From positions 189,614 to 253,613 of the forward strand of contig JANQYI010000015.1 in assembly GCA_030728985.1 (NCBI GenBank): a stretch of 64,000 nucleotides of DNA, written 5' to 3'. A program made the position numbers and the translations under genes. Source of the DNA: Burkholderiaceae bacterium (GTDB taxonomy: Bacteria > Pseudomonadota > Gammaproteobacteria > Burkholderiales > Burkholderiaceae_B). Below, piece after piece: positions 1 through 64,000 of this stretch; positions within the stretch are counted from its first letter, which is position 1, and each line of letters begins with the position of its first letter. The notes below the pieces were generated by a model, which had not been told where the DNA came from, did no database searches, and saw only the letters and a list, made by a program, of their open reading frames with translations.

Positions 1-293
1 TGAATGGCTTGCCAAATGCAATCTTTATGATCGACGTCGGTTACCACAAGATCGCTGTAGCCGAGGCCAACGCGCTCGGTATTCCCGTCGTTGCAGTCGT
101 CGACACAAACCATTCACCTGATGGCATCGATTACATCATTCCAGGTAATGATGATTCGGCCAAAGCAATCGCTCTTTATGCTGCAGGTGTGGCGGACGCT
201 GTGATTGCTGGTCGTGGCGACAACGTTAACGGCTTAGTCGAGGAATTGACTCAGGGCGAAGAATTCGTCGAAGTTGATCAGACTCAGGCTTAA
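1..293 (+). CDS. rpsB: 30S ribosomal protein S2, C-terminal part (cut by window start)
   Basis: Structural protein of the small ribosomal subunit that also helps dock S1. The visible frame runs from base 3 to a TAA at 291-293 and gives the last 96 residues of a protein usually about 250 long. The segment with [17 protein letters not shown] followed by [18 protein letters not shown] is the highly conserved C-terminal region of S2. The true start lies left of the window, so an internal TTG at 9 should not be taken as a start. It is followed 89 bases later by tsf, the classic rpsB-tsf pairing. Seen: the motifs and stop. Identification is very secure. Confidence 0.97.
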
Positions 294-302
294 TTGCCAA
301 CA

Positions 303-359
303 GCACTCGATCGATGTCGAGTGCATTCTTACTACACCCTGTCCTAGCGGTTCAGGGTG
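303..359 (+). promoter_or_regulatory. two hairpins between rpsB and tsf (attenuator or processing site)
   Basis: Two perfect inverted repeats lie in the 89-base gap. GCACTCGA (303-310) pairs with TCGAGTGC (317-324) around a 6-base loop; CACCCTG (335-341) pairs with CAGGGTG (353-359) around an 11-base loop. Neither is followed by a T-run, so they look like partial attenuators or RNA-processing and stability elements between S2 and EF-Ts rather than full terminators. The role is inferred from position only. Confidence 0.5.
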
Positions 360-382
360 CTTTCACTGATACTGGAGCAAAC

Positions 383-1261
383 ATGGCTGATATAACCGCC
401 GCAATGGTCAAAGAGTTGCGAGAAAAAACAGACGCACCCATGATGGAGTGCAAGAAAGCGTTGACTGAAGCCTCTGGAGATATGGCGCGCGCTGAGGAAA
501 TTCTACGTGTCAAATTGGGTAGCAAAGCAAGCAAGGCTGCCAGCCGTGTCACAGCAGAAGGCTTGATTGGCCTCTATATCTCCCCGGATGCCAAAAAAGG
601 TGCCGTCATTGAAGTCAACTGCGAAACCGATTTCGTCGCTAAAAATGATGACTTTGTCGCATTTGTTGCAAATTTAGCCAAATTAGTCGCCACAGAAGGT
701 GTCGGTGACGTCGCAGCCTTGTCAGCCGCACCGATGGCTGACGGTACGGTTGACACCGTTCGTACGGCTCTGATCGGCAAAATCGGAGAAAACATTTCGA
801 TTCGCCGTTTTCAGCGCTACGATTCACCCAACAAACTCTCTAGCTACGTGCATAGTGGCAAAATTGGTGTGCTGGTTGAGTTTTCTGGCGCAGACGAAGT
901 GGGTAAAGACCTGGCCATGCACATTGCGGCGACTAAGCCTCGTGCCGTTGATGAAACTGGCGTTTCTGAGACTGACAAAGAAACTGAGCGTTCGGTCGCA
1001 CGTCAAAAGGCTGCCGAATCTGGCAAACCTGCTGAAATCGTAGAAAAAATGGTAGAAGGCGCCGTTCAGAAATTCCTGAAAGAGGTCGCGCTTCTTTCCC
1101 AGCCCTTTGTCAAGAACGATAAGCAAACGGTTGCCCAGATGCTCAAGGAAAAATCCTCTGCGATCACAGGGTTTTCCCTATTCGTGGTTGGTGAAGGAAT
1201 CGAAAAGAAAACCAGCGACTTTGCCGCCGAAGTGGCCGCAGCCGCTGCCGGTAACGCATGA
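383..1261 (+). CDS. tsf: Elongation factor Ts
   Basis: Guanine-nucleotide exchange factor that recycles EF-Tu from its GDP form in the cytoplasm. The protein is 292 residues, normal for the family. The N-terminal UBA-like domain begins [20 protein letters not shown] and contains the conserved MMECKKAL; the core carries [12 protein letters not shown], the EF-Ts signature that contacts EF-Tu. The start is the ATG at 383, preceded by a GGAG sequence about 6 bases upstream; the frame is open further upstream but that stretch is the rpsB-tsf leader, not family sequence. It sits between rpsB and pyrH, as in most proteobacteria. A strong hairpin follows 10 bases after the stop. Confidence 0.97.
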
Positions 1262-1271
1262 TTTTGTATTT

Positions 1272-1306
1272 AAAGCCGGGCGGCGCATCATTGGCCGCCC
1301 GGCTTT
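1272..1306 (+). terminator. 13-bp GC-rich hairpin after tsf
   Basis: AAAGCCGGGCGGC (1272-1284) pairs perfectly with GCCGCCCGGCTTT (1294-1306) around a 9-base loop. The T-run is only three bases, so termination may be partial and part of the transcription may continue into pyrH, whose start is 46 bases further on. Confidence 0.6.
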
Positions 1307-1351
1307 CGCATACACTTTAACTGTGTTTAACACTCCGGAATGAATCCCCAT

Positions 1352-2068
1352 ATGACCAGCAGAATGCACAAACGAGTCCTTCTCAAACTGTCTGGCGAAG
1401 CATTGATGGGTGATGATGCCTTTGGTATCAATCGTGCCACGATCATGCGCATGACGGACGAGGTTGCCGAAGTCGCCGAAATGGGCGTTCAACTTGCCAT
1501 TGTGATTGGCGGTGGAAATATTTTCCGGGGGGTAGCGCCTGGAGCCCAAGGCATGGATCGTGCGACTGCCGATTACATGGGTATGATGGCGACGGTTATG
1601 AATGCGCTCGCTCTGCAGGATGCACTCAAGCACCGCGGTGTCGATGCTCGCGTTCAGTCTGCGCTTAATATCGAGCAAGTAGTTGAACCTTACATTCGCC
1701 CTAAAGCATTACGCTACCTCGAAGAAGGTAAGGTGGTTATTTTTGCCGCAGGGACAGGCAACCCATTTTTTACAACGGATACAGCTGCTGCGCTTCGTGG
1801 CGCAGAAATTGGTGCCGAGGTCGTACTCAAAGCTACAAAAGTCGATGGCATTTATAGTGCTGATCCCCAAAAAGACCCTGCCGCGACGCGCTACACGCGC
1901 ATCAGTTTTGACGAAGTCATTGTCAAACGACTAGAGATCATGGATGCCACGGCTTTCGCGTTATGTCGCGACCAGAAGCTTCCAATCAAGGTATTTTCAA
2001 TTAATAAATCCGGTGCGTTACGTCGCGCCGTTAGTGGGGAGGACGAGGGCACCCTCGTTCACGTCTAA
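1352..2068 (+). CDS. pyrH: UMP kinase
   Basis: Hexameric cytoplasmic kinase converting UMP to UDP, the committed step to UTP and CTP. The product is 238 residues in the amino-acid-kinase fold: [14 protein letters not shown] (phosphate loop), [10 protein letters not shown], the long [18 protein letters not shown] helix that distinguishes PyrH, and [19 protein letters not shown] in the nucleotide site. Two starts are possible, ATG 1340 (four residues longer) and ATG 1352. I prefer 1352 because [13 protein letters not shown] aligns better with relatives, although neither has a good Shine-Dalgarno. It is followed at 10 bases by frr. The order tsf-pyrH-frr-uppS-cdsA is conserved. Confidence 0.96.
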
Positions 2069-2078
2069 AGGACAAACG

Positions 2079-2639
2079 ATGAGTATCGCGGACATTCAAA
2101 AGTCGGCCGAAAGCCGAATGGGTAAGTCTCTTGAAACACTCAAGGCAAACCTTGCCAAAATTAGAACGGGTCGTGCCCACACAGGGATTTTGGATCATGT
2201 TCAGGTTGAGTATTATGGTTCGCCTGTGCCCATTAGCCAAGTCGCCAACGTCACGCTGATGGATGCGCGCACCCTGAGTGTGTCCGTATGGGAAAAAAAC
2301 CTTGGCGCAGCCGTTGAAAAAGCGATTCGCGATTCCGACCTTGGTTTAAATCCAGTCGGGATGGGTGACAGTATTCGCGTTCCAATGCCCGCGCTGACCG
2401 AGGAGCGCCGTCGTGACTTGAACAAGGTCGTGAAGTCTGAAGGTGAGGATGCGAAAATTGCGATTCGTAATCTTCGGCGTGATGCAAACGAAGCTTTTAA
2501 AAAGCTCGTTAAAGAAAAAGAAATTTCAGAGGACGATGAGCGTCGCGCTCAAGACCTCGTTCAAAAGCTGACAGATCGTTGTGTGGTGGAAATCGACAAA
2601 ATGATTGTGCAAAAAGAAGCTGAGATCATGACGGTTTGA
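2079..2639 (+). CDS. frr: Ribosome recycling factor
   Basis: Works with EF-G to split the post-termination ribosome. It has 186 residues, almost exactly the usual 185. Recognisable segments are [19 protein letters not shown] near the N terminus, the PLSQVA-like loop written here [16 protein letters not shown], and the helical end with [17 protein letters not shown]. The start is the ATG at 2079 with AAAGGA 8 bases upstream, ten bases after the pyrH stop. The frame is open upstream, through pyrH in another phase, but that part is not family sequence. Confidence 0.97.
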
Positions 2640-2651
2640 TCCGTCTTTCCT

Positions 2652-3416
2652 ATGGTCACAAGCTCAACAATCGAGATCCCCACGACAACGTCTGTTCCAC
2701 AGCACGTCGCTATCATCATGGATGGCAACGGTCGGTGGGCTTCCAAGCGCCTTTTACCTCGCACGGCGGGTCATGCCCGTGGCGTTCAGTCCGTGCGCTC
2801 CGCGGTTGAGACCTGCGGGACACTTGGCGTTCGTTATTTGACACTGTTTGCGTTCAGCTCTGAAAACTGGCGACGTCCCGCCGAAGAAGTGTCATTGCTC
2901 ATGCGTTTGTTTGTACAAGCGCTAGAGCGCGAAGTGTCGCGCCTTCAACATCAAGGCGTTCGATTGCGCGTCATTGGTGATCTTTCTGCTTTTGAGCCCA
3001 AATTGCAAGATCTCATTGCGCAGGCCCAGGCCAAAACAGCCCACAATGATCAGCTTCACCTCACGATCGCTGCCAACTACGGCGGTCGTTGGGATATGTT
3101 GCAAGCCATGCAAAAAATGATGTTTGCCAACCCTGAGTTGGGTAAGCATCCTGAACGCATCGATGAGCACGCGCTATCGGAACATCTTTCGATGTCCTGG
3201 GCTCCTGAGCCTGATTTGTTTATTCGAACAGGCGGTGAGCAACGGGTTTCAAATTTTTTAATTTGGCAATTGGCTTATACAGAATTATTTTTTACTGAAT
3301 GTTACTGGCCTGATTTCAATGCAGAAGAATTAAAAAAAGCCTTCGAATGGTACCGCCTTCGCGAACGTCGCTTTGGTCGAACGAGCGCGCAAGTCAACAC
3401 GCTTTCGACGCGCTGA
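2652..3416 (+). CDS. uppS: Undecaprenyl diphosphate synthase (cis-prenyltransferase)
   Basis: Condenses eight isopentenyl diphosphates onto farnesyl diphosphate to make the C55 lipid carrier for peptidoglycan and O-antigen synthesis. The protein is 254 residues. The catalytic loop [10 protein letters not shown] with its Asp (about residue 23) lies near the N terminus. [10 protein letters not shown] and the C-terminal [20 protein letters not shown] give the substrate-binding Arg and the dimer-interface motif. It sits 12 bases after frr and 5 bases before cdsA, so is certainly co-transcribed with them. Confidence 0.96.
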
Positions 3417-3421
3417 GATCT

Positions 3422-4264
3422 ATGCTCAAACATCGCATCCTAACAGCCATCGTTTTGTTGGTCATATTAGCGAGCGTTTTGTCGGTTTCTTCACCTTGGC
3501 CTTTTCTTGGTTTTTTAGCCATAACATGTGGGCTTGCAGGGTGGGAGTGGACCCGCATCACCCTAGAGCCTGGCTCAGCCATGCCCTCGGTGCTTGGGAC
3601 GATTATTTCGATTGTCGCGCTTGCGCAGGCCTATCTTTGGATAAATCAAGGCTCAAACAGCACAGTCCTTGTTCAACTATGCGCAGTGCTGAGTGTGTAT
3701 TTCTGGCTGACTGCCGTCAGCAGAGCTCTTTATCAAGCACAGGTCATTTCGAGAACCGCGCCATTTGCATGGAGTAGTTTCGCGCTCATCACGTTGTTCG
3801 CCACCTGGGGAGCGTTAACCGATCGTTTCCTCGAACATGGTGTTTTTTACGTAATCTCATTGCTCATCGTGGTGTGGGTCGCCGATATTGCTGCATACTT
3901 TGCTGGTCGAGCGCTGGGGCGTCACAAACTCGCGCCTGCGATTAGCCCCGGAAAAACACGAGAAGGTGCGGTCGCTGGCATCGTGGGTGTTTTAATCTGG
4001 GTATTGATTTCCGCGCAATGGCAAGGTAGCTTTGGTGCTGATTTAATGCATCACTGGGGACTTGTAGGCACAATATTTCTCGCGATCTTACTCGCGATTT
4101 TTTCAATTGTTGGCGACCTTTTCGAGTCGCTACTCAAACGAAGAGCCGGGGTTAAAGACTCCAGCCAATTACTTCCCGGTCATGGCGGTGTCTATGATCG
4201 CATCGATGCCGTGGTAGCAGTCGTTCCACTCGCATATTTGCTTACAGGAGGTTGGAAACTTTGA
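3422..4264 (+). CDS. cdsA: Phosphatidate cytidylyltransferase
   Basis: Integral membrane enzyme making CDP-diacylglycerol from CTP and phosphatidic acid, the branch point for all phospholipids. The 280-residue product has about eight hydrophobic helices, beginning [16 protein letters not shown]. It ends with the family signature [20 protein letters not shown], whose Lys, Asp and GHGG residues bind metal and substrate. The start ATG at 3422 follows the uppS stop by 5 bases. Its TGA stop (4262-4264) overlaps the TTG start of dxr, so the two are translationally coupled. Confidence 0.95.
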
Positions 4265-5457
4265 CGCCTGTTCGCATCACCATACTCGGCTCTACGGGAT
4301 CTATCGGACTCAATACCCTTGATGTGATCGCTCGACATCCTGATCGCTTTGTCGTGTACGCGCTTTCAGCACACTCACGTATCGAGCAACTCGCGGCGCA
4401 GGCCTTACAAACCAGGGCGCGTGTTGTGATTGTCCCGACCGACCAAGCTGCCGCAGTATTTAAAACCGCATGGCCGGCAGGCGTTCTTCCTCCGGAAATC
4501 CGTGTAGGCCAACAGGCCCTCGCTGACACAGCAGCCGAAGCACATACCGATGTGGTGATGGCCGCTATTGTCGGTGCGGCGGGCCTTCCATCAGCCTTGG
4601 CTGCAGCGCAGGCAGGCAAACGTGTTTTGCTGGCGAACAAAGAAGCCTTGGTCGCGGCGGGCTCTTTATTTATGGCTGCCGTCAAAGAGAGCGGGGCGGA
4701 ACTGCTTCCCATCGATAGTGAACACAACGCTATTTTTCAATGTTTACCTCACGACAATAGGGCAAGCGCTCCGACCGGCCCATGCGCAGGTGTCAGAAGA
4801 TTGATTCTGACAGCTTCCGGCGGTCCATTTCGGACAAAAAAATGGCATCAACTGACCGACATTACGCCCGACCAAGCCTGTGCTCACCCTAATTGGAGCA
4901 TGGGAAGAAAAATATCCGTCGACTCCGCAACCATGCTTAACAAAGGTCTCGAAGTGATCGAGGCGCATTGGTTGTTCGCGATGCCTGCAGACCGTATTCA
5001 TGTCGTGATTCATCCACAAAGCGTGGTTCACTCCATGGTTGAATACGAGGACGGCTCAGTTCTCGCGCAACTTGGACAACCTGACATGCGTACACCGATT
5101 GCCTACGGATTAGGTTTCCCCGAACGGATCGCATCCGGTGTAGGGATTCTCGATCTAGCGCTTGCAGGGCGACTGGATTTTGAACAACCCGATCTTGAGC
5201 AGTTTCCGTGTCTAAAATTATCTTTCGAAGCTTTACGTTGCGGACAAGGTGCGTGTATATCCCTCAACGCAGCAAATGAGATTGCGGTCGCCGCCTTTTT
5301 AGGTGGCAAACTCGCTTATACCGATATTGCCTCAATGATTGAAAGCACGCTGACCTGGCATGCGGGTCAGACTTTTAGGGCATTGACGTCATTGGATGAA
5401 GTCATGGCCTTGGATGCCGAGGCGCGTCTGCGCGCAACAAAATGGATGTCGACCTGA
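4261..5457 (+). CDS. dxr: 1-deoxy-D-xylulose 5-phosphate reductoisomerase
   Basis: Second step of the MEP isoprenoid pathway: NADPH-dependent rearrangement and reduction of DXP to MEP, the target of fosmidomycin. The NADPH loop [16 protein letters not shown] opens the protein. [11 protein letters not shown] and the metal site [12 protein letters not shown] follow, then [19 protein letters not shown] in the catalytic domain. The start is a TTG at 4261, placed 9 bases after a perfect AGGAGG (4246-4251); this gives 398 residues, the usual length. A second TTG at 4252 is too close to the Shine-Dalgarno. The start overlaps the cdsA stop by four bases. Confidence 0.96.
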
Positions 5458-5515
5458 TCTGGCACGATACGTTGTCAACCTCTTTATGAGTGTTTGCACT
5501 TAACAATTTTTTGGC

Positions 5516-6901
5516 ATGACTATGCTCACGACGCTCCTCTCTTTTTTTGTGACTCTCGGCATCCTCATCACGTTTCATGAGCTCGGTCACTATTGGGTCG
5601 CGCGCTGGTGCGGCGTTCGCGTTTTGCGCTTTTCAGTTGGTTTCGGAAAGGTGTTGATTAAGCGTGTCGACAAAAACGGAACCGAATGGGCGCTATCAGC
5701 GATTCCTTTGGGTGGCTACGTCAAAATGCTCGATCAAGACGATTTGAGTCCCACAGCAGGGGATTCCCACAATCGCACATCCGGTCAGCTCCCTAAGCCG
5801 ATTGAACCCGATCCGAGAGGCTCTAGTTTTGAATCTCAGCCTGTCTCTAAACGCTTCGCGATCGTCGCAGCCGGTCCTCTTTTTAACTTGATACTCGCAG
5901 TATTTCTTTACGCCGGAATTAATTTTGTAGGGTCCCAAGAGCCCGAAGCAATTTTGGCTCCGCCCGCCATCGGTTCTCCTGCTGCACAAGCGGGTCTTCA
6001 GGGTGGTGATAAAGTCATTGCGATTAACCAGACACCCATTGCCTCATGGTCGCAATTACGGTGGAATTTATTACAACTTTTCGCAGATGGTGGTGAAGCG
6101 CAAGTCACGATTGACCAAGGCGGCTCAAGACTGAACCGTACCCTGACGTTGCCCGCACTGGCCGATCCCTCACAGGCTGATCCGATGAGAGATTTGGGAC
6201 TGGGTCTTGCCAGTGGTCCCCCCTTTGTGCGCGGCGTGGTCCCTGGAAGTGTTGCCCAGCGAACAGGTCTAGAAACTAAGGATAAAATAGTCCGAGTTGG
6301 TGACATTAACCATCCTGACACAGGGACCTTTATTCGTTTCATCCAAAAAAATGCTGGGCGAGAAGTCGCAATCGGTGTTGACAGGGCAGGTCAAGAGATT
6401 AAGTTTTCTTTAATTCCGGCATCTTTCACACTGGATGATGGTCAGGTTGTGGGACGCGCAGGCATTCTGTTAGGCGCCGACGTCGCCATGGTCAATGTCC
6501 GTTACGGTCCGGTCGATAGTTTGATCAATGGTGCAGTCAAAACCTTTGATACGGCTTGGTTTTCACTTCGGATGATGGGTCGAATGATCACCGGAGATGT
6601 TTCTCTGAAAAACATCAGCGGACCCGTGACGATTGCGGACTATGCAGGACAGTCTGCAAAAATTGGCTGGGCTGCATACATTGCCTTCTTAGCCTTAGTG
6701 AGCGTGAGTCTTGGCATTCTTAATTTACTGCCCATCCCCATGCTAGACGGAGGGCATCTACTGTATTATCTAGTCGAGATACTGCGAGGTAAACCTGTTT
6801 CTGCGAATGTGATGGAGTGGGGTCAAAAAATTGGCTTCAGCATGCTCGCCGGACTCATGGGACTTGCGTTATTTAACGATTTCATTCGCATTTTCAGCTA
6901 A
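5516..6901 (+). CDS. rseP: Site-2 intramembrane metalloprotease RseP
   Basis: Inner-membrane zinc protease that completes the cleavage of the anti-sigma factor RseA to release sigma-E, and clears signal-peptide remnants. The 461-residue protein has HELGH (residues 21-25) in the first membrane helix, two PDZ domains in the middle (about 115-300), and the third zinc ligand in LLPIPMLDGGHLLYY near the C terminus. The start could be ATG 5516 or ATG 5522; no strong Shine-Dalgarno decides it. Its position between dxr and bamA groups envelope-stress proteolysis with outer-membrane assembly. Confidence 0.95.
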   Translation: MTMLTTLLSFFVTLGILITFHELGHYWVARWCGVRVLRFSVGFGKVLIKRVDKNGTEWALSAIPLGGYVKMLDQDDLSPTAGDSHNRTSGQLPKPIEPDPRGSSFESQPVSKRFAIVAAGPLFNLILAVFLYAGINFVGSQEPEAILAPPAIGSPAAQAGLQGGDKVIAINQTPIASWSQLRWNLLQLFADGGEAQVTIDQGGSRLNRTLTLPALADPSQADPMRDLGLGLASGPPFVRGVVPGSVAQRTGLETKDKIVRVGDINHPDTGTFIRFIQKNAGREVAIGVDRAGQEIKFSLIPASFTLDDGQVVGRAGILLGADVAMVNVRYGPVDSLINGAVKTFDTAWFSLRMMGRMITGDVSLKNISGPVTIADYAGQSAKIGWAAYIAFLALVSVSLGILNLLPIPMLDGGHLLYYLVEILRGKPVSANVMEWGQKIGFSMLAGLMGLALFNDFIRIFS

Positions 6902-6988
6902 GGCAATTCTGACTTAAAATCAGTGTTGCGCTTTTTGATTTATTCAGTTCGTGCTCAACTCACACAAGTTATTGAAGGATTACTCGGG

Positions 6989-9331
6989 ATGCTCGCTCGT
7001 TTGCCATATCTGTACGACAAAGCCCTGCGCTCATTAAGGCATGCCTTGTGTCAGGTGCTGCTGCTGGTAACTGTGTGCATTCCCTATGCTGCCCAAGCAT
7101 TCCAACCTTTTGTTGTCAGCGATATTCGAGTCGAAGGAATGCAGAGAACGGAGCCAGGCTCCATTTTTGCGCAACTCCCTTTCAAAGTGGGCCAGCGCTT
7201 CACTGAAGAGCTCGCAACAGAGTCCGTCAGAAAACTTTACGCAACCGGTCTTTACGCAGATGTGCGGATTCAAACTGCCAATCGCGTAGTCGTTGTCGTC
7301 GTACAGGAACGTCCCACGATTGCGGCGATCACCTTTACCGGCATGAAAGAGTTTGAAACCGACGCTATTCTCGGAAACCTCAAGCAGGTGGGGTTTTCTC
7401 AAGGCCGCGTATTTGATCAGTCTATGCTAGAGCAGGCCCAGTTTGAGTTGCGCCAAGCATACCTTAACAAAGGCAAATACGCTGTCGAGATTTCTCCGAC
7501 CGTCACACCTTTGCCGCGTAATCGTGTGGGTGTCAATTTTGACCTCTTCGAGGGCGGTGTCGCGCGTATTCGTGAAATCAACATTGTCGGTAACAGCGCC
7601 TTTTCTCAAGGAAGGCTCCGAGACTTAATGTCACTCACAACACCCGGTTGGTTGACCTGGTATACAAGCACCGACAAATATTCTCGCGAAAAACTTGAAA
7701 AAGACGTCGAAGCTATCAAGTCCTTCTACCTTGACCGCGGCTTTCTTGAATTCAAGATCGAACCTCCACAAGTCACTATTTCTGGTGATCGCCAAGACAT
7801 CTACATCACGTTAACGATTAGCGAAGGCAAACCCTACACTATTTCCGAAGTCAAATTGGCAGGAGATTTGCTAGGTTTAGAAAGTGAAATCAATCAACTC
7901 ATTCAGCTAAAAGCAGGTCAGATTTTCTCTGGTGCCAAGACGAACGCAACGGCAAAAGGCATTTCCGACTACCTAGGAGGTTTAGGTTACGCTTTTGCCA
8001 ACATCAATCCCAATCCAGTTTTAAACCGTGAAAATCAAACGGCCGAAATCACTTTTTACATCGACCCTAGCCGGCGCGTCTATGTTCGGCGAATTCAAGT
8101 TGTCGGCAATCATCGCTCCAAGGACGAGGTGATTCGTCGCGAAGTACGCCAAGCTGAGGCGGCTTGGTACGATGCGGGGAAAATTAAACTCTCGCGAGAT
8201 CGCTTGGATCGCGTCGGATACTTCAAAGAAGTCAAAGTCGGTACTGAACCTGTACCAGGCTCCCCCGATCAAGTGGATATCAATCTAACAGTTGATGAAA
8301 AACCAACGGGTACGTTGAATTTAGGTGTTGGTTATGGACAGGTCGATGGGGTGATTCTCTCGGCAGGCATTTCCGAAGAAAACGTCTTTGGTAGCGGAAC
8401 AAACTTAACACTTAACCTCAATACCGGAGCCGCGAATCGAAGTATTGTTTTAGCGCATACTGATCCGTACTTTACCAATGATGGCGTCAGTCGTACGAGC
8501 TCGATTTACTACCGTACGATGACGCCTTACTCTAACAATCCGGGTAACTATAAAGTCACGACTGGGGGTTTAGGCCTGAATTTTGGTGTCCCCATTACTG
8601 AATTTGACCGTATTTTCCTGGGCGTCAATCTCGAGCGCAACTCGATTGGGTTGTTCGATAATTCACCACTCGCTTATCGCGAATACGTCAGAAACTATGG
8701 TGAAACAACGACCGCCGCGATTCTCAATTTAGGCTGGTCCAAAGACAACCGCGATAGCGCCTTGAGTCCGACCAAAGGATCCTTTACTCGGCTCAAGCTA
8801 GATGTGGGAACGGGTAGTTTGGACTACTACCTATTTGGCGCTCAACATCAGACCTACTTACCCATTGGTCGTGACTTCACACTTGCTCTAAACGGCATGT
8901 TTGATTTCGGTAATAGTTACAAGACTGATTTACCTTACCCCATCATCAAAAACGTCTATGCAGGGGGTATCGGTACTGTTAGAGGTTATTCACAAAACTC
9001 ACTCGGACCTGTTGAGCCCTTGACGGGCACTTATCTCGGCGGCTCAAAGCGCGTAGTGGGTAATGTCCAATTTTTCCTGCCTTTCCCGGGTACCCAACAA
9101 GATCGCTCGCTACGTTGGTTTGCGTTTGCTGACGGTGGTCAGGTTTTTGGCGCTGACGGCTTTGGTAACGACACAGCGATCGACTTTGGACAAATGCGCT
9201 ACTCGGCTGGTATTGGTCTATCTTGGATTTCGCCCTTAGGTCCTTTGCAGTTGTCATTTGCCAGACCTTTGAATTCTAAGCCAGGTGACAACACGCAAAT
9301 CTTCCAGTTTCAAATTGGCACGGGTTTCTAG
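6989..9331 (+). CDS. bamA: Outer membrane protein assembly factor BamA
   Basis: Central Omp85 component that folds beta-barrel proteins into the outer membrane. The product is 780 residues from ATG 6989, which has GAAGGA 9 bases upstream; the frame continues upstream to a GTG at 6923, but the 6989 start gives a normal signal peptide ending CIPYAAQA before FQPF. Five POTRA domains fill roughly residues 30-430 (for example VSDIRVEGMQRTE and RRIQVVGNHRSKDE). The 16-strand barrel follows, with VRGY in the plug loop, and the chain ends in FQIGTGF with the terminal Phe expected of barrels. Neighbours are rseP and skp. Confidence 0.95.
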   Translation: MLARLPYLYDKALRSLRHALCQVLLLVTVCIPYAAQAFQPFVVSDIRVEGMQRTEPGSIFAQLPFKVGQRFTEELATESVRKLYATGLYADVRIQTANRVVVVVVQERPTIAAITFTGMKEFETDAILGNLKQVGFSQGRVFDQSMLEQAQFELRQAYLNKGKYAVEISPTVTPLPRNRVGVNFDLFEGGVARIREINIVGNSAFSQGRLRDLMSLTTPGWLTWYTSTDKYSREKLEKDVEAIKSFYLDRGFLEFKIEPPQVTISGDRQDIYITLTISEGKPYTISEVKLAGDLLGLESEINQLIQLKAGQIFSGAKTNATAKGISDYLGGLGYAFANINPNPVLNRENQTAEITFYIDPSRRVYVRRIQVVGNHRSKDEVIRREVRQAEAAWYDAGKIKLSRDRLDRVGYFKEVKVGTEPVPGSPDQVDINLTVDEKPTGTLNLGVGYGQVDGVILSAGISEENVFGSGTNLTLNLNTGAANRSIVLAHTDPYFTNDGVSRTSSIYYRTMTPYSNNPGNYKVTTGGLGLNFGVPITEFDRIFLGVNLERNSIGLFDNSPLAYREYVRNYGETTTAAILNLGWSKDNRDSALSPTKGSFTRLKLDVGTGSLDYYLFGAQHQTYLPIGRDFTLALNGMFDFGNSYKTDLPYPIIKNVYAGGIGTVRGYSQNSLGPVEPLTGTYLGGSKRVVGNVQFFLPFPGTQQDRSLRWFAFADGGQVFGADGFGNDTAIDFGQMRYSAGIGLSWISPLGPLQLSFARPLNSKPGDNTQIFQFQIGTGF

Positions 9332-9399
9332 AATGAATTGCAACCCCTTTTAATGGCACAATACTCACCTGTAATTTCGTTTAACGAGAGAATTAAATA

Positions 9400-9960
9400 A
9401 TGGCTGCAACTACTACCACCCAAGCACAAATGCGCACCACATTTGATGGCTTTGTCAAATCACCCCTGACTTGGTTCATCGCGATCTCTTGCCTGACTTT
9501 CGCCTTTGGCAATGTGGCCAATGCCCAAGGCTCCAAAATTGGCTTCGTCAATACTGAGCGTATTTTGAGAGACTCCGCGCCTGCCAAGACTGCGCAGACC
9601 AAGATTGAAGCAGAATTTAAAAAACGCGAAGAAGAAATACAGCGACTGGGTAACAACCTACGTACAGCAGCCCAAAAATTTGAAAAAGATGCGCCAGTGC
9701 TCTCCGAGTCAGACCGCAATAAGCGTCAACGTGAGTTAGCTAACATTGACGCGGACCTTCAGCGTAAACGTCGTGAGCTTCAGGAAGACTTTAATCGCCG
9801 TCGTAATGAAGAATTCGCCACCATTATTGAGCGTGCGAACACCGCAATTAAGCGTATTGCAGAGAAGGACAATTACGATATGATTCTGCAAGATGCCGTG
9901 ACTGTTAGCCCGCGCGTTGATATTACCGACAAGGTAATACAAGCGTTGGGTGCCAAATAA
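9400..9960 (+). CDS. skp: Periplasmic chaperone Skp/OmpH
   Basis: Holdase that carries unfolded outer-membrane proteins across the periplasm to BamA. The 186-residue protein has an unusually long N-terminal leader whose hydrophobic part (ISCLTFAFGNVANA) ends at a clear signal peptidase site before QGSKIGFVNTERIL. A long charged coiled coil follows (about residues 65-155), rich in Lys, Arg and Glu, which forms the tentacles of the trimer. The chain ends with VDITDKVIQAL, the conserved C-terminal strand. It is placed between bamA and lpxD as in most proteobacteria. Confidence 0.93.
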   Translation: MAATTTTQAQMRTTFDGFVKSPLTWFIAISCLTFAFGNVANAQGSKIGFVNTERILRDSAPAKTAQTKIEAEFKKREEEIQRLGNNLRTAAQKFEKDAPVLSESDRNKRQRELANIDADLQRKRRELQEDFNRRRNEEFATIIERANTAIKRIAEKDNYDMILQDAVTVSPRVDITDKVIQALGAK

Positions 9961-9972
9961 CAAGCCCGCTTC

Positions 9973-11070
9973 ATGCCCGCTCTGTTAGACCCTGCACGGG
10001 CACCTTTCCTTTCAGAGCTGTTGCGCGCGGTCCCGAGCGGCTTGGTTCAACGCGTTGTTTCTTCAAGTACACAGCCAGAGCCACGGATTGCAGGATTGGG
10101 TTCGCTTGAGCACGCAAGCGAACTCGAAATTTCTTTTATTGTTCATCCTAAATATCTCGAGCACTTAACCCACACACGCGCCTGTGCGGTGATCGTTCTT
10201 CCTGAAATCGAAGAAATGCTTGCGCAAACAATTCCTGAACCTTTATTTACACGCATAGTCTGCAAACATCCGTATTTACTTTACGCACGCATTTCTCAGT
10301 GGTTTGATTGGGCGAGGCGTCCAGCTTACGAACCTGGCATTCACCCCTCAGCGATCGTTGATCCGACCGCCATAATCTCTTCGAGCGCGTTGATTGGTCC
10401 ACACGCGGTGATTGGAGCGCGTTGTGTTGTAGGGGCGATGTCTCAAATAGGCGCAGGCTGTTTTTTAGATGAAGATGTTGAGATCGGCGCATCCTCGGTT
10501 CTATACCCAAGAGTAACTCTCTATTATGGTGTCAAAGTCGGTGACCGAGCCATTATCCATAGTGGGGTCGTTCTGGGGGCGGATGGCTTTGGTTTTGCTC
10601 CCGATCCCAGCCTGTCAAAGGGCGCATGGGGGAAAATTCCACAATTAGGCGTTGTCCTGATTGGTCATGACGTTGAGATTGGTGCCAATACCACGATTGA
10701 CAGAGGTGCTTTAGATAACACGGTAATTGGTGATGGCGTCAAAATCGACAACCAAGTCATGATCGGTCACAACTGCAAAATAGGTGATCACACCGCTATT
10801 GCAGCCTGTGTTGGCATCGCCGGTTCAACCATGGTCGGTTCGCGTTGCACCATTGGTGGTATGGCGGGCATTTCAGGCCATCTGGTGATCGGTGATGACG
10901 TTCATATTTCTGGTGGCACGGGTATTATCGCCAGCATTGATCAACCGGGTCGTTATACGGGCGTTTTCCCTTTCGCCGAACATAAAGAATGGCAACGTAA
11001 TGCCGCGGTTGTGATGCAGTTATCCGGACTGCGCAAACGCGTCAGAGCGCTCGAGCGCGATGAGTCGTAG
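9973..11070 (+). CDS. lpxD: UDP-3-O-acylglucosamine N-acyltransferase
   Basis: Third step of lipid A synthesis, adding the second 3-hydroxyacyl chain to UDP-3-O-acyl-glucosamine. The product is 365 residues: an N-terminal uridine-binding domain, then a left-handed beta helix made of hexapeptide repeats (IGPHAVIGARCVVG, IGDGVKIDNQVMIGHN), with the catalytic His in MIGHNCKIGDHTAIA. A helical tail rich in Arg ends the chain. The gene is 12 bases after skp. A 74-base gap, longer than most in this cluster, separates it from fabZ. Confidence 0.95.
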   Translation: MPALLDPARAPFLSELLRAVPSGLVQRVVSSSTQPEPRIAGLGSLEHASELEISFIVHPKYLEHLTHTRACAVIVLPEIEEMLAQTIPEPLFTRIVCKHPYLLYARISQWFDWARRPAYEPGIHPSAIVDPTAIISSSALIGPHAVIGARCVVGAMSQIGAGCFLDEDVEIGASSVLYPRVTLYYGVKVGDRAIIHSGVVLGADGFGFAPDPSLSKGAWGKIPQLGVVLIGHDVEIGANTTIDRGALDNTVIGDGVKIDNQVMIGHNCKIGDHTAIAACVGIAGSTMVGSRCTIGGMAGISGHLVIGDDVHISGGTGIIASIDQPGRYTGVFPFAEHKEWQRNAAVVMQLSGLRKRVRALERDES

Positions 11071-11144
11071 GTATGTTTCGGACTGAACTGGCAACTCGCG
11101 TTACATTTTTTCGTTTTGATTACTTAGAGCGCTTAGGATAAGTT

Positions 11145-11597
11145 ATGCAACTTGATATTAAAAGCATTCTCGACAGACTCCCTCATCGCTATCCGATGTT
11201 GTTGATTGATCGCGTGATTGACATGGTTCCTGGCAAATCTATCAAGGCGCTCAAGAATGTCTCTATTAATGAGCCGTTTTTCACTGGTCATTTCCCTCAC
11301 CATCCAGTCATGCCTGGCGTGCTGATTCTCGAGTCCATGGCTCAAGCTGCTGCGATCTTTTCCTTCGCCGACGAGGCTGGGCTTAAATCCCATGATGAGG
11401 AGTTGCTCTATTATTTTGTTGGTATCGATGGCGCACGTTTTCGCAAACCTGTTTTGCCTGGTGACCAACTCCATATTGAAGTGGTCGCTGAACGTTTAGG
11501 TCGGAGCATTTGCAAGTATCAAGGGCGCGCCTTCGTCGACGGTCAGGAAGTTGCCGAGGCAAAACTAATGTGCGCTATCAGACCAATGGAAAAATAA
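11145..11597 (+). CDS. fabZ: 3-hydroxyacyl-ACP dehydratase FabZ
   Basis: Dehydrates 3-hydroxyacyl-ACP in fatty acid elongation and so competes with LpxA for 3-hydroxymyristoyl-ACP. The 150-residue hot-dog-fold protein begins with [17 protein letters not shown] and has the active-site helix [20 protein letters not shown], with His and Glu in their expected places. The stop TAA is immediately followed by the lpxA ATG, so the ratio of the two competing enzymes is probably set by coupled translation. Confidence 0.96.
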
Positions 11598-12392
11598 ATG
11601 ACTGCGTTGATTCACTCCACCGCGCTCATCGATCCCAAGGCTCAATTACACCCTACGGTTTCGGTTGGAGCGTATTCAATCATCGGACCGAACGTCCAGA
11701 TTGGCGCTGACACCGTTGTTGGCGCACATTGCATCATTGATGGCCATACAACAATCGGTCAAGGCAATCATTTTTATCGTTTTTGTTCGATCGGCGGTAT
11801 GCCTCAGGACAAAAAGTATGCGGGAGAAATTACCCATCTCGCAATGGGTGATCGCAATATGGTGCGTGAATATGTCACCATCAATACCGGCACTGTCCAG
11901 GATGGTGGCGTGACGCGGCTCGGTTCAGACAACTGGATCATGGCCTACGTGCATGTGGCGCATGACTGCCAGATCGGCAATCAAACCATTCTTGCCAACG
12001 GCGTGCAAATGGGCGGACACGTTCACATCGGTGATTGGGCGATCGTCGGTGGACTTGTGGCGATTCATCAGTTTGGCAAGATCGGTGCGCATAGTATGAC
12101 GGGTGGTCAAAGTGCTTTGCACATGGATATCCCCCCTTATGTGATGGGATCCGGAAATCCTTGCGTGCCTGTCGGTATTAATGTCGAAGGTCTCAAGCGC
12201 AGAGGCTTTTCAACTGAGTCGATTAGCGCGCTTCGCGATGCTTACAAGATTATTTATCGCCGCGGTCTTTCCATGAGTGAGGCCTGCGCTGAAATTCGTC
12301 GCCGACAACAAAGCGAGCCTGCCGTTGCGTCCACACTCCAGCCTTTACTAGACTTTGTAGAGGCGAGCGCGCGCGGCATCATTCGGCCATGA
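11598..12392 (+). CDS. lpxA: UDP-N-acetylglucosamine O-acyltransferase
   Basis: First step of lipid A synthesis: transfers 3-hydroxyacyl from ACP to the 3-OH of UDP-GlcNAc. The protein has 264 residues, like the E. coli enzyme. Hexapeptide repeats such as IGPNVQIGADTVVGAHC form the beta helix. The catalytic base is the His in YVHVAHDCQIGNQ, and the C-terminal helical domain contains VGINVEGLKRRGFS. It abuts fabZ with no spacer and overlaps lpxB by four bases (ATGA). Confidence 0.96.
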   Translation: MTALIHSTALIDPKAQLHPTVSVGAYSIIGPNVQIGADTVVGAHCIIDGHTTIGQGNHFYRFCSIGGMPQDKKYAGEITHLAMGDRNMVREYVTINTGTVQDGGVTRLGSDNWIMAYVHVAHDCQIGNQTILANGVQMGGHVHIGDWAIVGGLVAIHQFGKIGAHSMTGGQSALHMDIPPYVMGSGNPCVPVGINVEGLKRRGFSTESISALRDAYKIIYRRGLSMSEACAEIRRRQQSEPAVASTLQPLLDFVEASARGIIRP

Positions 12393-13576
12393 CGTGGCGC
12401 CTAGGGCTCATTGCGGGCGAGCCCTCGGGTGACTTCATTGCCGCCCAAGCGCTAGCGGGTCTCAAACAAGTCGATCCACTTGTCAGACCCGAGGGCATTG
12501 GAGGGCCACACTTAGCGGCCCAAGGATTGGATATCTGGCATCCCATGCATGCATTGAGTGTCTTTGGCTATGTCGATGCTTTCAAGCGCCTGCCTTCTTT
12601 ATTTGGCATCTATCGCGATGTTAAAAACCGTTGGTTGACTGAACCACCCGCTGTTTTTTTAGGTGTGGATGCGCCAGATTTCAATTTGAGATTAGAACAT
12701 CGGCTTCGCAAAGCAGGCGTGCCTACCGTTCATTTTGTTGGTCCCTCTATCTGGGCCTGGCGCTACGAGCGAATTCATTACATCCGACAAGCTGTTTCCC
12801 ATATGCTTGTGTTGTTTCCATTCGAAGAGGCTATTTACAAGAAAGAAGGTATTCCTGTCACTTATGTCGGTCATCCCATGGCCGATGCGATCGCACTCGA
12901 GCCGGATCAGCGAGCCGCACGAGCACGTCTTGGCCTGGATCAACAGGCGAGAATCATTGCAGTCTTGCCAGGAAGCAGAGCCTCTGAGATCAACATGATC
13001 GCTCCACGTTTTCTGCAAGCGGCTCAACGCTTACAAAAACAAGATCCATCGCTGCAATTTGTTGTTCCCATGGTCAATGAACAACGCGAGCGCGAGTTCA
13101 GAGTTTTTTTAAATAAATACCCTGTCGACCACTTGCAAATCGTCTTGGCAAAAACCCCGGTCAACGCAGCCGCCGATCCGATCGCATGGTCCGTTCTAGA
13201 GGCTTGCGATATCGCACTTGTGGCAAGTGGCACGGCGACGCTCGAGGCGGCTCTCTTTAAAAAGCCGATGGTCATTTCTTATGCCGTTTCCCCCTTGGTC
13301 CGAAAAATCATGGCATGGAAATCGGGACAACAACGCCCGTATTTACCTTGGGTCGGCCTACCCAATGTCTTACTCAACGATTTTGCTGTGCCCGAACTAA
13401 TTCAAGAAGACGCCACACCAGAAAAACTTGCAACCGAGCTTTCATCTTTATTGCGTGATGAAAATCGCTGTGCACTAATACGTCGTCGCTTTACAGATCT
13501 TCATCACACGCTTCGTTGCAATACGCCCGTTCGCGTTGCGCAGGCGATTGAAGCGATCGTCCACAGTCGACATTGA
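12389..13576 (+). CDS. lpxB: Lipid-A-disaccharide synthase
   Basis: Glycosyltransferase joining UDP-2,3-diacylglucosamine and lipid X into the beta-1,6 disaccharide core of lipid A, on the cytoplasmic face of the inner membrane. The protein is 395 residues and begins with LIAGEPSGD. It also has the family segments [31 protein letters not shown] and [12 protein letters not shown]. The start overlaps the lpxA stop; its TGA ends 38 bases before the rnhB start. Confidence 0.96.
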
Positions 13577-13614
13577 TTTTCATCTTTTCTGCTTTTATTT
13601 CACTTAGTTTTGAC

Positions 13615-14241
13615 ATGCCAACATCCTCCGTTCACCCCTCTCAAGTCAGCCTTTTTGACTTGCCTGTCGAGCCAGTACTCTATGCCGGCGTTGATGAAGC
13701 GGGCCGTGGACCCTTGGCGGGTGATGTCTATGCCGCTGCTGTGATTCTTGATCGCGATTACACGATCGATGGACTGTCTGATTCAAAAGTTCTCTCTGAA
13801 AAAAAAAGAGATCAACTCGAAGCGCTGATTAAAGCTCACGCCCTTTGCTGGTCGGTGGCGATTGCAACGGTTGAAGAAGTCGACCGCCTGAATATTTTAC
13901 AAGCGACGCTTCTGGCGATGAAACGCGCGGTACAAGGGCTTTCGATTCAACCTGAACTCGCCTTAGTCGACGGTAACCAGCCACCATCACTCGACTGTCG
14001 CGTACAAACCATCATTAAGGGCGATGCCCTAGTACCGGCCATCTCAGCGGCTTCAATACTTGCTAAAACAGCCAGAGATCGCGACCTCAAGCGTTTACAC
14101 GTTTTATATCCGCAATATGCCTTTGATCAACACAAAGGCTACGGTACCGCACTACATCTGGCACGACTCAAGCAATATGGCCCGAGTCCAGTACATCGGC
14201 GCAGTTTTGCACCGGTGCGCGCTTGTTTGGAGTCCACATGA
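13615..14241 (+). CDS. rnhB: Ribonuclease HII
   Basis: Removes ribonucleotides misincorporated in DNA and RNA from RNA-DNA hybrids. The protein has 208 residues from ATG 13615. The frame is open upstream into the lpxB end, but that stretch gives a hydrophobic leader foreign to the family. The catalytic block [14 protein letters not shown] supplies Asp and Glu; the other acidic residues lie in LVDGNQPP and in [15 protein letters not shown]. The TGA overlaps the ATG of the next gene. It follows lpxB, as in E. coli. Confidence 0.95.
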
Positions 14242-15017
14242 AACATATTGAGTCTCGCGCAAATCCGCTTTACAAGCAGCTTTATAAATGGCAATCCAGC
14301 GCAGGTAGGCGCGAGGAGCCTATTTTGTTGGAAGGCATCAATCTTTGCGAATCATGGCTCGCGCTGGGTCAACAACCAAAATATGCCATTTTTGACATTG
14401 AGCGTGTGGGACAGCCTCAATTAGCCGCCTTGATTGATCAACTCAATCCTGATGTTTGCCTTACGATGTCTGGCTCTTTGCTTGGAAATCTCTCAAGCGT
14501 TGATACCGATCAAGGTGTTCTCTTTGTCGCACAACCGACGATCCATTCCATACCGGAAAAAATCACCGAATCGATCGTCTTATTAGATCGTCTTCAAGAT
14601 CCTGGTAATGTCGGCGCGATTTTAAGAACCTGCGCGGCGGCGGGGATCAAACGTGTTTTTGCCAGCGCGGGAACAGCGGGACTCTGGTCGCCTAAAGTTT
14701 TGCGCAGCGCGCAAGGAGCGCACTTTGTGCTCAAACTCAACGAGCAAACGGACCTTCACGCCTTGACATCCGCCTTGGCTGTGCCATTGATTGTCACCAC
14801 CCTGGATCAAGCGAGCGATCTCTACAAGACGACGCTTCCTAAACATGCGGCATGGGTATTCGGCAACGAAGGGCAGGGCGTGGCGACAGCGCTACTCACA
14901 AGAGCCGATATCCGTATCAAAATCATGCATGATCGCGCAGTCGAGTCGCTAAATGTCACGGTCGCCTCGGCGATATGTTTATTTGAACAAAGACGTCAGC
15001 ACAGCTCGGACAAATAG
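14238..15017 (+). CDS. SpoU (TrmH)-family RNA 2'-O-methyltransferase
   Basis: SAM-dependent methyltransferase with a trefoil-knot (SPOUT) catalytic domain, modifying a ribose in tRNA or rRNA; the exact target cannot be read from sequence. The protein is 259 residues. The N-terminal substrate-binding part begins [14 protein letters not shown]. The three SpoU motifs are [19 protein letters not shown] (with the catalytic Arg), FGNEGQGV, and [18 protein letters not shown]. The ATG at 14238 overlaps the rnhB stop. It ends the long rightward series; ppsR lies convergent 15 bases away. Confidence 0.88.
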
Positions 15018-15032
15018 AAGATGTTGCTCTGC

Positions 15033-15869
15033 TCAATAAGCGGAGTGTCGATCTAGTCTCACTTCCTGTAAAACAGTAGTCGAAATTTCTTCGATAGACT
15101 TGGTCGTTGTTGAGAGCATGGGGATGGACTCTCGGCGCATCAGTCGCTCCGCCTCGGCGACTTCATGGCGACATTGTGTCAGTGAAGCATACAGACTATC
15201 CGGGCGACGCTCTTGGCGAACCTCCATCAATCGCTCGGGTTGAATTGTGAGTCCAAACAGCTTGGAGCGAAAGGGCATCAACGTCGATGGTAATGCGCCA
15301 CGATCAAAATCCTCTGGAATCAGAGGAAAGTTTGCCGCCTTGACGCCGTACTGCATCGCTAGATACAGGCTAGTGGGTGTTTTCCCGCAACGCGACACTC
15401 CGATCAAGATCACATCGGCCTGCGCCAAGCCGGACACAAACTGTCCATCGTCATGGGCAAGACTGAAGTTGATCGCTTCTATACGATTTCTGTATTGCAA
15501 AGAGCTGGCGGCCTTGTGAGACTTGCCAATCGAATGCGTTGACTTCATGCCGAGATTATTTTCGAGTGGTTCGACAAAGGCACCAAACAAATCCAGAAAT
15601 AAGGCATTGGCAAGCTTGACGCGATCCAGGACCTCTGGATTGACGAGCGTGGTAAAAACAATCGGTGCAGTGCCTTGGTCAGCCGCACAGCGGTTAATGC
15701 GCTGAACGACAGTGTCTGCCTTTTCAACTGTGTCAATAAAGGGAACACGGACTTGGCGAAAGGAGACAGATTCAAACTGGGAAAGAACCGAGTGACTAAA
15801 CGTCTCCGCAGTGATGCCCGTACCATCGGAAATGATAAAAACTGTACGTTCAGTTGCTGAAATGCTCAT
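15033..15869 (-). CDS. ppsR: PEP synthase kinase/phosphorylase (bifunctional regulator)
   Basis: Controls PEP synthase by ADP-dependent phosphorylation of a Thr and by Pi-dependent dephosphorylation. The product is 278 residues from the ATG at 15869, like the E. coli protein of 277; a GTG at 15911 would add 14 residues with no family match. The N terminus [16 protein letters not shown] and the P-loop [15 protein letters not shown] are diagnostic of the DUF299/PpsR family. It is divergent from its target ppsA, the usual arrangement, with the two promoters in the 194-base gap. Confidence 0.95.
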
Positions 15870-15901
15870 ATCAACGAGTCCGGAGTCGAGGGCATGAGTA
15901 G

Positions 15902-15907
15902 TATAAT
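15902..15907 (+). promoter_or_regulatory. possible -10 element (TATAAT) toward ppsA
   Basis: A perfect TATAAT lies in the ppsR/ppsA gap on the ppsA strand, 156 bases before the ppsA ATG. No good TTGACA is seen 16-18 bases upstream, so this is either an activator-dependent promoter or chance. It would give a leader of about 150 bases containing the inverted repeat described next. Confidence 0.3.
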
Positions 15908-15957
15908 GCACCGCAACATGCTTTCAATTCGAATGTCACCCAAAAACGGTCTAGGCC

Positions 15958-16032
15958 AGTTTGGTGAGGATGTTTAAGCCCTCTTCAGTGAGCTCTTTTG
16001 CTGATGATTGTGCTGATCGTGTTCACCAAACT
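15958..16032. repeat. spaced 10-bp inverted repeat in the ppsA leader
   Basis: AGTTTGGTGA (15958-15967) and its exact complement TCACCAAACT (16023-16032) flank 55 bases. The pair could close a long leader structure or be two half-sites for a regulator bound to looped DNA. The second arm ends 31 bases before the ppsA start. Only the repeat is seen; the role is guessed. Confidence 0.35.
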
Positions 16033-16063
16033 CGCTTTCTCACATTGTTAAAGGGTGACTTTC

Positions 16064-18433
16064 ATGTCATATGTCGTGTCTTTTGAGCAGCTCCGCATGT
16101 CGGATGTTGACTCTGTTGGAGGAAAGAACGCCTCTTTAGGCGAAATGATCAGCCAGCTCTCTGATGCTGGTGTCCGGGTACCCGGTGGTTTTGCCACCAC
16201 AGCGCAGGCCTTCCGAGACTTTTTGTCAGGAACAGGTCTTGATTCTCGTATTGCGGAGCGACTCTCCACGCTCAATCCTGAAGATGTCCGTGAACTTGCG
16301 CTTGCGGGTGCGCAAATCCGTCAATGGATTGTCGAGGCGCCTCTGCCAGGGCAGCTACACGCTGATATCAAGAACGCGTTTGCTGAACTTGATGCAGATG
16401 GAAAGGGTTCTTTCGCGGTTCGGTCCTCGGCTACCGCCGAAGACTTGCCCGACGCCTCTTTTGCCGGGCAGCAAGAAACCTTTCTCAATGTTGTAGGCTT
16501 CGATGACATCATTGACAAAATACGCCATGTTTTCGCCTCGCTCTACAACGATCGCGCGATTTCGTACCGCGTTCACAAGGGCTTTGCCCATGCGGATGTT
16601 GCCCTTTCCGCAGGCATACAACGTATGGTGCGCTCAGATAAGGGGAGCGCGGGAGTGATGTTTACGCTCGACACGGAGTCAGGCTTCGAGGATGTTGTTT
16701 TTATTACGTCCTCCTACGGTTTAGGTGAAACCGTTGTCCAAGGTGCGGTAAATCCTGATGAGTTTTACGTTTTTAAGCCAACTTTGGCCACGGGTCACTA
16801 TCCGATTGTCAATCGTCGCATTGGTTCTAAACTCATCAAAATGGAGTTTGATCCAGAGCGTACAAAAGGCGTTGCGGTTCGCACCGTCGACGTCTCCGTC
16901 TCTGAACGTAATCGCTTTTCCCTCACGGATGATGAGGTCAACGAGCTTGCGCGTTATGCCGTCATTATTGAAAAACATTACCAGCGACCCATGGATATCG
17001 AATGGGGAAGGGACGGGATCGATGGGAAAATCTATATTCTCCAAGCCCGCCCTGAGACCGTCAAATCACAGCAAGGTGACAGCGATATTCAGCTTCGCTA
17101 CAAGCTGAAAGCCACAGGAAAGGTTATTGTGACCGGTCGAGCGATTGGTCAGAAGATCGGTTCTGGACCCGTCCGGATTGTCACTGACCTCTCCGAAATG
17201 GACAAAGTCCAAGCAGGTGATGTGCTCGTGACCGACATGACAGATCCCAACTGGGAGCCTGTCATGAAGCGGGCATCGGCGATCGTCACCAATCGCGGAG
17301 GACGCACGTGCCACGCTGCGATTATCGCGCGTGAGCTCGGTATTCCCGCTGTCGTTGGCTGCGCGGATGCCACAGACCAGTTAAAAGAAGACCAACAAGT
17401 CACCGTATCCTGCGCGGAAGGTGACGAAGGCCGAATCTATGATGGGCTTATTGAAACTGAAATTGAAGAGGTCAGGCGTGGTGCGATGCCGGAAGTTGGC
17501 CTCAAAATCATGATGAATGTGGGTAATCCGCAGCTCGCTTTTGACTTCTCTCAGATTCCCAATCATGGCGTAGGTCTTGCTCGTCTAGAGTTCATCATCA
17601 ATAACAATATCGGCATTCATCCTAAAGCGGTCTTGGACTATCCCAACGTCGATGCGGAACTCAAAATCGCCGTGGAATCGGCTGCGCGAGGACACTCCAG
17701 CCCCCGCGCATTTTTTGTTGACAAGCTCGCTGACGGTATTGCAACGATTGGCGCTGCTTTCTATCCAAAGTCGGTCATTGTTAGATTGTCAGACTTTAAA
17801 TCAAATGAATATCGTAAGCTCGTGGGCGGATCGCGCTATGAGCCCGAAGAAGAAAATCCTATGCTGGGCTTTCGCGGCGCCTCCCGCTATATTTCCGCCG
17901 ATTTTGCAGAATGTTTCAAAATGGAGTGCGAAGCGCTCAAACGTGTTCGCGAAGACATGGGACTGATCAATGTCGAAATCATGGTTCCCTTCGTTCGCAC
18001 CGTACAACAGGCTGAGCGCGTCATTTCGCTCTTGGCCTCGCACGGCTTAGTCCGTGGTCAGAATGGTTTGCGCATCATCATGATGTGCGAAGTCCCGTCG
18101 AATGCCATCTTGGCTGAGCAATTCCTTGAGCATTTTGATGGCTTCTCTATCGGATCGAACGATATGACCCAATTAACGCTCGGTCTGGATCGTGATTCTG
18201 GCATGGAGCTGCTCGCCGCAGACTTTGACGAGCGTGATGACGCCGTCAAATTCATGCTCCAACGCGCAATTCAGGCGTGCTTAAAGGCTGGCAAGTACGT
18301 TGGGATCTGCGGCCAAGGACCCAGTGACTATGCTGATTTTGCGATTTGGCTTAAAGACGAAGGGATATTGTCGATGTCACTCAACCCTGACACCGTTGTC
18401 GACACTTGGAAAAAACTCGCGACTTCACCATAA
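16064..18433 (+). CDS. ppsA: Phosphoenolpyruvate synthase
   Basis: Makes PEP from pyruvate and ATP, releasing AMP and phosphate, for growth on three-carbon acids. The product is 789 residues from ATG 16064, preceded by AAAGGG about 8 bases upstream; a GTG at 16055 would add three residues. The N-terminal ATP-grasp domain begins [12 protein letters not shown] and has [13 protein letters not shown]. The central phosphohistidine domain has [22 protein letters not shown], and the TIM-barrel C domain has IMVPFVRT and GICGQGPSD with the catalytic Cys. The Thr target of PpsR lies just before the central His. A strong terminator follows. Confidence 0.97.
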
Positions 18434-18454
18434 CTGATATTTAACGATCTCATC

Positions 18455-18485
18455 GAGCTCCTCTTTCGAGAGGAGCTCTTTTTTT
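18455..18485 (+). terminator. rho-independent terminator of ppsA
   Basis: GAGCTCCTCT (18455-18464) pairs perfectly with AGAGGAGCTC (18469-18478) around a TTCG tetraloop, followed by seven Ts (18479-18485). This is a textbook intrinsic terminator. On the other strand there is no T-run, so it serves ppsA and not smpB. Confidence 0.92.
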
Positions 18486-18497
18486 ATGTGTCGCCGT

Positions 18498-18956
18498 TTA
18501 GTCTCTTGTTCTTGTGTCGTGTTTCATCAAGCGTTCTTTTTCACGCGCCCAATCTTTTTCTTGAGCGGCATCGCGCTTGTCATGGAGCTTTTTACCCTTG
18601 CCAAGACCGAAATCGAGCTTGATTCGTCCATTTTTAAAATGCAAGTTGATGGGAACAAGTGCGTAGCCACGCTGCTCCACTTTACCAATCAGCTTGCTGA
18701 TTTCCTCGGCCTTGAGTAAAAGCTTGCGAGTCCGCATCGCATCCGGATGGATATGCGTTGAAGCAGAATGTAGGGGGCTGATATGCATACCCAGGAGCCA
18801 AAGCGCACCATCGAGAACGACAACATAACTTTCTTTTAGTTGGGCTCTACCCGCCCGAATGGCTTTGACTTCCCAGCCCTGAAGAACGAGGCCCGCTTCA
18901 AAGCGCTCCTCAACGGTGTAATCGTGGAAAGCCTTCCGGTTTTCGATAATACTCAT
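18498..18956 (-). CDS. smpB: SsrA-binding protein SmpB
   Basis: Binds tmRNA and brings it to stalled ribosomes for trans-translation. The product is 152 residues from the ATG at 18956, which has AGGGA 6 bases upstream; a longer reading starting at 18986 lacks support. Family segments are [42 protein letters not shown] and [17 protein letters not shown]. The basic tail ends KHDTRTRD. No tmRNA gene was recognised nearby. In many proteobacteria smpB is directly divergent from ratA; here 6.2 kb of other genes separate them. Confidence 0.95.
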
Positions 18957-19147
18957 ATGATCCCTGCGTCCATGACGCATATGCAATATAAAAAACAGCC
19001 GGTGAGGGCTTTCAAACGGTCTAAACTTACTAAAGCTCTTAATATTAACGAATAATTGTTAAAAATTTGGTTACTATTTTTTTCAAAATAAAAGACATTA
19101 CTTTTAGGCTTACCCATGCTCAACAGTAAAGTCGATTTCGGGCTGTC
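18957..19147. other. AT-rich divergent intergenic region smpB / MBOAT gene
   Basis: This 191-base gap must hold the smpB promoter and probably that of the acyl-transfer cluster. It becomes strongly AT-rich from about 19035 to 19110. I see no convincing paired -35/-10 and no hairpin. Confidence 0.4.
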
Positions 19148-20611
19148 ATGGTTTTTTCTTCACTGGTCTTTTTATATCTCTTTTTACCAGTCTGCCTCAT
19201 TATCTACTATTTGATAGGCTCTAGGATTGGTCGACGTAGCGACGACGGTGTCACGCCTTTGCGCGGCCATGCCACACAAGCACAAAATCTGATCCTGATC
19301 GCCGCAAGTTTCTTTTTTTACGGCTGGGGCGAACCTATATGGGTCGGTCTTCTGGTGATCAGCTCGTCGGTGGGTTGGTTTGTCGGACTTTGGGTAGAGC
19401 GCTGCAAAACACAACGTGGAAAGAAAATCGCGGTCGCATTCGCTGTGTTGGCCAATCTCGGCTTGCTTGGCCTTTTCAAGTACAGCGCCTTTATCGTTGA
19501 AAATATCAATCTCGCGTTTATCACTGGGCTCGATAACCCTGGTTTTGCACTCCCCATCGGCATCTCATTTTATACCTTCCAGATTTTGTCTTATGTTGTC
19601 GATGTTTACCGAGGTGAGGTCAGGGCGCAGCGAAAATTTCTAGATTTTCTTTTATATGTCAGTCTTTTTCATCAGCTCGTCGCGGGACCGATTGTCCGTT
19701 ATGTGCATATCGCCAATGAAATCAACCATCGTATCCATACCTGGAATGATTTCAGTCGTGGCTTGCATCGCGTCTGTGTGGGTCTCTTTAAAAAAGTATT
19801 CATCGCCAACGTTGCGGGGGAATGGGCGCAACGCACGCTCGGCGGAGATTTATCGACTTTGTCAGTCGCCGATGCTTGGCTTGGTCTGGCCATGTTCACG
19901 ATTCAAATCTACTTTGATTTTTCGGCATATTCCGACATGGCTATCGGTTTAGGAATGATGTTTGGTTTTCATTACCGAGAAAATTTTAACTATCCCTATA
20001 TCGCTAAATCTGTCACTGATTTCTGGCGTCGTTGGCATATCTCTCTTGGCACTTTCTTTAGAGACTATGTTTATATTCCGCTTGGTGGGAATAAAACCTG
20101 GGGCTTACGCAATCTATTTATTGTCTGGGCTCTCACAGGATTTTGGCATGGTGCGAGCTGGAACTTTATGTTGTGGGGGCTTTATTTTGGTGTGTGGATC
20201 GCTCTTGAACGTCTCTTTATCGAGCGTTTGCTCAATACGCTCCCCGTTGCCGCGAGTCATTTATATTTAATGACCATTGTCACACTTGGCTGGGCCTTGT
20301 TTTACTTTACGGACCTATCTCGCCTGACCACATTTTTAAAGATACTGTTTGGTTATAGCCCAGCCCAGATGACCGGTGTTACGACAGCAAGCGATCTGTC
20401 TTCCCATGCACTGTGGATCGCACTGGCCGTGCTGTGGTGTATGCCGGTGGGTCACTGGATACAACAAAAGATTCGCTGGCTGCGCTTCGATCATTGGAAG
20501 CCAACGACCCAATCCATGATATTGCTGATGGTTGATGCTGTCATGCTGCTTTCATCGACCGCTTTGTTAGTGGGTCAAAGCTACAACCCCTTTATTTATT
20601 TTAGGTTCTAG
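19148..20611 (+). CDS. MBOAT-family O-acyltransferase (AlgI-like)
   Basis: Polytopic membrane protein of 487 residues that, in this family, passes acetyl groups from a cytoplasmic donor across the membrane for O-acetylation of a polysaccharide or peptidoglycan. It has about ten hydrophobic segments. The signature motifs are DFWRRWHISLGTFFRDYVYIP (about 291-311) and the region ALTGFWHGASWNF, whose His at about 334 is the expected catalytic residue. It is followed at 2 bases by a DHHW protein and then a GDSL lipoprotein, a set that fits an acetylation pathway. The acceptor is unknown; no alginate or capsule biosynthesis gene is nearby. Confidence 0.88.
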   Translation: MVFSSLVFLYLFLPVCLIIYYLIGSRIGRRSDDGVTPLRGHATQAQNLILIAASFFFYGWGEPIWVGLLVISSSVGWFVGLWVERCKTQRGKKIAVAFAVLANLGLLGLFKYSAFIVENINLAFITGLDNPGFALPIGISFYTFQILSYVVDVYRGEVRAQRKFLDFLLYVSLFHQLVAGPIVRYVHIANEINHRIHTWNDFSRGLHRVCVGLFKKVFIANVAGEWAQRTLGGDLSTLSVADAWLGLAMFTIQIYFDFSAYSDMAIGLGMMFGFHYRENFNYPYIAKSVTDFWRRWHISLGTFFRDYVYIPLGGNKTWGLRNLFIVWALTGFWHGASWNFMLWGLYFGVWIALERLFIERLLNTLPVAASHLYLMTIVTLGWALFYFTDLSRLTTFLKILFGYSPAQMTGVTTASDLSSHALWIALAVLWCMPVGHWIQQKIRWLRFDHWKPTTQSMILLMVDAVMLLSSTALLVGQSYNPFIYFRF

Positions 20612-20613
20612 CC

Positions 20614-22509
20614 ATGCAAGAGGATCCTAAAATCGCAAGTCGACACCAATATACCCCCCAGAGATTTCATGCCTTGATCCTCATTGGTATCGTTGTTTGT
20701 GTCGCGATCCTGTTTGTTTACTCGATGCGCTTTAACCAAGAGGTGTCTGAGGTTGAAAACCGTCGCCTCGCTCAATGGCCAACCTTTAATAAGGAAGCCT
20801 TATTAGAGGGTCAGTATGCGCAAGACGTTGAAAAATATGTCGCTGATCACTTTCCCGCTCGTGCTTGGTTGACTGAGGTCGCTTTTATGATTCGCACCTA
20901 CCGGGGCGTTCAACTCAACGACCGTGTGATTCAAGTCAAAGGTGCTGATACGGGTTTCGAAGACGTTAGTCAGTGGGCCAACACAGAGGTCGCTCCAGAG
21001 ATCACGCCAGAGATTACCTCTGAGGTAGCCTCTGAGGTAGCCTCTGAGGTAGCCTCTGAGGTAGCCTCTGAGGTGATCTCTGAAGTCGATATTGAAGAGA
21101 CAACGGACACTGCCTCAGCAGTCACGACTGAAGAAAGTGCTGAAACGCGTCCAGCATTCACGACTCAAGAGAGTGCTGAGTCTCTTCCAGAGATCAGGAC
21201 TGAAGTGACGATGGAGACCACCCCAGAAGTCAAGGCTCAAGAGAATACGGCAATGACGCCTGAGGTCATTACTAATGAAACAGTCAACACCGATGATCAC
21301 GCTTCATCGCCTGCAGTGCTCGCATCCAATCACGAAGCTTTATCGGACGAACCTTTTATCGCCGATGAAAATGATCACGTAGGACTTGTCATCAAGCCCC
21401 CACAGGTGGTCGCTCCAATCATCACTAAAGCTCCGGTCGTAACCAACGCGCCTGTCATATCCAAAGCTCCACCGGCCGTCCAAAAAAAATCTGAGCCTCC
21501 CAAACCATCCCCCACACCACCGAATAGGCCCCTAAATGTTGTCGGAGGTGTTTTGTTGCATGAAGGTCAGGCTCTTTTTATGTTTCAAGGCACGGACCGC
21601 GGTGCGCAAGGCTATGCTAATGCAGTCAATACTTGGGTTGAACTTGTGGCCAAAAAGCGACCTGGAATGACGACGACTGTGGTTGTCACCCCAACAAGCA
21701 GCCATTTTTACTTGCCTCCTGCCGCCCGCGCGCGGACAACCTCGGAGAAAAAAAATCTTGATGCGTTGCGGGATGCGCTATTACCTGAAGTTCGTTTTGC
21801 TGATGTCATTGTTGAAATGCAAGGACATGAGGATCAGCCTATATTTTATAAGTCCGACCACCATTGGACTGGACTTGGCGCATACTACGCCTATCGCGCT
21901 TGGGCTAAAGCGGCAGGAGTGACCCCCCTTGAGCTATCCGATTTTGACAAACGCTCGGTCCCCGGAGTGGCAGGCTCCTTCTGGAGCTTGACGCAAGCCC
22001 CAGAATTACGTCATGCCGACAAGGAGTCCTTTTACTATGTGCCGACCAACGTGACATTTGACGGTACGCAGTACACGGGGCCCCAGCAAAAAACACCCGC
22101 ACCGCAACCTTTTTTCGCGGAAAAGAGCAGGGGATACATCGTATTTTTAGGGGGAGATATTCCTTTACTCGCGTCCAATACCAATGCCGGCACTGGCAGA
22201 ACCGCCTTGGTCATTAAAAACTCCTACGGCAATGCTTTCGCACCCTATCTTTTGCCGCATTTCGATCGTGTTGTCGTGTTGGACTATCGATATGTTTCTA
22301 GAAATATTCAAGATATTGTGAGTTCTTTTGGCGTCACCGATCTGGTTTTTGTCAATGCGACCATTACGGCCAACTCTAGCGCGCATCAGGAAAGGATGCG
22401 ACAAGTCGCGAGAGGAAGTTCGACAGCCTGGCTGACAGAAGCAGAAAAACGTCGTCTCAAGCAAATAGAAGAGACAGAGAAGCAACAACAGCAATCAATG
22501 AGTCAATAG
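20614..22509 (+). CDS. DHHW/AlgX-like SGNH-type protein with low-complexity insert
   Basis: Likely periplasmic partner of the MBOAT protein in O-acetyl transfer. The 631-residue product has one N-terminal membrane anchor (about 24-41: LILIGIVVCVAILFVYSM), an N-terminal domain with NRRLAQWP, and a catalytic domain with SDHHWTGLGAYYAYRAW; the DHHW motif is at residues 415-418. KNSYGNAFAPYLLPHF near 537 resembles the Ser-containing block of AlgX/AlgJ relatives. Between them, about residues 126-310, is a Glu/Val/Thr/Ser-rich then Pro/Lys-rich linker built partly from a 12-bp tandem repeat. The C-terminal tail is Gln-rich. The fold assignment is moderately sure; the substrate is unknown. Confidence 0.75.
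   Translation: MQEDPKIASRHQYTPQRFHALILIGIVVCVAILFVYSMRFNQEVSEVENRRLAQWPTFNKEALLEGQYAQDVEKYVADHFPARAWLTEVAFMIRTYRGVQLNDRVIQVKGADTGFEDVSQWANTEVAPEITPEITSEVASEVASEVASEVASEVISEVDIEETTDTASAVTTEESAETRPAFTTQESAESLPEIRTEVTMETTPEVKAQENTAMTPEVITNETVNTDDHASSPAVLASNHEALSDEPFIADENDHVGLVIKPPQVVAPIITKAPVVTNAPVISKAPPAVQKKSEPPKPSPTPPNRPLNVVGGVLLHEGQALFMFQGTDRGAQGYANAVNTWVELVAKKRPGMTTTVVVTPTSSHFYLPPAARARTTSEKKNLDALRDALLPEVRFADVIVEMQGHEDQPIFYKSDHHWTGLGAYYAYRAWAKAAGVTPLELSDFDKRSVPGVAGSFWSLTQAPELRHADKESFYYVPTNVTFDGTQYTGPQQKTPAPQPFFAEKSRGYIVFLGGDIPLLASNTNAGTGRTALVIKNSYGNAFAPYLLPHFDRVVVLDYRYVSRNIQDIVSSFGVTDLVFVNATITANSSAHQERMRQVARGSSTAWLTEAEKRRLKQIEETEKQQQQSMSQ
21019..21066 (+). repeat. four tandem copies of a 12-bp coding repeat
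   Basis: TCTGAGGTAGCC is repeated four times without change (21019-21066), encoding Ser-Glu-Val-Ala each time. Degenerate units continue on both sides (about 21001-21090, encoding PEIT and SEVI variants). Because the unit is a multiple of three, gain or loss of copies would lengthen or shorten the linker without breaking the frame. Confidence 0.9.
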
Positions 22510-22518
22510 GAGAGTTCG

Positions 22519-23982
22519 ATGTTTCAGGCACTGTGGTTCACCATGATTTCCATGCGGCAACGACGCGGCAGGGCTGCGATGGTCTGCTTAATTTCCACTC
22601 TCTGCGTAGCGATGGCTTCTTGTGCGCAAACCGAGCGTGTCGCTGAGAGCCAGTCTGGTCTCAACCCAACGACTGACGTACAAACGCGCGCAACGCAACG
22701 ACCCACGGGACCTAGACCGACCAGCGGTTTACTATTTGTTCCTGGCGATCGCGTTGTGTGGCTCGGTGACAGCATCACGGCGGCGCATCTTTACGGTCGT
22801 TATGTCGAGACTTACTTTTTACTCAGACGACCCGATCTCAATCTGACATTTATCAATGCCGGAATCGGAGGACACTCCGCACTCAACGGACTCAATCGCC
22901 TTGAGCAGGATGTTCTCTCACATCAGCCGACGGTGGTGGTCGTGAACTTTGGCATGAATGATGCGGGCTATCCTTCCGCCAGCCCCCACGCTGCCTTTAT
23001 TCAAAATATCGATGCCATCATTGAACGTCTGAGGCAAGGTGGCGTCCAGCGTGTGATCTGGGTAGAGCCCACACCTGCCCGTATCGACGGGATGAGTGCT
23101 CAATCAAAACTTGCGGACAGACAACGTCAGCTTGAAAGATATGTCGCAACGATGAGACGTCATCCCGTCAAAGAGGATGTGATCAAAATTCAATGGCATG
23201 AACCGATGAAACAGGCGTTAAAGGCCGCGGCGGTCAAACCTGATTTCAAACTCATTCCGGATCGTATTCATCCTAATGCGGCTGGTCATGCGGTCATGGC
23301 TGTTGAGTTCTTACGCCAGATCGGTGCGAATTTAGAGCCGGCGCTATTAGAAAGCACGCTTCGTGCAGGCATTCTGGAAACGGAGTTCAGGCGTATGGAT
23401 CAACATACAGTAAACATGCAGAAAGTCCGTTCTGTCATGCACAAAACGAATGGGGCGAGCATCGATGTCGCGAGCGCCATCCCTCCCGTTCCCTTACTTT
23501 ACAGCGCTGAGCAGACAAAACTACTCGCCAACCAATCACTCGAGGCTCTCAGAAGCCTAACATGGCGCGTGAAAGGACTAGAACCGCGGTCACGCTATAC
23601 CGTGTTGATCGATGGATTCAGCGTAGGAAGTTTCACAGGCGCAGAGTTTGCACGCGGCGTTGACATCATGCCCAACGATGCCAACCGCAAGCCGCTGTCC
23701 GTCTCCGCTAAGCGCGCACTCGAGGCGTGCACGCTGAAAGATCAATTTGTGTTCTTAAATGATGTTGAATGCTTATTTGATATGCTCTACCAAAAAGATC
23801 AACTGAGAATGCTAATGCGTCCTGAGCGAGTTCGCGATCTCCCGGACTTTGGTTCTGTCCGCCTGTCGACATATACTGATTTTACGAACGCTTGGATTGA
23901 CTCAGCGAGTCAGGCCATTACAATGCGCGCGCAACAAATCCGTCGCACACCTCATATGCTGACGCTCGTCCCGTCACGATAA
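22519..23982 (+). CDS. SGNH/GDSL hydrolase-family lipoprotein
   Basis: Probable envelope esterase of 487 residues. The N terminus has basic residues, a hydrophobic run and MASC, a plausible though not ideal lipobox. Block I is VVWLGDSITAAHLYG (GDS at 83-85), followed by INAGIGGHSALNGL, FGMNDAG and the catalytic Asp-x-x-His in DRIHPNAAGHA (about 253-263). The C-terminal 200 residues do not look like a known domain to me. It is the third gene of the acyl-transfer set, 9 bases after the DHHW gene. It may remove acyl groups, or add them as AlgX does. Confidence 0.8.
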   Translation: MFQALWFTMISMRQRRGRAAMVCLISTLCVAMASCAQTERVAESQSGLNPTTDVQTRATQRPTGPRPTSGLLFVPGDRVVWLGDSITAAHLYGRYVETYFLLRRPDLNLTFINAGIGGHSALNGLNRLEQDVLSHQPTVVVVNFGMNDAGYPSASPHAAFIQNIDAIIERLRQGGVQRVIWVEPTPARIDGMSAQSKLADRQRQLERYVATMRRHPVKEDVIKIQWHEPMKQALKAAAVKPDFKLIPDRIHPNAAGHAVMAVEFLRQIGANLEPALLESTLRAGILETEFRRMDQHTVNMQKVRSVMHKTNGASIDVASAIPPVPLLYSAEQTKLLANQSLEALRSLTWRVKGLEPRSRYTVLIDGFSVGSFTGAEFARGVDIMPNDANRKPLSVSAKRALEACTLKDQFVFLNDVECLFDMLYQKDQLRMLMRPERVRDLPDFGSVRLSTYTDFTNAWIDSASQAITMRAQQIRRTPHMLTLVPSR

Positions 23983-23984
23983 AC

Positions 23985-25103
23985 TCATTTTTCTTTCAAG
24001 CTGGGCTGGGGGATCACTAACATCATCCCCGACTGGAGTTTGGCGCCCAATCTCAAGCCGTTCATCTGACGGAGGCGATGAGGATCTACTTTCCAACGCC
24101 TTGCAAAAGACTCGAGCGATTGGGGTTGCTCGACAAAAACAGAGCGCCATTGCGAAAGAGCGCCCTCATACTGAAGGTAGTTTTTCTGAAAGGATGCCAA
24201 CTGCGTCACAGGGATCAGAAGTGATTGATTCTTTCCAGCAGGAATCAATGATTTGTTAAAAGACGGGTTCAATTCGATGAAGGTTTCTCTTGAAATCTCA
24301 GCCAAACGTAAAACGAGACTGATGTCAATCGCATGTTTGACAGAAATTTTCTCAAAGTAGGGTTTGTTGGAAATATGAGGCAAGGCAATCTTGTAAGACG
24401 AGGGCTCTTGGATGATTTTTTTCAACGCAAGCAGCTTTGGCACAAACACCATTGTTTCGAAAGGCATCGTCAAGCTTTGGTATTGAGTCGATATTTTTCT
24501 GCGTTGGTTATTGTTGATTGCTCGCGTCAAATTTGCAGGACCCCAGTTGTAGGCCGCCAATGCAAGATGCCAATCACCGTACTTGAGATGCAATTCCTGC
24601 AACAAATCGAGTGCCGCCTCTGTTGAGCGCACGATATCGCGTCGCTCGTCCTTAAAAGGCGTTTGAGCCATATTGAGGTGACGAGCAGCGATAGGCATCA
24701 GCCCCCACAAGCCAGCGGGATTCAGTCCATTGCCACGTCGAACATCAAAACCACTTTCTAAAAAGGGGAGTAACGCGAGCTCCGTTGGCATATTACGTTT
24801 TTTGACCTCTTCTAGGACAAAATACAAATACGGCTTAGCCTGCTCGAGCATTTTTTGCAGATGTGCGTCACTCGCCGTGTAGAGTTTTATTTGGCGCTCG
24901 ACGAGCGGAGTATCGAGGGGCGCTAAGGCGAATCCTTCTTGCAGAGGGATCCAAATACTGACAGCTTGACGCTTTACGCGCGCGATTTCCTCCTCGTACT
25001 CAAGATTGTTAGCGGTAGACAGACTGTTGTAGGCACAGCCCGATAAAATTACCACCAGACAGAGCAGGCTCGACAGAAAAGCCTTGGTAGAAAATCGATA
25101 CAT
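23985..25103 (-). CDS. mltD: Membrane-bound lytic transglycosylase D
   Basis: Outer-membrane lipoprotein cleaving peptidoglycan glycan strands with formation of 1,6-anhydroMurNAc. The 372-residue protein starts with a lipoprotein signal ending VVILSGC (Cys23). The SLT domain has the catalytic Glu116 in LLPFLESGFD, then NPAGLWGLMPIAARH and LALAAYNWGPANLTRAI. The C terminus has a single LysM-like segment (FARRWKVDPHRLRQMNGL); many MltD proteins carry two. It lies tail-to-tail with the GDSL gene, two bases apart, linking this block to cell-wall metabolism. Confidence 0.9.
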   Translation of the reverse strand: MYRFSTKAFLSSLLCLVVILSGCAYNSLSTANNLEYEEEIARVKRQAVSIWIPLQEGFALAPLDTPLVERQIKLYTASDAHLQKMLEQAKPYLYFVLEEVKKRNMPTELALLPFLESGFDVRRGNGLNPAGLWGLMPIAARHLNMAQTPFKDERRDIVRSTEAALDLLQELHLKYGDWHLALAAYNWGPANLTRAINNNQRRKISTQYQSLTMPFETMVFVPKLLALKKIIQEPSSYKIALPHISNKPYFEKISVKHAIDISLVLRLAEISRETFIELNPSFNKSLIPAGKNQSLLIPVTQLASFQKNYLQYEGALSQWRSVFVEQPQSLESFARRWKVDPHRLRQMNGLRLGAKLQSGMMLVIPQPSLKEK

Positions 25104-25192
25104 GGGTTCAGCCCTTATTCAAGCTGAAAGACGCTCCCTAAGATTAACGTCTAACGGTAAAATCTATGCATTCTATCTAATCGCGACTAACA

Positions 25193-25627
25193 ATGCATTC
25201 CGTAGAGCGCTCTGTTCTGGTACTTCATAGTGCCAGTCAAATGTTTGATCTTGTAGCCGATGTTGAAAAATATCCTCAGTTCATGCCCTGGTGTGGCGGT
25301 GCCAACGTGTCTGCGCAAGATGAGCATGGCATGCAGGCATCAATCACCATTTCCCTCGCCGGAATCAAGCAAACCTTTACCACACGCAACAAGCATCTCT
25401 ATCCATCCTGTATTGAACTCGAATTAGTTGATGGACCTTTTTCAGCACTGACGGGGAAGTGGGAGTTCATTGCATTATCAGAAGATGCCTGCAAGGTCTT
25501 GTTTACATTGAATTATCAATTTTCAAATCGTACGCTCGAAACCTTGGTAGGACCTATATTTAATCGCATCGCTTCCAGTTTCATCGATTCTTTTACACAG
25601 CGCGCGCAAGTTTGTTATGGCGAATGA
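25193..25627 (+). CDS. ratA: Ubiquinone-binding START-domain protein RatA
   Basis: Coenzyme-Q-binding (COQ10-type) START-fold protein of 144 residues. In E. coli RatA has also been described as inhibiting ribosome subunit joining. Family sequence is clear: SVLVLHSASQMFDLVADVEKYPQF followed by MPWCGG, and the C-terminal GPIFNRIASSFIDSFTQRA. It starts at ATG 25193 and its TGA overlaps the ATG of the next gene, the ratA-ratB pairing known from many proteobacteria. Its usual divergent neighbour smpB lies 6.2 kb to the left. Confidence 0.92.
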   Translation: MHSVERSVLVLHSASQMFDLVADVEKYPQFMPWCGGANVSAQDEHGMQASITISLAGIKQTFTTRNKHLYPSCIELELVDGPFSALTGKWEFIALSEDACKVLFTLNYQFSNRTLETLVGPIFNRIASSFIDSFTQRAQVCYGE

Positions 25628-25986
25628 ATAACACTGAGACCCCTCCAATCGCCCTAGATGTGATCACGATCACAGTGGTCACTATGCAAGAGGAAAAGCT
25701 TTGGCAACGTACAGTGACTTTGCCCTTTGGGGCAAGCTTAGAAGAATCTCTTCATGCTTCAGGTTTTTTCAACGATTTTCCTACAAGATCTATCCTGGAA
25801 CTCCGTATTGGTGTATTAGGTAAGCATCTGCCTCTTCATCATCTACTTCAAGATCAAGATCGTGTAGAAATATATGCGCCTTTGCGCGTGGATCCCAAAA
25901 TAGCGCGAAGAAGACGCGCCGCGCACCGCGAGAAAACAAGACATATTAAAAAGAAAATGCCTGTAAACGATCTGACGCAAGCATAA
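25624..25986 (+). CDS. RnfH/RatB family protein (UPF0125)
   Basis: Small beta-grasp (ubiquitin-like) protein of unknown biochemical role, habitually encoded after ratA. The 120-residue product starts at ATG 25624, overlapping the ratA stop (ATGA). Core features are the ITVVTMQEEKLWQRTVTLP opening strands, RIGVLGKHLPLHHLLQDQDRVEIY, and PLRVDPKIARRRRA, the family hallmark. A basic C-terminal tail is typical. Confidence 0.9.
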   Translation: MNNTETPPIALDVITITVVTMQEEKLWQRTVTLPFGASLEESLHASGFFNDFPTRSILELRIGVLGKHLPLHHLLQDQDRVEIYAPLRVDPKIARRRRAAHREKTRHIKKKMPVNDLTQA

Positions 25987-26032
25987 AGAGCCGAGAGGCC
26001 ACACGCCTCTGCACAAGGAGAAATAAACGAGC

Positions 26033-27187
26033 ATGGACATAGAACTCAGCGACGAGCAAAAGGCTTTTGTACAAGTGGCACAGGATTTTGCATCCGGTGT
26101 GTTTGCCCCACAAGCCGCAGACTGGGACGAAAACGAAATTTTCCCCCGCGACGCACTCAGCCAAGCAGGGGCTCTTGGTTTTTGCAGTTTGTACGCATCC
26201 ACGGCAATCGGCGGGCTCGGACTTTCACGTCTTGACGCCAGTTTGGTATTCGAAGAAATGGCTGCGGTGGATCCCTCGACGACAGCCTTTTTAACGATTC
26301 ACAATATGGCGACTTGGATGGTGGGGCAGTGGGGGAGTCACAGTCTGCGCCAAGCTTGGGGAGCCTCTTTGTCTTCTGGTGAAAAGCTCGCCTCGTATTG
26401 CCTGACCGAACCCGAGGCTGGGTCCGATGCCGCATCCTTACGCACCACCGCCAAACTCGAACATGGACGCTACGTGTTAAACGGCTCAAAAGCCTTCATT
26501 TCAGGCGCGGGGGAGACAGACCTCCTGATTGTCATGGCGCGCACCGGAGCGGCGGGTGCGAGCGGCATTTCCGCCTTTGCCGTGCCTGGAAACGCGCCAG
26601 GCATCACCTATGGACGTAAAGAACGCAAAATGGGCTGGAATAGCCAAAGTACCCGCGCCATCACTTTCGAGAACGTGGACGTTCCCTTGGATCATTTGCT
26701 CGGCCAAGAGGGGGAAGGATTCAAGATCGCAATGCGCGGTCTCGACGGTGGACGGATCAATATTGCTACGTGTTCAGTCGGTGCCGCCCAAGGTGCGATT
26801 GACGTCGCACGCACTTATATGCAGAACCGCAAACAATTTGACCAGCCTCTGACAAGTTTCCAGGGGTTGCAATTCAAGTTTGCGGATATGGTGACCCACA
26901 CTATTGCCGCTCGGCAAATGGTCAGGCTTGCCGCTTGCAAACTCGACGCAGAATCCGCAGACGCCTCGACGTATTGCGCGATGGCGAAACGCTTTGCGAC
27001 CGATGCCGGCTTTGCCGTCTGCTTGGATGCGCAACAATTACTGGGTGGCTATGGCTACTTAAAGGATTATCCTATCGAGAGATTGGTGCGCGATACGCGC
27101 GTGCATCAGATCCTGGAAGGAACCAACGAAATTATGCGCGTCATTATTGCGCGCCAGTGCTTGGAGAAGGGTGGGGAGTTGAAATGA
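26033..27187 (+). CDS. Acyl-CoA dehydrogenase, probably isobutyryl-CoA dehydrogenase
   Basis: FAD enzyme oxidising a short acyl-CoA. Context points to isobutyryl-CoA to methacrylyl-CoA in valine breakdown. The product is 384 residues with the normal three-domain fold: YCLTEPEAGSDAASLRTTA in the flavin and substrate region, GSKAFISGAGETDLLIVMAR, RKQFDQPLTSFQGLQFKFAD, and the catalytic-base region HQILEGTNEIMRVI near the C terminus. A Shine-Dalgarno AAGGAGA lies before the ATG. It overlaps the next gene (ATGA) in a three-gene coupled operon with a 3-hydroxyisobutyryl-CoA hydrolase and mmsB. Confidence 0.88.
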   Translation: MDIELSDEQKAFVQVAQDFASGVFAPQAADWDENEIFPRDALSQAGALGFCSLYASTAIGGLGLSRLDASLVFEEMAAVDPSTTAFLTIHNMATWMVGQWGSHSLRQAWGASLSSGEKLASYCLTEPEAGSDAASLRTTAKLEHGRYVLNGSKAFISGAGETDLLIVMARTGAAGASGISAFAVPGNAPGITYGRKERKMGWNSQSTRAITFENVDVPLDHLLGQEGEGFKIAMRGLDGGRINIATCSVGAAQGAIDVARTYMQNRKQFDQPLTSFQGLQFKFADMVTHTIAARQMVRLAACKLDAESADASTYCAMAKRFATDAGFAVCLDAQQLLGGYGYLKDYPIERLVRDTRVHQILEGTNEIMRVIIARQCLEKGGELK

Positions 27188-28377
27188 AGACAGATTCACA
27201 TGATTTGGTGCTGTGTGAAGTGCTTAATTGTGCAGCTGGTGCAAGGATTGGTATCGCACAACTCAATGCGCCAAAAACACTGAATGGTCTTTCCTTGGAG
27301 ATGACACGACAATTGAGTCGACAGCTTGAGAGATGGGCGCAGGATCCAACGATTGCTGTCGTAATCTTGCAGGGAGCCGGTGACAAAGCATTTTGCGCAG
27401 GTGGTGACCTTCATTCCCTGCATCGCAGCATGCAAGATAACGTCACAGGTCTCCCTGTCGACAACCACTATGCCGCTACTTTTTTTGCTGAAGAGTATGC
27501 ACTCGATTATCGTATTCACACATACGCTAAACCCATTTTGGTATGGGGAGACGGCATCGTGATGGGTGGAGGAATGGGGCTCATGATGGGTGCGAGCCAT
27601 CGCGTTGTCACGGAAACCACGCGCATGGCGATGCCAGAGATTTCGATCGGTTTATTTCCCGATGTCGGTGGGACATGGCTGCTCAATCGCATTCCTGGTC
27701 GCGCGGGCTTGTTTCTCGGGCTAACGGGTGCTCAACTCGGTGCCAACGATGCGCTTTTTGCAGGAATGGCGGATTACCACTTGAAACGTGACACGCTCAA
27801 TACGCTCTTGGAAGCGCTCTGCGCTGAGTCTTGGGAGTCCGTCACGCAACGATACGATGAAATATTGTCTGAGAAGCAAAAAGCCTCGCTCTCACGCAAT
27901 CACGATCGCCTTCATCTCTTAATCTCCGAGCACGCGTGCGCCCCAGATGACGCGATCAAACCATTACAAGAACATTTTGCACTAATTCGCCAAGTGTGTG
28001 GCGGCACAGATCTCAACAGAATCGCGGACAATATTTTTCAGCTCGCTCATCATCAAGATCCGTGGCTGCAACGTGCCGCGAAAACCTTCGCGGCGGGCGC
28101 ACCAGGTTCTGCCCGCCTGACGTTTGCTTTGCTTGAGCACAACAAATTGCGCTCTCTGGCTGAGGTCTATCGTGTGGAATGGCTGGCAGGTCTCATGGCT
28201 GCAGCGCATGGCGACTTCGCGGAAGGTATTCGCGCCTTGCTCATCGATAAAGACAAACAACCCAAATGGGACCCTCCGACACTTGCGCAAGCCGATGAAA
28301 ATTGGGTTAAAAAATTCTTTTCACTGCCTTTTCCTGCCGAACAACATCCCTTATATCGCCTCGGAGACGCTACATGA
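27184..28377 (+). CDS. 3-hydroxyisobutyryl-CoA hydrolase
   Basis: Crotonase-fold thioesterase freeing 3-hydroxyisobutyrate from its CoA ester, a valine-specific step that also limits toxic methacrylyl-CoA. The product is 397 residues from the ATG at 27184, which overlaps the upstream stop; the frame runs further upstream but inside the previous gene. HIBCH-type features are GAGDKAFCAGGDLHSL (oxyanion hole), GIVMGGGMGLMMGASHRVVT and MPEISIGLFPDVGGTWLLNR, with the expected Glu and Asp. Length separates it from ordinary 260-residue enoyl-CoA hydratases. It overlaps mmsB by four bases. Confidence 0.9.
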   Translation: MKTDSHDLVLCEVLNCAAGARIGIAQLNAPKTLNGLSLEMTRQLSRQLERWAQDPTIAVVILQGAGDKAFCAGGDLHSLHRSMQDNVTGLPVDNHYAATFFAEEYALDYRIHTYAKPILVWGDGIVMGGGMGLMMGASHRVVTETTRMAMPEISIGLFPDVGGTWLLNRIPGRAGLFLGLTGAQLGANDALFAGMADYHLKRDTLNTLLEALCAESWESVTQRYDEILSEKQKASLSRNHDRLHLLISEHACAPDDAIKPLQEHFALIRQVCGGTDLNRIADNIFQLAHHQDPWLQRAAKTFAAGAPGSARLTFALLEHNKLRSLAEVYRVEWLAGLMAAAHGDFAEGIRALLIDKDKQPKWDPPTLAQADENWVKKFFSLPFPAEQHPLYRLGDAT

Positions 28378-29264
28378 GCAAGATTGCATTTATCGGTTTG
28401 GGCAATATGGGCGGTCCGATGGCCGCTAATTTATTAAAAGCGGGTCATCGCGTCACCGTTTTTGATCTTGTGCCACAGTCCATACAGACATTGGTAGAGC
28501 AGGGTGCTCAAAGCGCCACGTCGGCGGCTCAGGCCGTCGGAGACGCAGAGTTTGTGATCACGATGTTGCCCGCAAGCAAACATGTCGAGGCACTTTACCT
28601 AGGAGACAACGGATTACTCAAACACTGTCCAAGCAGTGCGCTCATCATGGACTGCAGTACGATCGCGGCTGACAGCGCGCGACGAGTCGCTCAGGCTGCC
28701 GCCGAGCGTGGACTGCGTATGATTGATGCACCTGTTTCCGGCGGAACAGGTGGAGCCATCGCCGGAACGCTCACGTTTATTGTCGGAGGTAAGGCTGAAG
28801 ATCTCGCCAGAGCTCGCCCCCTTCTTGAGAAGATGGGTAAAAATATTTTCCACGCTGGCGCAGCAGGTGCAGGACAAGTAGCGAAAATTGCCAACAATAT
28901 GCTGCTTGGCATCGCCATGGCGGGAACAGCCGAGGCGCTTGCCTTGGGCGTCGCCAATGGTCTGGACCCCAAGGTTCTTTCGGAAATTATTGTCAAAAGC
29001 TCGGGATGCAACTGGTCTATTGAAAAATACAATCCCTGGCCAGGCGTCATGGAGAACGTACCGGCCGCTCGAGGCTATGCAGGTGGTTTTGGTGTGAACT
29101 TGATGCTCAAAGACCTTGGGCTCGCCTCTGAAGCCGCCATCAGCACAGGCTCGGTGATCGGACTGGGTGAACTGGCACGCAATCTATTCGCCTTGCACAG
29201 CAGCCAAGGCCATGGTCAGCTCGATTTTTCCAGCATCGTGAACCTTGTTAAACAAGAAAAATAA
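28374..29264 (+). CDS. mmsB: 3-hydroxyisobutyrate dehydrogenase
   Basis: NAD-dependent oxidation of 3-hydroxyisobutyrate to methylmalonate semialdehyde. The 296-residue protein has the Rossmann opening FIGLGNMGGPMAANLLKAGH, the substrate motif DAPVSGGTGGAIAGTLTFIVGG, and the catalytic Lys in GQVAKIANNMLLG; LMLKDLGLA lies near the end. Start and stop positions make it the last gene of the coupled valine operon. The next pathway enzyme, methylmalonate-semialdehyde dehydrogenase (mmsA), is not in the window. Confidence 0.93.
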   Translation: MSKIAFIGLGNMGGPMAANLLKAGHRVTVFDLVPQSIQTLVEQGAQSATSAAQAVGDAEFVITMLPASKHVEALYLGDNGLLKHCPSSALIMDCSTIAADSARRVAQAAAERGLRMIDAPVSGGTGGAIAGTLTFIVGGKAEDLARARPLLEKMGKNIFHAGAAGAGQVAKIANNMLLGIAMAGTAEALALGVANGLDPKVLSEIIVKSSGCNWSIEKYNPWPGVMENVPAARGYAGGFGVNLMLKDLGLASEAAISTGSVIGLGELARNLFALHSSQGHGQLDFSSIVNLVKQEK

Positions 29265-29284
29265 AGATCATCGGCCTGACAGAC

Positions 29285-29306
29285 CCCGCGCTCATTCGCG
29301 GGTTTT
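29285..29306 (+). terminator. terminator of the valine operon
   Basis: CCCGCG (29285-29290) pairs with CGCGGG (29297-29302) around CTCATT, followed by TTTT. It lies 20 bases after mmsB and overlaps the last codons of the convergent ygfZ gene. Confidence 0.7.
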
Positions 29307-30332
29307 ATAAGGCAATTCAACTGTCACGATTGCCGGACCGCTTGGAGCAGCCACTCGGAGCTGTTGCCGATCGAAGGCATCGAATGTTGTTTCAAACAAA
29401 ATCCAGTGGATGGCCTCGACACCAGAACCGATCGTCGCAACATTAATCAAACGACCACAGGCTTGGTCGCTGTGAGTGGCTTCAAAAATATCCGATCCGG
29501 GCAAGAGTGCAAGATCAGCGTCCGTCGAGACCTTACCCAACGCCATACGTTTTTTAACGGTACCGCGATAGTGACTGCGTGCCACAATCTCTTGACCTGG
29601 GTAGCAGCCCTTCGTAAAGCTCACGCCTCCAATCAACTCAAGGTTTAAGGTCTGCGGGATGAAAAGATCTTGGGTGAGGGATTCGATCCATGGAAGACCT
29701 GACTGTATGTCTTGGCTATCCCAACATTCCGCGGGCTGAAGCATCCATTCCAGCCTAAGAGCATCGCAGGCAGCTTGATGCTCTGCAGCGGCAATCCACC
29801 ACCATCTTGAGATCTCCATGGTTGAAGAAGGAACAGAAGAACGTACTGGAGGCAGGGCGATCCAAGTGCCTGTCGGGGTATGGCGCGTTTCCCAAGCCGA
29901 CTGGGGTAAAGAATGCCCGAGAGAGGATGACAGGGCTGAAATCTCTTGATTGGAGACGCTGACACCCGCGACACCGGCCTCGGCTTGCGTTAAAACAACC
30001 TTTGACCGCAAGACAAACATCGACAAGCGCTTCAACACACTCGCCAAAATATCTTGGCGCATAAAACCGCGCACCACAGGGGTCTCAGCCAAACCAGGCG
30101 CTTGACCCAGTACCATCGTCGACAGCAAACGTCCTTGGGCCGTGCAATACCCCGCCAAACGAGATTGACCGATGCCAGGCGCCACAATATCGTTGGTCAA
30201 TTGTCCTTGCAAAAAAGTCAACGTATCCTGTCCAATCGCTTCAAAGACTCCCAGTCGTTCTAAAGGAGCCACCCACACAGAAGCCTGTGACGTGGCAGGT
30301 CGACGTAAGGTTGAAGACAAAAACGGATGCAT
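29292..30332 (-). CDS. ygfZ: Folate-binding protein YgfZ
   Basis: Tetrahydrofolate-dependent protein helping synthesis or repair of iron-sulfur clusters in some enzymes; related to GcvT. The product is 346 residues from the ATG at 30332, with GAGG about 5 bases upstream; an in-frame start at 30347 is possible. The diagnostic Cys motif is KGCYPGQEIVARSHYRGTV. LGVFEAIGQDTLTFLQGQLTND is the usual N-terminal segment. It is divergent from mltG across a 57-base gap, the common betaproteobacterial arrangement. Confidence 0.92.
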   Translation of the reverse strand: MHPFLSSTLRRPATSQASVWVAPLERLGVFEAIGQDTLTFLQGQLTNDIVAPGIGQSRLAGYCTAQGRLLSTMVLGQAPGLAETPVVRGFMRQDILASVLKRLSMFVLRSKVVLTQAEAGVAGVSVSNQEISALSSSLGHSLPQSAWETRHTPTGTWIALPPVRSSVPSSTMEISRWWWIAAAEHQAACDALRLEWMLQPAECWDSQDIQSGLPWIESLTQDLFIPQTLNLELIGGVSFTKGCYPGQEIVARSHYRGTVKKRMALGKVSTDADLALLPGSDIFEATHSDQACGRLINVATIGSGVEAIHWILFETTFDAFDRQQLRVAAPSGPAIVTVELPYKTRE

Positions 30333-30389
30333 AAGACCTCGAGGCACAATAACTTTTAAATAATTGAATCATATTAAACTGTCAGTCAT

Positions 30390-31400
30390 ATGAACGCCGT
30401 GAATAAACTATTCTTGTATGTGGTCTTGCCTTTGATTGCAGCCATTGCTTTTGCGATGGGAGCCGTCTACTACTGGGTCAACCAGCCACTTTCCTTACCA
30501 AGCGCCAAAGTCGATATTTTGGTCCCCAAAGGAGCGACCCCCGCCAGCATCGCCTCTCAAATCAAGCAAGCCGGGATTGAACTCAATCCCTTCGCTTTTG
30601 TGTTGATGGCGCGTCTCACTGAACTCGACACTAAACTCAAAGCCGGGGGTTATCAACTTGTGCAAGGCGACAGTCCTCTCAGGATCCTGCGCAGGATGGC
30701 TCAAGGTGACGTGACATCTCGTCAGGTGACACTTGTGGAAGGATGGAACTTACGTCAGATTCGTACCGCGTTAGCACAGCATCCTGACCTAAAACAAAGC
30801 ATACAGGGCGTGACAGACAAGGATCTTTTAACCCAAGTCGGCATGGACAGTGAATATGCTGAGGGTTTATTTTTTCCGGATACATATATATTTTCAATTG
30901 GGACGACTGATCTTGATATCCTCCAGCGGGCTGGCCGAGCGCAGCAAACCGTCCTCGACCGCGCTTGGGCTGCGAGACAGGATGACTTACCACTGCGTTC
31001 GTCCTATCAGGCCCTAATTTTGGCCTCCATTGTGGAAAAAGAAACAGGCAAAGCATCGGACCGCGCGCGCATTGCGGGGGTTTTTATCAACAGGCTACGC
31101 CTGAATATGCCTCTTCAGACAGACCCGACGGTCATTTACGGCATGGGTGAAGCCTACAATGGCAGAATTCGTAAAAAAGATTTGCAAACGGACCACCCTT
31201 GGAATACCTACACACGCGGAGGTTTGCCTGTGAGCCCAATTTCTAGCGTTGGGCTAGCCTCCCTTCAGGCCGCTCTCAATCCTGAAAAACACGATTTTCT
31301 CTATTTTGTCTCAAAAGGTGACGGCAACAGTGCCTTTGCCAAATCACTTCCAGAGCACAACAAGAACGTATCCAAATACATATTAGGGCGCAAACCATGA
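30390..31400 (+). CDS. mltG: Endolytic murein transglycosylase MltG
   Basis: Inner-membrane enzyme cutting nascent glycan strands and so ending their growth. The 336-residue protein has an N-terminal anchor (about residues 8-30), a LysM-like segment (VDILVPKGATPASIASQIKQ), and the YceG catalytic domain with the Glu in LILASIVEKETGKASDR. PLQTDPTVIYGMG, YNTY-like WNTYTRGGLPVSPISSVGL and the end FVSKGDGNSAFAKSLPEHN complete the domain. It overlaps tmk by four bases. Confidence 0.94.
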   Translation: MNAVNKLFLYVVLPLIAAIAFAMGAVYYWVNQPLSLPSAKVDILVPKGATPASIASQIKQAGIELNPFAFVLMARLTELDTKLKAGGYQLVQGDSPLRILRRMAQGDVTSRQVTLVEGWNLRQIRTALAQHPDLKQSIQGVTDKDLLTQVGMDSEYAEGLFFPDTYIFSIGTTDLDILQRAGRAQQTVLDRAWAARQDDLPLRSSYQALILASIVEKETGKASDRARIAGVFINRLRLNMPLQTDPTVIYGMGEAYNGRIRKKDLQTDHPWNTYTRGGLPVSPISSVGLASLQAALNPEKHDFLYFVSKGDGNSAFAKSLPEHNKNVSKYILGRKP

Positions 31401-32035
31401 GTCAGCTCAAACGCGGCCTTTTTCTCACCTTCGAAGGCGTCGATGGTGCCGGTAAAAGCACCCACGTCGGCTGGACCGTCGAGCAACTCAAGTCACGTGG
31501 AGTCAACGTAATCTCGACACGCGAACCGGGTGGTACAGCCGTTGGGGAAAAACTGCGCGAGCTTCTCTTACATGAGTCAATGGGTCTGGAATGCGAAACC
31601 TTACTCATGTTTGCCGCGCGCGTGCAGCATCTCAGGGAGATTATCGAACCCGCACTTGAGGCAGGTACCTGGGTGGTGTGCGATCGCTTTACAGATGCGA
31701 CGTTTGCCTATCAAGGCGGTGGCCGTGAAATGGGACTTTCCCGTATTGCCGAGCTCGAACAATGGGTCCACCCGCATTTGCAGCCTGATCGCACCTGGCT
31801 TTTTGATGTGCCTCTCGAGATCGCTCGGGAGAGACTCGATCGAACCCGCGAAAAAGACCGATTCGAACGAGAGGCCGACGCTTTTTTCTTGCGCACCCGC
31901 GCCGTTTATCTGGCGCGGGCCGCCCAACAAGCTCAACGCTTTAGCGTAGTGGATGCGACCGCTTCGATACAAGAGATCCGACAGTCGCTGACTCAGCAAC
32001 TCGATGCGCTTGTCGCGCAAAGTCGACAAGTCTGA
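31397..32035 (+). CDS. tmk: Thymidylate kinase
   Basis: Phosphorylates dTMP to dTDP. The product is 212 residues. The P-loop is FEGVDGAGKSTH, then REPGGTAVGEKLRELLL, the DR motif VCDRFTDATFAYQGGGR, and the LID region ERLDRTREKDRFERE. It overlaps mltG by four bases, and its TGA shares a base with the holB ATG, so mltG-tmk-holB-tatD forms one coupled unit. Confidence 0.96.
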   Translation: MSQLKRGLFLTFEGVDGAGKSTHVGWTVEQLKSRGVNVISTREPGGTAVGEKLRELLLHESMGLECETLLMFAARVQHLREIIEPALEAGTWVVCDRFTDATFAYQGGGREMGLSRIAELEQWVHPHLQPDRTWLFDVPLEIARERLDRTREKDRFEREADAFFLRTRAVYLARAAQQAQRFSVVDATASIQEIRQSLTQQLDALVAQSRQV

Positions 32036-33117
32036 TGCAAGCCCACTTTTTACCTTGGCACACCGAAGTTGCGCGCGAATGGCTTGGTGCAAAAGAACGT
32101 TTTGCACATGCATGGCTCATTCACGGACTAGCTGGAATCGGAAAACGCGAGTTTGCGTTTGCAGCAGCCGCCTCGTTGCTGTGTGAATCTCCGCTAAAGG
32201 GCCTCGCCTGCGGTCAATGTCCCGCGTGCGGCTGGGTCGCCAAAGGCAACCATCCTGACTTGAAGCGAATCCGTCCCGAAGCTGTCGCGGTCGATGAAGG
32301 CCTAGAACTCGCCGAAGACGACTCCGGCGCCCTTGAAGAGGTCGTCACACCAGAGTCCGGAGGTGCGACCAAGCGCGCGCCTTCGAAAGATATTCGCGTT
32401 GAGCAGATCCGTGCGCTTGAGCCTTGGTTTAACAACGCTACGCACCGAGGGGGTTGGCGCGTCGCACTGATTTATCCTGCCGAGGCACTCACCACCATTT
32501 CCGGTAATACTTTACTCAAAGTGCTCGAGGAGCCTCCACCCTCCACAATATTTTTACTCGTGGCAGACGCGCCTGACCGACTCCTGCCGACACTGTTATC
32601 TCGCTGCCGACGTCTGCCTCTGGCGACACCCAGCGTTGACATCGCCCGACAGTGGCTCAAGTACAAGGACGTTCAACATGCCAATGATTGGTTAGCGGCG
32701 GCTGGAGGTGCTCCGCTTTTAGCGAAACAGCAGTCTGAAAGCGAGAAGAGTCCTTGTCCAGATTGGATCGTGGATCTGCTCACTAGTTTGGAGCAAAATC
32801 GCCCTCTCGACATAGGGACTGTCGCAGACAAACTGTCCAAATCGAGTGCCAAAACTTGGCTGGATGCGCTTCAACGCCTCTCCATTGATCTCAGCCTCAG
32901 TGCCCACGGTCTGCCTTGTCGCTACTATCCCTCCATGCAAAAACAACTCCACTCAATCGGTACATCCGAGCGCACTATCGCGTTCACCCAATTGACCGCA
33001 TGGCTCAACGAACAAAAGCGCGTAGCGGGTCACCCCCTGAGTGCAAAGTTATTTGCCCAGGCGGTGCTTCAGAGACTTTTGCAGACCTGCAAAATAAATA
33101 CATCCGGACATAAATAA
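32035..33117 (+). CDS. holB: DNA polymerase III subunit delta'
   Basis: Part of the clamp loader that places the beta sliding clamp on DNA. The protein has 360 residues, with a degenerate P-loop (LAGIGKREFAFAAAASL), the four-Cys zinc module around CESPLKGLACGQCPACGW, and the sensor segment LLKVLEEPPPSTIFLLVAD with SRCRRL. An acidic insert at about residues 82-110 (LAEDDSGALEEV) is a little longer than in E. coli. Its stop TAA is directly followed by the tatD ATG. Confidence 0.93.
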   Translation: MQAHFLPWHTEVAREWLGAKERFAHAWLIHGLAGIGKREFAFAAAASLLCESPLKGLACGQCPACGWVAKGNHPDLKRIRPEAVAVDEGLELAEDDSGALEEVVTPESGGATKRAPSKDIRVEQIRALEPWFNNATHRGGWRVALIYPAEALTTISGNTLLKVLEEPPPSTIFLLVADAPDRLLPTLLSRCRRLPLATPSVDIARQWLKYKDVQHANDWLAAAGGAPLLAKQQSESEKSPCPDWIVDLLTSLEQNRPLDIGTVADKLSKSSAKTWLDALQRLSIDLSLSAHGLPCRYYPSMQKQLHSIGTSERTIAFTQLTAWLNEQKRVAGHPLSAKLFAQAVLQRLLQTCKINTSGHK

Positions 33118-33888
33118 ATGTTTGTAGACTCCCATTGTCACGTTGATTTTCCAGAACTTGCCGCTCAGATGCCCGACATCCTGCAGCGCATGAAAAATAA
33201 TGGCGTAGGGCGTGCGCTCTGCGTCAGCGTCAACCTGCCTGACTGGCCGGGCTTGTTGAGCCTTGTCGAACAGCACGAGGAGCTTTATGCATCCGTCGGC
33301 GTCCACCCAGACTATGAGGACACTGTCGAGCCTAGCGTTGATGACCTCATTGAACGCAGTGCTCACCCCAAAGTCATTGCCATCGGAGAGACAGGGCTAG
33401 ATTATTTCCGCTTGACCGGCGACCTCTCCTGGCAACGCGAGCGGTTTCGTACACATATCCGGGCCGCCCGACACACAAAGCTTCCGTTGATCATTCATAC
33501 CCGGTCTTCCTCCGAGGACACACTCAACATCATGAAAGAAGAGGGCGCTCAAGATGCCCGGGGCGTCATGCATTGCTTTACTGAGTCATGGGAAGTGGCG
33601 CAAGCCTCGATGGATCTTGGTTTTTATATCTCTTTTTCGGGCATTGTGACCTTCAAGAAGGCTACAGAGCTTCAGGACGTCGCGCGACGCATGCCTCTCG
33701 ATCGATTATTGATCGAAACCGATTCTCCCTATCTTGCTCCCGTCCCACATCGCGGCAAGCTCAATGATCCATCAAAAGTCATTCATGTCGCTGAAATGAT
33801 CGCCACGCTTCGGGGTACCACCGTTCAAGAGATTGAAGAAGCATCAACATCAAATTTTTACAATTTATTCAATAAGTTACATGCATAA
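33118..33888 (+). CDS. tatD: TatD-family metal-dependent deoxyribonuclease
   Basis: Amidohydrolase-fold nuclease of 256 residues acting in DNA repair or turnover. Metal ligands are visible in order: DSHCHVDF at the N terminus, AIGETGLDYFR, LIIHTRSS, VMHCFTESW, and the Asp in LLIETDSPYLAP. It starts with no spacer after holB; in many betaproteobacteria a PilZ-domain gene lies between the two and is absent here. An AT-rich gap follows. Confidence 0.93.
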   Translation: MFVDSHCHVDFPELAAQMPDILQRMKNNGVGRALCVSVNLPDWPGLLSLVEQHEELYASVGVHPDYEDTVEPSVDDLIERSAHPKVIAIGETGLDYFRLTGDLSWQRERFRTHIRAARHTKLPLIIHTRSSSEDTLNIMKEEGAQDARGVMHCFTESWEVAQASMDLGFYISFSGIVTFKKATELQDVARRMPLDRLLIETDSPYLAPVPHRGKLNDPSKVIHVAEMIATLRGTTVQEIEEASTSNFYNLFNKLHA

Positions 33889-33988
33889 TTTTAAGTTAAA
33901 TATTTAAAGCATTTTATTGTATTTTAAGTTTATTAAATTTTTATAACCTTTTAATTTTAAACATATTATTTAATTTAAAAATCCGGAT
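33889..33988. other. very AT-rich intergenic segment
   Basis: About 85 of these 100 bases are A or T, with many short AATTTAA-type runs, unlike the surrounding genes. It separates tatD from the ankyrin gene and must hold the promoter of the latter if that gene is transcribed on its own. No hairpin terminator with a clear stem is seen. Confidence 0.6.
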
Positions 33989-34687
33989 ATGTATTTATCT
34001 AACGTTCGCTTTAATTTCTTTGCTTCCAAAGCCTTTATGTTGCTCATGCTGATAGGTGTCTTGGGCATTGGGATGGCCAATCCTGCGAATGCGGCTGATC
34101 CAAAAGACTTCTGGTTTTACATCATCAATGATCATGATCAGCAACTAAGGGATTTACTACGCAGGGGGATGGACCCAAACAGGAAAAGCCCAAACCTACA
34201 AACACCCCTTACCTTGGCGGCAAGAGAAGACTCTTGGAAAGCTTTTGATGTTCTGTTGGCCAGCCCCAAAATCGACGTGAACTTACCCAACGCGCATGAC
34301 GAAACACCACTGATGTATACCGCGCTCTTAGGGGACTTGCCTCGCTCTCAGAAACTTCTTTCGAAAGGAGCCAAGGTCAATCAAGCCGGCTGGTCGGCGC
34401 TGCACTATGCGGCGATCAAAGGGCACTCGAAGATTGTCGCTTTGTTGATCGCTAAGGGCGCTAGCGTCAATGAGCATTCGCCTGATGGCGATACGCCATT
34501 GATCTTAGCGGTGCGCTCAGGCGATGTGGACACGGTTCAAGCCCTGATTCGGGCTGGAGCAGACCCTTTGCTTTCAAATTTCAAAGCGCAAAATGCCATC
34601 GAAACAGCACAATCTATGGGTCAACGGTCACTCGCCGCGGCGCTTGAAAAAATTGTGGCTGGACGAAAGGGTAGAGCTCAACCCTGA
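33989..34687 (+). CDS. Secreted ankyrin-repeat protein
   Basis: Protein-binding repeat protein of 232 residues with a signal peptide (hydrophobic LLMLIGVLGIGMA, cleavage near NAADP). At least four ankyrin repeats follow from about residue 65, for example TPLTLAAREDSWKAFDVLLA, TPLMYTALLGD, SALHYAAIKGHSKIVALLIAKGA and TPLILAVRSGDVDTVQALIRAGA. An ankyrin gene after tatD is common in Burkholderiales; its function is unknown. Its last 10 bases overlap the end of the convergent next gene. Confidence 0.88.
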   Translation: MYLSNVRFNFFASKAFMLLMLIGVLGIGMANPANAADPKDFWFYIINDHDQQLRDLLRRGMDPNRKSPNLQTPLTLAAREDSWKAFDVLLASPKIDVNLPNAHDETPLMYTALLGDLPRSQKLLSKGAKVNQAGWSALHYAAIKGHSKIVALLIAKGASVNEHSPDGDTPLILAVRSGDVDTVQALIRAGADPLLSNFKAQNAIETAQSMGQRSLAAALEKIVAGRKGRAQP

Positions 34688-35547
34688 GCGTAGATTCTTT
34701 TCAACAACCCCATATTGACAATCCCCTTAAGCTCGGAAAACGGCACCACAATAGTCGGCATCCCTAAAGCATAGGGTCCCAAGACATAGTGACCGAAAGT
34801 TACCGCGATACCATCCTGCATCAAGGCGGCATTATCCGAGAACTCAAAGGGCCAAGTTTCAAGGTATGCGTCAGGATCTGCTTGGGCAAATGCGTTTTCT
34901 CTAAGCCATTGGGCATGCTTCTTTTTAAGCGCCTCTTCAAAAGCCTTCATCCGCCCTGGCAAAATAAAATCATTCAACGTAAAAATCTGATCCAGTAAAG
35001 GTGACCAGTTGAGATACATTGACGTTGACATGCCATGCGCACCACCCATGTATACATAGCTACGGAGCTCAGCTACAACGATCGAAGACGTATCTCTTTT
35101 GATTTTGGCATCTAGTACGAGTTCGTAACGGCTTTCCGCGGTTTTCCAAAAGGCCTTCGCCAAATCGCCTAGCGTGTTAAATGTTTTGCCATGACGGGTA
35201 TCCATCAAGGCAATTTCAAGCTGCGTGCGCACTAAAAAGTCAGTGAAACGGGGGTAGGTTTCGAAATCTAAGGTATTGAAAGTAATAGAAGGACAATCCT
35301 CACCCTTGCAAGATGGCTTGGTCAAAACCTTGCTCAAAGCCCGATATGGAGGTCCGGACTTTAAGCTTGAAGCCTTGTTTACAAAGAGTCCTTTTGATTT
35401 GACCGCGATCTGGGGGGTGGGTTGCTGCTGCACCCACGCATGCGAGTCTAAGCAACCCAGCAGACTGATGAGAATCACGCCAGAAATAAAAAAGCGAAGG
35501 CGTGGCCAACGTTTTAAAGAATCAAAACGTGGCGCAAGTCCTCTCAT
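34678..35547 (-). CDS. DUF3298/DUF4163-type envelope protein (RsiV-like fold)
   Basis: Exported protein of 289 residues. The N terminus is basic, then hydrophobic (FFISGVILISLLGC), with LLGC at 29-32 as a probable lipobox. The middle contains TFNTLDFETYPRFTDFL, and RSYVYMGGAHGMSTSMYLNW matches the GGAH motif typical of DUF3298-containing proteins. The C terminus, with ALMQDGIAVTFGHYVLGPYALG followed by PTIVVPFSEL, also fits that family. No function is established. Related domains occur in the lysozyme-sensing anti-sigma factor RsiV, but no sigma factor is adjacent. Confidence 0.72.
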   Translation of the reverse strand: MRGLAPRFDSLKRWPRLRFFISGVILISLLGCLDSHAWVQQQPTPQIAVKSKGLFVNKASSLKSGPPYRALSKVLTKPSCKGEDCPSITFNTLDFETYPRFTDFLVRTQLEIALMDTRHGKTFNTLGDLAKAFWKTAESRYELVLDAKIKRDTSSIVVAELRSYVYMGGAHGMSTSMYLNWSPLLDQIFTLNDFILPGRMKAFEEALKKKHAQWLRENAFAQADPDAYLETWPFEFSDNAALMQDGIAVTFGHYVLGPYALGMPTIVVPFSELKGIVNMGLLKRIYAQG

Positions 35548-35592
35548 GTTCCTTTTTTGACATAGGGATTCATGGCGTAGGGCGCATCAAGA

Positions 35593-36075
35593 TCAATCAC
35601 TTAGGGCATCCTTTATGTCATCGCGAAGTGCCTCGGGCGCGGTATTGGGTGCGAAACGTTTTAACACCTCGCCATCCCTGCTTACCAGAAATTTAGTGAA
35701 ATTCCACTTGATCGCCTCGATGCCAAGCAGACCAGGACGACTATTTTTAAGCCACTGGTACAGTGGATCTGCATGCGCGCCGTTGACCTCTATTTTGGCA
35801 AACATGGGAAAACTCACGCCGTAATTGAGCGCGCAAAAGCTCTGAATTTCGGCCTCTACACCAGGCTCCTGATGTCCGAATTGATTACAGGGGAAACCCA
35901 TAACGGCTAAGCCTTGCCCGGCGAACTCCTCATGGAGCTGCTGCAAGCCCTTGTACTGATTCGTAAAACCGCATTTAGAAGCGACATTCACGATCAGAAG
36001 AACTTTTCCTTCGAACGAACTTAACGGTACTTGTTCGCCCGTGATGGTCTGCAGCGCGGTAGCGGGTAGAGGCAT
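35593..36075 (-). CDS. Glutathione peroxidase family protein
   Basis: Thiol peroxidase reducing hydrogen peroxide or organic peroxides, more often with thioredoxin than glutathione in bacteria. The product is 160 residues from the ATG at 36075, with AAGGA 7 bases upstream; the longer open frame runs into the phrB end. The active-site Cys is in NVASKCGFTNQYKGLQ, Gln is in GFPCNQFGHQEPG, and Trp is in IKWNFTKFLVSRDG. No selenocysteine codon is involved. It lies just after phrB on the same strand, 10 bases away. Confidence 0.92.
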   Translation of the reverse strand: MPLPATALQTITGEQVPLSSFEGKVLLIVNVASKCGFTNQYKGLQQLHEEFAGQGLAVMGFPCNQFGHQEPGVEAEIQSFCALNYGVSFPMFAKIEVNGAHADPLYQWLKNSRPGLLGIEAIKWNFTKFLVSRDGEVLKRFAPNTAPEALRDDIKDALSD

Positions 36076-36085
36076 CTTGATGTCC

Positions 36086-37501
36086 TTAGCGAAGAGAGGA
36101 AAACGCTTCGATCGCACGCACTCGACTGCTGCGAAGATCGACAATTTGATTGGGATAGTTCAATGCCTGCCGTGATACGGGCGTCGGATCATGAATCTCT
36201 TTGTTTGAAAGCGAAGCCAGCTCAGGTAACCAATGACGAATAAAAACACCTTCGGGATCAAACTTTTCTGATTGACTAATCGGATTAAAGACACGAAAGT
36301 AGGGTGCGGAATCCGCGCCTGTCGAGGCACTCCATTGCCAACCCCCATTGTTGGCGGCAAGCTCACCATCGATCAGATGCTGCATGAAGAACCGCTCGCC
36401 CAAGCGCCAGTCAATCAACAGGTTTTTAGTCAGATACATCGCGACCACCATGCGAAGCCGGTTGTGCATCCAGCCCGTCTGAACGAGTTGTCGCATGGCT
36501 GCATCCACAATCGGCACCCCGGTTTTAGCCTGACACCATGCTTCAAAATCCGTCGGCGCCTCGCGCCATTGGACAGCATTCGTCTCCACCCTCATGGGCT
36601 GATGCATCGAGAGCGTCGGATAACCATGCAAAAGGTGTTGGTAGAACTCACGCCACAGCAGCTCATTCATCCAAGTTGTAATGCCTTCTTGGCCAGTTCC
36701 GAGCTCACCATGATTGAGACGCAAAGCTTGCTGCCAGCATTGTGCCGCTGAAATCAAACCAGCCGCCAGGTAAGGGGACAAGGTACTTGTCCCGGCGATG
36801 GCGGGGTAATCTCGATCGCGCTTGTAATGCTCCATCCGCGCGTCAGCAAAAAGCGCCAATCTGTCAAGAGCGGTTTGTTCGGTCGCAGGCCAACCACAAA
36901 CGATGGTTTGGGTCGAGGGTGTCCATCCCGGCAAACGATCCGGAATTGCATCTGCCTGAACTCTTGGTTTTTTTGTCTGGGCGTTGGGAATCGGCAAGGG
37001 TTGGTAGGATGCGGTCCGCAGCTTTTCACGACACGCTTTGGAAAAGGGCGTAAAGACGCGGTAATAGTTATCCGAGCCCGTCTTGACACTTCCAGGCACC
37101 AGCAAAGTGTTGCCATGATGCCCAACCATCGAAATACCATGCTCGGCCAAGAGCGTATAAGAAGCCCGGTCTCGGCGACGCTCGTTGACACCAAACTCGC
37201 GATTGCAATGCACCTGCGTCACCGCATGTTGTTGGCAAAATGCCAATAACGCTTGAGGGGCGTCACGCCAAAGTGGGACCGTGAGGATGTTAAGTGGAAC
37301 GTTGAGCTGTCCCAGAGACTCAGATAAAGCCCTTAGCGCGCGCAACCAAAAATCCACCTTGTGAGGAGAGTCTGCGTGTTCACGCCATTGCTCAGGTGAA
37401 ATCATGAACAAACCTATCGCATCGCCTTGAGCCATTGCGGCGGTCAGGGCGGGCTGATCATTCAGTCTCAAGTCCGTACGAAACCAGCAAAGTGTTGTCA
37501 T
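36086..37501 (-). CDS. phrB: Deoxyribodipyrimidine photolyase
   Basis: Flavoenzyme repairing UV-made cyclobutane pyrimidine dimers using light. The 471-residue length equals the E. coli enzyme. The antenna-binding N-terminal domain begins MTTLCWFRTDLRLNDQPAL. The FAD domain shows TSTLSPYLAAGLISAAQCW, MNELLWREFYQHLL, GVPIVDAAMRQLVQTGWMHN, and the DNA-contact and FAD region NGGWQWSASTGADSAPYFR. It is followed by a glutathione peroxidase and preceded by a peroxiredoxin, a light and oxidative stress grouping on one strand. Confidence 0.95.
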   Translation of the reverse strand: MTTLCWFRTDLRLNDQPALTAAMAQGDAIGLFMISPEQWREHADSPHKVDFWLRALRALSESLGQLNVPLNILTVPLWRDAPQALLAFCQQHAVTQVHCNREFGVNERRRDRASYTLLAEHGISMVGHHGNTLLVPGSVKTGSDNYYRVFTPFSKACREKLRTASYQPLPIPNAQTKKPRVQADAIPDRLPGWTPSTQTIVCGWPATEQTALDRLALFADARMEHYKRDRDYPAIAGTSTLSPYLAAGLISAAQCWQQALRLNHGELGTGQEGITTWMNELLWREFYQHLLHGYPTLSMHQPMRVETNAVQWREAPTDFEAWCQAKTGVPIVDAAMRQLVQTGWMHNRLRMVVAMYLTKNLLIDWRLGERFFMQHLIDGELAANNGGWQWSASTGADSAPYFRVFNPISQSEKFDPEGVFIRHWLPELASLSNKEIHDPTPVSRQALNYPNQIVDLRSSRVRAIEAFSSLR

Positions 37502-37504
37502 GTT

Positions 37505-38071
37505 TTATTGCCGCGCATGCCAGCGTTTAACTGCAGCCAGCGTGCTACTGACATGCTGATCAGGATTCAAACTGCTGTGAACAAAATAAATTTTCGAATC
37601 GGGCGTCACCACATAGGAAATTCGGCTGGCCATACTAGAGGTAAAAAATAAGGTCGCGTCATAGGCACGCATCACCGTGCGATCGGCGTCCGAAGCGACC
37701 GCAAATTTGCCACCACAAGGCCCTAGCGAAAATTTCTCTAACGTCGCAATATCATCTCCGGACACACCAACCACCGTGGCGCCGTATTTAGCAAAATCGT
37801 CAGCCGCTTCGGCAAAAAGATTTGCCTCGATTGAGCAACCACTGGTAAAGGCTTTCGGATAAAAATAGACGATGACGGGTCCGTTTTTGAGTTTGTCGGC
37901 CAATGAAAATCGGTATGGTTTGCCTGCAAACGCCGCATCAAGAACAAATGCGGGGGCAGGTTGTCCTGGCTTGAGTTGCGCGTGCGCAGGAGCCATTGAG
38001 ACTGAAAGAAAAAGTGCCCCAATCAAACGAAGCATCTTCTCTATTGAAGCTGTTGAAAGCATCATTGGCAT
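37505..38071 (-). CDS. Secreted peroxiredoxin (AhpC/TSA, Bcp-like)
   Basis: Thioredoxin-fold peroxidase of 188 residues with an N-terminal signal peptide (LIGALFLSVSMAPAHA before QLKPGQPAPAF), so probably periplasmic, unlike cytoplasmic Bcp. The catalytic Cys is in FYPKAFTSGCSIEANLF, where the usual PxxxTxxC spacing is kept (P-KAF-T-SG-C). VVGVSGDDIATLEKFS follows. A shorter start at the ATG at 38035 is also possible and would give a tighter signal peptide. It ends three bases before phrB begins, so the two are probably co-transcribed. Confidence 0.87.
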   Translation of the reverse strand: MPMMLSTASIEKMLRLIGALFLSVSMAPAHAQLKPGQPAPAFVLDAAFAGKPYRFSLADKLKNGPVIVYFYPKAFTSGCSIEANLFAEAADDFAKYGATVVGVSGDDIATLEKFSLGPCGGKFAVASDADRTVMRAYDATLFFTSSMASRISYVVTPDSKIYFVHSSLNPDQHVSSTLAAVKRWHARQ

Positions 38072-38157
38072 CGTTCCTGAGATTTAACGTAAAAAAGCGT
38101 ACAGTAAGGGAGAACAGATTTGAGATTAACAATTTATAACTCGTCGCGGGGAATCAC

Positions 38158-38514
38158 ATGGCTAAACCACACGAAAAATCCTTGATTGTTACCTTGTCTT
38201 GCTCGATTTTCTTTGTCGGATTGAGCGCTGTAAATTCCAGTCAGGCTCAGCGCGCCATCCCTTTACCTCCGCCACCACCCATTATTTGGCCAGATGAACG
38301 TCCTGCCGACCCAGCTCGCTGGACTCAAGAGGATGTCACGCCAGAGCAAAAGTATGAAACAGCACGAAAAGAGTCCGTCGCCGCGCGACAAATCGCGTTA
38401 GATTTTTGCAAAACGCTGCCCTTGGCGGATCAGTCACTCTGCCATGCACAAACACGTTTAGAGTACGAAAAGGAAATGGCGGATATCAAAGTAAAATTTG
38501 GGATAAAACGTTAA
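38158..38514 (+). CDS. Small exported protein of unknown function
   Basis: I do not recognise a family. The 118-residue product has a signal peptide (hydrophobic to about residue 30, cleavage near SSQAQR). A short Pro run (PLPPPPP) follows, and then a charged, probably helical domain with two cysteines (DFCKTL and SLCHAQ) that could form a disulfide. It is divergent from the peroxiredoxin and lies 20 bases before the crotonase gene, so may share its transcript. Confidence 0.6.
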   Translation: MAKPHEKSLIVTLSCSIFFVGLSAVNSSQAQRAIPLPPPPPIIWPDERPADPARWTQEDVTPEQKYETARKESVAARQIALDFCKTLPLADQSLCHAQTRLEYEKEMADIKVKFGIKR

Positions 38515-38534
38515 TCTCAGTTTTGGAGAAGATC

Positions 38535-39335
38535 ATGAGTGAGGCAGTTAAATACGAACAAGAGGGCGGAGTCGTCACGCTCACGCTCAACGAACCCGAC
38601 ACGCGCAACGCCTTGTCGCCTGCGATTAACGATGCGATCGTGGAGTATTTTGCGCGAATCAATACCGATCTGACGGTCGGTTGCGTCATCCTCACAGGCG
38701 CTGGAGAAGGGTTTTCTTCTGGTGGGAACGTCAAGCGTATGCAAGACAGGAATACCGCGGCGGTCCAAAAAGCACCTGTCGATATTCGCGCCTACTACAC
38801 GACCGGTATTCAGCGCATTCCGCTCGCATTCAATACGCTCGACGCTCCCATTATCGCGGCGGTCAATGGTGCCGCCATTGGTGCAGGTTGCGATCTCGCT
38901 TCGATGTGTGACATCCGCATCGCCGGCCGCAGCGCCAAGTTTGGTGAAAGTTTCGCTCGGATGGGCTTGGTCTCGGGCGACGGTGGTGCATGGTATCTAC
39001 CCAAAGCTGTGGGCTTGTCCAAAGCCTACGAAATGACCTTTACGGGCGATTTTGTTGATGCTGAGGAGGCGGCTCGCATCGGGCTTGTCTCCAAAGTCGT
39101 TGACGATGCGGTTTTGATGGACGAAGCCCGTGCGATGGCTCAGCGTATCGCCGCGCATCCCGTACATTCGATTCGCATGAGCAAACGACTCATCCGAGAC
39201 TCTCATCATGTCAGTTTGCCGATCGCACTGGACATGGCCGCCGCTTCACAAGCGCTGGTCCAAACCACACACGATCATAAAGAGGCCGTTCAAGCCTTTG
39301 CTGAAAAACGTAAACCAAGGTTTGAAGGGCGTTGA
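38535..39335 (+). CDS. Enoyl-CoA hydratase/isomerase (crotonase) family protein
   Basis: Crotonase-fold enzyme of 266 residues acting on a CoA thioester; the substrate is not readable. The start is ATG 38535 after TTGGAGAAG. The oxyanion-hole segments are ILTGAGEGFSSGGNVKRM and NGAAIGAGCDLASMCDIRIA, followed by GESFARMGLVSGDGGAWYLP. The Glu pair of true hydratases is not complete: the second site reads SGDGGAWYL. That pattern is common in PaaG-like isomerases and in uncharacterised members, so a simple hydratase role is uncertain. Confidence 0.85.
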   Translation: MSEAVKYEQEGGVVTLTLNEPDTRNALSPAINDAIVEYFARINTDLTVGCVILTGAGEGFSSGGNVKRMQDRNTAAVQKAPVDIRAYYTTGIQRIPLAFNTLDAPIIAAVNGAAIGAGCDLASMCDIRIAGRSAKFGESFARMGLVSGDGGAWYLPKAVGLSKAYEMTFTGDFVDAEEAARIGLVSKVVDDAVLMDEARAMAQRIAAHPVHSIRMSKRLIRDSHHVSLPIALDMAAASQALVQTTHDHKEAVQAFAEKRKPRFEGR

Positions 39336-39445
39336 GTTCACGCAGTCACATAGGCAAACCGTCACAATGTAAAGGGCTATAGATCTTTTGGCCCATGCGT
39401 AATAGCCGCATAATGTATATTATGTAAAGTCAAGGATGCAAGACG

Positions 39446-40426
39446 ATGAAAGTCTGTATTTATGGTGCTGGCGCTGTGGGCGGACATCTGGCTGCCCGCC
39501 TTTGCGCCGCTGGAAAACATGAGATTTCAGTGATCGCACGCGGTCCACAACTACAAGCCATCAAACAGCGTGGCCTGACGGTTTCCCGCGGTGACGAAGT
39601 CCACACTGGTCGCCCGCAACATGCAACGGACGATCCAAGCACCTTAAGCCCGCAAGATGTTGTCATCGTGACCCTCAAAGCGCAAGCACTACCAGATGCT
39701 GCCGCCTCGATTGAGACCTTGCTTGCTCCCAACGGCATCGCCGTATTTGCGATCAATGGGATCCCTTGGTGGTGGCACAAAGGGCTGAACGTCCCTCAAA
39801 CTCCCCTCTTTCCCCTTGACCCGCAAGGACAGCTTTGGGATCGCCTTAGAGATAAAACTTTAGGTTGCGTGATTTATTCGCCCAACGAGGTCATTGAGCC
39901 CGGAGTGATCCGCAGCGCACCCAAAGATCGCTGGATGCTTGGCGAGCCAGACGGCTCAGAGTCAGAGCGTCTGAATCGTGTTGCCGATATTTTTCAGTCG
40001 GCAGGGATTCGTGGTCTCGCGACGGCGGATCTGCGCTATGAGATTTGGTACAAACTACTGATTAATTGTGGTTTAAATCCAGTCGCCGCATTGACACGAC
40101 TGCCCACACCGTTGATGAATAAAAATCCTCATATCATCGCGCTGCGTAAAGCTGTCATGCAAGAAGTGACAGATATAGCGTTAGCCTGCGGCACAGATCT
40201 TCGTGGAAAAATTGATTTTGATGAGCTCTGTACCCCAACCAAACGCTCGGGCTCCAATCGTGCCTCTATGCTGCAAGATGTCTTGGCTGGACGCTCTTTG
40301 GAGCACGAAGCCATCTTGGGAATTGCAGTGGGTTTAGCGCAAGTGCATGGCGTTTCAGCGCCTCGCTGTGAGCTGATGCTTGGATTGATGCGTGGACTTT
40401 CTGAGTCTATGGAGCAGGACAGTTAA
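39446..40426 (+). CDS. 2-dehydropantoate 2-reductase family protein (PanE/ApbA-like)
   Basis: NADPH-dependent ketoreductase fold, 326 residues. The dinucleotide motif YGAGAVGGHLAARL opens the protein. NGIPWWWH is the conserved NG.. segment, and YKLLINCGLNPVAALTRLP contains the catalytic Lys and the Asn. Whether it makes pantoate or acts on another 2-keto acid cannot be decided: it is not next to panB or panC. It stands next to a convergent aldolase gene that handles 2-keto acids, which suggests a catabolic paralog. Confidence 0.82.
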   Translation: MKVCIYGAGAVGGHLAARLCAAGKHEISVIARGPQLQAIKQRGLTVSRGDEVHTGRPQHATDDPSTLSPQDVVIVTLKAQALPDAAASIETLLAPNGIAVFAINGIPWWWHKGLNVPQTPLFPLDPQGQLWDRLRDKTLGCVIYSPNEVIEPGVIRSAPKDRWMLGEPDGSESERLNRVADIFQSAGIRGLATADLRYEIWYKLLINCGLNPVAALTRLPTPLMNKNPHIIALRKAVMQEVTDIALACGTDLRGKIDFDELCTPTKRSGSNRASMLQDVLAGRSLEHEAILGIAVGLAQVHGVSAPRCELMLGLMRGLSESMEQDS

Positions 40427-40430
40427 AAAA

Positions 40431-41195
40431 CTACTTAAACGTCGCGCGTAGTTCTCGCACACCCAAAGCCAACACCCGTGCATCAACACCCACAGCCACA
40501 AACGTGCAACCTAATTTTAAATAGTGTTGCGCCAAGGCTCTGTCTGGCGTCAAAATTCCCGCCGCCTTGCCATGCATGAGGATGGTCGCGATCCCTTTTT
40601 CGATGGTCGCAACCACCTCGGGATGACCCGGGTTACCAAGATGGCCGAGCGCGGCAGAAATATCAGACGGTCCGAGAAACACGCCGTCCACGCCCTCCAC
40701 TGCGCAGATGTCATCCAGATTACTCAGGCCCGTCTTAGTCTCGGCCTGGACCAGTAAACAAATCTCATCATTAGCGACCTTGACATAATCCTTGCGAGAG
40801 TCCCAGCGTGAGACCCGAGCAGAACCATAGCCTACCCCACGGATACCATGGGGAGGATAACGCACCGCCTGAACAAGCTCCCGAGCTTGTTCAGCGGTAT
40901 CGACCATCGGAATCAACAGGTTTTGAACACCTAAGTCCAGCAGTTGTTTAATCAGATGCGTCTGACCAATTGGCGGACGCGCCACAACCTGAGTGTTGTA
41001 GGCTGCGCAGGCCTGCAACTGACCCAAGATCGTCAGCGGATCTGTGGGCGTATGCTCACCATCGAGCAACATCCAATCAAACTCCGCAGTCGCACAAATC
41101 TCCGTCGCGAAAGCATCAGGAAGCGACACCCATAAACCGATATTTGCCTCCCCTGCTTTCAGAGATCGTTTGAACCGATTAGTGTAATCAGGCAT
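40431..41195 (-). CDS. HpcH/HpaI-family class II aldolase
   Basis: Metal-dependent pyruvate-type aldolase of 254 residues, the family including 4-hydroxy-2-oxoheptanedioate and 2-keto-3-deoxy-glucarate aldolases. Visible motifs are IGLWVSLPDAFATEI, the catalytic His region LLDGEHTPTDP, LLIPMVDTAEQARELV, metal-binding Glu in LVQAETKTGLSNLD, and GPSDISAALGHLG with the metal Asp. It lies 29 bases after the tartrate-dehydrogenase-type gene and is likely in its operon, suggesting degradation of a sugar acid. Confidence 0.87.
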   Translation of the reverse strand: MPDYTNRFKRSLKAGEANIGLWVSLPDAFATEICATAEFDWMLLDGEHTPTDPLTILGQLQACAAYNTQVVARPPIGQTHLIKQLLDLGVQNLLIPMVDTAEQARELVQAVRYPPHGIRGVGYGSARVSRWDSRKDYVKVANDEICLLVQAETKTGLSNLDDICAVEGVDGVFLGPSDISAALGHLGNPGHPEVVATIEKGIATILMHGKAAGILTPDRALAQHYLKLGCTFVAVGVDARVLALGVRELRATFK

Positions 41196-41224
41196 CCGAG
41201 ATCCTTGTGTTTGACTAAGCTCGA

Positions 41225-42325
41225 TTACTTGGACAGCACGTTGCTAACGGCCTCACCGATCTGGGTGGTATTTGCTTTTCCGCCCAAGTCTGGTGTGTGA
41301 GGGCCTTGGCTCAGCACTTGTTCAATTGCCTTGACAATCGCATCATGCGCATCGAGATAAGGCTTTTGATTTGCCGCGGGCAAACCACGTCCAAGGTAGT
41401 CCAGCATCAACGCGCCAGACCAGATCATCGCGATCGGGTTAGCGATATTTTTGCCAGCAATGTCAGGCGCAGAACCGTGCACAGGTTCAAACAAAGATGG
41501 GAATTTACGGTCAGGGTTCAGGTTCGCCGAAGGCGCCAAACCGATCGTACCCGTACAAGCCGGACCCAGATCGGACAAAATATCGCCAAACAGGTTGGAC
41601 GCCACCACCACATCAAACCGATCAGGCTGCAAGACGAAACGTGCAGACAAGATGTCGATGTGCTGCTTGTCGGTCGTCACGCCTGGATAGTCTTTACCCA
41701 CCGCAGCGGCACGCTCATCCCAATAAGGCATGCTGATGGCGATACCGTTTGACTTGGTTGCAATCGTCAGGTGCTTTCGCTCGCGACGCGAAGCCATTTC
41801 AAAGGCGAAGCGCAAGACACGGTCACAACCGATACGCGTGAAAATAGACTCCTGGAGAACAATTTCGCGATCCGTGCCTTCGAACATTTTTCCACCGACA
41901 GCGGAATACTCGCCTTCGGTGTTTTCGCGCACGACAAAAAAGTCGATATCACCCGCTTTGCGATTAGCCAAAGGACAAGGCACGCCGTCAAACAAGCGGA
42001 CTGGACGCAAGTTGATGTACTGATCAAACTCCCGACGGAACTTGAGCAAAGAGCCGTACAACGATGTATGGTCAGCCACAATGGCAGGCCACCCCACCGC
42101 ACCGAAATAAATAGCATCGCACTCTTGCAGATGGCTCTTCCAGTCCGCAGGCATCATCTCGCCCGTTTTGGCGTAATAATCGCAAGACGCCCATTCGAAA
42201 TGACGAAACTCAAGGCTAAGACCAAATTTCTTCGAGGCTGTTTCTAGAACCCGCAAACCCTCGGGCATGACCTCTTTACCAATACCATCACCAGGTAATA
42301 CTGCAATACGAAATGGGCGACTCAT
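41225..42325 (-). CDS. ttuC: Tartrate dehydrogenase/decarboxylase-type enzyme
   Basis: Member of the isocitrate/isopropylmalate dehydrogenase fold, 366 residues, NAD- and divalent-metal-dependent. The signature is AVLPGDGIGKEVMPEGLRVL, then FFVVRENTEGEYSAVGG, the metal Asp cluster in VVASNLFGDILSDLGPA, and FEPVHGSAPDIAGKNIANP. GDIDFFVVRENTEGEYS and the AIYFGAVGWP block resemble the TtuC/DmlA branch (tartrate or D-malate) rather than LeuB. The substrate remains inferred. It is followed by the aldolase gene and is upstream-neighboured by the end of the Srf-type operon. Confidence 0.82.
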   Translation of the reverse strand: MSRPFRIAVLPGDGIGKEVMPEGLRVLETASKKFGLSLEFRHFEWASCDYYAKTGEMMPADWKSHLQECDAIYFGAVGWPAIVADHTSLYGSLLKFRREFDQYINLRPVRLFDGVPCPLANRKAGDIDFFVVRENTEGEYSAVGGKMFEGTDREIVLQESIFTRIGCDRVLRFAFEMASRRERKHLTIATKSNGIAISMPYWDERAAAVGKDYPGVTTDKQHIDILSARFVLQPDRFDVVVASNLFGDILSDLGPACTGTIGLAPSANLNPDRKFPSLFEPVHGSAPDIAGKNIANPIAMIWSGALMLDYLGRGLPAANQKPYLDAHDAIVKAIEQVLSQGPHTPDLGGKANTTQIGEAVSNVLSK

Positions 42326-42411
42326 GCGCTAATCCCCTTGTTGAAAGATACAGAATCTTACTCTTTTCCGAATGAAAGTCCTTGATGAAAAATGCTGCAG
42401 CGCAAGGTGAG

Positions 42412-42463
42412 CAATGAATTGTATGCAACTTGACAATTGAAAGTTATTTTTTGCAATTCATTG
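42412..42463. repeat. nested inverted repeat at the 3' end of the Srf/Tag-like operon
   Basis: CAATGAATTG (42412-42421) and CAATTCATTG (42454-42463) are perfect 10-bp arms; inside them AACTT and AAGTT can also pair. The structure spans the last codons and stop of the final operon gene (stop at 42444). It may end or protect the long leftward transcript. No T-run follows on that strand, so intrinsic termination is doubtful. Confidence 0.4.
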
Positions 42464-44012
42464 GACCAAGCGCATCTTGCGCGGCGCGGTCTATACCCAC
42501 TTTCAGTTCCGAAATGTTTGACACCGTGAAAACTTTTCCACCTGTCGCTTGAGCAACGCAAGCTGCAGCTCCAGAACCCCCAATATCAACAACATTTATT
42601 TTCAAATGTGGTTTACGACGTGCCAGATCCCTGGCAACCATACATGGATCACCACCGCAGGATTCCCCGCCATCGGAGACGAGCAAGATCGTGCTTTCTT
42701 TATTCACACCATCCACCAGTTGTCCTGCTTCTAAGATCCCATCGGCCAAGGGGGTTCCTTGACGCGGACTTAACCCTCGCAGCCTGTTCACCATCTGTCC
42801 GCGCTGAGATGGCGCGTATCGACCTAAATTTCGTGCAGTCGGACACTCATCCACCACCACCAAACCAGTACCGACATCCGAAGGCAACCGTTGCAACACA
42901 TTAATCGTTGCTTGCTGAGCAGTCACCATACGCGTAGGTTGGCTCAACAAGCGCTCAAATTTCTTTCGATCAAACGGGCTGAGAAATTGAATCGCAAGCG
43001 CGCCTCGATTGAGTATCGAGAACACCCACATTTCTTCTTCGCGCGTCGCATTGATATTAATCATCATTGAACCCGATGCATCAAACACCACGACCATCTC
43101 TGGAGCAAGCGCTGGAGGTCGATCAGCTGGACAAAGATTCTTTGCCGTATCGATCGTGACAGGTGGCTTAGCGACAGGCTTGGGTTTAGGTGGTGGAGCA
43201 ACCGGTGGCGGCGCAGGAACAACTTTAGGAGGCTCTGGGACAGGCTCGGGCTCGGGCTTGGGCTCGGGTTCCGGCTCTGGATCTACAAACGGAAGATCTG
43301 CTGGTTTGGGCTCTGGCTCTGGCTCTGGTAGTGAAACAGTGGGCGGCGTGATCGCGGCTTGTGGCACAGGATCAGGAACATTAGCCGGCACAGGCGTATT
43401 TTCTATAACCGGCTGAGACGATATCAACGAATTCAAAGGATCAACGGCATTCAATGGCGATCGCGGACACCAAAGCCACCAAATAAGCGCTAGCAATAAC
43501 AACAACGCCAAGAGCCACCACGGCCATATTCTCCACCCAATAGGTGCCGTCGCTGCAACCACCGGATGAAGCGGTGCGACCAATTTTTCACGCGGTATGG
43601 CGCTCGTAATGGCCTTATCCCAAAAAAGTAAAACAGGCTGACCACCAACCGAGTAAATCGCCTCAATAGGGGGATCCGCGCTAGCATTTCGCAGCAATTG
43701 CAATAAGCGGGGATCATGTTCAGGTCGGGAAGACTCTTGATCCGCTAAGCGTTGAATCGCTTTTAAGCGTTCAAACAACTTTTCTTTCAATTCAGCCGAA
43801 GCCTGCGCGGATAATTCCTTAAAGGCGACGGGTTGACCGGCAAAGGATGAATGCCACACCACAAGGCCTTGAGCGAGAACCTGTGGGCGAGCATAAAGTG
43901 AAGTCACCGAAGGAGGTACGCGATTCCCCAGCACACTCACTAAGGAATCATGCAACGTCTCTAAATCCTTGACGGACTCTTCGGAAAAATGACGTTGCGT
44001 AATACGATTCAT
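42444..44012 (-). CDS. SrfA-like membrane protein with periplasmic vWA domain
   Basis: Last gene of the 11-gene operon; 522 residues. The cytoplasmic part (1-158) resembles the N-terminal part of the SrfA-like protein that starts the operon, sharing WH/WY..., a charged helix, and AIYSVGGQPVLLFW versus IYLVNGEPVIAFW. A Trp-flanked membrane helix follows (about 161-181). Residues 198-284 are Pro/Glu/Lys-rich with PEPEPKPEPEP-type repeats, then a vWA domain from about 305 with a canonical MIDAS motif VFDASGSMM (Asp311, Ser313, Ser315) and LLVSDGGESCGGDPC. The vWA probably sits in the periplasm and binds a metal-mediated partner. Start and stop are clear; function unknown. Confidence 0.85.
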   Translation of the reverse strand: MNRITQRHFSEESVKDLETLHDSLVSVLGNRVPPSVTSLYARPQVLAQGLVVWHSSFAGQPVAFKELSAQASAELKEKLFERLKAIQRLADQESSRPEHDPRLLQLLRNASADPPIEAIYSVGGQPVLLFWDKAITSAIPREKLVAPLHPVVAATAPIGWRIWPWWLLALLLLLALIWWLWCPRSPLNAVDPLNSLISSQPVIENTPVPANVPDPVPQAAITPPTVSLPEPEPEPKPADLPFVDPEPEPEPKPEPEPVPEPPKVVPAPPPVAPPPKPKPVAKPPVTIDTAKNLCPADRPPALAPEMVVVFDASGSMMININATREEEMWVFSILNRGALAIQFLSPFDRKKFERLLSQPTRMVTAQQATINVLQRLPSDVGTGLVVVDECPTARNLGRYAPSQRGQMVNRLRGLSPRQGTPLADGILEAGQLVDGVNKESTILLVSDGGESCGGDPCMVARDLARRKPHLKINVVDIGGSGAAACVAQATGGKVFTVSNISELKVGIDRAAQDALGPMNCKK

Positions 44013-44016
44013 CGCA

Positions 44017-44532
44017 CTACTGCAGCAAGTCAGCCTGGAGTTTACGCAACGATGCGACCTCCTTTTCCACCGCCTGAATGCGTTCGCTTAGTTCTTGAGC
44101 ATTCGCGGCACCCGAGGTGATCGGCGTTTTTTGTAAAGCATCCAAACGCTCTCGTGCACGATTCACTTGGTCCGTGAGCGTTTGATTACTTGGGTTACTA
44201 TTGAGCACCTGTCGTAAATATGCCGCCACGCTACGGTTGATATTGGTTATATCCGCACGGCGCTTAGCTACATTAGCGCTCGCGAGAGTATTCCTTTTTT
44301 CCATGTCAATCATTGACTGACGCAACAACGCATTACTTTGCCTTTCGGAGGCAAGTTGTGCTTCTTTGTCCTTTGCACGCGCATCATACGAGCCCGAAAA
44401 ATCACAATTCATCTTTGTCAACAAACCTGCATCACGCATCGCACGCGGATCGCATCCCGCTTTATCCATTGTGCATCCTGCCAACAAAACTGTCAGACCT
44501 ACCACTATTGGTGCTTTTAAATATCGTTTCAT
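44017..44532 (-). CDS. Coiled-coil lipoprotein
   Basis: Lipoprotein of 171 residues from the ATG at 44532: MKRYLKAPIVVGLTVLLAGC gives a perfect lipobox with Cys20. The longer open frame upstream would destroy this signal. The mature part has CDPRAMRDAGLL and NCDF near its start, then about 110 residues of predicted coiled coil (NALLRQSMIDMEKRN; AVEKEVASLRKLQADLLQ). I do not recognise a named family. It lies 4 bases before the SrfA-like vWA gene and after another lipoprotein gene, so is presumably an envelope subunit of this system. Confidence 0.75.
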   Translation of the reverse strand: MKRYLKAPIVVGLTVLLAGCTMDKAGCDPRAMRDAGLLTKMNCDFSGSYDARAKDKEAQLASERQSNALLRQSMIDMEKRNTLASANVAKRRADITNINRSVAAYLRQVLNSNPSNQTLTDQVNRARERLDALQKTPITSGAANAQELSERIQAVEKEVASLRKLQADLLQ

Positions 44533-44593
44533 CGTGTCACCATTTGAATAAGTTGAACAGGCACCGTTAGGATGCCCATTCGAATCGTTACGA

Positions 44594-45307
44594 TTAGCCT
44601 GCCACCTTGATGGACGATGAAAGTGCCAAGGCCGAATCAATATTGCGCTGCATCAGATCGCGATCACGAACCAAACCATCGAGCTTCGCTTGAAGCGGAC
44701 GCACATTGGCGCCAACAGCACGTTCTTTTTCAATGATGTCCTGAAACCCGTCAATGCGTGCGTTGATGTTCGCAAGCTCTTTTTCTAAATAAGCTTTGTT
44801 TGCCTTGATACGATTCAATTCACTTTGCGCTTTTTTCTGATCGATTTGTTTAGTGGCGATCTGTTGTTCTAACTGCCGCAACGTTTGCTGATTCTCTCTC
44901 AACACCACATTGACTTCATTGATCCGCTTTTTAAGATTGTCATTATCTTTTTGAACATCCTCAATAAAAGACTGAATACGCTGTTCATTATTGGAGTATT
45001 TGGCGCGACGCTGATCAAGTACATACGCGCCTCCAGCACCAACACCACATCCAGCTACAGCCGCAATCGCCATACATGCTGCTTTGTTACTAGAGTTGGT
45101 GAGGGCACAAGCTAATACCCCTGTCAATGCACCTGCTACACAGGCTTGCGCCCCTGCTTTAGTAAAAAACTTTGCCGAGTCGCCTTGCGTCAAGCGAGGA
45201 TCCACATCACCTTGCCCTCCTCCCGTTGTCTGGCAGCCCGCGAGAAAAAAAAGACTAGCCAGCGTGATTAAGGCCATGCGAGCCTTCAGTGTTGCCCTTG
45301 TTATCAT
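44594..45307 (-). CDS. Glycine-zipper coiled-coil lipoprotein (TagQ-position)
   Basis: Lipoprotein of 237 residues with FFLAGC (Cys25) as lipobox. After a short linker come small-residue hydrophobic segments (ACVAGALTGVLACALT and AACMAIAAVAGCGVGAGGAYVLDQ, about 54-98) like the glycine-zipper domains of outer-membrane lipoproteins. A long coiled coil runs about 105-225. In position and type it corresponds to TagQ, the outer-membrane lipoprotein of TagQRST modules, but I cannot claim sequence homology by eye. It is 13 bases after the FGE-fold gene and 61 bases before the next lipoprotein. Confidence 0.75.
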   Translation of the reverse strand: MITRATLKARMALITLASLFFLAGCQTTGGGQGDVDPRLTQGDSAKFFTKAGAQACVAGALTGVLACALTNSSNKAACMAIAAVAGCGVGAGGAYVLDQRRAKYSNNEQRIQSFIEDVQKDNDNLKKRINEVNVVLRENQQTLRQLEQQIATKQIDQKKAQSELNRIKANKAYLEKELANINARIDGFQDIIEKERAVGANVRPLQAKLDGLVRDRDLMQRNIDSALALSSSIKVAG

Positions 45308-45320
45308 GATTTAAATCTCC

Positions 45321-46907
45321 TTATTTAATAGAAACTGCCTTGCAACTATTGAGCCACTCAGCTTGATTAATTTTCCGATCGCTGAGGTATTTACCTAAAT
45401 GGATCCAATACGTATCGATATAGTTACCGAGATTACTGCTCTTGCGCGCGAGTAGCTGTTGACGTTTAACAGCGACTTCAGGAGCAACCATCTCTCGAGT
45501 GTAAATGGAGCCCGCCTCTACGATGCTGTCAGAGTACAAACCTAGAGCAAGCTCTTGCGCTGCCAAACGTCCATCCACATTACGCTTGGCGTTCGTACAG
45601 CGTGCCTGATCCTCTTTTGGCAAAGAATCAAACTTTGCGCAGCTTTCATCATAGTTACGCTTGATCACATCGAAAAAACGTCCTTCTCGATTAAGCAATA
45701 CACACATAAAAGCCCCCTGCTGGAGCGCAGAGCGAATCGCGATCGATCTTTGTTCATCGCGCATCTGGTTACTGCTGCGCAATTCAGTACGGAGCATTTC
45801 AAGTTCCTTCTTTAACTTATCGTCTTTCATTCCAGACATCAAATTACTCAGACGCTCGACTGTACTAGGGGTTGTGGGCAGTGTCGCTGAGCCTGGCGTG
45901 GCTGCTGGAGCATTCTCACGCGTGCCTAGCTCTTCCCAGCCTTTTTCAATTTCTTTGCTGCGATTCGTGGACGTGAGAGACGGGGCGACAAGCACTAGGC
46001 GAAAGCCAGCCGTTCGCTGCTTGTTGGGTTCAGCTTCGCGATAGTACGTTTGCTCTTCGCGCCAAGAAGTACGCACATCGCTCTCTGGAGTCATATAGTT
46101 GGCCCCACGTACAATAAAACCTCCCGCCTGACCATGAAAACGATCAAGTTTGTTCAAGCGGAACGACTCAAACATCATCTCATCGGCATTACCCAAGATG
46201 TCATGTAAACCCAAAGGATTGGGTTGTAATCGGCCTGCGAGTTGGAGTTTGCCGTTGGCAGACTGAGAGCCCGCAAACCAGACATATTTATTCAATCCGT
46301 CAGGCATCGGAAACGTTGCTTCTCTAAACTCTGTACTAGACACGCTATTCCCTCCACGGGCGGCAAACTCCCACTCCACTTCGGTTGGCAATCGTAAAAA
46401 GCCCGCCACGCCGTCTTCGGAAGGCAAGCTCTTGAGCGCATTTTTTCTCAACCATAGATTGAGCTTATCGCTAAACTGCATGGCATCAAACCAACTGAGT
46501 GATATCTTTGGCAACATCAATTTCATCGATGGGCGGGGGCAACTATCTTGCATCACCGCTTGATATTGCAACTCAGTGACTTCATACTTAGCCATCAAAT
46601 AATAACGACCTGGATTCGGTTTATCCGTCGTAAAACTTCCGGCAATAAACGCAGGGTATGCATGTTCCAAATAACGTAAGGCAGCCCCCTCGGAGCCTAA
46701 GGTGACACCAAAATCATCTAAAGGCTTTTTAACGGGCACCAACACTTTGCGAAAGGCCATAAAACCATCACAAGGAAGTGGCAAGATCACATCGTCATCG
46801 ATTGATTTAGGATTAAAAAATTTTGGATCCCAAGACTGGGCATAGCCAAAAGAACAAATTAATGACAAGGCTGACGCCAGCGTCACCGCTTTGAAAATTT
46901 TATACAT
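45321..46907 (-). CDS. Periplasmic FGE-sulfatase-fold protein (TagR-like)
   Basis: Exported protein of 528 residues from the ATG at 46907, which overlaps the permease stop by 8 bases; an in-frame upstream start at 46931 lacks support. A signal peptide (LASALSLICSFGYAQS) is followed by a domain of the formylglycine-generating-enzyme fold: MAKYEVTELQYQAVM, LPTEVEWEFAARGG, ILGNADEMMFE, GGFIVRGANYM and TAGFRLVLVAP. TagR of type VI loci has this fold and binds the periplasmic part of the kinase PpkA. Residues after about 330 form a charged helical extension with Cys residues, longer than a plain FGE domain. Enzymatic FGE activity is unlikely. Confidence 0.82.
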   Translation of the reverse strand: MYKIFKAVTLASALSLICSFGYAQSWDPKFFNPKSIDDDVILPLPCDGFMAFRKVLVPVKKPLDDFGVTLGSEGAALRYLEHAYPAFIAGSFTTDKPNPGRYYLMAKYEVTELQYQAVMQDSCPRPSMKLMLPKISLSWFDAMQFSDKLNLWLRKNALKSLPSEDGVAGFLRLPTEVEWEFAARGGNSVSSTEFREATFPMPDGLNKYVWFAGSQSANGKLQLAGRLQPNPLGLHDILGNADEMMFESFRLNKLDRFHGQAGGFIVRGANYMTPESDVRTSWREEQTYYREAEPNKQRTAGFRLVLVAPSLTSTNRSKEIEKGWEELGTRENAPAATPGSATLPTTPSTVERLSNLMSGMKDDKLKKELEMLRTELRSSNQMRDEQRSIAIRSALQQGAFMCVLLNREGRFFDVIKRNYDESCAKFDSLPKEDQARCTNAKRNVDGRLAAQELALGLYSDSIVEAGSIYTREMVAPEVAVKRQQLLARKSSNLGNYIDTYWIHLGKYLSDRKINQAEWLNSCKAVSIK

Positions 46908-48141
46908 CGCGTAGACTCTCCGCGGGTTCAATTTTGGTTGCTAACCCTCCGCCCGCGCCAGCGACAAAAATCGCAACCAAGAGCGCAGCACAGAGAGCGA
47001 CAAAAAAATGAATTGGCTCCAGCCGGCAAACAAATTGCCCGGCTGGCATGTAGGTCCCCAACAATTGATTAAATAAGAAGCTTCCCATCAGATATAGCAG
47101 GCAACCTACGACAAAACCAGCAAGCGTGAGCGCGCATGCTTGAACAACAACATACAACTGCATCGCGCTCCTACCATATCCCATCAGTCGCAACAATGCT
47201 AGATCTTTACGTTTACGATCGATATTGGCCATCAATGCGCCAATCAGTGAGGCAGCACAACCCAGCAAAGCAATCCAGGCAATCACCGCAAAAATAAGTC
47301 CCAAAACCTTATCAATCGACTGAACAGACTTGATTTCAGCTAAACGACTTGAAGTTTCTATTCCCTCGGCTAGTAACAGCGCTGACAATGACTCCACGCT
47401 TTCAATTCGATCTGCATAGATCCGCGCTCTTGCAAAGTAATTTCTAATCTGTGGCGTTTCACCGGTTGCAACACCACTGCCCTCCACTTTAAAACCATCC
47501 CTAAAGTCCTCGATATCGACCAGAAGAGGAAGCAGTAAAAATGCAGCAGGTCGATTGAACGCTGTCGCAGGCAAAACACCCACGACGCGAAGCGGAATTT
47601 GTGCTCTTTCGGAGCGATTTTCAAAAATACGCGCTACCCTCAAGCGCAGGACATCCCCCTCTTTCACACCGAGTCTTAGAGCCGCTGAGGCTGACAGCAC
47701 AACTTCATCTTTATGAAGAGGAATCGCAATACTGTTCAGTGCCGGATCCCCTTGTGCGGTAGGAATCAGCTCGGCGTTTTCAATAAAGTGCCGCCCATCC
47801 ACATAAAGATCGCCGATCGTATTGAGCGAGCGTGTCATGGGTTGAACAAAACCTAATCCGGGCGTTTTCTTGAACTGTGCAAACCAAGCATCATCAAGCT
47901 TAGCGCTACCCAACATCCGGATTTCCAGATTTCTTGGATCTGCAAGCAGTTCCGCACGCATTTGACTGACAATACCGAACTTCAAACCGAACAACAATAA
48001 CAAGGGCGCGACCACTGCAACAATCGACGCCATAATGAAAAAAGACACCTTGCGATCGTGCATCAAATCATCGATGCCCAATTTAAGCAGCAGGCTCACC
48101 GGCGGCTTTGGCAGCAGGAGAAAGGAGTCACTCTGACGCAT
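46900..48141 (-). CDS. FtsX/MacB-type ABC transporter permease (TagS-like)
   Basis: Inner-membrane permease of 413 residues from the ATG at 48141, overlapping the ATPase stop by 14 bases. It has the four-helix MacB/LolCE plan: one helix near the N terminus (IMASIVAVVAPLLLLFG), a large periplasmic domain of about 230 residues, then three C-terminal helices (FAVIAWIALLGCAASLIGAL; VVVQACALTLAGFVVGCLLYL; FFVALCAALLVAIFVAGAG). Such proteins convey mechanical or signalling work across the membrane rather than classical transport. Gene order ATPase-permease-FGE protein-lipoprotein equals TagT-TagS-TagR-TagQ. Confidence 0.85.
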   Translation of the reverse strand: MRQSDSFLLLPKPPVSLLLKLGIDDLMHDRKVSFFIMASIVAVVAPLLLLFGLKFGIVSQMRAELLADPRNLEIRMLGSAKLDDAWFAQFKKTPGLGFVQPMTRSLNTIGDLYVDGRHFIENAELIPTAQGDPALNSIAIPLHKDEVVLSASAALRLGVKEGDVLRLRVARIFENRSERAQIPLRVVGVLPATAFNRPAAFLLLPLLVDIEDFRDGFKVEGSGVATGETPQIRNYFARARIYADRIESVESLSALLLAEGIETSSRLAEIKSVQSIDKVLGLIFAVIAWIALLGCAASLIGALMANIDRKRKDLALLRLMGYGRSAMQLYVVVQACALTLAGFVVGCLLYLMGSFLFNQLLGTYMPAGQFVCRLEPIHFFVALCAALLVAIFVAGAGGGLATKIEPAESLRDV

Positions 48142-48844
48142 CAAAGCTCGTCCGACGCTGTTGGCTGACCTTTCCAACGATGGATTTGATGCCGACGGCC
48201 TCAACCAATGACCACTCATGGGTCACGATGAGTGCCGCCACCTTGAAAGCGCTAGCGATCTCAACGATCAATGCAAACAACTCTTTAGCTAGAACAGGGT
48301 CGAGAGCGGCCGTAGGCTCATCCGCCAATAACAGTTTGGGTCGATGGGCAATTGCGCGCACAAACGATACGCGCTGACGCTCACCGATAGAGAGTTGTGC
48401 AGGTGAATGCCTCATCAAAGCAGAGAGCTGCAAGCGCTCGATGACCTCTTCTAGTAACAAGTCAGAACCATTGGAACCAACGAGTTTGCGGGGCAATTCA
48501 ATATTGTCTTTGACATTTAAAAAAGGTAACAAACCACCACTCTGAGGAACAAAACCCAAACAGTGTTGACGAACACGTGCCCATCGACTTTCACGCTCTC
48601 GCAGACCAGAGGTCATATCGCGCGCAATATCGAAATCCACAAGTTGAAAACGTTTCACCGTCCGTGGCTCGAGGAGCAATCCGATGGACTCCAGCAACGT
48701 GCTCTTACCGCAACCACTTGGGCCCACAATCGCTGCGACATCACCTGCCTCCAGCTTTAACGATGGCAGCGACACCTCATAGGCTTGCCCCACCCCGCCA
48801 CGGGATACTTCAAGATCCTGAATATCAAGAATCGATTCGCTCAC
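48128..48844 (-). CDS. ABC transporter ATP-binding protein (TagT/LolD-like)
   Basis: Cytoplasmic ATPase of 238 residues powering the FtsX-type permease encoded next. Walker A is GPSGCGKST (41-49), the signature is LSIGERQRVSF, Walker B is KLLLADEPTAALDP, and the switch His is in IVTHEWSLVEA. The Q-loop lies in LGFVPQSGGLLPFL. It is 5 bases after the vWA gene and overlaps the permease gene. Sequence alone does not separate TagT from LolD and MacB; context decides. Confidence 0.9.
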   Translation of the reverse strand: MSESILDIQDLEVSRGGVGQAYEVSLPSLKLEAGDVAAIVGPSGCGKSTLLESIGLLLEPRTVKRFQLVDFDIARDMTSGLRERESRWARVRQHCLGFVPQSGGLLPFLNVKDNIELPRKLVGSNGSDLLLEEVIERLQLSALMRHSPAQLSIGERQRVSFVRAIAHRPKLLLADEPTAALDPVLAKELFALIVEIASAFKVAALIVTHEWSLVEAVGIKSIVGKVSQQRRTSFDASE

Positions 48845-48849
48845 AATAT

Positions 48850-50847
48850 TTATGGCAGAGACGCGAGGGGAACAGGATATACAGACTCGCTAGGATCACT
48901 GCCCTTAGCCAAGGAGACCCATGAACTTGCATCCTCATTAAAGCTTTGGTATTGCCTCAATTTGGTATTTAAACGAATAATGAATTGGGTTTGCGCGGCA
49001 ACCGACATCGACTTCCAGGCCTCTTCATCCAAACCAAGTACATCACTTTTATAAGGAAGCCCTTCTAGATACTCTCCAAGGACCAACTTACTGAGATTTT
49101 CCGTTCTACCTTGTCTGAGCTGATTAGGGTCTCGCCCCATCGTAGCCGCGACAGAGCGAAGACGCTCAAACATCGCCGTTGGAGAGACAAGGGAAGAATT
49201 GGCGGCTTCGACGATCTCTTTGACTGCCGCGCTCATATCGCTGAGCTGTGCCTTGGTCAGCAATACACGCACTTCGGTCGTGGGGATATTTTGCTTCACC
49301 AAATCTCGGTCACTGATCCATGCTTTAAAGAATGGAGGCGCTTTCGTACCCGTTACGCTTCCAAGGTAAGCAAGCTGCATCGCATGTCCGATGAGAGCCG
49401 CGTCTCGAGCAATCGCAGCAGAAGGGGTTGATGGCGCAGGAGTAGCAGCAGGTGTTGGAGGTGGCGGTGACGCAGCATTTAACGCACTCCCTGCGACGGG
49501 CTCACCCACGGAGGCTTGCTTAATCTGACTCACCAAGGATTCACCCAAGGTTGCAATCGTATCGCCAAAGACATTGACCTGACCTGCATTGACGGGATAG
49601 TACAAAGGTCGATTAGCAATGGAATTAAAAGAAAGCGTTTCGTATTGTCTCTGCGCAGGCTGATGATTTTTAGCACCCGCTGGCGTTTTTAAATGCAATA
49701 CATAAAGCGCGACCCCTTTTTCTTTGGCGAGCTCTCGTACAGCCTGTGCATCTAACCCTGTCGTTGAAAGGGGGTCTTTTGAATCAAGCGCACCTGCATC
49801 CGTGATCAACACAATGTAGCGCCCACCAAATTCATTCCAGTTTATTTTTTCAAGAGCCTCTTTCACGCCCGCATAAGGATCCTCATCAAACTTTGGCGTA
49901 GAAATCTTGGTTGCTTTGAGGTCTTTGATTTTCTCGAAAAAATCAGCGCCATTTTTGACTTTCGTAGGATCCGCATACAAACGCGTGTTGTATTCGATAG
50001 CAGGTACAGCACTCAATGCGGATCTAAACGCGACCAATCCAAATTTCACTTTGTCGTCAAGCTTTTCCTTTTCCATGCGCGCATAGATATTTTTAATCAC
50101 GGAACGGGTACGTTCAATGTAAGGATCCATCGACAGCGTGGAGTCAATCACAAACACCACACCGGCAGTAAAAGCTTTGATCGAACTCTGCACAACCTGA
50201 GGACTGACTGCAGGATTGGCGTTAGGCTCTTGACGACTGACCGAAGCGACCTCTAGTAAGCGGACATTAAACCCACCATCACTCATCACCTCTTCGGCTT
50301 TCAAAATAGGCAGCAAATAAAAGTTTTTACGAAAATCAACAAACAGCTCCGGTTCACGCGCCACAACGAGGGGATCACGCCCCGTTTTACTCATGCGCTC
50401 AAGAATAGGTGCATAGGTCAACGCCGGATCAGTAGAATCCAGTATTTTTTCAATAGAAACGCGATCTTTAAAAAACAAGGAAAGATTACGGTTGGCGGGA
50501 TTGGTAAAGGCAAGCGACATTTGCATTTTCCATTCCACAGTACAAGCGGCATCTAGCCAACCAATTTTCTTGCCTGTAGTATCCGGTCCAACTTCAACAA
50601 AGTTTTTACCTGCATTTTGTTGGCGTTGATAAACATAGAAACGGCTGAATGCCTCTTGCGATGCGCCTGTCTGATCACCTGGCTTGGCGAACAACTTGCA
50701 GGTAGGCGTCGTCAACACGCGTTGATAAAGTGTTGTTTTTCCTTCTTGCAGCATTGGTCTGTTTAGCAAAGCTTGAGCATGACTCGCCGCTGAAACCATC
50801 AAAAGGCTCGAACTAAGTGCTATGAACAAAGTGTGAATATTGCGCAT
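48850..50847 (-). CDS. Periplasmic vWA protein resembling the outer part of PpkA, without kinase
   Basis: Exported protein of 665 residues with a signal peptide (FIALSSSLLMVSAASHAQA). Residues about 40-110 may be an SH3-like module (CKLFAKPGDQT ... GWLDAACTVEW). A vWA domain spans about 228-430: MIDAS DSTLS (235-239) in VVFVIDSTLSMDPYIERTR, and LITDAGALD near 348-355. A Pro/Ala linker (about 455-475) leads to a helical C-terminal region. In style this matches the periplasmic half of the type VI regulatory kinase PpkA, yet no kinase domain exists here. TagR contacts that half of PpkA, so this protein is the natural partner of the FGE-fold protein. This partnership is inference. Confidence 0.78.
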   Translation of the reverse strand: MRNIHTLFIALSSSLLMVSAASHAQALLNRPMLQEGKTTLYQRVLTTPTCKLFAKPGDQTGASQEAFSRFYVYQRQQNAGKNFVEVGPDTTGKKIGWLDAACTVEWKMQMSLAFTNPANRNLSLFFKDRVSIEKILDSTDPALTYAPILERMSKTGRDPLVVAREPELFVDFRKNFYLLPILKAEEVMSDGGFNVRLLEVASVSRQEPNANPAVSPQVVQSSIKAFTAGVVFVIDSTLSMDPYIERTRSVIKNIYARMEKEKLDDKVKFGLVAFRSALSAVPAIEYNTRLYADPTKVKNGADFFEKIKDLKATKISTPKFDEDPYAGVKEALEKINWNEFGGRYIVLITDAGALDSKDPLSTTGLDAQAVRELAKEKGVALYVLHLKTPAGAKNHQPAQRQYETLSFNSIANRPLYYPVNAGQVNVFGDTIATLGESLVSQIKQASVGEPVAGSALNAASPPPPTPAATPAPSTPSAAIARDAALIGHAMQLAYLGSVTGTKAPPFFKAWISDRDLVKQNIPTTEVRVLLTKAQLSDMSAAVKEIVEAANSSLVSPTAMFERLRSVAATMGRDPNQLRQGRTENLSKLVLGEYLEGLPYKSDVLGLDEEAWKSMSVAAQTQFIIRLNTKLRQYQSFNEDASSWVSLAKGSDPSESVYPVPLASLP

Positions 50848-50848
50848 A

Positions 50849-51892
50849 CTATTTCCTTAGGGCCTCAAGACGCGATTTTGCTTCTGCATGGTTTGCATCT
50901 TTTGAAACCACAACCTCGTACCAGTAAATAGCCGTCTCTTTATCTGCAGCTTTGAAACAACCAGCAGTAAAGGACGCAGGATCGAATTCTTTTGCATAAG
51001 CGAGCGCAACAGGAATATCGCCAGCTTGACCCTTAAAGGCATAAAGTCTTTGCGCGAGATCGCATCGATTGCTTTTTTTAGCCGCATCGATCACGGCAAG
51101 AACTTGCACTGAGTCAGGATTGGTTTTCAGGCAGCTTTGGATGTACATCAAATCATCTTTGACCTTTGCCATCGCCTCTGCACTACACGCAGGCGGCTCA
51201 ACCGGAGCCGGTGGCGCTGCAGGCACTGGAGGTGGAGCGACAACAGGTGCAGTAGCGGGTGCAGCAGCAGGTGCAGCAGTAGGCGCTTCTGCGACGACTG
51301 CTACCGTTACTGGCTCGGTTTTGAGTTGCATCGAGGCAAACCATCCCACACCGATAAGAAGCAACAAAATCAGGAGTGCAATAAGCGGTAATTTATTTGA
51401 TTTCTTATTTTCAGTCGCGACCACGGGTTCAGGGGCGGGTGCTAACTCAAGCGGTGCAGGCTCTGGCGTCAGCGGTTCAACCGCAGCTTGAGACACATGC
51501 GCAACAGGACTGGCAGTCTGTCCTGCAGCGTGCGAGGAGAGCACGCCCTCTCTGATGCGGATCACTCCCACACCATGTTCACTACCGATGCGGATTTGAA
51601 TCTGATAGGTCATTTGAGGATTTTCAACTAAGGGATCCACAACGACTGGCTCAAGGGATAGCATGACAGATTCGGCAGTCGGCTCATCAGAAAGACTGAC
51701 TTGATGCCAAGTTTGTGAGGCAGTCCATTGACGACCTTCACCAAGGTAGCGTTGGTCTTGGTTGCGTTGTACACATACCTCAGCACGCGCACCAATCTCG
51801 ATGCTTTCCGATTCCCATCCGGTCAAAACAAGGGTTGCAAAACCGGGACGACCGGTCAGGCTCGGTCTGAGTTCTGGTCGAGTTTTTTTCAT
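50849..51892 (-). CDS. Single-pass membrane protein with periplasmic TPR-like tail
   Basis: Protein of 347 residues with no signal peptide. The cytoplasmic N-terminal domain (about 1-115) is beta-rich (GFATLVLTGWESESIEIGAR; QIQIRIGSEHGVGVIRI). A Pro/Glu linker follows, then one membrane helix (about 168-187, LPLIALLILLLLIGVGW), then an Ala/Pro-rich spacer. The C-terminal 110 residues are helical, of Sel1/TPR character (AIYWYEVVVSKDANHAEAKSRLEAL). I do not recognise a named family. It overlaps the SrfC-like gene by four bases, so its amount is tied to SrfC; it could link cytoplasmic SrfB and SrfC to the periplasmic vWA protein. Confidence 0.75.
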   Translation of the reverse strand: MKKTRPELRPSLTGRPGFATLVLTGWESESIEIGARAEVCVQRNQDQRYLGEGRQWTASQTWHQVSLSDEPTAESVMLSLEPVVVDPLVENPQMTYQIQIRIGSEHGVGVIRIREGVLSSHAAGQTASPVAHVSQAAVEPLTPEPAPLELAPAPEPVVATENKKSNKLPLIALLILLLLIGVGWFASMQLKTEPVTVAVVAEAPTAAPAAAPATAPVVAPPPVPAAPPAPVEPPACSAEAMAKVKDDLMYIQSCLKTNPDSVQVLAVIDAAKKSNRCDLAQRLYAFKGQAGDIPVALAYAKEFDPASFTAGCFKAADKETAIYWYEVVVSKDANHAEAKSRLEALRK

Positions 51893-54606
51893 GAATGCAT
51901 CACTTTTGCTGCGTTGAGTTTCGCGATCATGGCGCCAAGATTGGCATTCTGTTCCGGTTTAATTTCTCTGCCGCCATCATGGCCCGCATTGTCCAGAACC
52001 ATTTGCGCAAAACCGACTAACCAATCACCCATAAAGACGCGCGTGTGATCAAAGGCCTCGTTTCCAATAGCGGGAAGCTTGCCCTTAGGAATGCGGGCAG
52101 GCTGTTCAAACAATTTATGTCCCGTATTGATGCGGCTTTCTGACCGTTCTGCCAAAGGTACATCGATGTAACCGAGCCAGGCAATAAAATCTGATAACAG
52201 GGTTCGGGCGGCCATCACCTGACGATCGACCAAACGCTCTCGTTTAGTTCCAACCTGCTCATTTCCGCTGACAGCTTGAAGAAGTTTATGTTGTAAATCC
52301 ATGCGGGTGGCAGCCGTGATCAACTCATCACATAGCATTTCGGTCGCTTCTTTAGACAAGCCAAAATAAGTCAATAATCCGGCTTGACTGGGTATGTCAC
52401 GCAAATGTTCGATCCACTCCCGTACAACGGATTGAGCAAAACGAGCGTCACCACTTGCTGGCTTATTGAGGGAGACGTTCTTCTGTTGAGCCGTCGCAAC
52501 CGGTTTATCACCAAAAATATCCAACGCATCATCCAAGCCAAAAGGATCATCGCCAAGATTGAGGGCTGTTGATGCTTGCAGCTCAGTTTCAACAGACGCG
52601 TCTTGTTCGACACCATCAGCGCCCATATAAATATCTTGTAAAACAGCGTCTGACAGACGAAGTTTTTCTTGCAGCTCGGCCAACAAAGTAATCCGGGGTC
52701 TTAACGCAGTCACGACTTGTTGAGCGATCTTGCGTTTAGCTTCGACCTCACCGACGCCGTCCTGATGAAACCAACGTCCTAAGCGATTGTCGACCAGATC
52801 GTGTAAAAGCGCATCCATTTGCTCTGCAATGCGATCAAGTTTAATTTGGCGAATCGATACTTTGGCCAGATACTGACTCAATCTTTCGACGCCACCATCA
52901 TTGAATGACATCATGGCATTCCAAGCAGAATCGAAGTCAGCAATATGATTCTGAATGAGTTCGGCGCGTCCAAAAGTTTGTTCCATCAAGCGCAGCTGAT
53001 TCGCCACGGAGGACGTGATTTCTTTTTCCTGACCATTTTCAATATCAAGAAAGGCTACCGGCATGCGCGGTTTTCGCACTAAAAATGTGTTGTTAAACGG
53101 AGCTCCGTTTGACCACTCCTGCATCCACTGATAACCACCAAAGCGCTCCAGCATGGTCATTTTGACAAGGTTGTTCCAGACAGAGTGCAGCATGTCCTCG
53201 TCTTTGCTCAGCGAGTCTGTGATTTTCATATCGAACATTGTGACGGCCCAGATCAATCCCGGTGCACGTTTGCTGCGCTCCTCAGGCAACTCACCCTGCG
53301 TTTTACGAATCCATTCTGTTAAAACGGGACCGACCTCAGTCACATCGGACTGCTTGTGCGAGGCAGTACACACCACCAAGACATTCATTTCTTGGGAATC
53401 GGTATAGCGCTCAAAAAGATAAGCAACTTTGCCGCGTAGTAATAGTTGAGCGACAGGATTGCCTGATTTATCTTTGGCTTGTGCCGAACTGATGTCAGAG
53501 AGAGACTCTAGTCCAAGTCGACCACGATAGCCAGGAAAGTCAAGCAAATCGACTTCGGAAAATACAGCTTGGTGAGGCGTATTGATTAATGGAAAAATCA
53601 ACTCTGCTGTGAGGGCTGCGAGTTGAGCAAGCGTCAAGGTTTTCGCAGCACTTGGTTCACCGTCACAAAGAGGCAAAACCTGAATACTGATGTCATCAGA
53701 TCGACCCAGTCTCTCAAGCATGTCAACATTCATAATGCTATCAGCTTGGGAGAGCGCGCCACCCTGTCCCGTCGGTCGAACGACTGCTTCGATCGGCGCA
53801 TAAACGCGAGATGGATAGCCAAGTGCCGCCAAGGTTTGTGACAACATCAAAAACGTTTGCGTCAGCGCGGGTGATTGACGCCATAAACATGAAAAAAGTG
53901 TGGCCCTGTCACTCAGCGACAAAAAAGGTGCCAGTTCGACTGCGCGAGGCAAAAACTCTGCCTCAAGAACCCGAATGGATTCGCCATAACTCTCACGAAG
54001 ATAGTCCCAGAGGGACACCATATCGTCTTCTGTCACCCCAGGGACACGCTGTGCCAAGCGCTTTGACTCAAGCACCGATAATTGTTGCCGTGCCATCGAT
54101 ACATCGACAGCTTGACCGATTTTTTCAAAATTAAAATCGTTAAAATATGAATTGGCAATAATTTTGACGAGTTCAATTTCCTCGAATAATTTCAACTCAA
54201 GGGGATATCCTGCCGGCCCTTGTTTAGCCTTAAAACTGAAACGCGTGACAAGTCCTGTCGCTTCTTTACCACCGCCGGGAGGATTGATGTGACTCAAAAA
54301 ATCAAGACGCTTGCCATCCACTTCAGTTTCAAGTTTGCCGTCCGCTCCAGCAGCTAAAGCAGAAATGAGATAGGACTTTCCAGCCTGCGATAAGCCAAAA
54401 AATCCGACCGTCGAGGGGAGTCGTGAGGCAGCCGCCAAACTTTTGGCTTGGTTACGCACTCGACGCAATTTCGTCACCAGACTATCAGCCTCATTATCGA
54501 CACTTCGAGCATTGCTGCGCACGCGTCCGATCCATTCGATGGCACGCCCAGACTCTTGGTGGATTGTGAGCCAGCCTTGCGATAGTTTTTCAGTTAAGTC
54601 AGTCAT
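51889..54606 (-). CDS. SrfC-like dynamin-type GTPase
   Basis: Large P-loop protein of 905 residues of the 'putative virulence factor' SrfC family known from the Salmonella srfABC locus. Walker A is GLSQAGKS (71-78); the G3 motif is LLDFPGYRG (DFPG at 356-359), and the long distance between them reflects a big insert. After the G domain comes a long helical region (about 460-905), as in dynamin-like proteins. There is no signal peptide or membrane helix, so it is cytoplasmic or peripheral. It lies 6 bases after SrfB and overlaps the next gene. GTP hydrolysis is inferred from motifs. Confidence 0.85.
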   Translation of the reverse strand: MTDLTEKLSQGWLTIHQESGRAIEWIGRVRSNARSVDNEADSLVTKLRRVRNQAKSLAAASRLPSTVGFFGLSQAGKSYLISALAAGADGKLETEVDGKRLDFLSHINPPGGGKEATGLVTRFSFKAKQGPAGYPLELKLFEEIELVKIIANSYFNDFNFEKIGQAVDVSMARQQLSVLESKRLAQRVPGVTEDDMVSLWDYLRESYGESIRVLEAEFLPRAVELAPFLSLSDRATLFSCLWRQSPALTQTFLMLSQTLAALGYPSRVYAPIEAVVRPTGQGGALSQADSIMNVDMLERLGRSDDISIQVLPLCDGEPSAAKTLTLAQLAALTAELIFPLINTPHQAVFSEVDLLDFPGYRGRLGLESLSDISSAQAKDKSGNPVAQLLLRGKVAYLFERYTDSQEMNVLVVCTASHKQSDVTEVGPVLTEWIRKTQGELPEERSKRAPGLIWAVTMFDMKITDSLSKDEDMLHSVWNNLVKMTMLERFGGYQWMQEWSNGAPFNNTFLVRKPRMPVAFLDIENGQEKEITSSVANQLRLMEQTFGRAELIQNHIADFDSAWNAMMSFNDGGVERLSQYLAKVSIRQIKLDRIAEQMDALLHDLVDNRLGRWFHQDGVGEVEAKRKIAQQVVTALRPRITLLAELQEKLRLSDAVLQDIYMGADGVEQDASVETELQASTALNLGDDPFGLDDALDIFGDKPVATAQQKNVSLNKPASGDARFAQSVVREWIEHLRDIPSQAGLLTYFGLSKEATEMLCDELITAATRMDLQHKLLQAVSGNEQVGTKRERLVDRQVMAARTLLSDFIAWLGYIDVPLAERSESRINTGHKLFEQPARIPKGKLPAIGNEAFDHTRVFMGDWLVGFAQMVLDNAGHDGGREIKPEQNANLGAMIAKLNAAKVMHS

Positions 54607-54612
54607 AGTGCT

Positions 54613-57594
54613 TTACCTCACGCTACCGCTGTCAAGCCAATACTGCGAATCACCCAAACCCGCATCGATCATCGTGTTGAGTCTGAATTTAACTTTACTC
54701 TTCGCGCCACCCTCAACACTCGCCAACTCAAAACTTTCAGGCCCTGCTCGCTCACTGCGCCGCAGAGCTATTTTGAGTACCACACCTTTAGAGGCAAGTT
54801 TTTCTCTCAGATCTGGGTCATCGACACTCAAGGTATAGAGAGGTGAAGCGGGCCATCGGTCCGTTTTAAGCTGTCTAAAGCCGATTCGCATCGACCCCCG
54901 CATCTCAAAGGTCGTGTCCGGAAACTCATATTCGTCGTGATCGAGATCGATGTCGCGATAAAACACATTCGAGTCCTTGATCGCATTGTTGTTATCGATC
55001 ATTCCAATGAAACGCAGGGTTGAATAAGGTTTAAAGGCCGCCGAACGGAAAAAGAAGTTTGGCAGTCGCAAACTGCGGCTTAACAGGCAGAGCATCGCAC
55101 CCACAGCCGCCGTACTTTTCGGATCATCGATGCGTCCATTTTTGTGAAACGGATACCAAGGACCTGTTCGATACTGATGCATGGGCAAAATCCTGCCGGG
55201 CGGCAGGGATAGCAGCGAACGAACATAAGCGAGTACGCCAGGCATGCGTGAAGGTCTACCCGTTAACAACAAAACATCAGGTTGATACGCATAAACAACT
55301 TCGCACAAGGCTTTAAGCGTCTTGCAAATATTGAGTTCTCCACGAATAAACTGTTCATGCAAGCGACGTAGATTGATGCCAATACCCACATCTAAAATTC
55401 TGAATCCATGCGCACTCGCTCCCCCTGCTCTTTGCACGGCGGTATTGACATAATCCAGAACATCCTGGGTGGGCTTTCCAGCGTCTGCCATCAATTCGCT
55501 CAAGCTCAACACGCCTAGATTGCCTGATTCAAGCGGATCGTATTTTTCATATTCCTTAATCACACGCAAGGCCACGGGATATAGAACTTGCAGGGTGAGT
55601 TGCTGTCGCAGAACCGCCACTTGTGCATCCAGCGACTCGCTACCCATCAGGCGGGAAAGCAAAGCATCGGGCTCAGGTACGCCAACCGCTTTGAACGACG
55701 CTGCGATGGAAGGCAAAACAACGAGACGAATCACATCAAGCACGATGTCATCGCCCGCAATTTTGAAGCCATCTCGAAAGCGCTGTTCCGGAATAATGTA
55801 GGCACTTCCCCCTACCTCGCGACCCGCATTATTGGGGCCTTTATCCAGCGCATATTCATTGATGACGAGGTCCGTCGTGCCGCCACCAATATCGATTGTC
55901 GCAATGGAGACATAAGGATCTGATGATCCCTCTCGCTCAGGCTGATCAGGTCGCGCGAGTGCGGCAAAAAATTCTTCTGGACGACCTCCAAAATTATTAT
56001 GCGTTTCGCTAAAGACATAGACCACTTGACCGCAGGTTGCCTCGTCCCACTGAACGTGTACCTCAGGGAATGTTGGAAATGCCAGGTCTCGATCCTCTTC
56101 AGTATCCATACCGGCATCTTCTGGATGCCAGCCCATACTCTTCCAAATCAAACCAATCGCCTGATTCATGCAAGATTGAAAAATCTTGCGCTCTGGCTGA
56201 GGCATGGCAGGAGGAATTGTCAAAATGATTGATCGCAAATGACGGGGAACCCGCGCATGGCTCTGACGCAAACGTTGCGCAGGACTATTGATTTGAGCAA
56301 GAGCCTGTGCGAGCACTTCACACAGCATGAATGTCATGAGCGAACTGCGAGAGTAATGCGGATGAAAAACCGGCATGCGGTCTTCAGGATCGAGGGTATA
56401 AAGCGCCTGACCCATCTCATTGATCAAGCGTGAAACCGGTGCTGCAGTCGCATGCGGTTCAGCTTCTGTTTTGACATACGACGTGTTAAAGCGCCAGCCG
56501 GGTTCAAAACTTTCCTGATCCCATAAATAACGCTTGGGACTCGAAAGACCCGTCGCACCCTCAGTGCCTCGCCTCAAACTCGCCAGACGCCCTGCTTCAC
56601 GCCCAACACGCGCGATGGTTGGCCACAAGAAAGCATCATTACGTCCACTTTGAACAGAAAAATGATCTTTTCCAAATGAAGCTTGCGAAAATTCAACCCG
56701 ACTCTCGAAGGGTTCGACATAGACACATTCAGGCTTGGTTAAGTCCCTCAACTCCAGCTCATAACGCCTACGCAAACCATCACTCTCCTGGGGATGATCC
56801 TCGATCAGAATGCCACAACTGCGAGAGTTGCCGATATCTAGAACAAGATCGACCGGGATGGGTTTATAAAGATCGTTTGGCGCATTTGAGATCACCTTGA
56901 TTTCAGGTAACTTCAGCTGTGTTCCGAGCAAATGAAGGATATTTAGATAATGCGCTTGATGCTGCAACTCGCCCGTTTCAATTCGAATATCCTCTGCATC
57001 TTTTTTCAGACGTGGTCGCGCGAATTCGGAAAATACTTCGCGCAACCAGGCATCGATCCATTGTTGGTCAAGAAACCAACCCATTTCATGCGAGCGATGA
57101 GCAAAAGCAAAGCTTGTCCCAGCTTTAACATCATCGACAGAAGGCCCCATATACGACGTATCGCTTCGGTTCGGTAACACCTTGGTATCGAAAGCGAATG
57201 TGATGCGATGCGTATGTCCCTCTGGATCATCCCCTGCAGCGATTTCTGTAATGCGAACACGCGCCCAATTAGAAGGGCCTTCTTCGAAGCGCGAAGGTGG
57301 ACTGAATCTGAAATAAGGAACGGGAAGCCAAACGTCGGCAAACAGTTTGAGTGATTGATCGAGACTGACATCCAAGCGCGAGGAAACAGGAGATTTTTTT
57401 TCATCAAACGAGAAATGCAATTTTCCTGTTCTTTCGTCCTCCTGCAAGCGACCGAGCGGCCCAGCCTCTCCAAGCTTGGCAAACTCTCCAGACTGACCTT
57501 TAACAATGAAGCTCGCGGCAAAATCCAAAAACTGGATGCCGCTTCCCATGATCAATGTGGTCTGATCTTCATAAGAAGTGATTTCTGACAGCAT
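54613..57594 (-). CDS. SrfB-like actin/Hsp70-fold ATPase
   Basis: Protein of 993 residues matching the 'virulence factor SrfB' family in size and motifs. After an N-terminal domain of about 240 residues come the phosphate-1 loop VLDIGNSRSCGILIE (about 251-265), the phosphate-2 loop IDIGGGTTDLVIN (about 567-579) and an adenosine motif LLLTGRPSRMPGV (775-787). These are the hallmarks of the actin/Hsp70 ATPase superfamily, but with large inserts. The C-terminal 130 residues are beta-rich. It is 14 bases after SrfA and 6 before SrfC, the srfA-srfB-srfC order. It is cytoplasmic by sequence; partner and substrate are unknown. Confidence 0.87.
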   Translation of the reverse strand: MLSEITSYEDQTTLIMGSGIQFLDFAASFIVKGQSGEFAKLGEAGPLGRLQEDERTGKLHFSFDEKKSPVSSRLDVSLDQSLKLFADVWLPVPYFRFSPPSRFEEGPSNWARVRITEIAAGDDPEGHTHRITFAFDTKVLPNRSDTSYMGPSVDDVKAGTSFAFAHRSHEMGWFLDQQWIDAWLREVFSEFARPRLKKDAEDIRIETGELQHQAHYLNILHLLGTQLKLPEIKVISNAPNDLYKPIPVDLVLDIGNSRSCGILIEDHPQESDGLRRRYELELRDLTKPECVYVEPFESRVEFSQASFGKDHFSVQSGRNDAFLWPTIARVGREAGRLASLRRGTEGATGLSSPKRYLWDQESFEPGWRFNTSYVKTEAEPHATAAPVSRLINEMGQALYTLDPEDRMPVFHPHYSRSSLMTFMLCEVLAQALAQINSPAQRLRQSHARVPRHLRSIILTIPPAMPQPERKIFQSCMNQAIGLIWKSMGWHPEDAGMDTEEDRDLAFPTFPEVHVQWDEATCGQVVYVFSETHNNFGGRPEEFFAALARPDQPEREGSSDPYVSIATIDIGGGTTDLVINEYALDKGPNNAGREVGGSAYIIPEQRFRDGFKIAGDDIVLDVIRLVVLPSIAASFKAVGVPEPDALLSRLMGSESLDAQVAVLRQQLTLQVLYPVALRVIKEYEKYDPLESGNLGVLSLSELMADAGKPTQDVLDYVNTAVQRAGGASAHGFRILDVGIGINLRRLHEQFIRGELNICKTLKALCEVVYAYQPDVLLLTGRPSRMPGVLAYVRSLLSLPPGRILPMHQYRTGPWYPFHKNGRIDDPKSTAAVGAMLCLLSRSLRLPNFFFRSAAFKPYSTLRFIGMIDNNNAIKDSNVFYRDIDLDHDEYEFPDTTFEMRGSMRIGFRQLKTDRWPASPLYTLSVDDPDLREKLASKGVVLKIALRRSERAGPESFELASVEGGAKSKVKFRLNTMIDAGLGDSQYWLDSGSVR

Positions 57595-57608
57595 AGTGTC
57601 GCGTCCTG

Positions 57609-59123
57609 CTATTTGGGTGCGTGTCGCATGGACACGGGAAATGTTGCGCCGTTTTCATAACGGCCTTGACAGTTAGCTTGGCCATCTGGCTGAGGGGTAC
57701 AGGTTACTTTAGGCAACGCAATGGATCCACCATCTGAACATGTCGCGACGCCGCCATCATTAATTTGCAAACTGTTGCCCTGCATTTGAGCGCTCACGGC
57801 TCCAACACATTGAGATCCATCGGTACGACGAATGGTCACCTTGCCTTGCCCTTTGCCCTGACTGAAGTCATATTCGATTCTTAAGGGCTTACCCGTCTTG
57901 GCGTCTTGAATCCCCGTCCCTGCAGACCACTTTCCATCAAGGAAACGCGTATCGCCTCCGTTGATGGCTTGCCGAGGAATCGTCATTGGACGCCCAAGAG
58001 GCTGTGCGACAGGCGTATTTCCGGAACCAGGTTGAGTCGCCGCGAGATCCGGCGGCGTGATCGTAAGTGGAGGGGGCACTTGTTGGGTAGACTGAGGAGG
58101 CGTCAATGGCGGCACTATTGGCACAGAAGGTGGCTCAAGCGTTGATGATTCTGCTGTAGGCGATTGAGCAACGGGAGCGCCAGCATCCGGCGTTTGAGAA
58201 TTCGCAGCTACATCACCGCCAGGCGCAGGACTGATTAAATCAGCTGGAGCAGAACCTGGTGCTTCATTGCGCGAAGCAAGATCAGCACCCGCAACTGGGA
58301 CGCTCACTCCGACTCTTGGATCACTCCCCGACCACCAACGACGCACCGTCGACACCCCACGATCGATCCAACCGTCTGGCACCGTTCTCACCGAAGAATC
58401 AACAGGGACAACAGACTGACCGGGAAGCACGGGTGGTTTGACCGTTTGTGTCGGAAGCGCAGGTAATGATGACGATGACGAGGGCAATGGTGTGACAGGC
58501 GCACAACTGCGCCACAAAAAAAACAAGAGCAATAAAAGCAGCAAGAGTAGCAATAACCACCACCACCAAGCCCTACGGGCCGGTTTATTCAGCGCAGCGA
58601 CTGTCGGGGCTACGGTCGCTGCAGAGACAGGACGTAGGGATACAAAAGGATCCGCTGGCAATCCCGCACCTTGTGTATGAAACCCCCAAAATGCGATGAC
58701 AGGCTCACCGTTGACTAAATAAATGAACTGAGTGTCGGGAAAATAAAATACTTTGCTCATTAAAGGCAAAACGGTGTTTTTTTCACGCTCTGCTTGCCCA
58801 TCTCTGGACTCAGCAAGGCGCATTTTTTCAATCGCTGACTCAAGTGTTCGGTGTGCGGCATCCAATCTAGCGAGGGCATACTCCCGTTCTTGGCTTGAAG
58901 CGGCGGACCAGGGCACAACATCTCCCTCAACCGGCGCATACCAGTCCACCATGCTGCCATGTTGATTAGATTGGGGGATACCGAGGCAGTTTGCAGTGCT
59001 TGCACCTGCTTTTAAGCGAATCGCCTCACGCAGCTGAAAGGCCACTGCGTAAACCGGCTGTCCGCCTTCGCCGATTGCCTTGTAATGCTGAGGATTACCA
59101 CTGACGAGTAGACTTCCAGCCAT
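57609..59123 (-). CDS. SrfA-like single-pass membrane protein
   Basis: First gene of the operon; 504 residues, start at 59123 with GAGGAAT 8 bases upstream. The cytoplasmic N-terminal part (1-180) ends with IYLVNGEPVIAFWGFH (134-149), shared with the operon's last protein. A Trp-rich membrane helix follows at about 186-202. Residues 210-380 are a Pro/Ser/Thr-rich linker. The C-terminal domain of about 115 residues is beta-rich with paired Cys (GSQCVGAV, VATCSDGG, VTCTPQ, ANCQGRY), so it is presumably periplasmic with disulfides. Named SrfA-like from order with SrfB and SrfC and its layout; the sequence match is moderate. Confidence 0.78.
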   Translation of the reverse strand: MAGSLLVSGNPQHYKAIGEGGQPVYAVAFQLREAIRLKAGASTANCLGIPQSNQHGSMVDWYAPVEGDVVPWSAASSQEREYALARLDAAHRTLESAIEKMRLAESRDGQAEREKNTVLPLMSKVFYFPDTQFIYLVNGEPVIAFWGFHTQGAGLPADPFVSLRPVSAATVAPTVAALNKPARRAWWWWLLLLLLLLLLLFFLWRSCAPVTPLPSSSSSLPALPTQTVKPPVLPGQSVVPVDSSVRTVPDGWIDRGVSTVRRWWSGSDPRVGVSVPVAGADLASRNEAPGSAPADLISPAPGGDVAANSQTPDAGAPVAQSPTAESSTLEPPSVPIVPPLTPPQSTQQVPPPLTITPPDLAATQPGSGNTPVAQPLGRPMTIPRQAINGGDTRFLDGKWSAGTGIQDAKTGKPLRIEYDFSQGKGQGKVTIRRTDGSQCVGAVSAQMQGNSLQINDGGVATCSDGGSIALPKVTCTPQPDGQANCQGRYENGATFPVSMRHAPK

Positions 59124-59292
59124 TCAATCGATTCCTCGTTGACGATCGCATTTGTTATAAAAAAGATAAGGAATGTTACCTGATGACAGCACGATTAAAA
59201 TGAGATAAATGCTCTAGTGAGATATATTAACTTTTCTCTCTTGATCGCGTCACGTGAGTGACACCTCAAAATCCCGAATTCGAGACCTATCG
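59124..59292. promoter_or_regulatory. divergent promoter region of the Srf/Tag-like operon and puuE
   Basis: This 169-base gap separates the leftward operon from the rightward deacetylase gene. On the leftward strand a TATAAC (59159-59154) could be the -10 element, giving a leader of about 25 bases before the Shine-Dalgarno; no -35 match is seen at 16-18 bases, so an activator may be needed. The right half is AT-rich. No repeats resembling operators were found. Confidence 0.35.
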
Positions 59293-60243
59293 ATGAAAAA
59301 CGCCTCCCCCTTTCATGCCGACCACTATCCTCGTGACCTCGTTGGCTACGGCGCCACCCCGCCTCAAGCCAACTGGCCCGGTCGAGCCAAAATCGCTGTT
59401 CAATTCGTCTTGAACTACGAAGAAGGGGCTGAAAACACGGTTTTAGATGGTGATCCAGGCTCGGAGCGATTTCTATCTGAAATCGTAGGAGCCGAAAGTT
59501 ATCCTGCACGACACATGAGCATGGAATCGATCTACGAATACGGTTCTCGCGCAGGCGTTTGGCGAATACTAAGAGAATTTGAGCAAAGAAAGCTGCCATT
59601 GACGGTTTTTGGTGTTGCTGTCGCCCTCAAACGCCACCCAGAGCTCACAGCGGCCTTTCTCGAACAAGGTCATGAAATCGCCTGCCATGGTCTGCGCTGG
59701 TTGCATTATCAACATATGGATATTGATACAGAGCGCGCGCACATGAAAGCGGCCACCACCATCATCAAAGACCTCACCAAAGGTCAATGGCCCTTGGGTT
59801 GGTATACAGGACGCGATAGTCCTAATACCCGACAACTGGTCGTCGAACACGGCGGTTTTGAATACGATAGCGACAATTATGGTGATGATTTGCCATTTTG
59901 GACACAAGTGACCAAGTCTGATGGGACGAAAGTCCCCCACTTGGTTGTGCCCTACACGCTTGATTCGAATGACATGCGTTTTGCCACGCCTCAAGGCTTT
60001 AACACGGGTCAGCACTTTTTTGAGTATCTGCGCGATAGCTTTGACGTTCTCTACGCCGAGGGCGAAGGGCACCCCAAAATGTTGTCCATCGGCATGCACT
60101 GCCGTTTGCTCGGCCGCCCCGGGAGAATGATCGGCTTGCAAAGATTCCTAGACCATATCGCCCGACATGACAGGGTCTGGGTTTGCCGACGTATCGACAT
60201 CGTACGCCACTGGAAACAAAACCATCCTTTTATGCAGAAATAA
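59293..60243 (+). CDS. puuE: Polysaccharide-deacetylase-fold allantoinase PuuE
   Basis: Metal-independent or metal-light NodB-fold amidohydrolase, opening allantoin in purine breakdown. The product is 316 residues from ATG 59293; a GTG at 59254 would add 13 residues. PuuE hallmarks are YPRDLVGYGATPPQANWPG, AVQFVLNYEEGAENTVLDGD, MSMESIYEYGSRAGVWRI, EIACHGLRWLHY and SIGMHCRLLGRPGR. No other purine-degradation gene lies in the window, so the assignment rests on sequence only; a relative acting on another amide is possible. Confidence 0.87.
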   Translation: MKNASPFHADHYPRDLVGYGATPPQANWPGRAKIAVQFVLNYEEGAENTVLDGDPGSERFLSEIVGAESYPARHMSMESIYEYGSRAGVWRILREFEQRKLPLTVFGVAVALKRHPELTAAFLEQGHEIACHGLRWLHYQHMDIDTERAHMKAATTIIKDLTKGQWPLGWYTGRDSPNTRQLVVEHGGFEYDSDNYGDDLPFWTQVTKSDGTKVPHLVVPYTLDSNDMRFATPQGFNTGQHFFEYLRDSFDVLYAEGEGHPKMLSIGMHCRLLGRPGRMIGLQRFLDHIARHDRVWVCRRIDIVRHWKQNHPFMQK

Positions 60244-60342
60244 TAGAAATTTCATTGTTGTTTACAAAAAACAATGTAATACTAATAAATGTTAGCTGTG
60301 TAAATGCTCAGTAGCCCTTTGGCCAATCTCGGAGAAAACCTC

Positions 60343-60720
60343 ATGACCCAAACACAAAACACGGATGTTCAGCCTGCAAATGTCAATCCTGCAAATTCGC
60401 TGGTTAATGGTGCCAAGCTGATCGGCGAAGCTGTGCTGCCCGGCGCGAGCTTGCTCTTGGATGGCAAGTTCATTAATGGTGCGACGCACTCTGTTGCCGG
60501 CCTAGGAGCGCGTGCTGCCCTAGGTCCTTTGGGTGTTGCGCTGATTTGCGCGGATTCTTTCTCTAAATCCGTGACAAATAAATACCTCTGGGATCATATG
60601 TCTGACGCTTACAAATTTACGACTGAAAAACGTGCTGAAGCAAAAGCCGCCAAGGCAAAAGCTAAAGCCGAAGCTCAAGCTACGGCATCTGCCGAGACCC
60701 CTGAGACTGCTGCCGCATAA
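60343..60720 (+). CDS. Small Ala/Gly-rich protein with hydrophobic centre
   Basis: Protein of 125 residues from ATG 60343 with GGAGA 8 bases upstream; an in-frame ATG at 60304 is less likely. The centre holds two near-membrane segments of small residues (LIGEAVLPGASLLLDG; VAGLGARAALGPLGVALICA). The C-terminal third is a Lys/Ala/Glu helix (RAEAKAAKAKAKAEAQA). I do not recognise it with confidence; it may belong to a small DUF family of similar proteins. A good terminator follows, so it is probably transcribed alone from the AT-rich stretch at 60244-60342. Confidence 0.65.
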   Translation: MTQTQNTDVQPANVNPANSLVNGAKLIGEAVLPGASLLLDGKFINGATHSVAGLGARAALGPLGVALICADSFSKSVTNKYLWDHMSDAYKFTTEKRAEAKAAKAKAKAEAQATASAETPETAAA

Positions 60721-60775
60721 ATTAACTCTCCTTGACCGATCGCTCTTTGTCGATTGGTTAATACATTTGCATCAG

Positions 60776-60806
60776 GCGACCTAGTTCAAAAACTGGTCGC
60801 TTTTTT
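60776..60806 (+). terminator. rho-independent terminator
   Basis: GCGACC-T-AGTT (60776-60786) pairs with AACTGGTCGC (60791-60800), leaving one bulged T and the loop CAAA, followed by six Ts (60801-60806). It ends the transcript of the small Ala/Gly-rich gene, 55 bases after its stop. Confidence 0.85.
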
Positions 60807-60883
60807 GTACATCGCAATCGTCATTCTCGGTTAATGTTGCGTTCATCAAAATATTTGCCTGCTTGACGGGGCATTCAACCAAT

Positions 60884-61927
60884 ATGACTCAACACACACT
60901 CGAATTTAGAAGTGACAACTGCGGAAGCGCCGCACCCGAAATCGTTGACGCACTCGTACGTGCAAATCAAGGCACTGCGATAGGTTACGGCGCGGATGAT
61001 CTCACCCTCAAACTCAACGAGACCCTGAGCACAATCTTTGAAACCTCAGTGCGTGTGTTTCCAATTCCAACGGGCACGGGCGCTAATGCACTTGCCTTGG
61101 CCTCGACAGGTACACCGTTTGGTGCTGTCTTCTGCAGCCAAGAAGCGCACATCAATACTTCCGAATGCAATGCCGTGGGTTTTTTTGGGAGCGGCCTCAA
61201 GGTCACACCTCTCGGCGGTATTCACGGCAAAGTTTGCCCTGAGTCGCTTGAAACACATCTTAACAATGCGGGCTTTGGTCAAGCGCATAAAAGTCAACCT
61301 GTCGCAGTCAACCTTGTTCAGGCGACCGACCTTGGTGCTGTTTATACCGTAGAGGAAATCAGCCGTATCAGCGCCCTCGCCCGCACGCGCAAACTGACTG
61401 TCCACATGGATGGCGCGCGTTTTGCGAACGCCTTGGCTTATCTGGGGTGTCGCCCTGCAGAAATGACTTGGAAGGTGGGCGTGGACATTCTTTCACTGGG
61501 CGTAACGAAAAATGGAGGCTTACTCAGCGACGCCATCGTCGTTTTTAATCCAGAGATCGCAGAGAACATCGGTTTTCATCTTCGGCGTGGTGGCATGATC
61601 TGGTCCAAGATGCGCTTTGCTTCGGCACAGATTTTGGCTTATGTGGAAAACGACCTTTGGCTAAAACTCGCACGCCAATCCAATGCGGCAGCTCAACAAT
61701 TGGCCGCCGGCATTCAAAATACACCCGGCGCTCGTCTCATCGCTCCAGTCGAGGCCAACGAGCTATTCGTTGAAATGAGTGCCAATGCACTGGATCACCT
61801 CGCACGAGATGGCGTGTTGTACTACAGACGTGGTCCGCAGCTTGCTCGATTTGTTTGCCGTTGGGATACGACTGAGAATGAGATCAATCAATTATTGACC
61901 TTGATTGTGAGACACGCACACACCTGA
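60884..61927 (+). CDS. Threonine-aldolase/beta-eliminating-lyase family protein
   Basis: PLP enzyme of 347 residues, probably a low-specificity L-threonine aldolase splitting threonine to glycine and acetaldehyde. The start is ATG 60884. RSDNCGSAAPEIVDAL, GYGADDLTLKL and PTGTGANALAL are conserved; the PLP-contact Asp is in LTVHMDGARFANAL, and the Schiff-base Lys is in LSLGVTKNGGLL. This TKNG version marks a branch separate from E. coli LtaE. Start context is weak (no clear Shine-Dalgarno). Confidence 0.87.
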   Translation: MTQHTLEFRSDNCGSAAPEIVDALVRANQGTAIGYGADDLTLKLNETLSTIFETSVRVFPIPTGTGANALALASTGTPFGAVFCSQEAHINTSECNAVGFFGSGLKVTPLGGIHGKVCPESLETHLNNAGFGQAHKSQPVAVNLVQATDLGAVYTVEEISRISALARTRKLTVHMDGARFANALAYLGCRPAEMTWKVGVDILSLGVTKNGGLLSDAIVVFNPEIAENIGFHLRRGGMIWSKMRFASAQILAYVENDLWLKLARQSNAAAQQLAAGIQNTPGARLIAPVEANELFVEMSANALDHLARDGVLYYRRGPQLARFVCRWDTTENEINQLLTLIVRHAHT

Positions 61928-61970
61928 AAACGGCTTAACTCCTAATATTTAAACTTCTTGAATCATTCGC

Positions 61971-62336
61971 ATGAAGAAATACATATATCGTCTTATTTGT
62001 TTCACCATATTGGGTCTTTCAACTATTGTGATGAGTGCATCTGCATTTGCCTCTGGACTCACGCTTGCACAGTATCGAGAGTGGAATCGGGATCCTATCA
62101 AAAAAGAGATGCTCAATACATATACCGCTGGTATGGGTCAAGGCGTCACTTTTGCAAACGTCTATAACAAGACCCAAAAAATACCCATGATTTTTTGTCC
62201 TCCCAACACACTTCAAATAACAGGAGATCTGACCAATACTGTTCTTGCCAAATTCATCGCAAAGAATAGTTTCAAACCCACAGACGAAATATCGATCATT
62301 TTGATATTTGCGCTGAAAGATGCTTATCCTTGCTAG
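61971..62336 (+). CDS. Small exported protein, Rap1a/Tai-like
   Basis: Secreted protein of 121 residues with a signal peptide (LICFTILGLSTIVMSASAFA). The mature part resembles the Rap1a/Tai immunity fold in pattern: MLNTYTAGMGQGVTFAN, then IFCPPNTLQITGDLTNTVLAKFI, and a chain end in AYPC, giving the two Cys expected to form a disulfide. Rap1a proteins neutralise type VI amidase toxins; stand-alone relatives with unknown roles are also common, and no toxin gene is adjacent. The match is by motif spacing only. A strong bidirectional terminator follows at 62365. Confidence 0.6.
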   Translation: MKKYIYRLICFTILGLSTIVMSASAFASGLTLAQYREWNRDPIKKEMLNTYTAGMGQGVTFANVYNKTQKIPMIFCPPNTLQITGDLTNTVLAKFIAKNSFKPTDEISIILIFALKDAYPC

Positions 62337-62364
62337 CGAACCTTCGAGTCCAATAAATTCATTA

Positions 62365-62400
62365 AAAAAGGGGTTAACTTTTTATAGTTAACCCCTTTTT
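62365..62400. terminator. 14-bp bidirectional terminator
   Basis: AAAAAGGGGTTAAC (62365-62378) pairs perfectly with GTTAACCCCTTTTT (62387-62400) around an 8-base loop. Both strands carry a T-run at the exit side of the stem, so it can stop transcription from either direction. Confidence 0.9.
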
Positions 62401-62586
62401 AATGATGGTCTGATCGTCTGGCATCCTGCGTTCTTAAAGCTTGAGCGCACCCTCAATGCGTGTGTCAGCATCTATGCAGCGTTTTGTAAGCGTTATCAAT
62501 CTAAGCCTAAACCCAACCCCCGTTCACGTTGGGGCGTCTGGCAACTCTGGCGGGAGGTGAACAAAAGGACCAAGTCAACTAAGAAA
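62392..62586 (+). pseudogene. open-frame remnant interrupted by the IS66-type element
   Basis: A frame without a start codon runs from the terminator to the IS end (and 33 bases into it). It encodes about 65 residues including LERTLNACVSIYAAFCKRYQ and RSRWGVWQLWREVNKRTK. The Trp- and Arg-rich composition looks like real coding sequence, perhaps the C-terminal part of an older gene, but I cannot name it. It may equally be chance. Confidence 0.3.
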
Positions 62587-62607
62587 GTAAGCGTCCGGTC
62601 TGTACCG
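62587..62607 (+). repeat. left terminal inverted repeat of the IS66-type element
   Basis: GTAAGCGTCCGGTCTGTACC begins the element. The GTAAGCG start is characteristic of IS66-family ends. The right copy lies outside the window, so the inner limit of the repeat is approximate. Confidence 0.75.
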
Positions 62608-62636
62608 CCTAGCCGATAGTCGACTAATAAGAGAGT

Positions 62637-62668
62637 ATAGATACCCATCTATATAAGTGGGTATCTAT
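62637..62668 (+). promoter_or_regulatory. 11-bp hairpin directly before the tnpA start
   Basis: ATAGATACCCA (62637-62647) pairs perfectly with TGGGTATCTAT (62658-62668), loop TCTATATAAG. It ends one base before the TTG start of tnpA and so would cover its ribosome binding region in any transcript that enters from outside. A role in damping transposase translation is inferred. Confidence 0.55.
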
Positions 62669-62669
62669 T

Positions 62670-63059
62670 TTGACCGATTACTCCGCCTTACCCTTTCGTA
62701 AAAGACCGCGCCATCACTACACGCTTGAGTTTAAGCGCAAAGCTATTGATCAGACGCTGCAACCCAATGCATCAGCCGCCGCAGTTGCATTGGCCCTTGG
62801 CATGAATGCTAATTTACTATTACGTTGGCGACGTGATTACCTCAGTGGCAAACTTGGCAAAGTCAAGCAGACCTCATTTGTCCCTGTAAGAGTATCTCAC
62901 CCGGCTGATGCCACGGTGATTGAGAGAGAGTCTCCAGCGTCTGCACAACAAAATCATGGTGATACGATCGAAATCTTATTCGATCATATTAAGTTACGCA
63001 TCAATGGTCGACCAGATGCGCATACTTTAAGAACTGTGATTGAGTCTTTGCGATCATGA
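62670..63059 (+). CDS. tnpA: IS66-family accessory protein TnpA
   Basis: Small DNA-binding protein of 129 residues needed for IS66-type transposition. The N-terminal helix-turn-helix of the IS3/IS911 type is seen as HYTLEFKRKAIDQTL and SAAAVALALGMNANLLLRWRRDY. The start appears to be TTG 62670, as no ATG fits the family N terminus; the initiation region is covered by a hairpin. The stop overlaps the tnpB ATG. Confidence 0.9.
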   Translation: MTDYSALPFRKRPRHHYTLEFKRKAIDQTLQPNASAAAVALALGMNANLLLRWRRDYLSGKLGKVKQTSFVPVRVSHPADATVIERESPASAQQNHGDTIEILFDHIKLRINGRPDAHTLRTVIESLRS

Positions 63060-63400
63060 TCAGTCTTGCCTCTGGAACTCGGGTTTGGATTGCAGCAGGT
63101 GTCACTGACATGCGTCGAGGATTCGATGGTCTTGCTGCATTAGTGCAGGGCTCATTGCGTGAGGATCCCTTCAGTGGTCACGTGTTTGTGTTCCGTGGTC
63201 GTAAAGGTGATCGCATCAAAGTGCTTTGGTGGAGTGGCGATGGTATGTGCATGTTTGCAAAGCGTCTTGAGCAAGGTCACTTCGTATGGCCAGAGGCGGC
63301 GAGTGGGAGCGTTCATTTAACTGCAGCGCAACTCTCTATGTTGCTCGAAGGCATTGATTGGAGACGGCCTATTCGCACACATAAACCGACACAGGTTTGA
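63056..63400 (+). CDS. tnpB: IS66-family accessory protein TnpB
   Basis: Second IS66 protein, 114 residues, essential for full transposition though its action is unclear. The sequence is highly typical: VWIAAGVTDMRRGFDGLAAL, GHVFVFRGRKGDRIKVLWW, GDGMCMFAKRLEQGHFVWP and LSMLLEGIDWRRP. ATGA overlap with tnpA indicates coupled translation. Confidence 0.96.
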   Translation: MISLASGTRVWIAAGVTDMRRGFDGLAALVQGSLREDPFSGHVFVFRGRKGDRIKVLWWSGDGMCMFAKRLEQGHFVWPEAASGSVHLTAAQLSMLLEGIDWRRPIRTHKPTQV

Positions 63401-63502
63401 TATTTTGTATTAATACGACAGTTCGCTAAGAGCCGCATTTTAATTGGCTTTAGATGCGAAAATAAATTGAATGCATGAAGTGCATTTGATAAAATAATAG
63501 CT

Positions 63503-64000
63503 ATGCAAACGAGCTCTCAACTCCCAACAACAGTCGCCGAATTACAGGCGATGTTGTCGGCCCAGTTTGCTGCAATCACTTCGCTCACAACTGAGCGAGA
63601 TACATATAAAAAAGACATTGCTGAACTACGACTGAGCAAGATCAGCGACAGCGAGGAAATCAAGCGCTTGAGCTTACTCATCGCAAAGCTCAAGCGTATG
63701 GTGTTCGGTCAGAAGTCCGAGAAGCTGAGCATTCAAATCGCCCAACTCGAACTTGAGCTCGAAGAGCTGCACATTACCCAAGGCCTAAAGCTTCCTCTTG
63801 TTGAAGTTACCGAGTTCATCGAGCCGATTGAGCGCAGCGCACCTAAGCGTCGTCCCTTGCCCGAGCACCTGCCAAGAGATATTCATACGCATATGCCTGC
63901 CGAGGCTGCTTGCCCCGATTGCGGTGGGGACTGGAAAATGCTCGGTGAAGACATCAGCGAGATTCTTGAGTACATCCCTGCGAGTTATCGTGTCATTCGT
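63503..64000 (+). CDS. tnpC: IS66-family transposase TnpC, N-terminal part (cut by window end)
   Basis: The catalytic DDE transposase begins at ATG 63503 and stays open for 166 codons to the window end; full proteins have about 500 residues. The N-terminal leucine-rich coiled coil (IKRLSLLIAKLKRMVFGQKSEKL) is the usual IS66 dimer and DNA-binding region. The zinc-finger part with ACPDCGGDW follows, then LEYIPASYRVIR. The DDE residues lie beyond the window, so whether the element is intact cannot be judged. Confidence 0.93.
   Translation, partial: MQTSSQLPTTVAELQAMLSAQFAAITSLTTERDTYKKDIAELRLSKISDSEEIKRLSLLIAKLKRMVFGQKSEKLSIQIAQLELELEELHITQGLKLPLVEVTEFIEPIERSAPKRRPLPEHLPRDIHTHMPAEAACPDCGGDWKMLGEDISEILEYIPASYRVIR

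What the first reader, a model, noticed from the sequence alone, without database searches (positions are those of the whole stretch)
42444..59123. An 11-gene Srf + Tag-like trans-envelope operon without a secretion apparatus
Seen: eleven leftward genes, each overlapping or 1-61 bases from the next, encode SrfA-, SrfB- and SrfC-like proteins, a membrane protein with TPR-like tail, a periplasmic vWA protein, an ABC ATPase, an FtsX-type permease, an FGE-fold periplasmic protein, two coiled-coil lipoproteins and a second SrfA-like vWA protein. Known: SrfABC are Salmonella virulence-locus proteins of unclear mechanism; TagT-TagS-TagR-TagQ sense envelope damage upstream of the kinase PpkA in type VI secretion. 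Inference: the two modules are fused into one machine spanning cytoplasm, inner membrane, periplasm and outer membrane, in which an actin-fold ATPase and a dynamin-like GTPase are coupled to an ABC-driven envelope sensor. It could be a defence, membrane-repair or effector-handling system.
Basis: partly seen in the sequence, partly recalled or inferred. Interest (0 to 1): 0.92.

Follow-up and report, generated by a model that had tools for sequence, protein, structure and literature searches.

The report
Kinase-less T6SS sensor feeding SrfABC
An eleven-gene bacterial operon joins the outer-membrane damage sensor best known from type VI secretion, but without its protein kinase, to the poorly understood SrfABC proteins, and comparisons suggest that the shorter SrfABC operon of enterobacteria is a stripped-down relic of this larger set.

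Summary
The eleven genes are real and the Srf and Tag halves are not neighbours by chance: all eleven occur together in 68 of 76 loci, 64 in the window's order, and both halves moved as one unit between families.

The key new point is gene 5. It is the periplasmic half of PpkA, the T6SS sensor kinase (E 9e-169 to 1e-157 in 12 of 12 clusters compared), standing in the ppkA position before TagT-S-R-Q in the same order, with a signal peptide in place of kinase and anchor. No homologue of the PpkA kinase domain, PP2C, TagF or TssM of one T6SS cluster was found in 121 Srf loci. The window's genome (87% complete) shows no VipB or TssM.

SrfC keeps two GTPase motifs in 107 of 107 Tag-type proteins but has lost one or both in 9 of 17 short SrfABC loci. 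The short form nests inside the Tag-type tree. Three loci of one unnamed family pair SrfBC with ZorAB-like genes instead.

Co-occurrence was printed in 2013 (PMC3608642). Best reading: a stand-alone envelope-perturbation responder. Its output is unknown.

The parts
57609..59123 (-). gene 1, SrfA: N-domain (predicted cytoplasmic), one TM helix (185-203), linker, C-terminal domain with conserved Cys
   Evidence: NF040486 339 bits; TM; conservation
54613..57594 (-). gene 2, SrfB: predicted actin/Hsp70-type ATPase (LDxGNSR, DIGGGTTDL, TGRPSR motifs)
   Evidence: PF07520 1372 bits; motifs; the DIGGGTTDL motif aligned to DnaK and FtsA
51889..54606 (-). gene 3, SrfC: predicted P-loop GTPase (GLSQAGKS, DLLDFPG)
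   Evidence: PF10139 1041 bits; both motifs kept in 107 of 107 Tag-type proteins
50849..51892 (-). gene 4: N-domain (predicted cytoplasmic), linker, TM helix, C-terminal TPR-like tail with conserved Cys; proposed adaptor
   Evidence: TM; alignment A3; hhalign 99.7% to gene-4 proteins of the divergent lineage
48850..50847 (-). gene 5: homologue of the periplasmic half of PpkA (with vWA domain), signal peptide, no kinase
   Evidence: profile matches the last ~620 residues of PpkA at E 9e-169 to 1e-157 in 12 of 12 clusters compared
48128..48844 (-). gene 6, TagT-type ABC ATPase
   Evidence: E 7e-77 to 2e-67 to the T6SS gene in the TagT position; ABC motifs conserved
46900..48219 (-). gene 7, TagS-type FtsX/LolCE-like permease (about 4 TM helices)
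   Evidence: E 6e-104 to 4e-94 to T6SS TagS; LolC hit in PDB
45321..46931 (-). gene 8, TagR-type periplasmic FGE-fold protein
   Evidence: FGE-sulfatase 99 bits; E 6e-88 to 6e-83 to T6SS TagR
44594..45307 (-). gene 9, TagQ-like lipoprotein with a coiled coil
   Evidence: lipobox; E 1e-16 to 9e-8 to T6SS TagQ; NF041250 42.7 bits, under its cut-off
44017..44640 (-). gene 10, second coiled-coil lipoprotein (true start probably near 44532)
   Evidence: lipobox at residue 53 of the longest frame; family found in 68 of 76 loci
42444..44012 (-). gene 11, SrfA-like N-domain, TM helix, linker, C-terminal vWA domain
   Evidence: VWA_2 26.7 bits; SrfA N-domain 41 bits, under cut-off; TM; conserved Cys

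Best explanation
The operon is a stand-alone envelope-perturbation response system. Its receiving half is the sensor that T6SS uses to detect outer-membrane damage: lipoprotein TagQ, periplasmic TagR, ABC transducer TagT/TagS and the vWA half of PpkA. Here the kinase is gone. The signal is instead passed through single-pass adaptors (gene 4, SrfA, the SrfA-like vWA protein of gene 11) to a cytoplasmic pair, the ATPase SrfB and the GTPase SrfC, which act at the inner membrane near the damaged spot. Shown: homology, gene order, absence of the kinase, joint inheritance, and the tie between an adjacent sensor and intact SrfC GTPase motifs. Inferred: the stimulus, the topology, the contacts between the halves, and what SrfB/SrfC then do (local membrane remodelling or repair is my first guess).
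For: Genes 5-9 match PpkA(periplasmic half)-TagT-TagS-TagR-TagQ in sequence and order in 12 of 12 clusters compared, taken from 33 TagQ-positive genomes (one cluster typed by Pfam). Srf-type and T6SS-type gene 5, TagR and TagS lie on opposite sides of one branch with support 100 in three trees. Distance matrices of nine genes correlate at r 0.78-0.95 over 49 loci; three copies outside their host's lineage have matching nearest kin in both halves, with one exception for gene 7. TssM in 0 of 27 VipB-negative SrfB-positive handles. SrfC motifs intact in 107/107 Tag-type proteins, one or both lost in 9 of 17 short loci. TagQRST/PpkA senses outer-membrane damage in P. aeruginosa (PMC11881912, passages); TagR acts with the C-terminal domain of PpkA (PMC3224232, passages); SrfA, SrfB and SrfC co-immunoprecipitate in Xenorhabdus (PMC6950479, abstract and part 1 of 4). 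In Salmonella srfABC is under envelope-stress regulators: raised without CpxR (PMC6829429, passage), lowered through RcsF and raised through PmrAB (PMC6543913, passage).
Against: No interaction, localisation or phenotype of the long form has been tested. Folds of SrfB and SrfC rest on motifs. Pfam shows no VWA match in PpkA itself at E 0.001, so that link rests on my profile alone. 8 of 17 short loci keep both SrfC motifs without sensor genes beside them. Three of the four genomes with a Zor variant carry a Tag module away from Srf, so a Tag module can stand without adjacent Srf genes. SrfB is found in 47 of 56 genomes of one family, which looks more like a core function than a stress or defence add-on.
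Confidence: 0.6

Rival explanations
1. It is an effector or toxin system: SrfABC are secreted or released proteins, and the Tag genes are only a T6SS-type control module for their release.
For: Xenorhabdus SrfABC is reported toxic to insect and mammalian cells, as lysate and as single proteins (PMC6950479, abstract and part 1). The 2013 report proposed PpkA-triggered export of SrfC (PMC3608642, passages).
Against: The supposed PpkA lacks its kinase in the loci seen here. Nucleotide motifs of SrfC are kept in 107 of 107 Tag-type proteins. Salmonella srfB or operon mutants are reported to affect only swarming (PMC4219756, passages).
Confidence: 0.12
2. It is an anti-phage or anti-competitor defence triggered by envelope breach, like Zorya.
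For: Patchy distribution (13 of 32 same-genus genomes), plasmid carriage, joint transfer. Three loci and one truncated locus join SrfBC to ZorA/ZorB-like genes: two by PADLOC models, the others by local profiles.
Against: No PADLOC family fits SrfB, SrfC or genes 4, 5, 7, 8, 10, 11 at E 0.01 (gene 1 not scanned). In the genus the locus keeps one upstream neighbour and ordinary GC (0.496 against 0.504). SrfB is in 47 of 56 genomes of one family. No nuclease domain was seen in the window genes. L158 and L188 are near-identical, so the Zor link rests on two or three independent cases.
Confidence: 0.25
3. The two halves are independent modules that only share a promoter; Srf has its own housekeeping or surface-motility role.
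For: Short SrfABC stands alone in 17 loci, and Tag modules stand alone in three genomes. srfABC affects swarming in Salmonella (PMC4219756, passages).
Against: Joint order and inheritance. The short form is derived from the long form (AU p 5e-5, group named after an earlier tree) and 9 of 17 of its SrfC copies have lost GTPase motifs.
Confidence: 0.12

Closest known systems
T6SS threonine-phosphorylation pathway (TagQ-TagR-TagS-TagT-PpkA-PppA) of Pseudomonas
   Same: Homologous TagT, S, R, Q and PpkA periplasmic half in the same order (12 of 12 clusters compared)
   Different: No PpkA-kinase, PP2C, TagF or TssM homologue found in 121 Srf loci. Srf genes stand where the T6SS genes would be. Fha was not tested.
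SrfABC operon of Salmonella, Xenorhabdus and other enterobacteria
   Same: SrfA, SrfB, SrfC families in the same order
   Different: The short form lacks genes 4-11 beside it and often one or both SrfC GTPase motifs. The Xenorhabdus copy is said in print to have T6SS-control genes nearby (PMC6950479, part 1). I did not read the Salmonella genes.
10-gene srfABC-tagQRST-ppkA-ligA-hap neighbourhood of host-associated Deltaproteobacteria (PMC3608642, 2013)
   Same: The same gene families side by side; all but one genome there without T6SS machinery (passages)
   Different: In the passages seen, PpkA is taken as a kinase, and inheritance and kinase loss are not examined. I did not fetch those genomes.
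Zorya (ZorAB stator plus effectors)
   Same: An envelope-spanning perturbation sensor tied to cytoplasmic partners; a few SrfBC loci carry ZorA/ZorB-like genes
   Different: No Zor match was shown for ten window proteins. In the Zor-type Srf loci, seven genes of L158 and three of L157 gave no ZorC, ZorD or ZorE match.
LolCDE / MacB-type ABC systems
   Same: Gene 6 and gene 7 resemble LolD and LolC
   Different: The matches to TagT/TagS are far stronger; one permease gene only

Membership tests
T6SS threonine-phosphorylation pathway | TagT/S/R/Q homologues in order | tested here: met
   12 of 12 clusters compared
T6SS threonine-phosphorylation pathway | PpkA with an active Ser/Thr kinase domain | tested here: not met
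   gene 5 has only the periplasmic half; in 35 of 37 genomes its frame is 654-732 aa, the two longer values being stop-to-stop lengths (G484; G071: ORF of 665 aa from its first start); no homologue of one PpkA kinase domain in 121 loci
T6SS threonine-phosphorylation pathway | PppA (PP2C) beside it | tested here: not met
   identity of the query
T6SS threonine-phosphorylation pathway | Fha substrate | not tested
   my query called 'fha' was TssL/DotU-OmpA
Type VI secretion system | VipB/TssC and TssM in the genome | tested here: not met
   own genome 0 and 0, genome 87% complete; same-genus G012 and G022, rated 100% complete, also 0 and 0
SrfABC | SrfA, SrfB and SrfC families in order | tested here: met
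SrfABC | heteromeric SrfA-SrfB-SrfC complex | not testable with these tools
   reported for Xenorhabdus (PMC6950479, abstract)
Actin/Hsp70-type ATPase (SrfB) | phosphate-1, phosphate-2 and adenosine-type motifs (motif names recalled) | tested here: met
Actin/Hsp70-type ATPase (SrfB) | fold | tested here: inconclusive
   hhalign 36-61% on 20-30 columns only; no PDB sequence match at E 1; structure prediction off
Dynamin-like GTPase (SrfC) | G1 and G3 motifs | tested here: met
Dynamin-like GTPase (SrfC) | dynamin fold, membrane action | tested here: inconclusive
   6% hhalign to E. coli RdcA (recalled as the dynamin-like CrfC) at the P-loop only; best PDB profile hits a Mg transporter at E 0.009 outside the P-loop and a guanylate-binding protein at E 0.94
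Zorya | ZorAB plus ZorCD or ZorE | tested here: not met

The most novel reading that the evidence does not exclude
SrfB/SrfC is the cytoplasmic, GTP-driven output of a new class of envelope-perturbation machine with a plug-in sensor. Most copies use a kinase-less TagQRST-PpkA sensor, a few use a ZorAB-type stator. The SrfABC operon known from enterobacteria is a degenerate remnant that lost its sensor and, in several lineages, its GTPase.
Probability: 0.37. Interest if true: 0.9.

Novelty: new variant of a known kind. Interest (0 to 1): 0.73.

Why it matters
SrfABC has been described as virulence factor, effector and toxin since about 2000 without an agreed mechanism. Showing that its fuller form carries a complete outer-membrane damage sensor minus the kinase, and that SrfC GTPase motifs are kept wherever that sensor is present, turns the question into simple experiments in harmless bacteria. 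It also shows that the TagQRST-PpkA sensor is not a T6SS part as such but a portable module that can stand beside a different output.

Tried and rejected
Chance adjacency: rejected by order, breadth and co-transfer.

Hidden T6SS link: VipB in 33 of 60 handles, TssM in 0 of the 27 VipB-negative ones. In 121 loci the only matches to the five T6SS queries, all from one cluster and run as single sequences, were two OmpA-like matches to TssL in L032 and L023. I had labelled that query 'fha'; one search showed the error. Fha is untested.

Gene-5 fusion to a kinase or to gene 4, suggested by long frames: in L170 it is overlapping frames, genes 4 and 6 being present. For Azotobacter (G071) the ORF in L013 is 665 aa from its first start; not examined further.

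Gene 4 of the Zor variant as a homologue of gene 4: not shown (hhalign 1.7%); only place and layout agree. The unknown proteins between ZorA and ZorB in L157 and L158 did not match each other, so the pX and pY profiles show likeness of L188 to L158 only. L158 and L188 SrfB are near-identical. This is why I lowered the novel-case odds from 0.4 to 0.37 on rechecking.

Phage carriage: the SrfC scan of viral contigs confirmed none of 10 candidate stretches (two peptide patterns only, so weak). PADLOC: no Srf match. PDB sequence searches for gene 5, SrfB, SrfC and gene 11 gave nothing useful. E. coli genomes gave no match to one short-form SrfC gene.

Rows dropped or chosen: 12 of 33 TagQ-positive genomes were taken. 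20 near-duplicate loci were left out of the distance matrices and 23 rows out of each of the three trees. The SrfB tree used 79 rows out of 139 loci plus the window; the tree used 35. Trees are quick searches. The AU test names a group seen in an earlier tree. The counter of motif losses printed nothing; 'at least two losses' is my reading of that tree. Counts include near-duplicates (L171 is the same contig as L040 by length). L184 is listed under 'no g5/Zor'; its ZorA piece is seen only. The class, order, family and phylum samples overlap.
Full report
What is there. The window (contig C15 of genome G000, 2.35 Mb, 87% complete) carries eleven leftward genes at 42444-59123. They code for SrfA, SrfB, SrfC, a single-pass protein with a TPR-like tail (gene 4), a periplasmic vWA protein (gene 5), an ABC ATPase, an FtsX/LolCE-like permease, an FGE-fold protein, two lipoproteins, and a second SrfA-like protein with a vWA tail. 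The nearest named relative is Zwartia vadi (SrfB 93% identical), so the host is very likely a Zwartia-like Alcaligenaceae (inference).

Not chance. A scan of named genomes with SrfC gave 69 loci. With seven more from the host's family, 68 of 76 loci hold all eleven gene families, 64 of them in the window's order on one strand; in the other four gene 11 lies inverted upstream. Of the remaining eight, four Lonsdalea loci hold SrfABC only and four are cut by contig ends. Hosts range over Pseudomonas, Azotobacter, Halomonas, Pasteurellaceae, Gilliamella, Taylorella and Alcaligenaceae. Over 49 loci the distance matrices of nine genes correlate at 0.78 to 0.95. Taylorella, classed with Alcaligenaceae, has its nearest kin among Pasteurellaceae in SrfB, SrfC, gene 5, TagS and TagR alike. 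Two Alcaligenaceae-family loci (L116, L117) are nearest to Pseudomonas/Stutzerimonas in both halves, save that TagS of L116 is nearest to Vreelandella. So the two halves travel together. In the host's genus the upstream neighbour, a polysaccharide deacetylase gene, is kept in 7 of 8 distinct loci examined, and GC is ordinary; 13 of 32 same-genus genomes have SrfB. The family is uncommon: 7 of 369 genomes of the class sample are over the cut-off.

On plasmids. tblastn finds SrfC on 141, SrfB on 142 and gene 5 on 125 of 72,556 plasmid records, 114 of each from Klebsiella. The Enterobacter sp. 638 plasmid carries all eleven families with the vWA gene first; [quoted passage not shown] On one Klebsiella plasmid genes 9-11 stand in front of SrfA.

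The central result. 33 of 248 genomes of a Pseudomonas family have a TagQ gene above the curated cut-off; I compared 12 of these T6SS clusters. One was typed by Pfam: DotU-OmpA, IcmF, TagF, PP2C, a 1028-residue protein kinase, ABC, glycine-zipper lipoprotein. In all 12, profiles of genes 6, 7, 8 and 9 hit the TagT, TagS, TagR and TagQ genes in the same order, and the profile of gene 5 covers the last ~620 residues of the PpkA kinase, E 9e-169 to 1e-157. In print this part of PpkA is described as an extracellular sensor containing a vWA domain, on which TagR acts (PMC3224232, passages); Pfam itself lists no VWA match in that PpkA. Gene 5 has an N-terminal signal-like stretch instead of kinase and membrane anchor. 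A search of 38 genome handles found gene-5 homologues in 37, with frames of 654-732 residues in 35; the other two values are stop-to-stop lengths. Single-sequence queries for the PpkA kinase domain, PP2C, TagF and TssM found nothing in 121 Srf loci, whose flanks are limited. The operon therefore holds the T6SS damage sensor without its kinase.

No T6SS needed. VipB is present in 33 of 60 SrfB-positive genome handles. The other 27, including the window's genome and two same-genus genomes rated 100% complete, also lack TssM (three genomes appear twice). In three trees (gene 5, TagR, TagS) all Srf-type rows lie on one side and all 12 T6SS rows on the other side of one branch with support 100.

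The short form is derived. In the order of the Lonsdalea genome 43 of 247 genomes have SrfB; of the 39 whose region I saw, 13 carry SrfABC alone. On the SrfB tree the short rows are one clade nested among Tag-type rows (support 100). With an outgroup and a mixture model, a tree that keeps the 16 Tag-type rows together without the short ones is rejected (p 5e-5; the group was named after the earlier tree). Gene 5 is absent from all 14 short-form genomes searched, of 17 short loci. SrfC keeps the G1 and G3 motifs in 107 of 107 Tag-type proteins (near-duplicates included) and in four of four Zor-type rows. Of 17 short loci 9 have lost G3, and 8 of these also G1; I read at least two losses from the tree. 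SrfB motifs remain in the 11 short rows shown, with small changes. The other 8 short loci keep both motifs. One degenerate lineage (L142) is 78% identical at the DNA level to a Salmonella enterica SrfB record; I did not read that record's SrfC.

Another sensor. In three loci of one unnamed family (L157, L158, L188) SrfB and SrfC are followed by genes related to ZorA and ZorB, in one order, with two proteins of unknown family between them; a fourth contig (L184) ends in a ZorA-like piece. L157 and L158 were scanned with PADLOC (ZorA1 1e-32 and 1e-28, ZorB1 4e-45 and 7e-56); L188 and L184 were found with local profiles only. L158 and L188 are near-identical, and the unknown proteins of L157 and L158 do not match each other, so this rests on two or three independent cases. 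Zorya's ZorAB is an ion-driven, peptidoglycan-binding motor thought to respond to phage damage of the wall (PMC11890865, passages). Against a simple swap of sensors: three of those four genomes also carry a kinase-less vWA-TagT-S-R-Q module elsewhere. Other variants add a trypsin-like protease and a peptidoglycan-binding protein (Cereibacter), or a family-3 glycosidase without gene 5 or Tag genes (Rhizobium). In the family with the Zor variant 47 of 56 genomes have SrfB.

Mechanism. Shown: families, order, kinase loss, joint inheritance, motif coupling. Inferred: the stimulus is outer-membrane damage, as for TagQRST/PpkA in P. aeruginosa (PMC11881912, passages); genes 4, 1 and 11, each with an N-terminal domain, one TM helix and a C-terminal domain with conserved cysteines, carry the signal inward; SrfB and SrfC act at the inner membrane. 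The output is unknown; local membrane remodelling or repair is my first guess, defence second. Actin-like and dynamin-like are motif-level statements only.

What is known. A 2013 paper on oral Deltaproteobacteria describes srfABC, tagQRST, 'ppkA', 'ligA' and a Hap-like gene together, with T6SS machinery in only one genome, and reads PpkA as a kinase that might trigger SrfC export (PMC3608642, passages). A Xenorhabdus paper notes T6SS-control genes beside srfABC (PMC6950479, abstract and part 1). Searches for Srf with Tag, Zor, dynamin or family accessions listed no paper whose title or shown abstract describes the kinase loss, the nested short form, the SrfC motif decay or the Zor link. Searches showed only 20 of 227 and 20 of 115 papers, and the library holds open-licence papers only.

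Noticed in passing
L157 11091-19297, L158 10491-17659, L188, L184: SrfB-SrfC followed by ZorA/ZorB-like stator genes and proteins of unknown family in place of the Tag genes (L184 cut by the contig end).
   Followed up: partly
L201 9108-17210, L202 1572-9307, L203 301-9348: Stand-alone kinase-less vWA-TagT-TagS-TagR-TagQ-lipoprotein modules with no Srf genes or PpkA-kinase match beside them (TagS of L203 is split over two frames); L200 has a gene-5 homologue alone.
   Followed up: partly
L142-L145, L150-L153, L155: Short-form SrfC with degenerate P-loop and/or switch II motif while SrfB motifs remain.
   Followed up: yes
family of G803 (56 genomes): SrfB present in 47 of 56, often as an enlarged protein with frames of about 1260-1420 aa, which suggests a near-core role in this unnamed lineage.
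   Followed up: no
L173, L174: SrfB without a detected SrfC, beside a 333-residue protein with an N-terminal membrane stretch and a response-regulator-like gene (by eye).
   Followed up: no
genome G077 (Halomonas sp. QHL1): Two separate gene-5 copies with 664 and 672 aa frames about 26 kb apart on opposite strands.
   Followed up: no
L190: Second homologues of genes 8, 9 and 10 upstream of SrfB besides the gene 8 downstream.
   Followed up: no
window 59254-62336: Polysaccharide deacetylase, DUF6072 protein, beta-eliminating lyase and a Rap1a-like small protein (weak match) follow the operon on the other strand; conserved in place in the three Zwartia-like relatives L002, L003 and L017.
   Followed up: no
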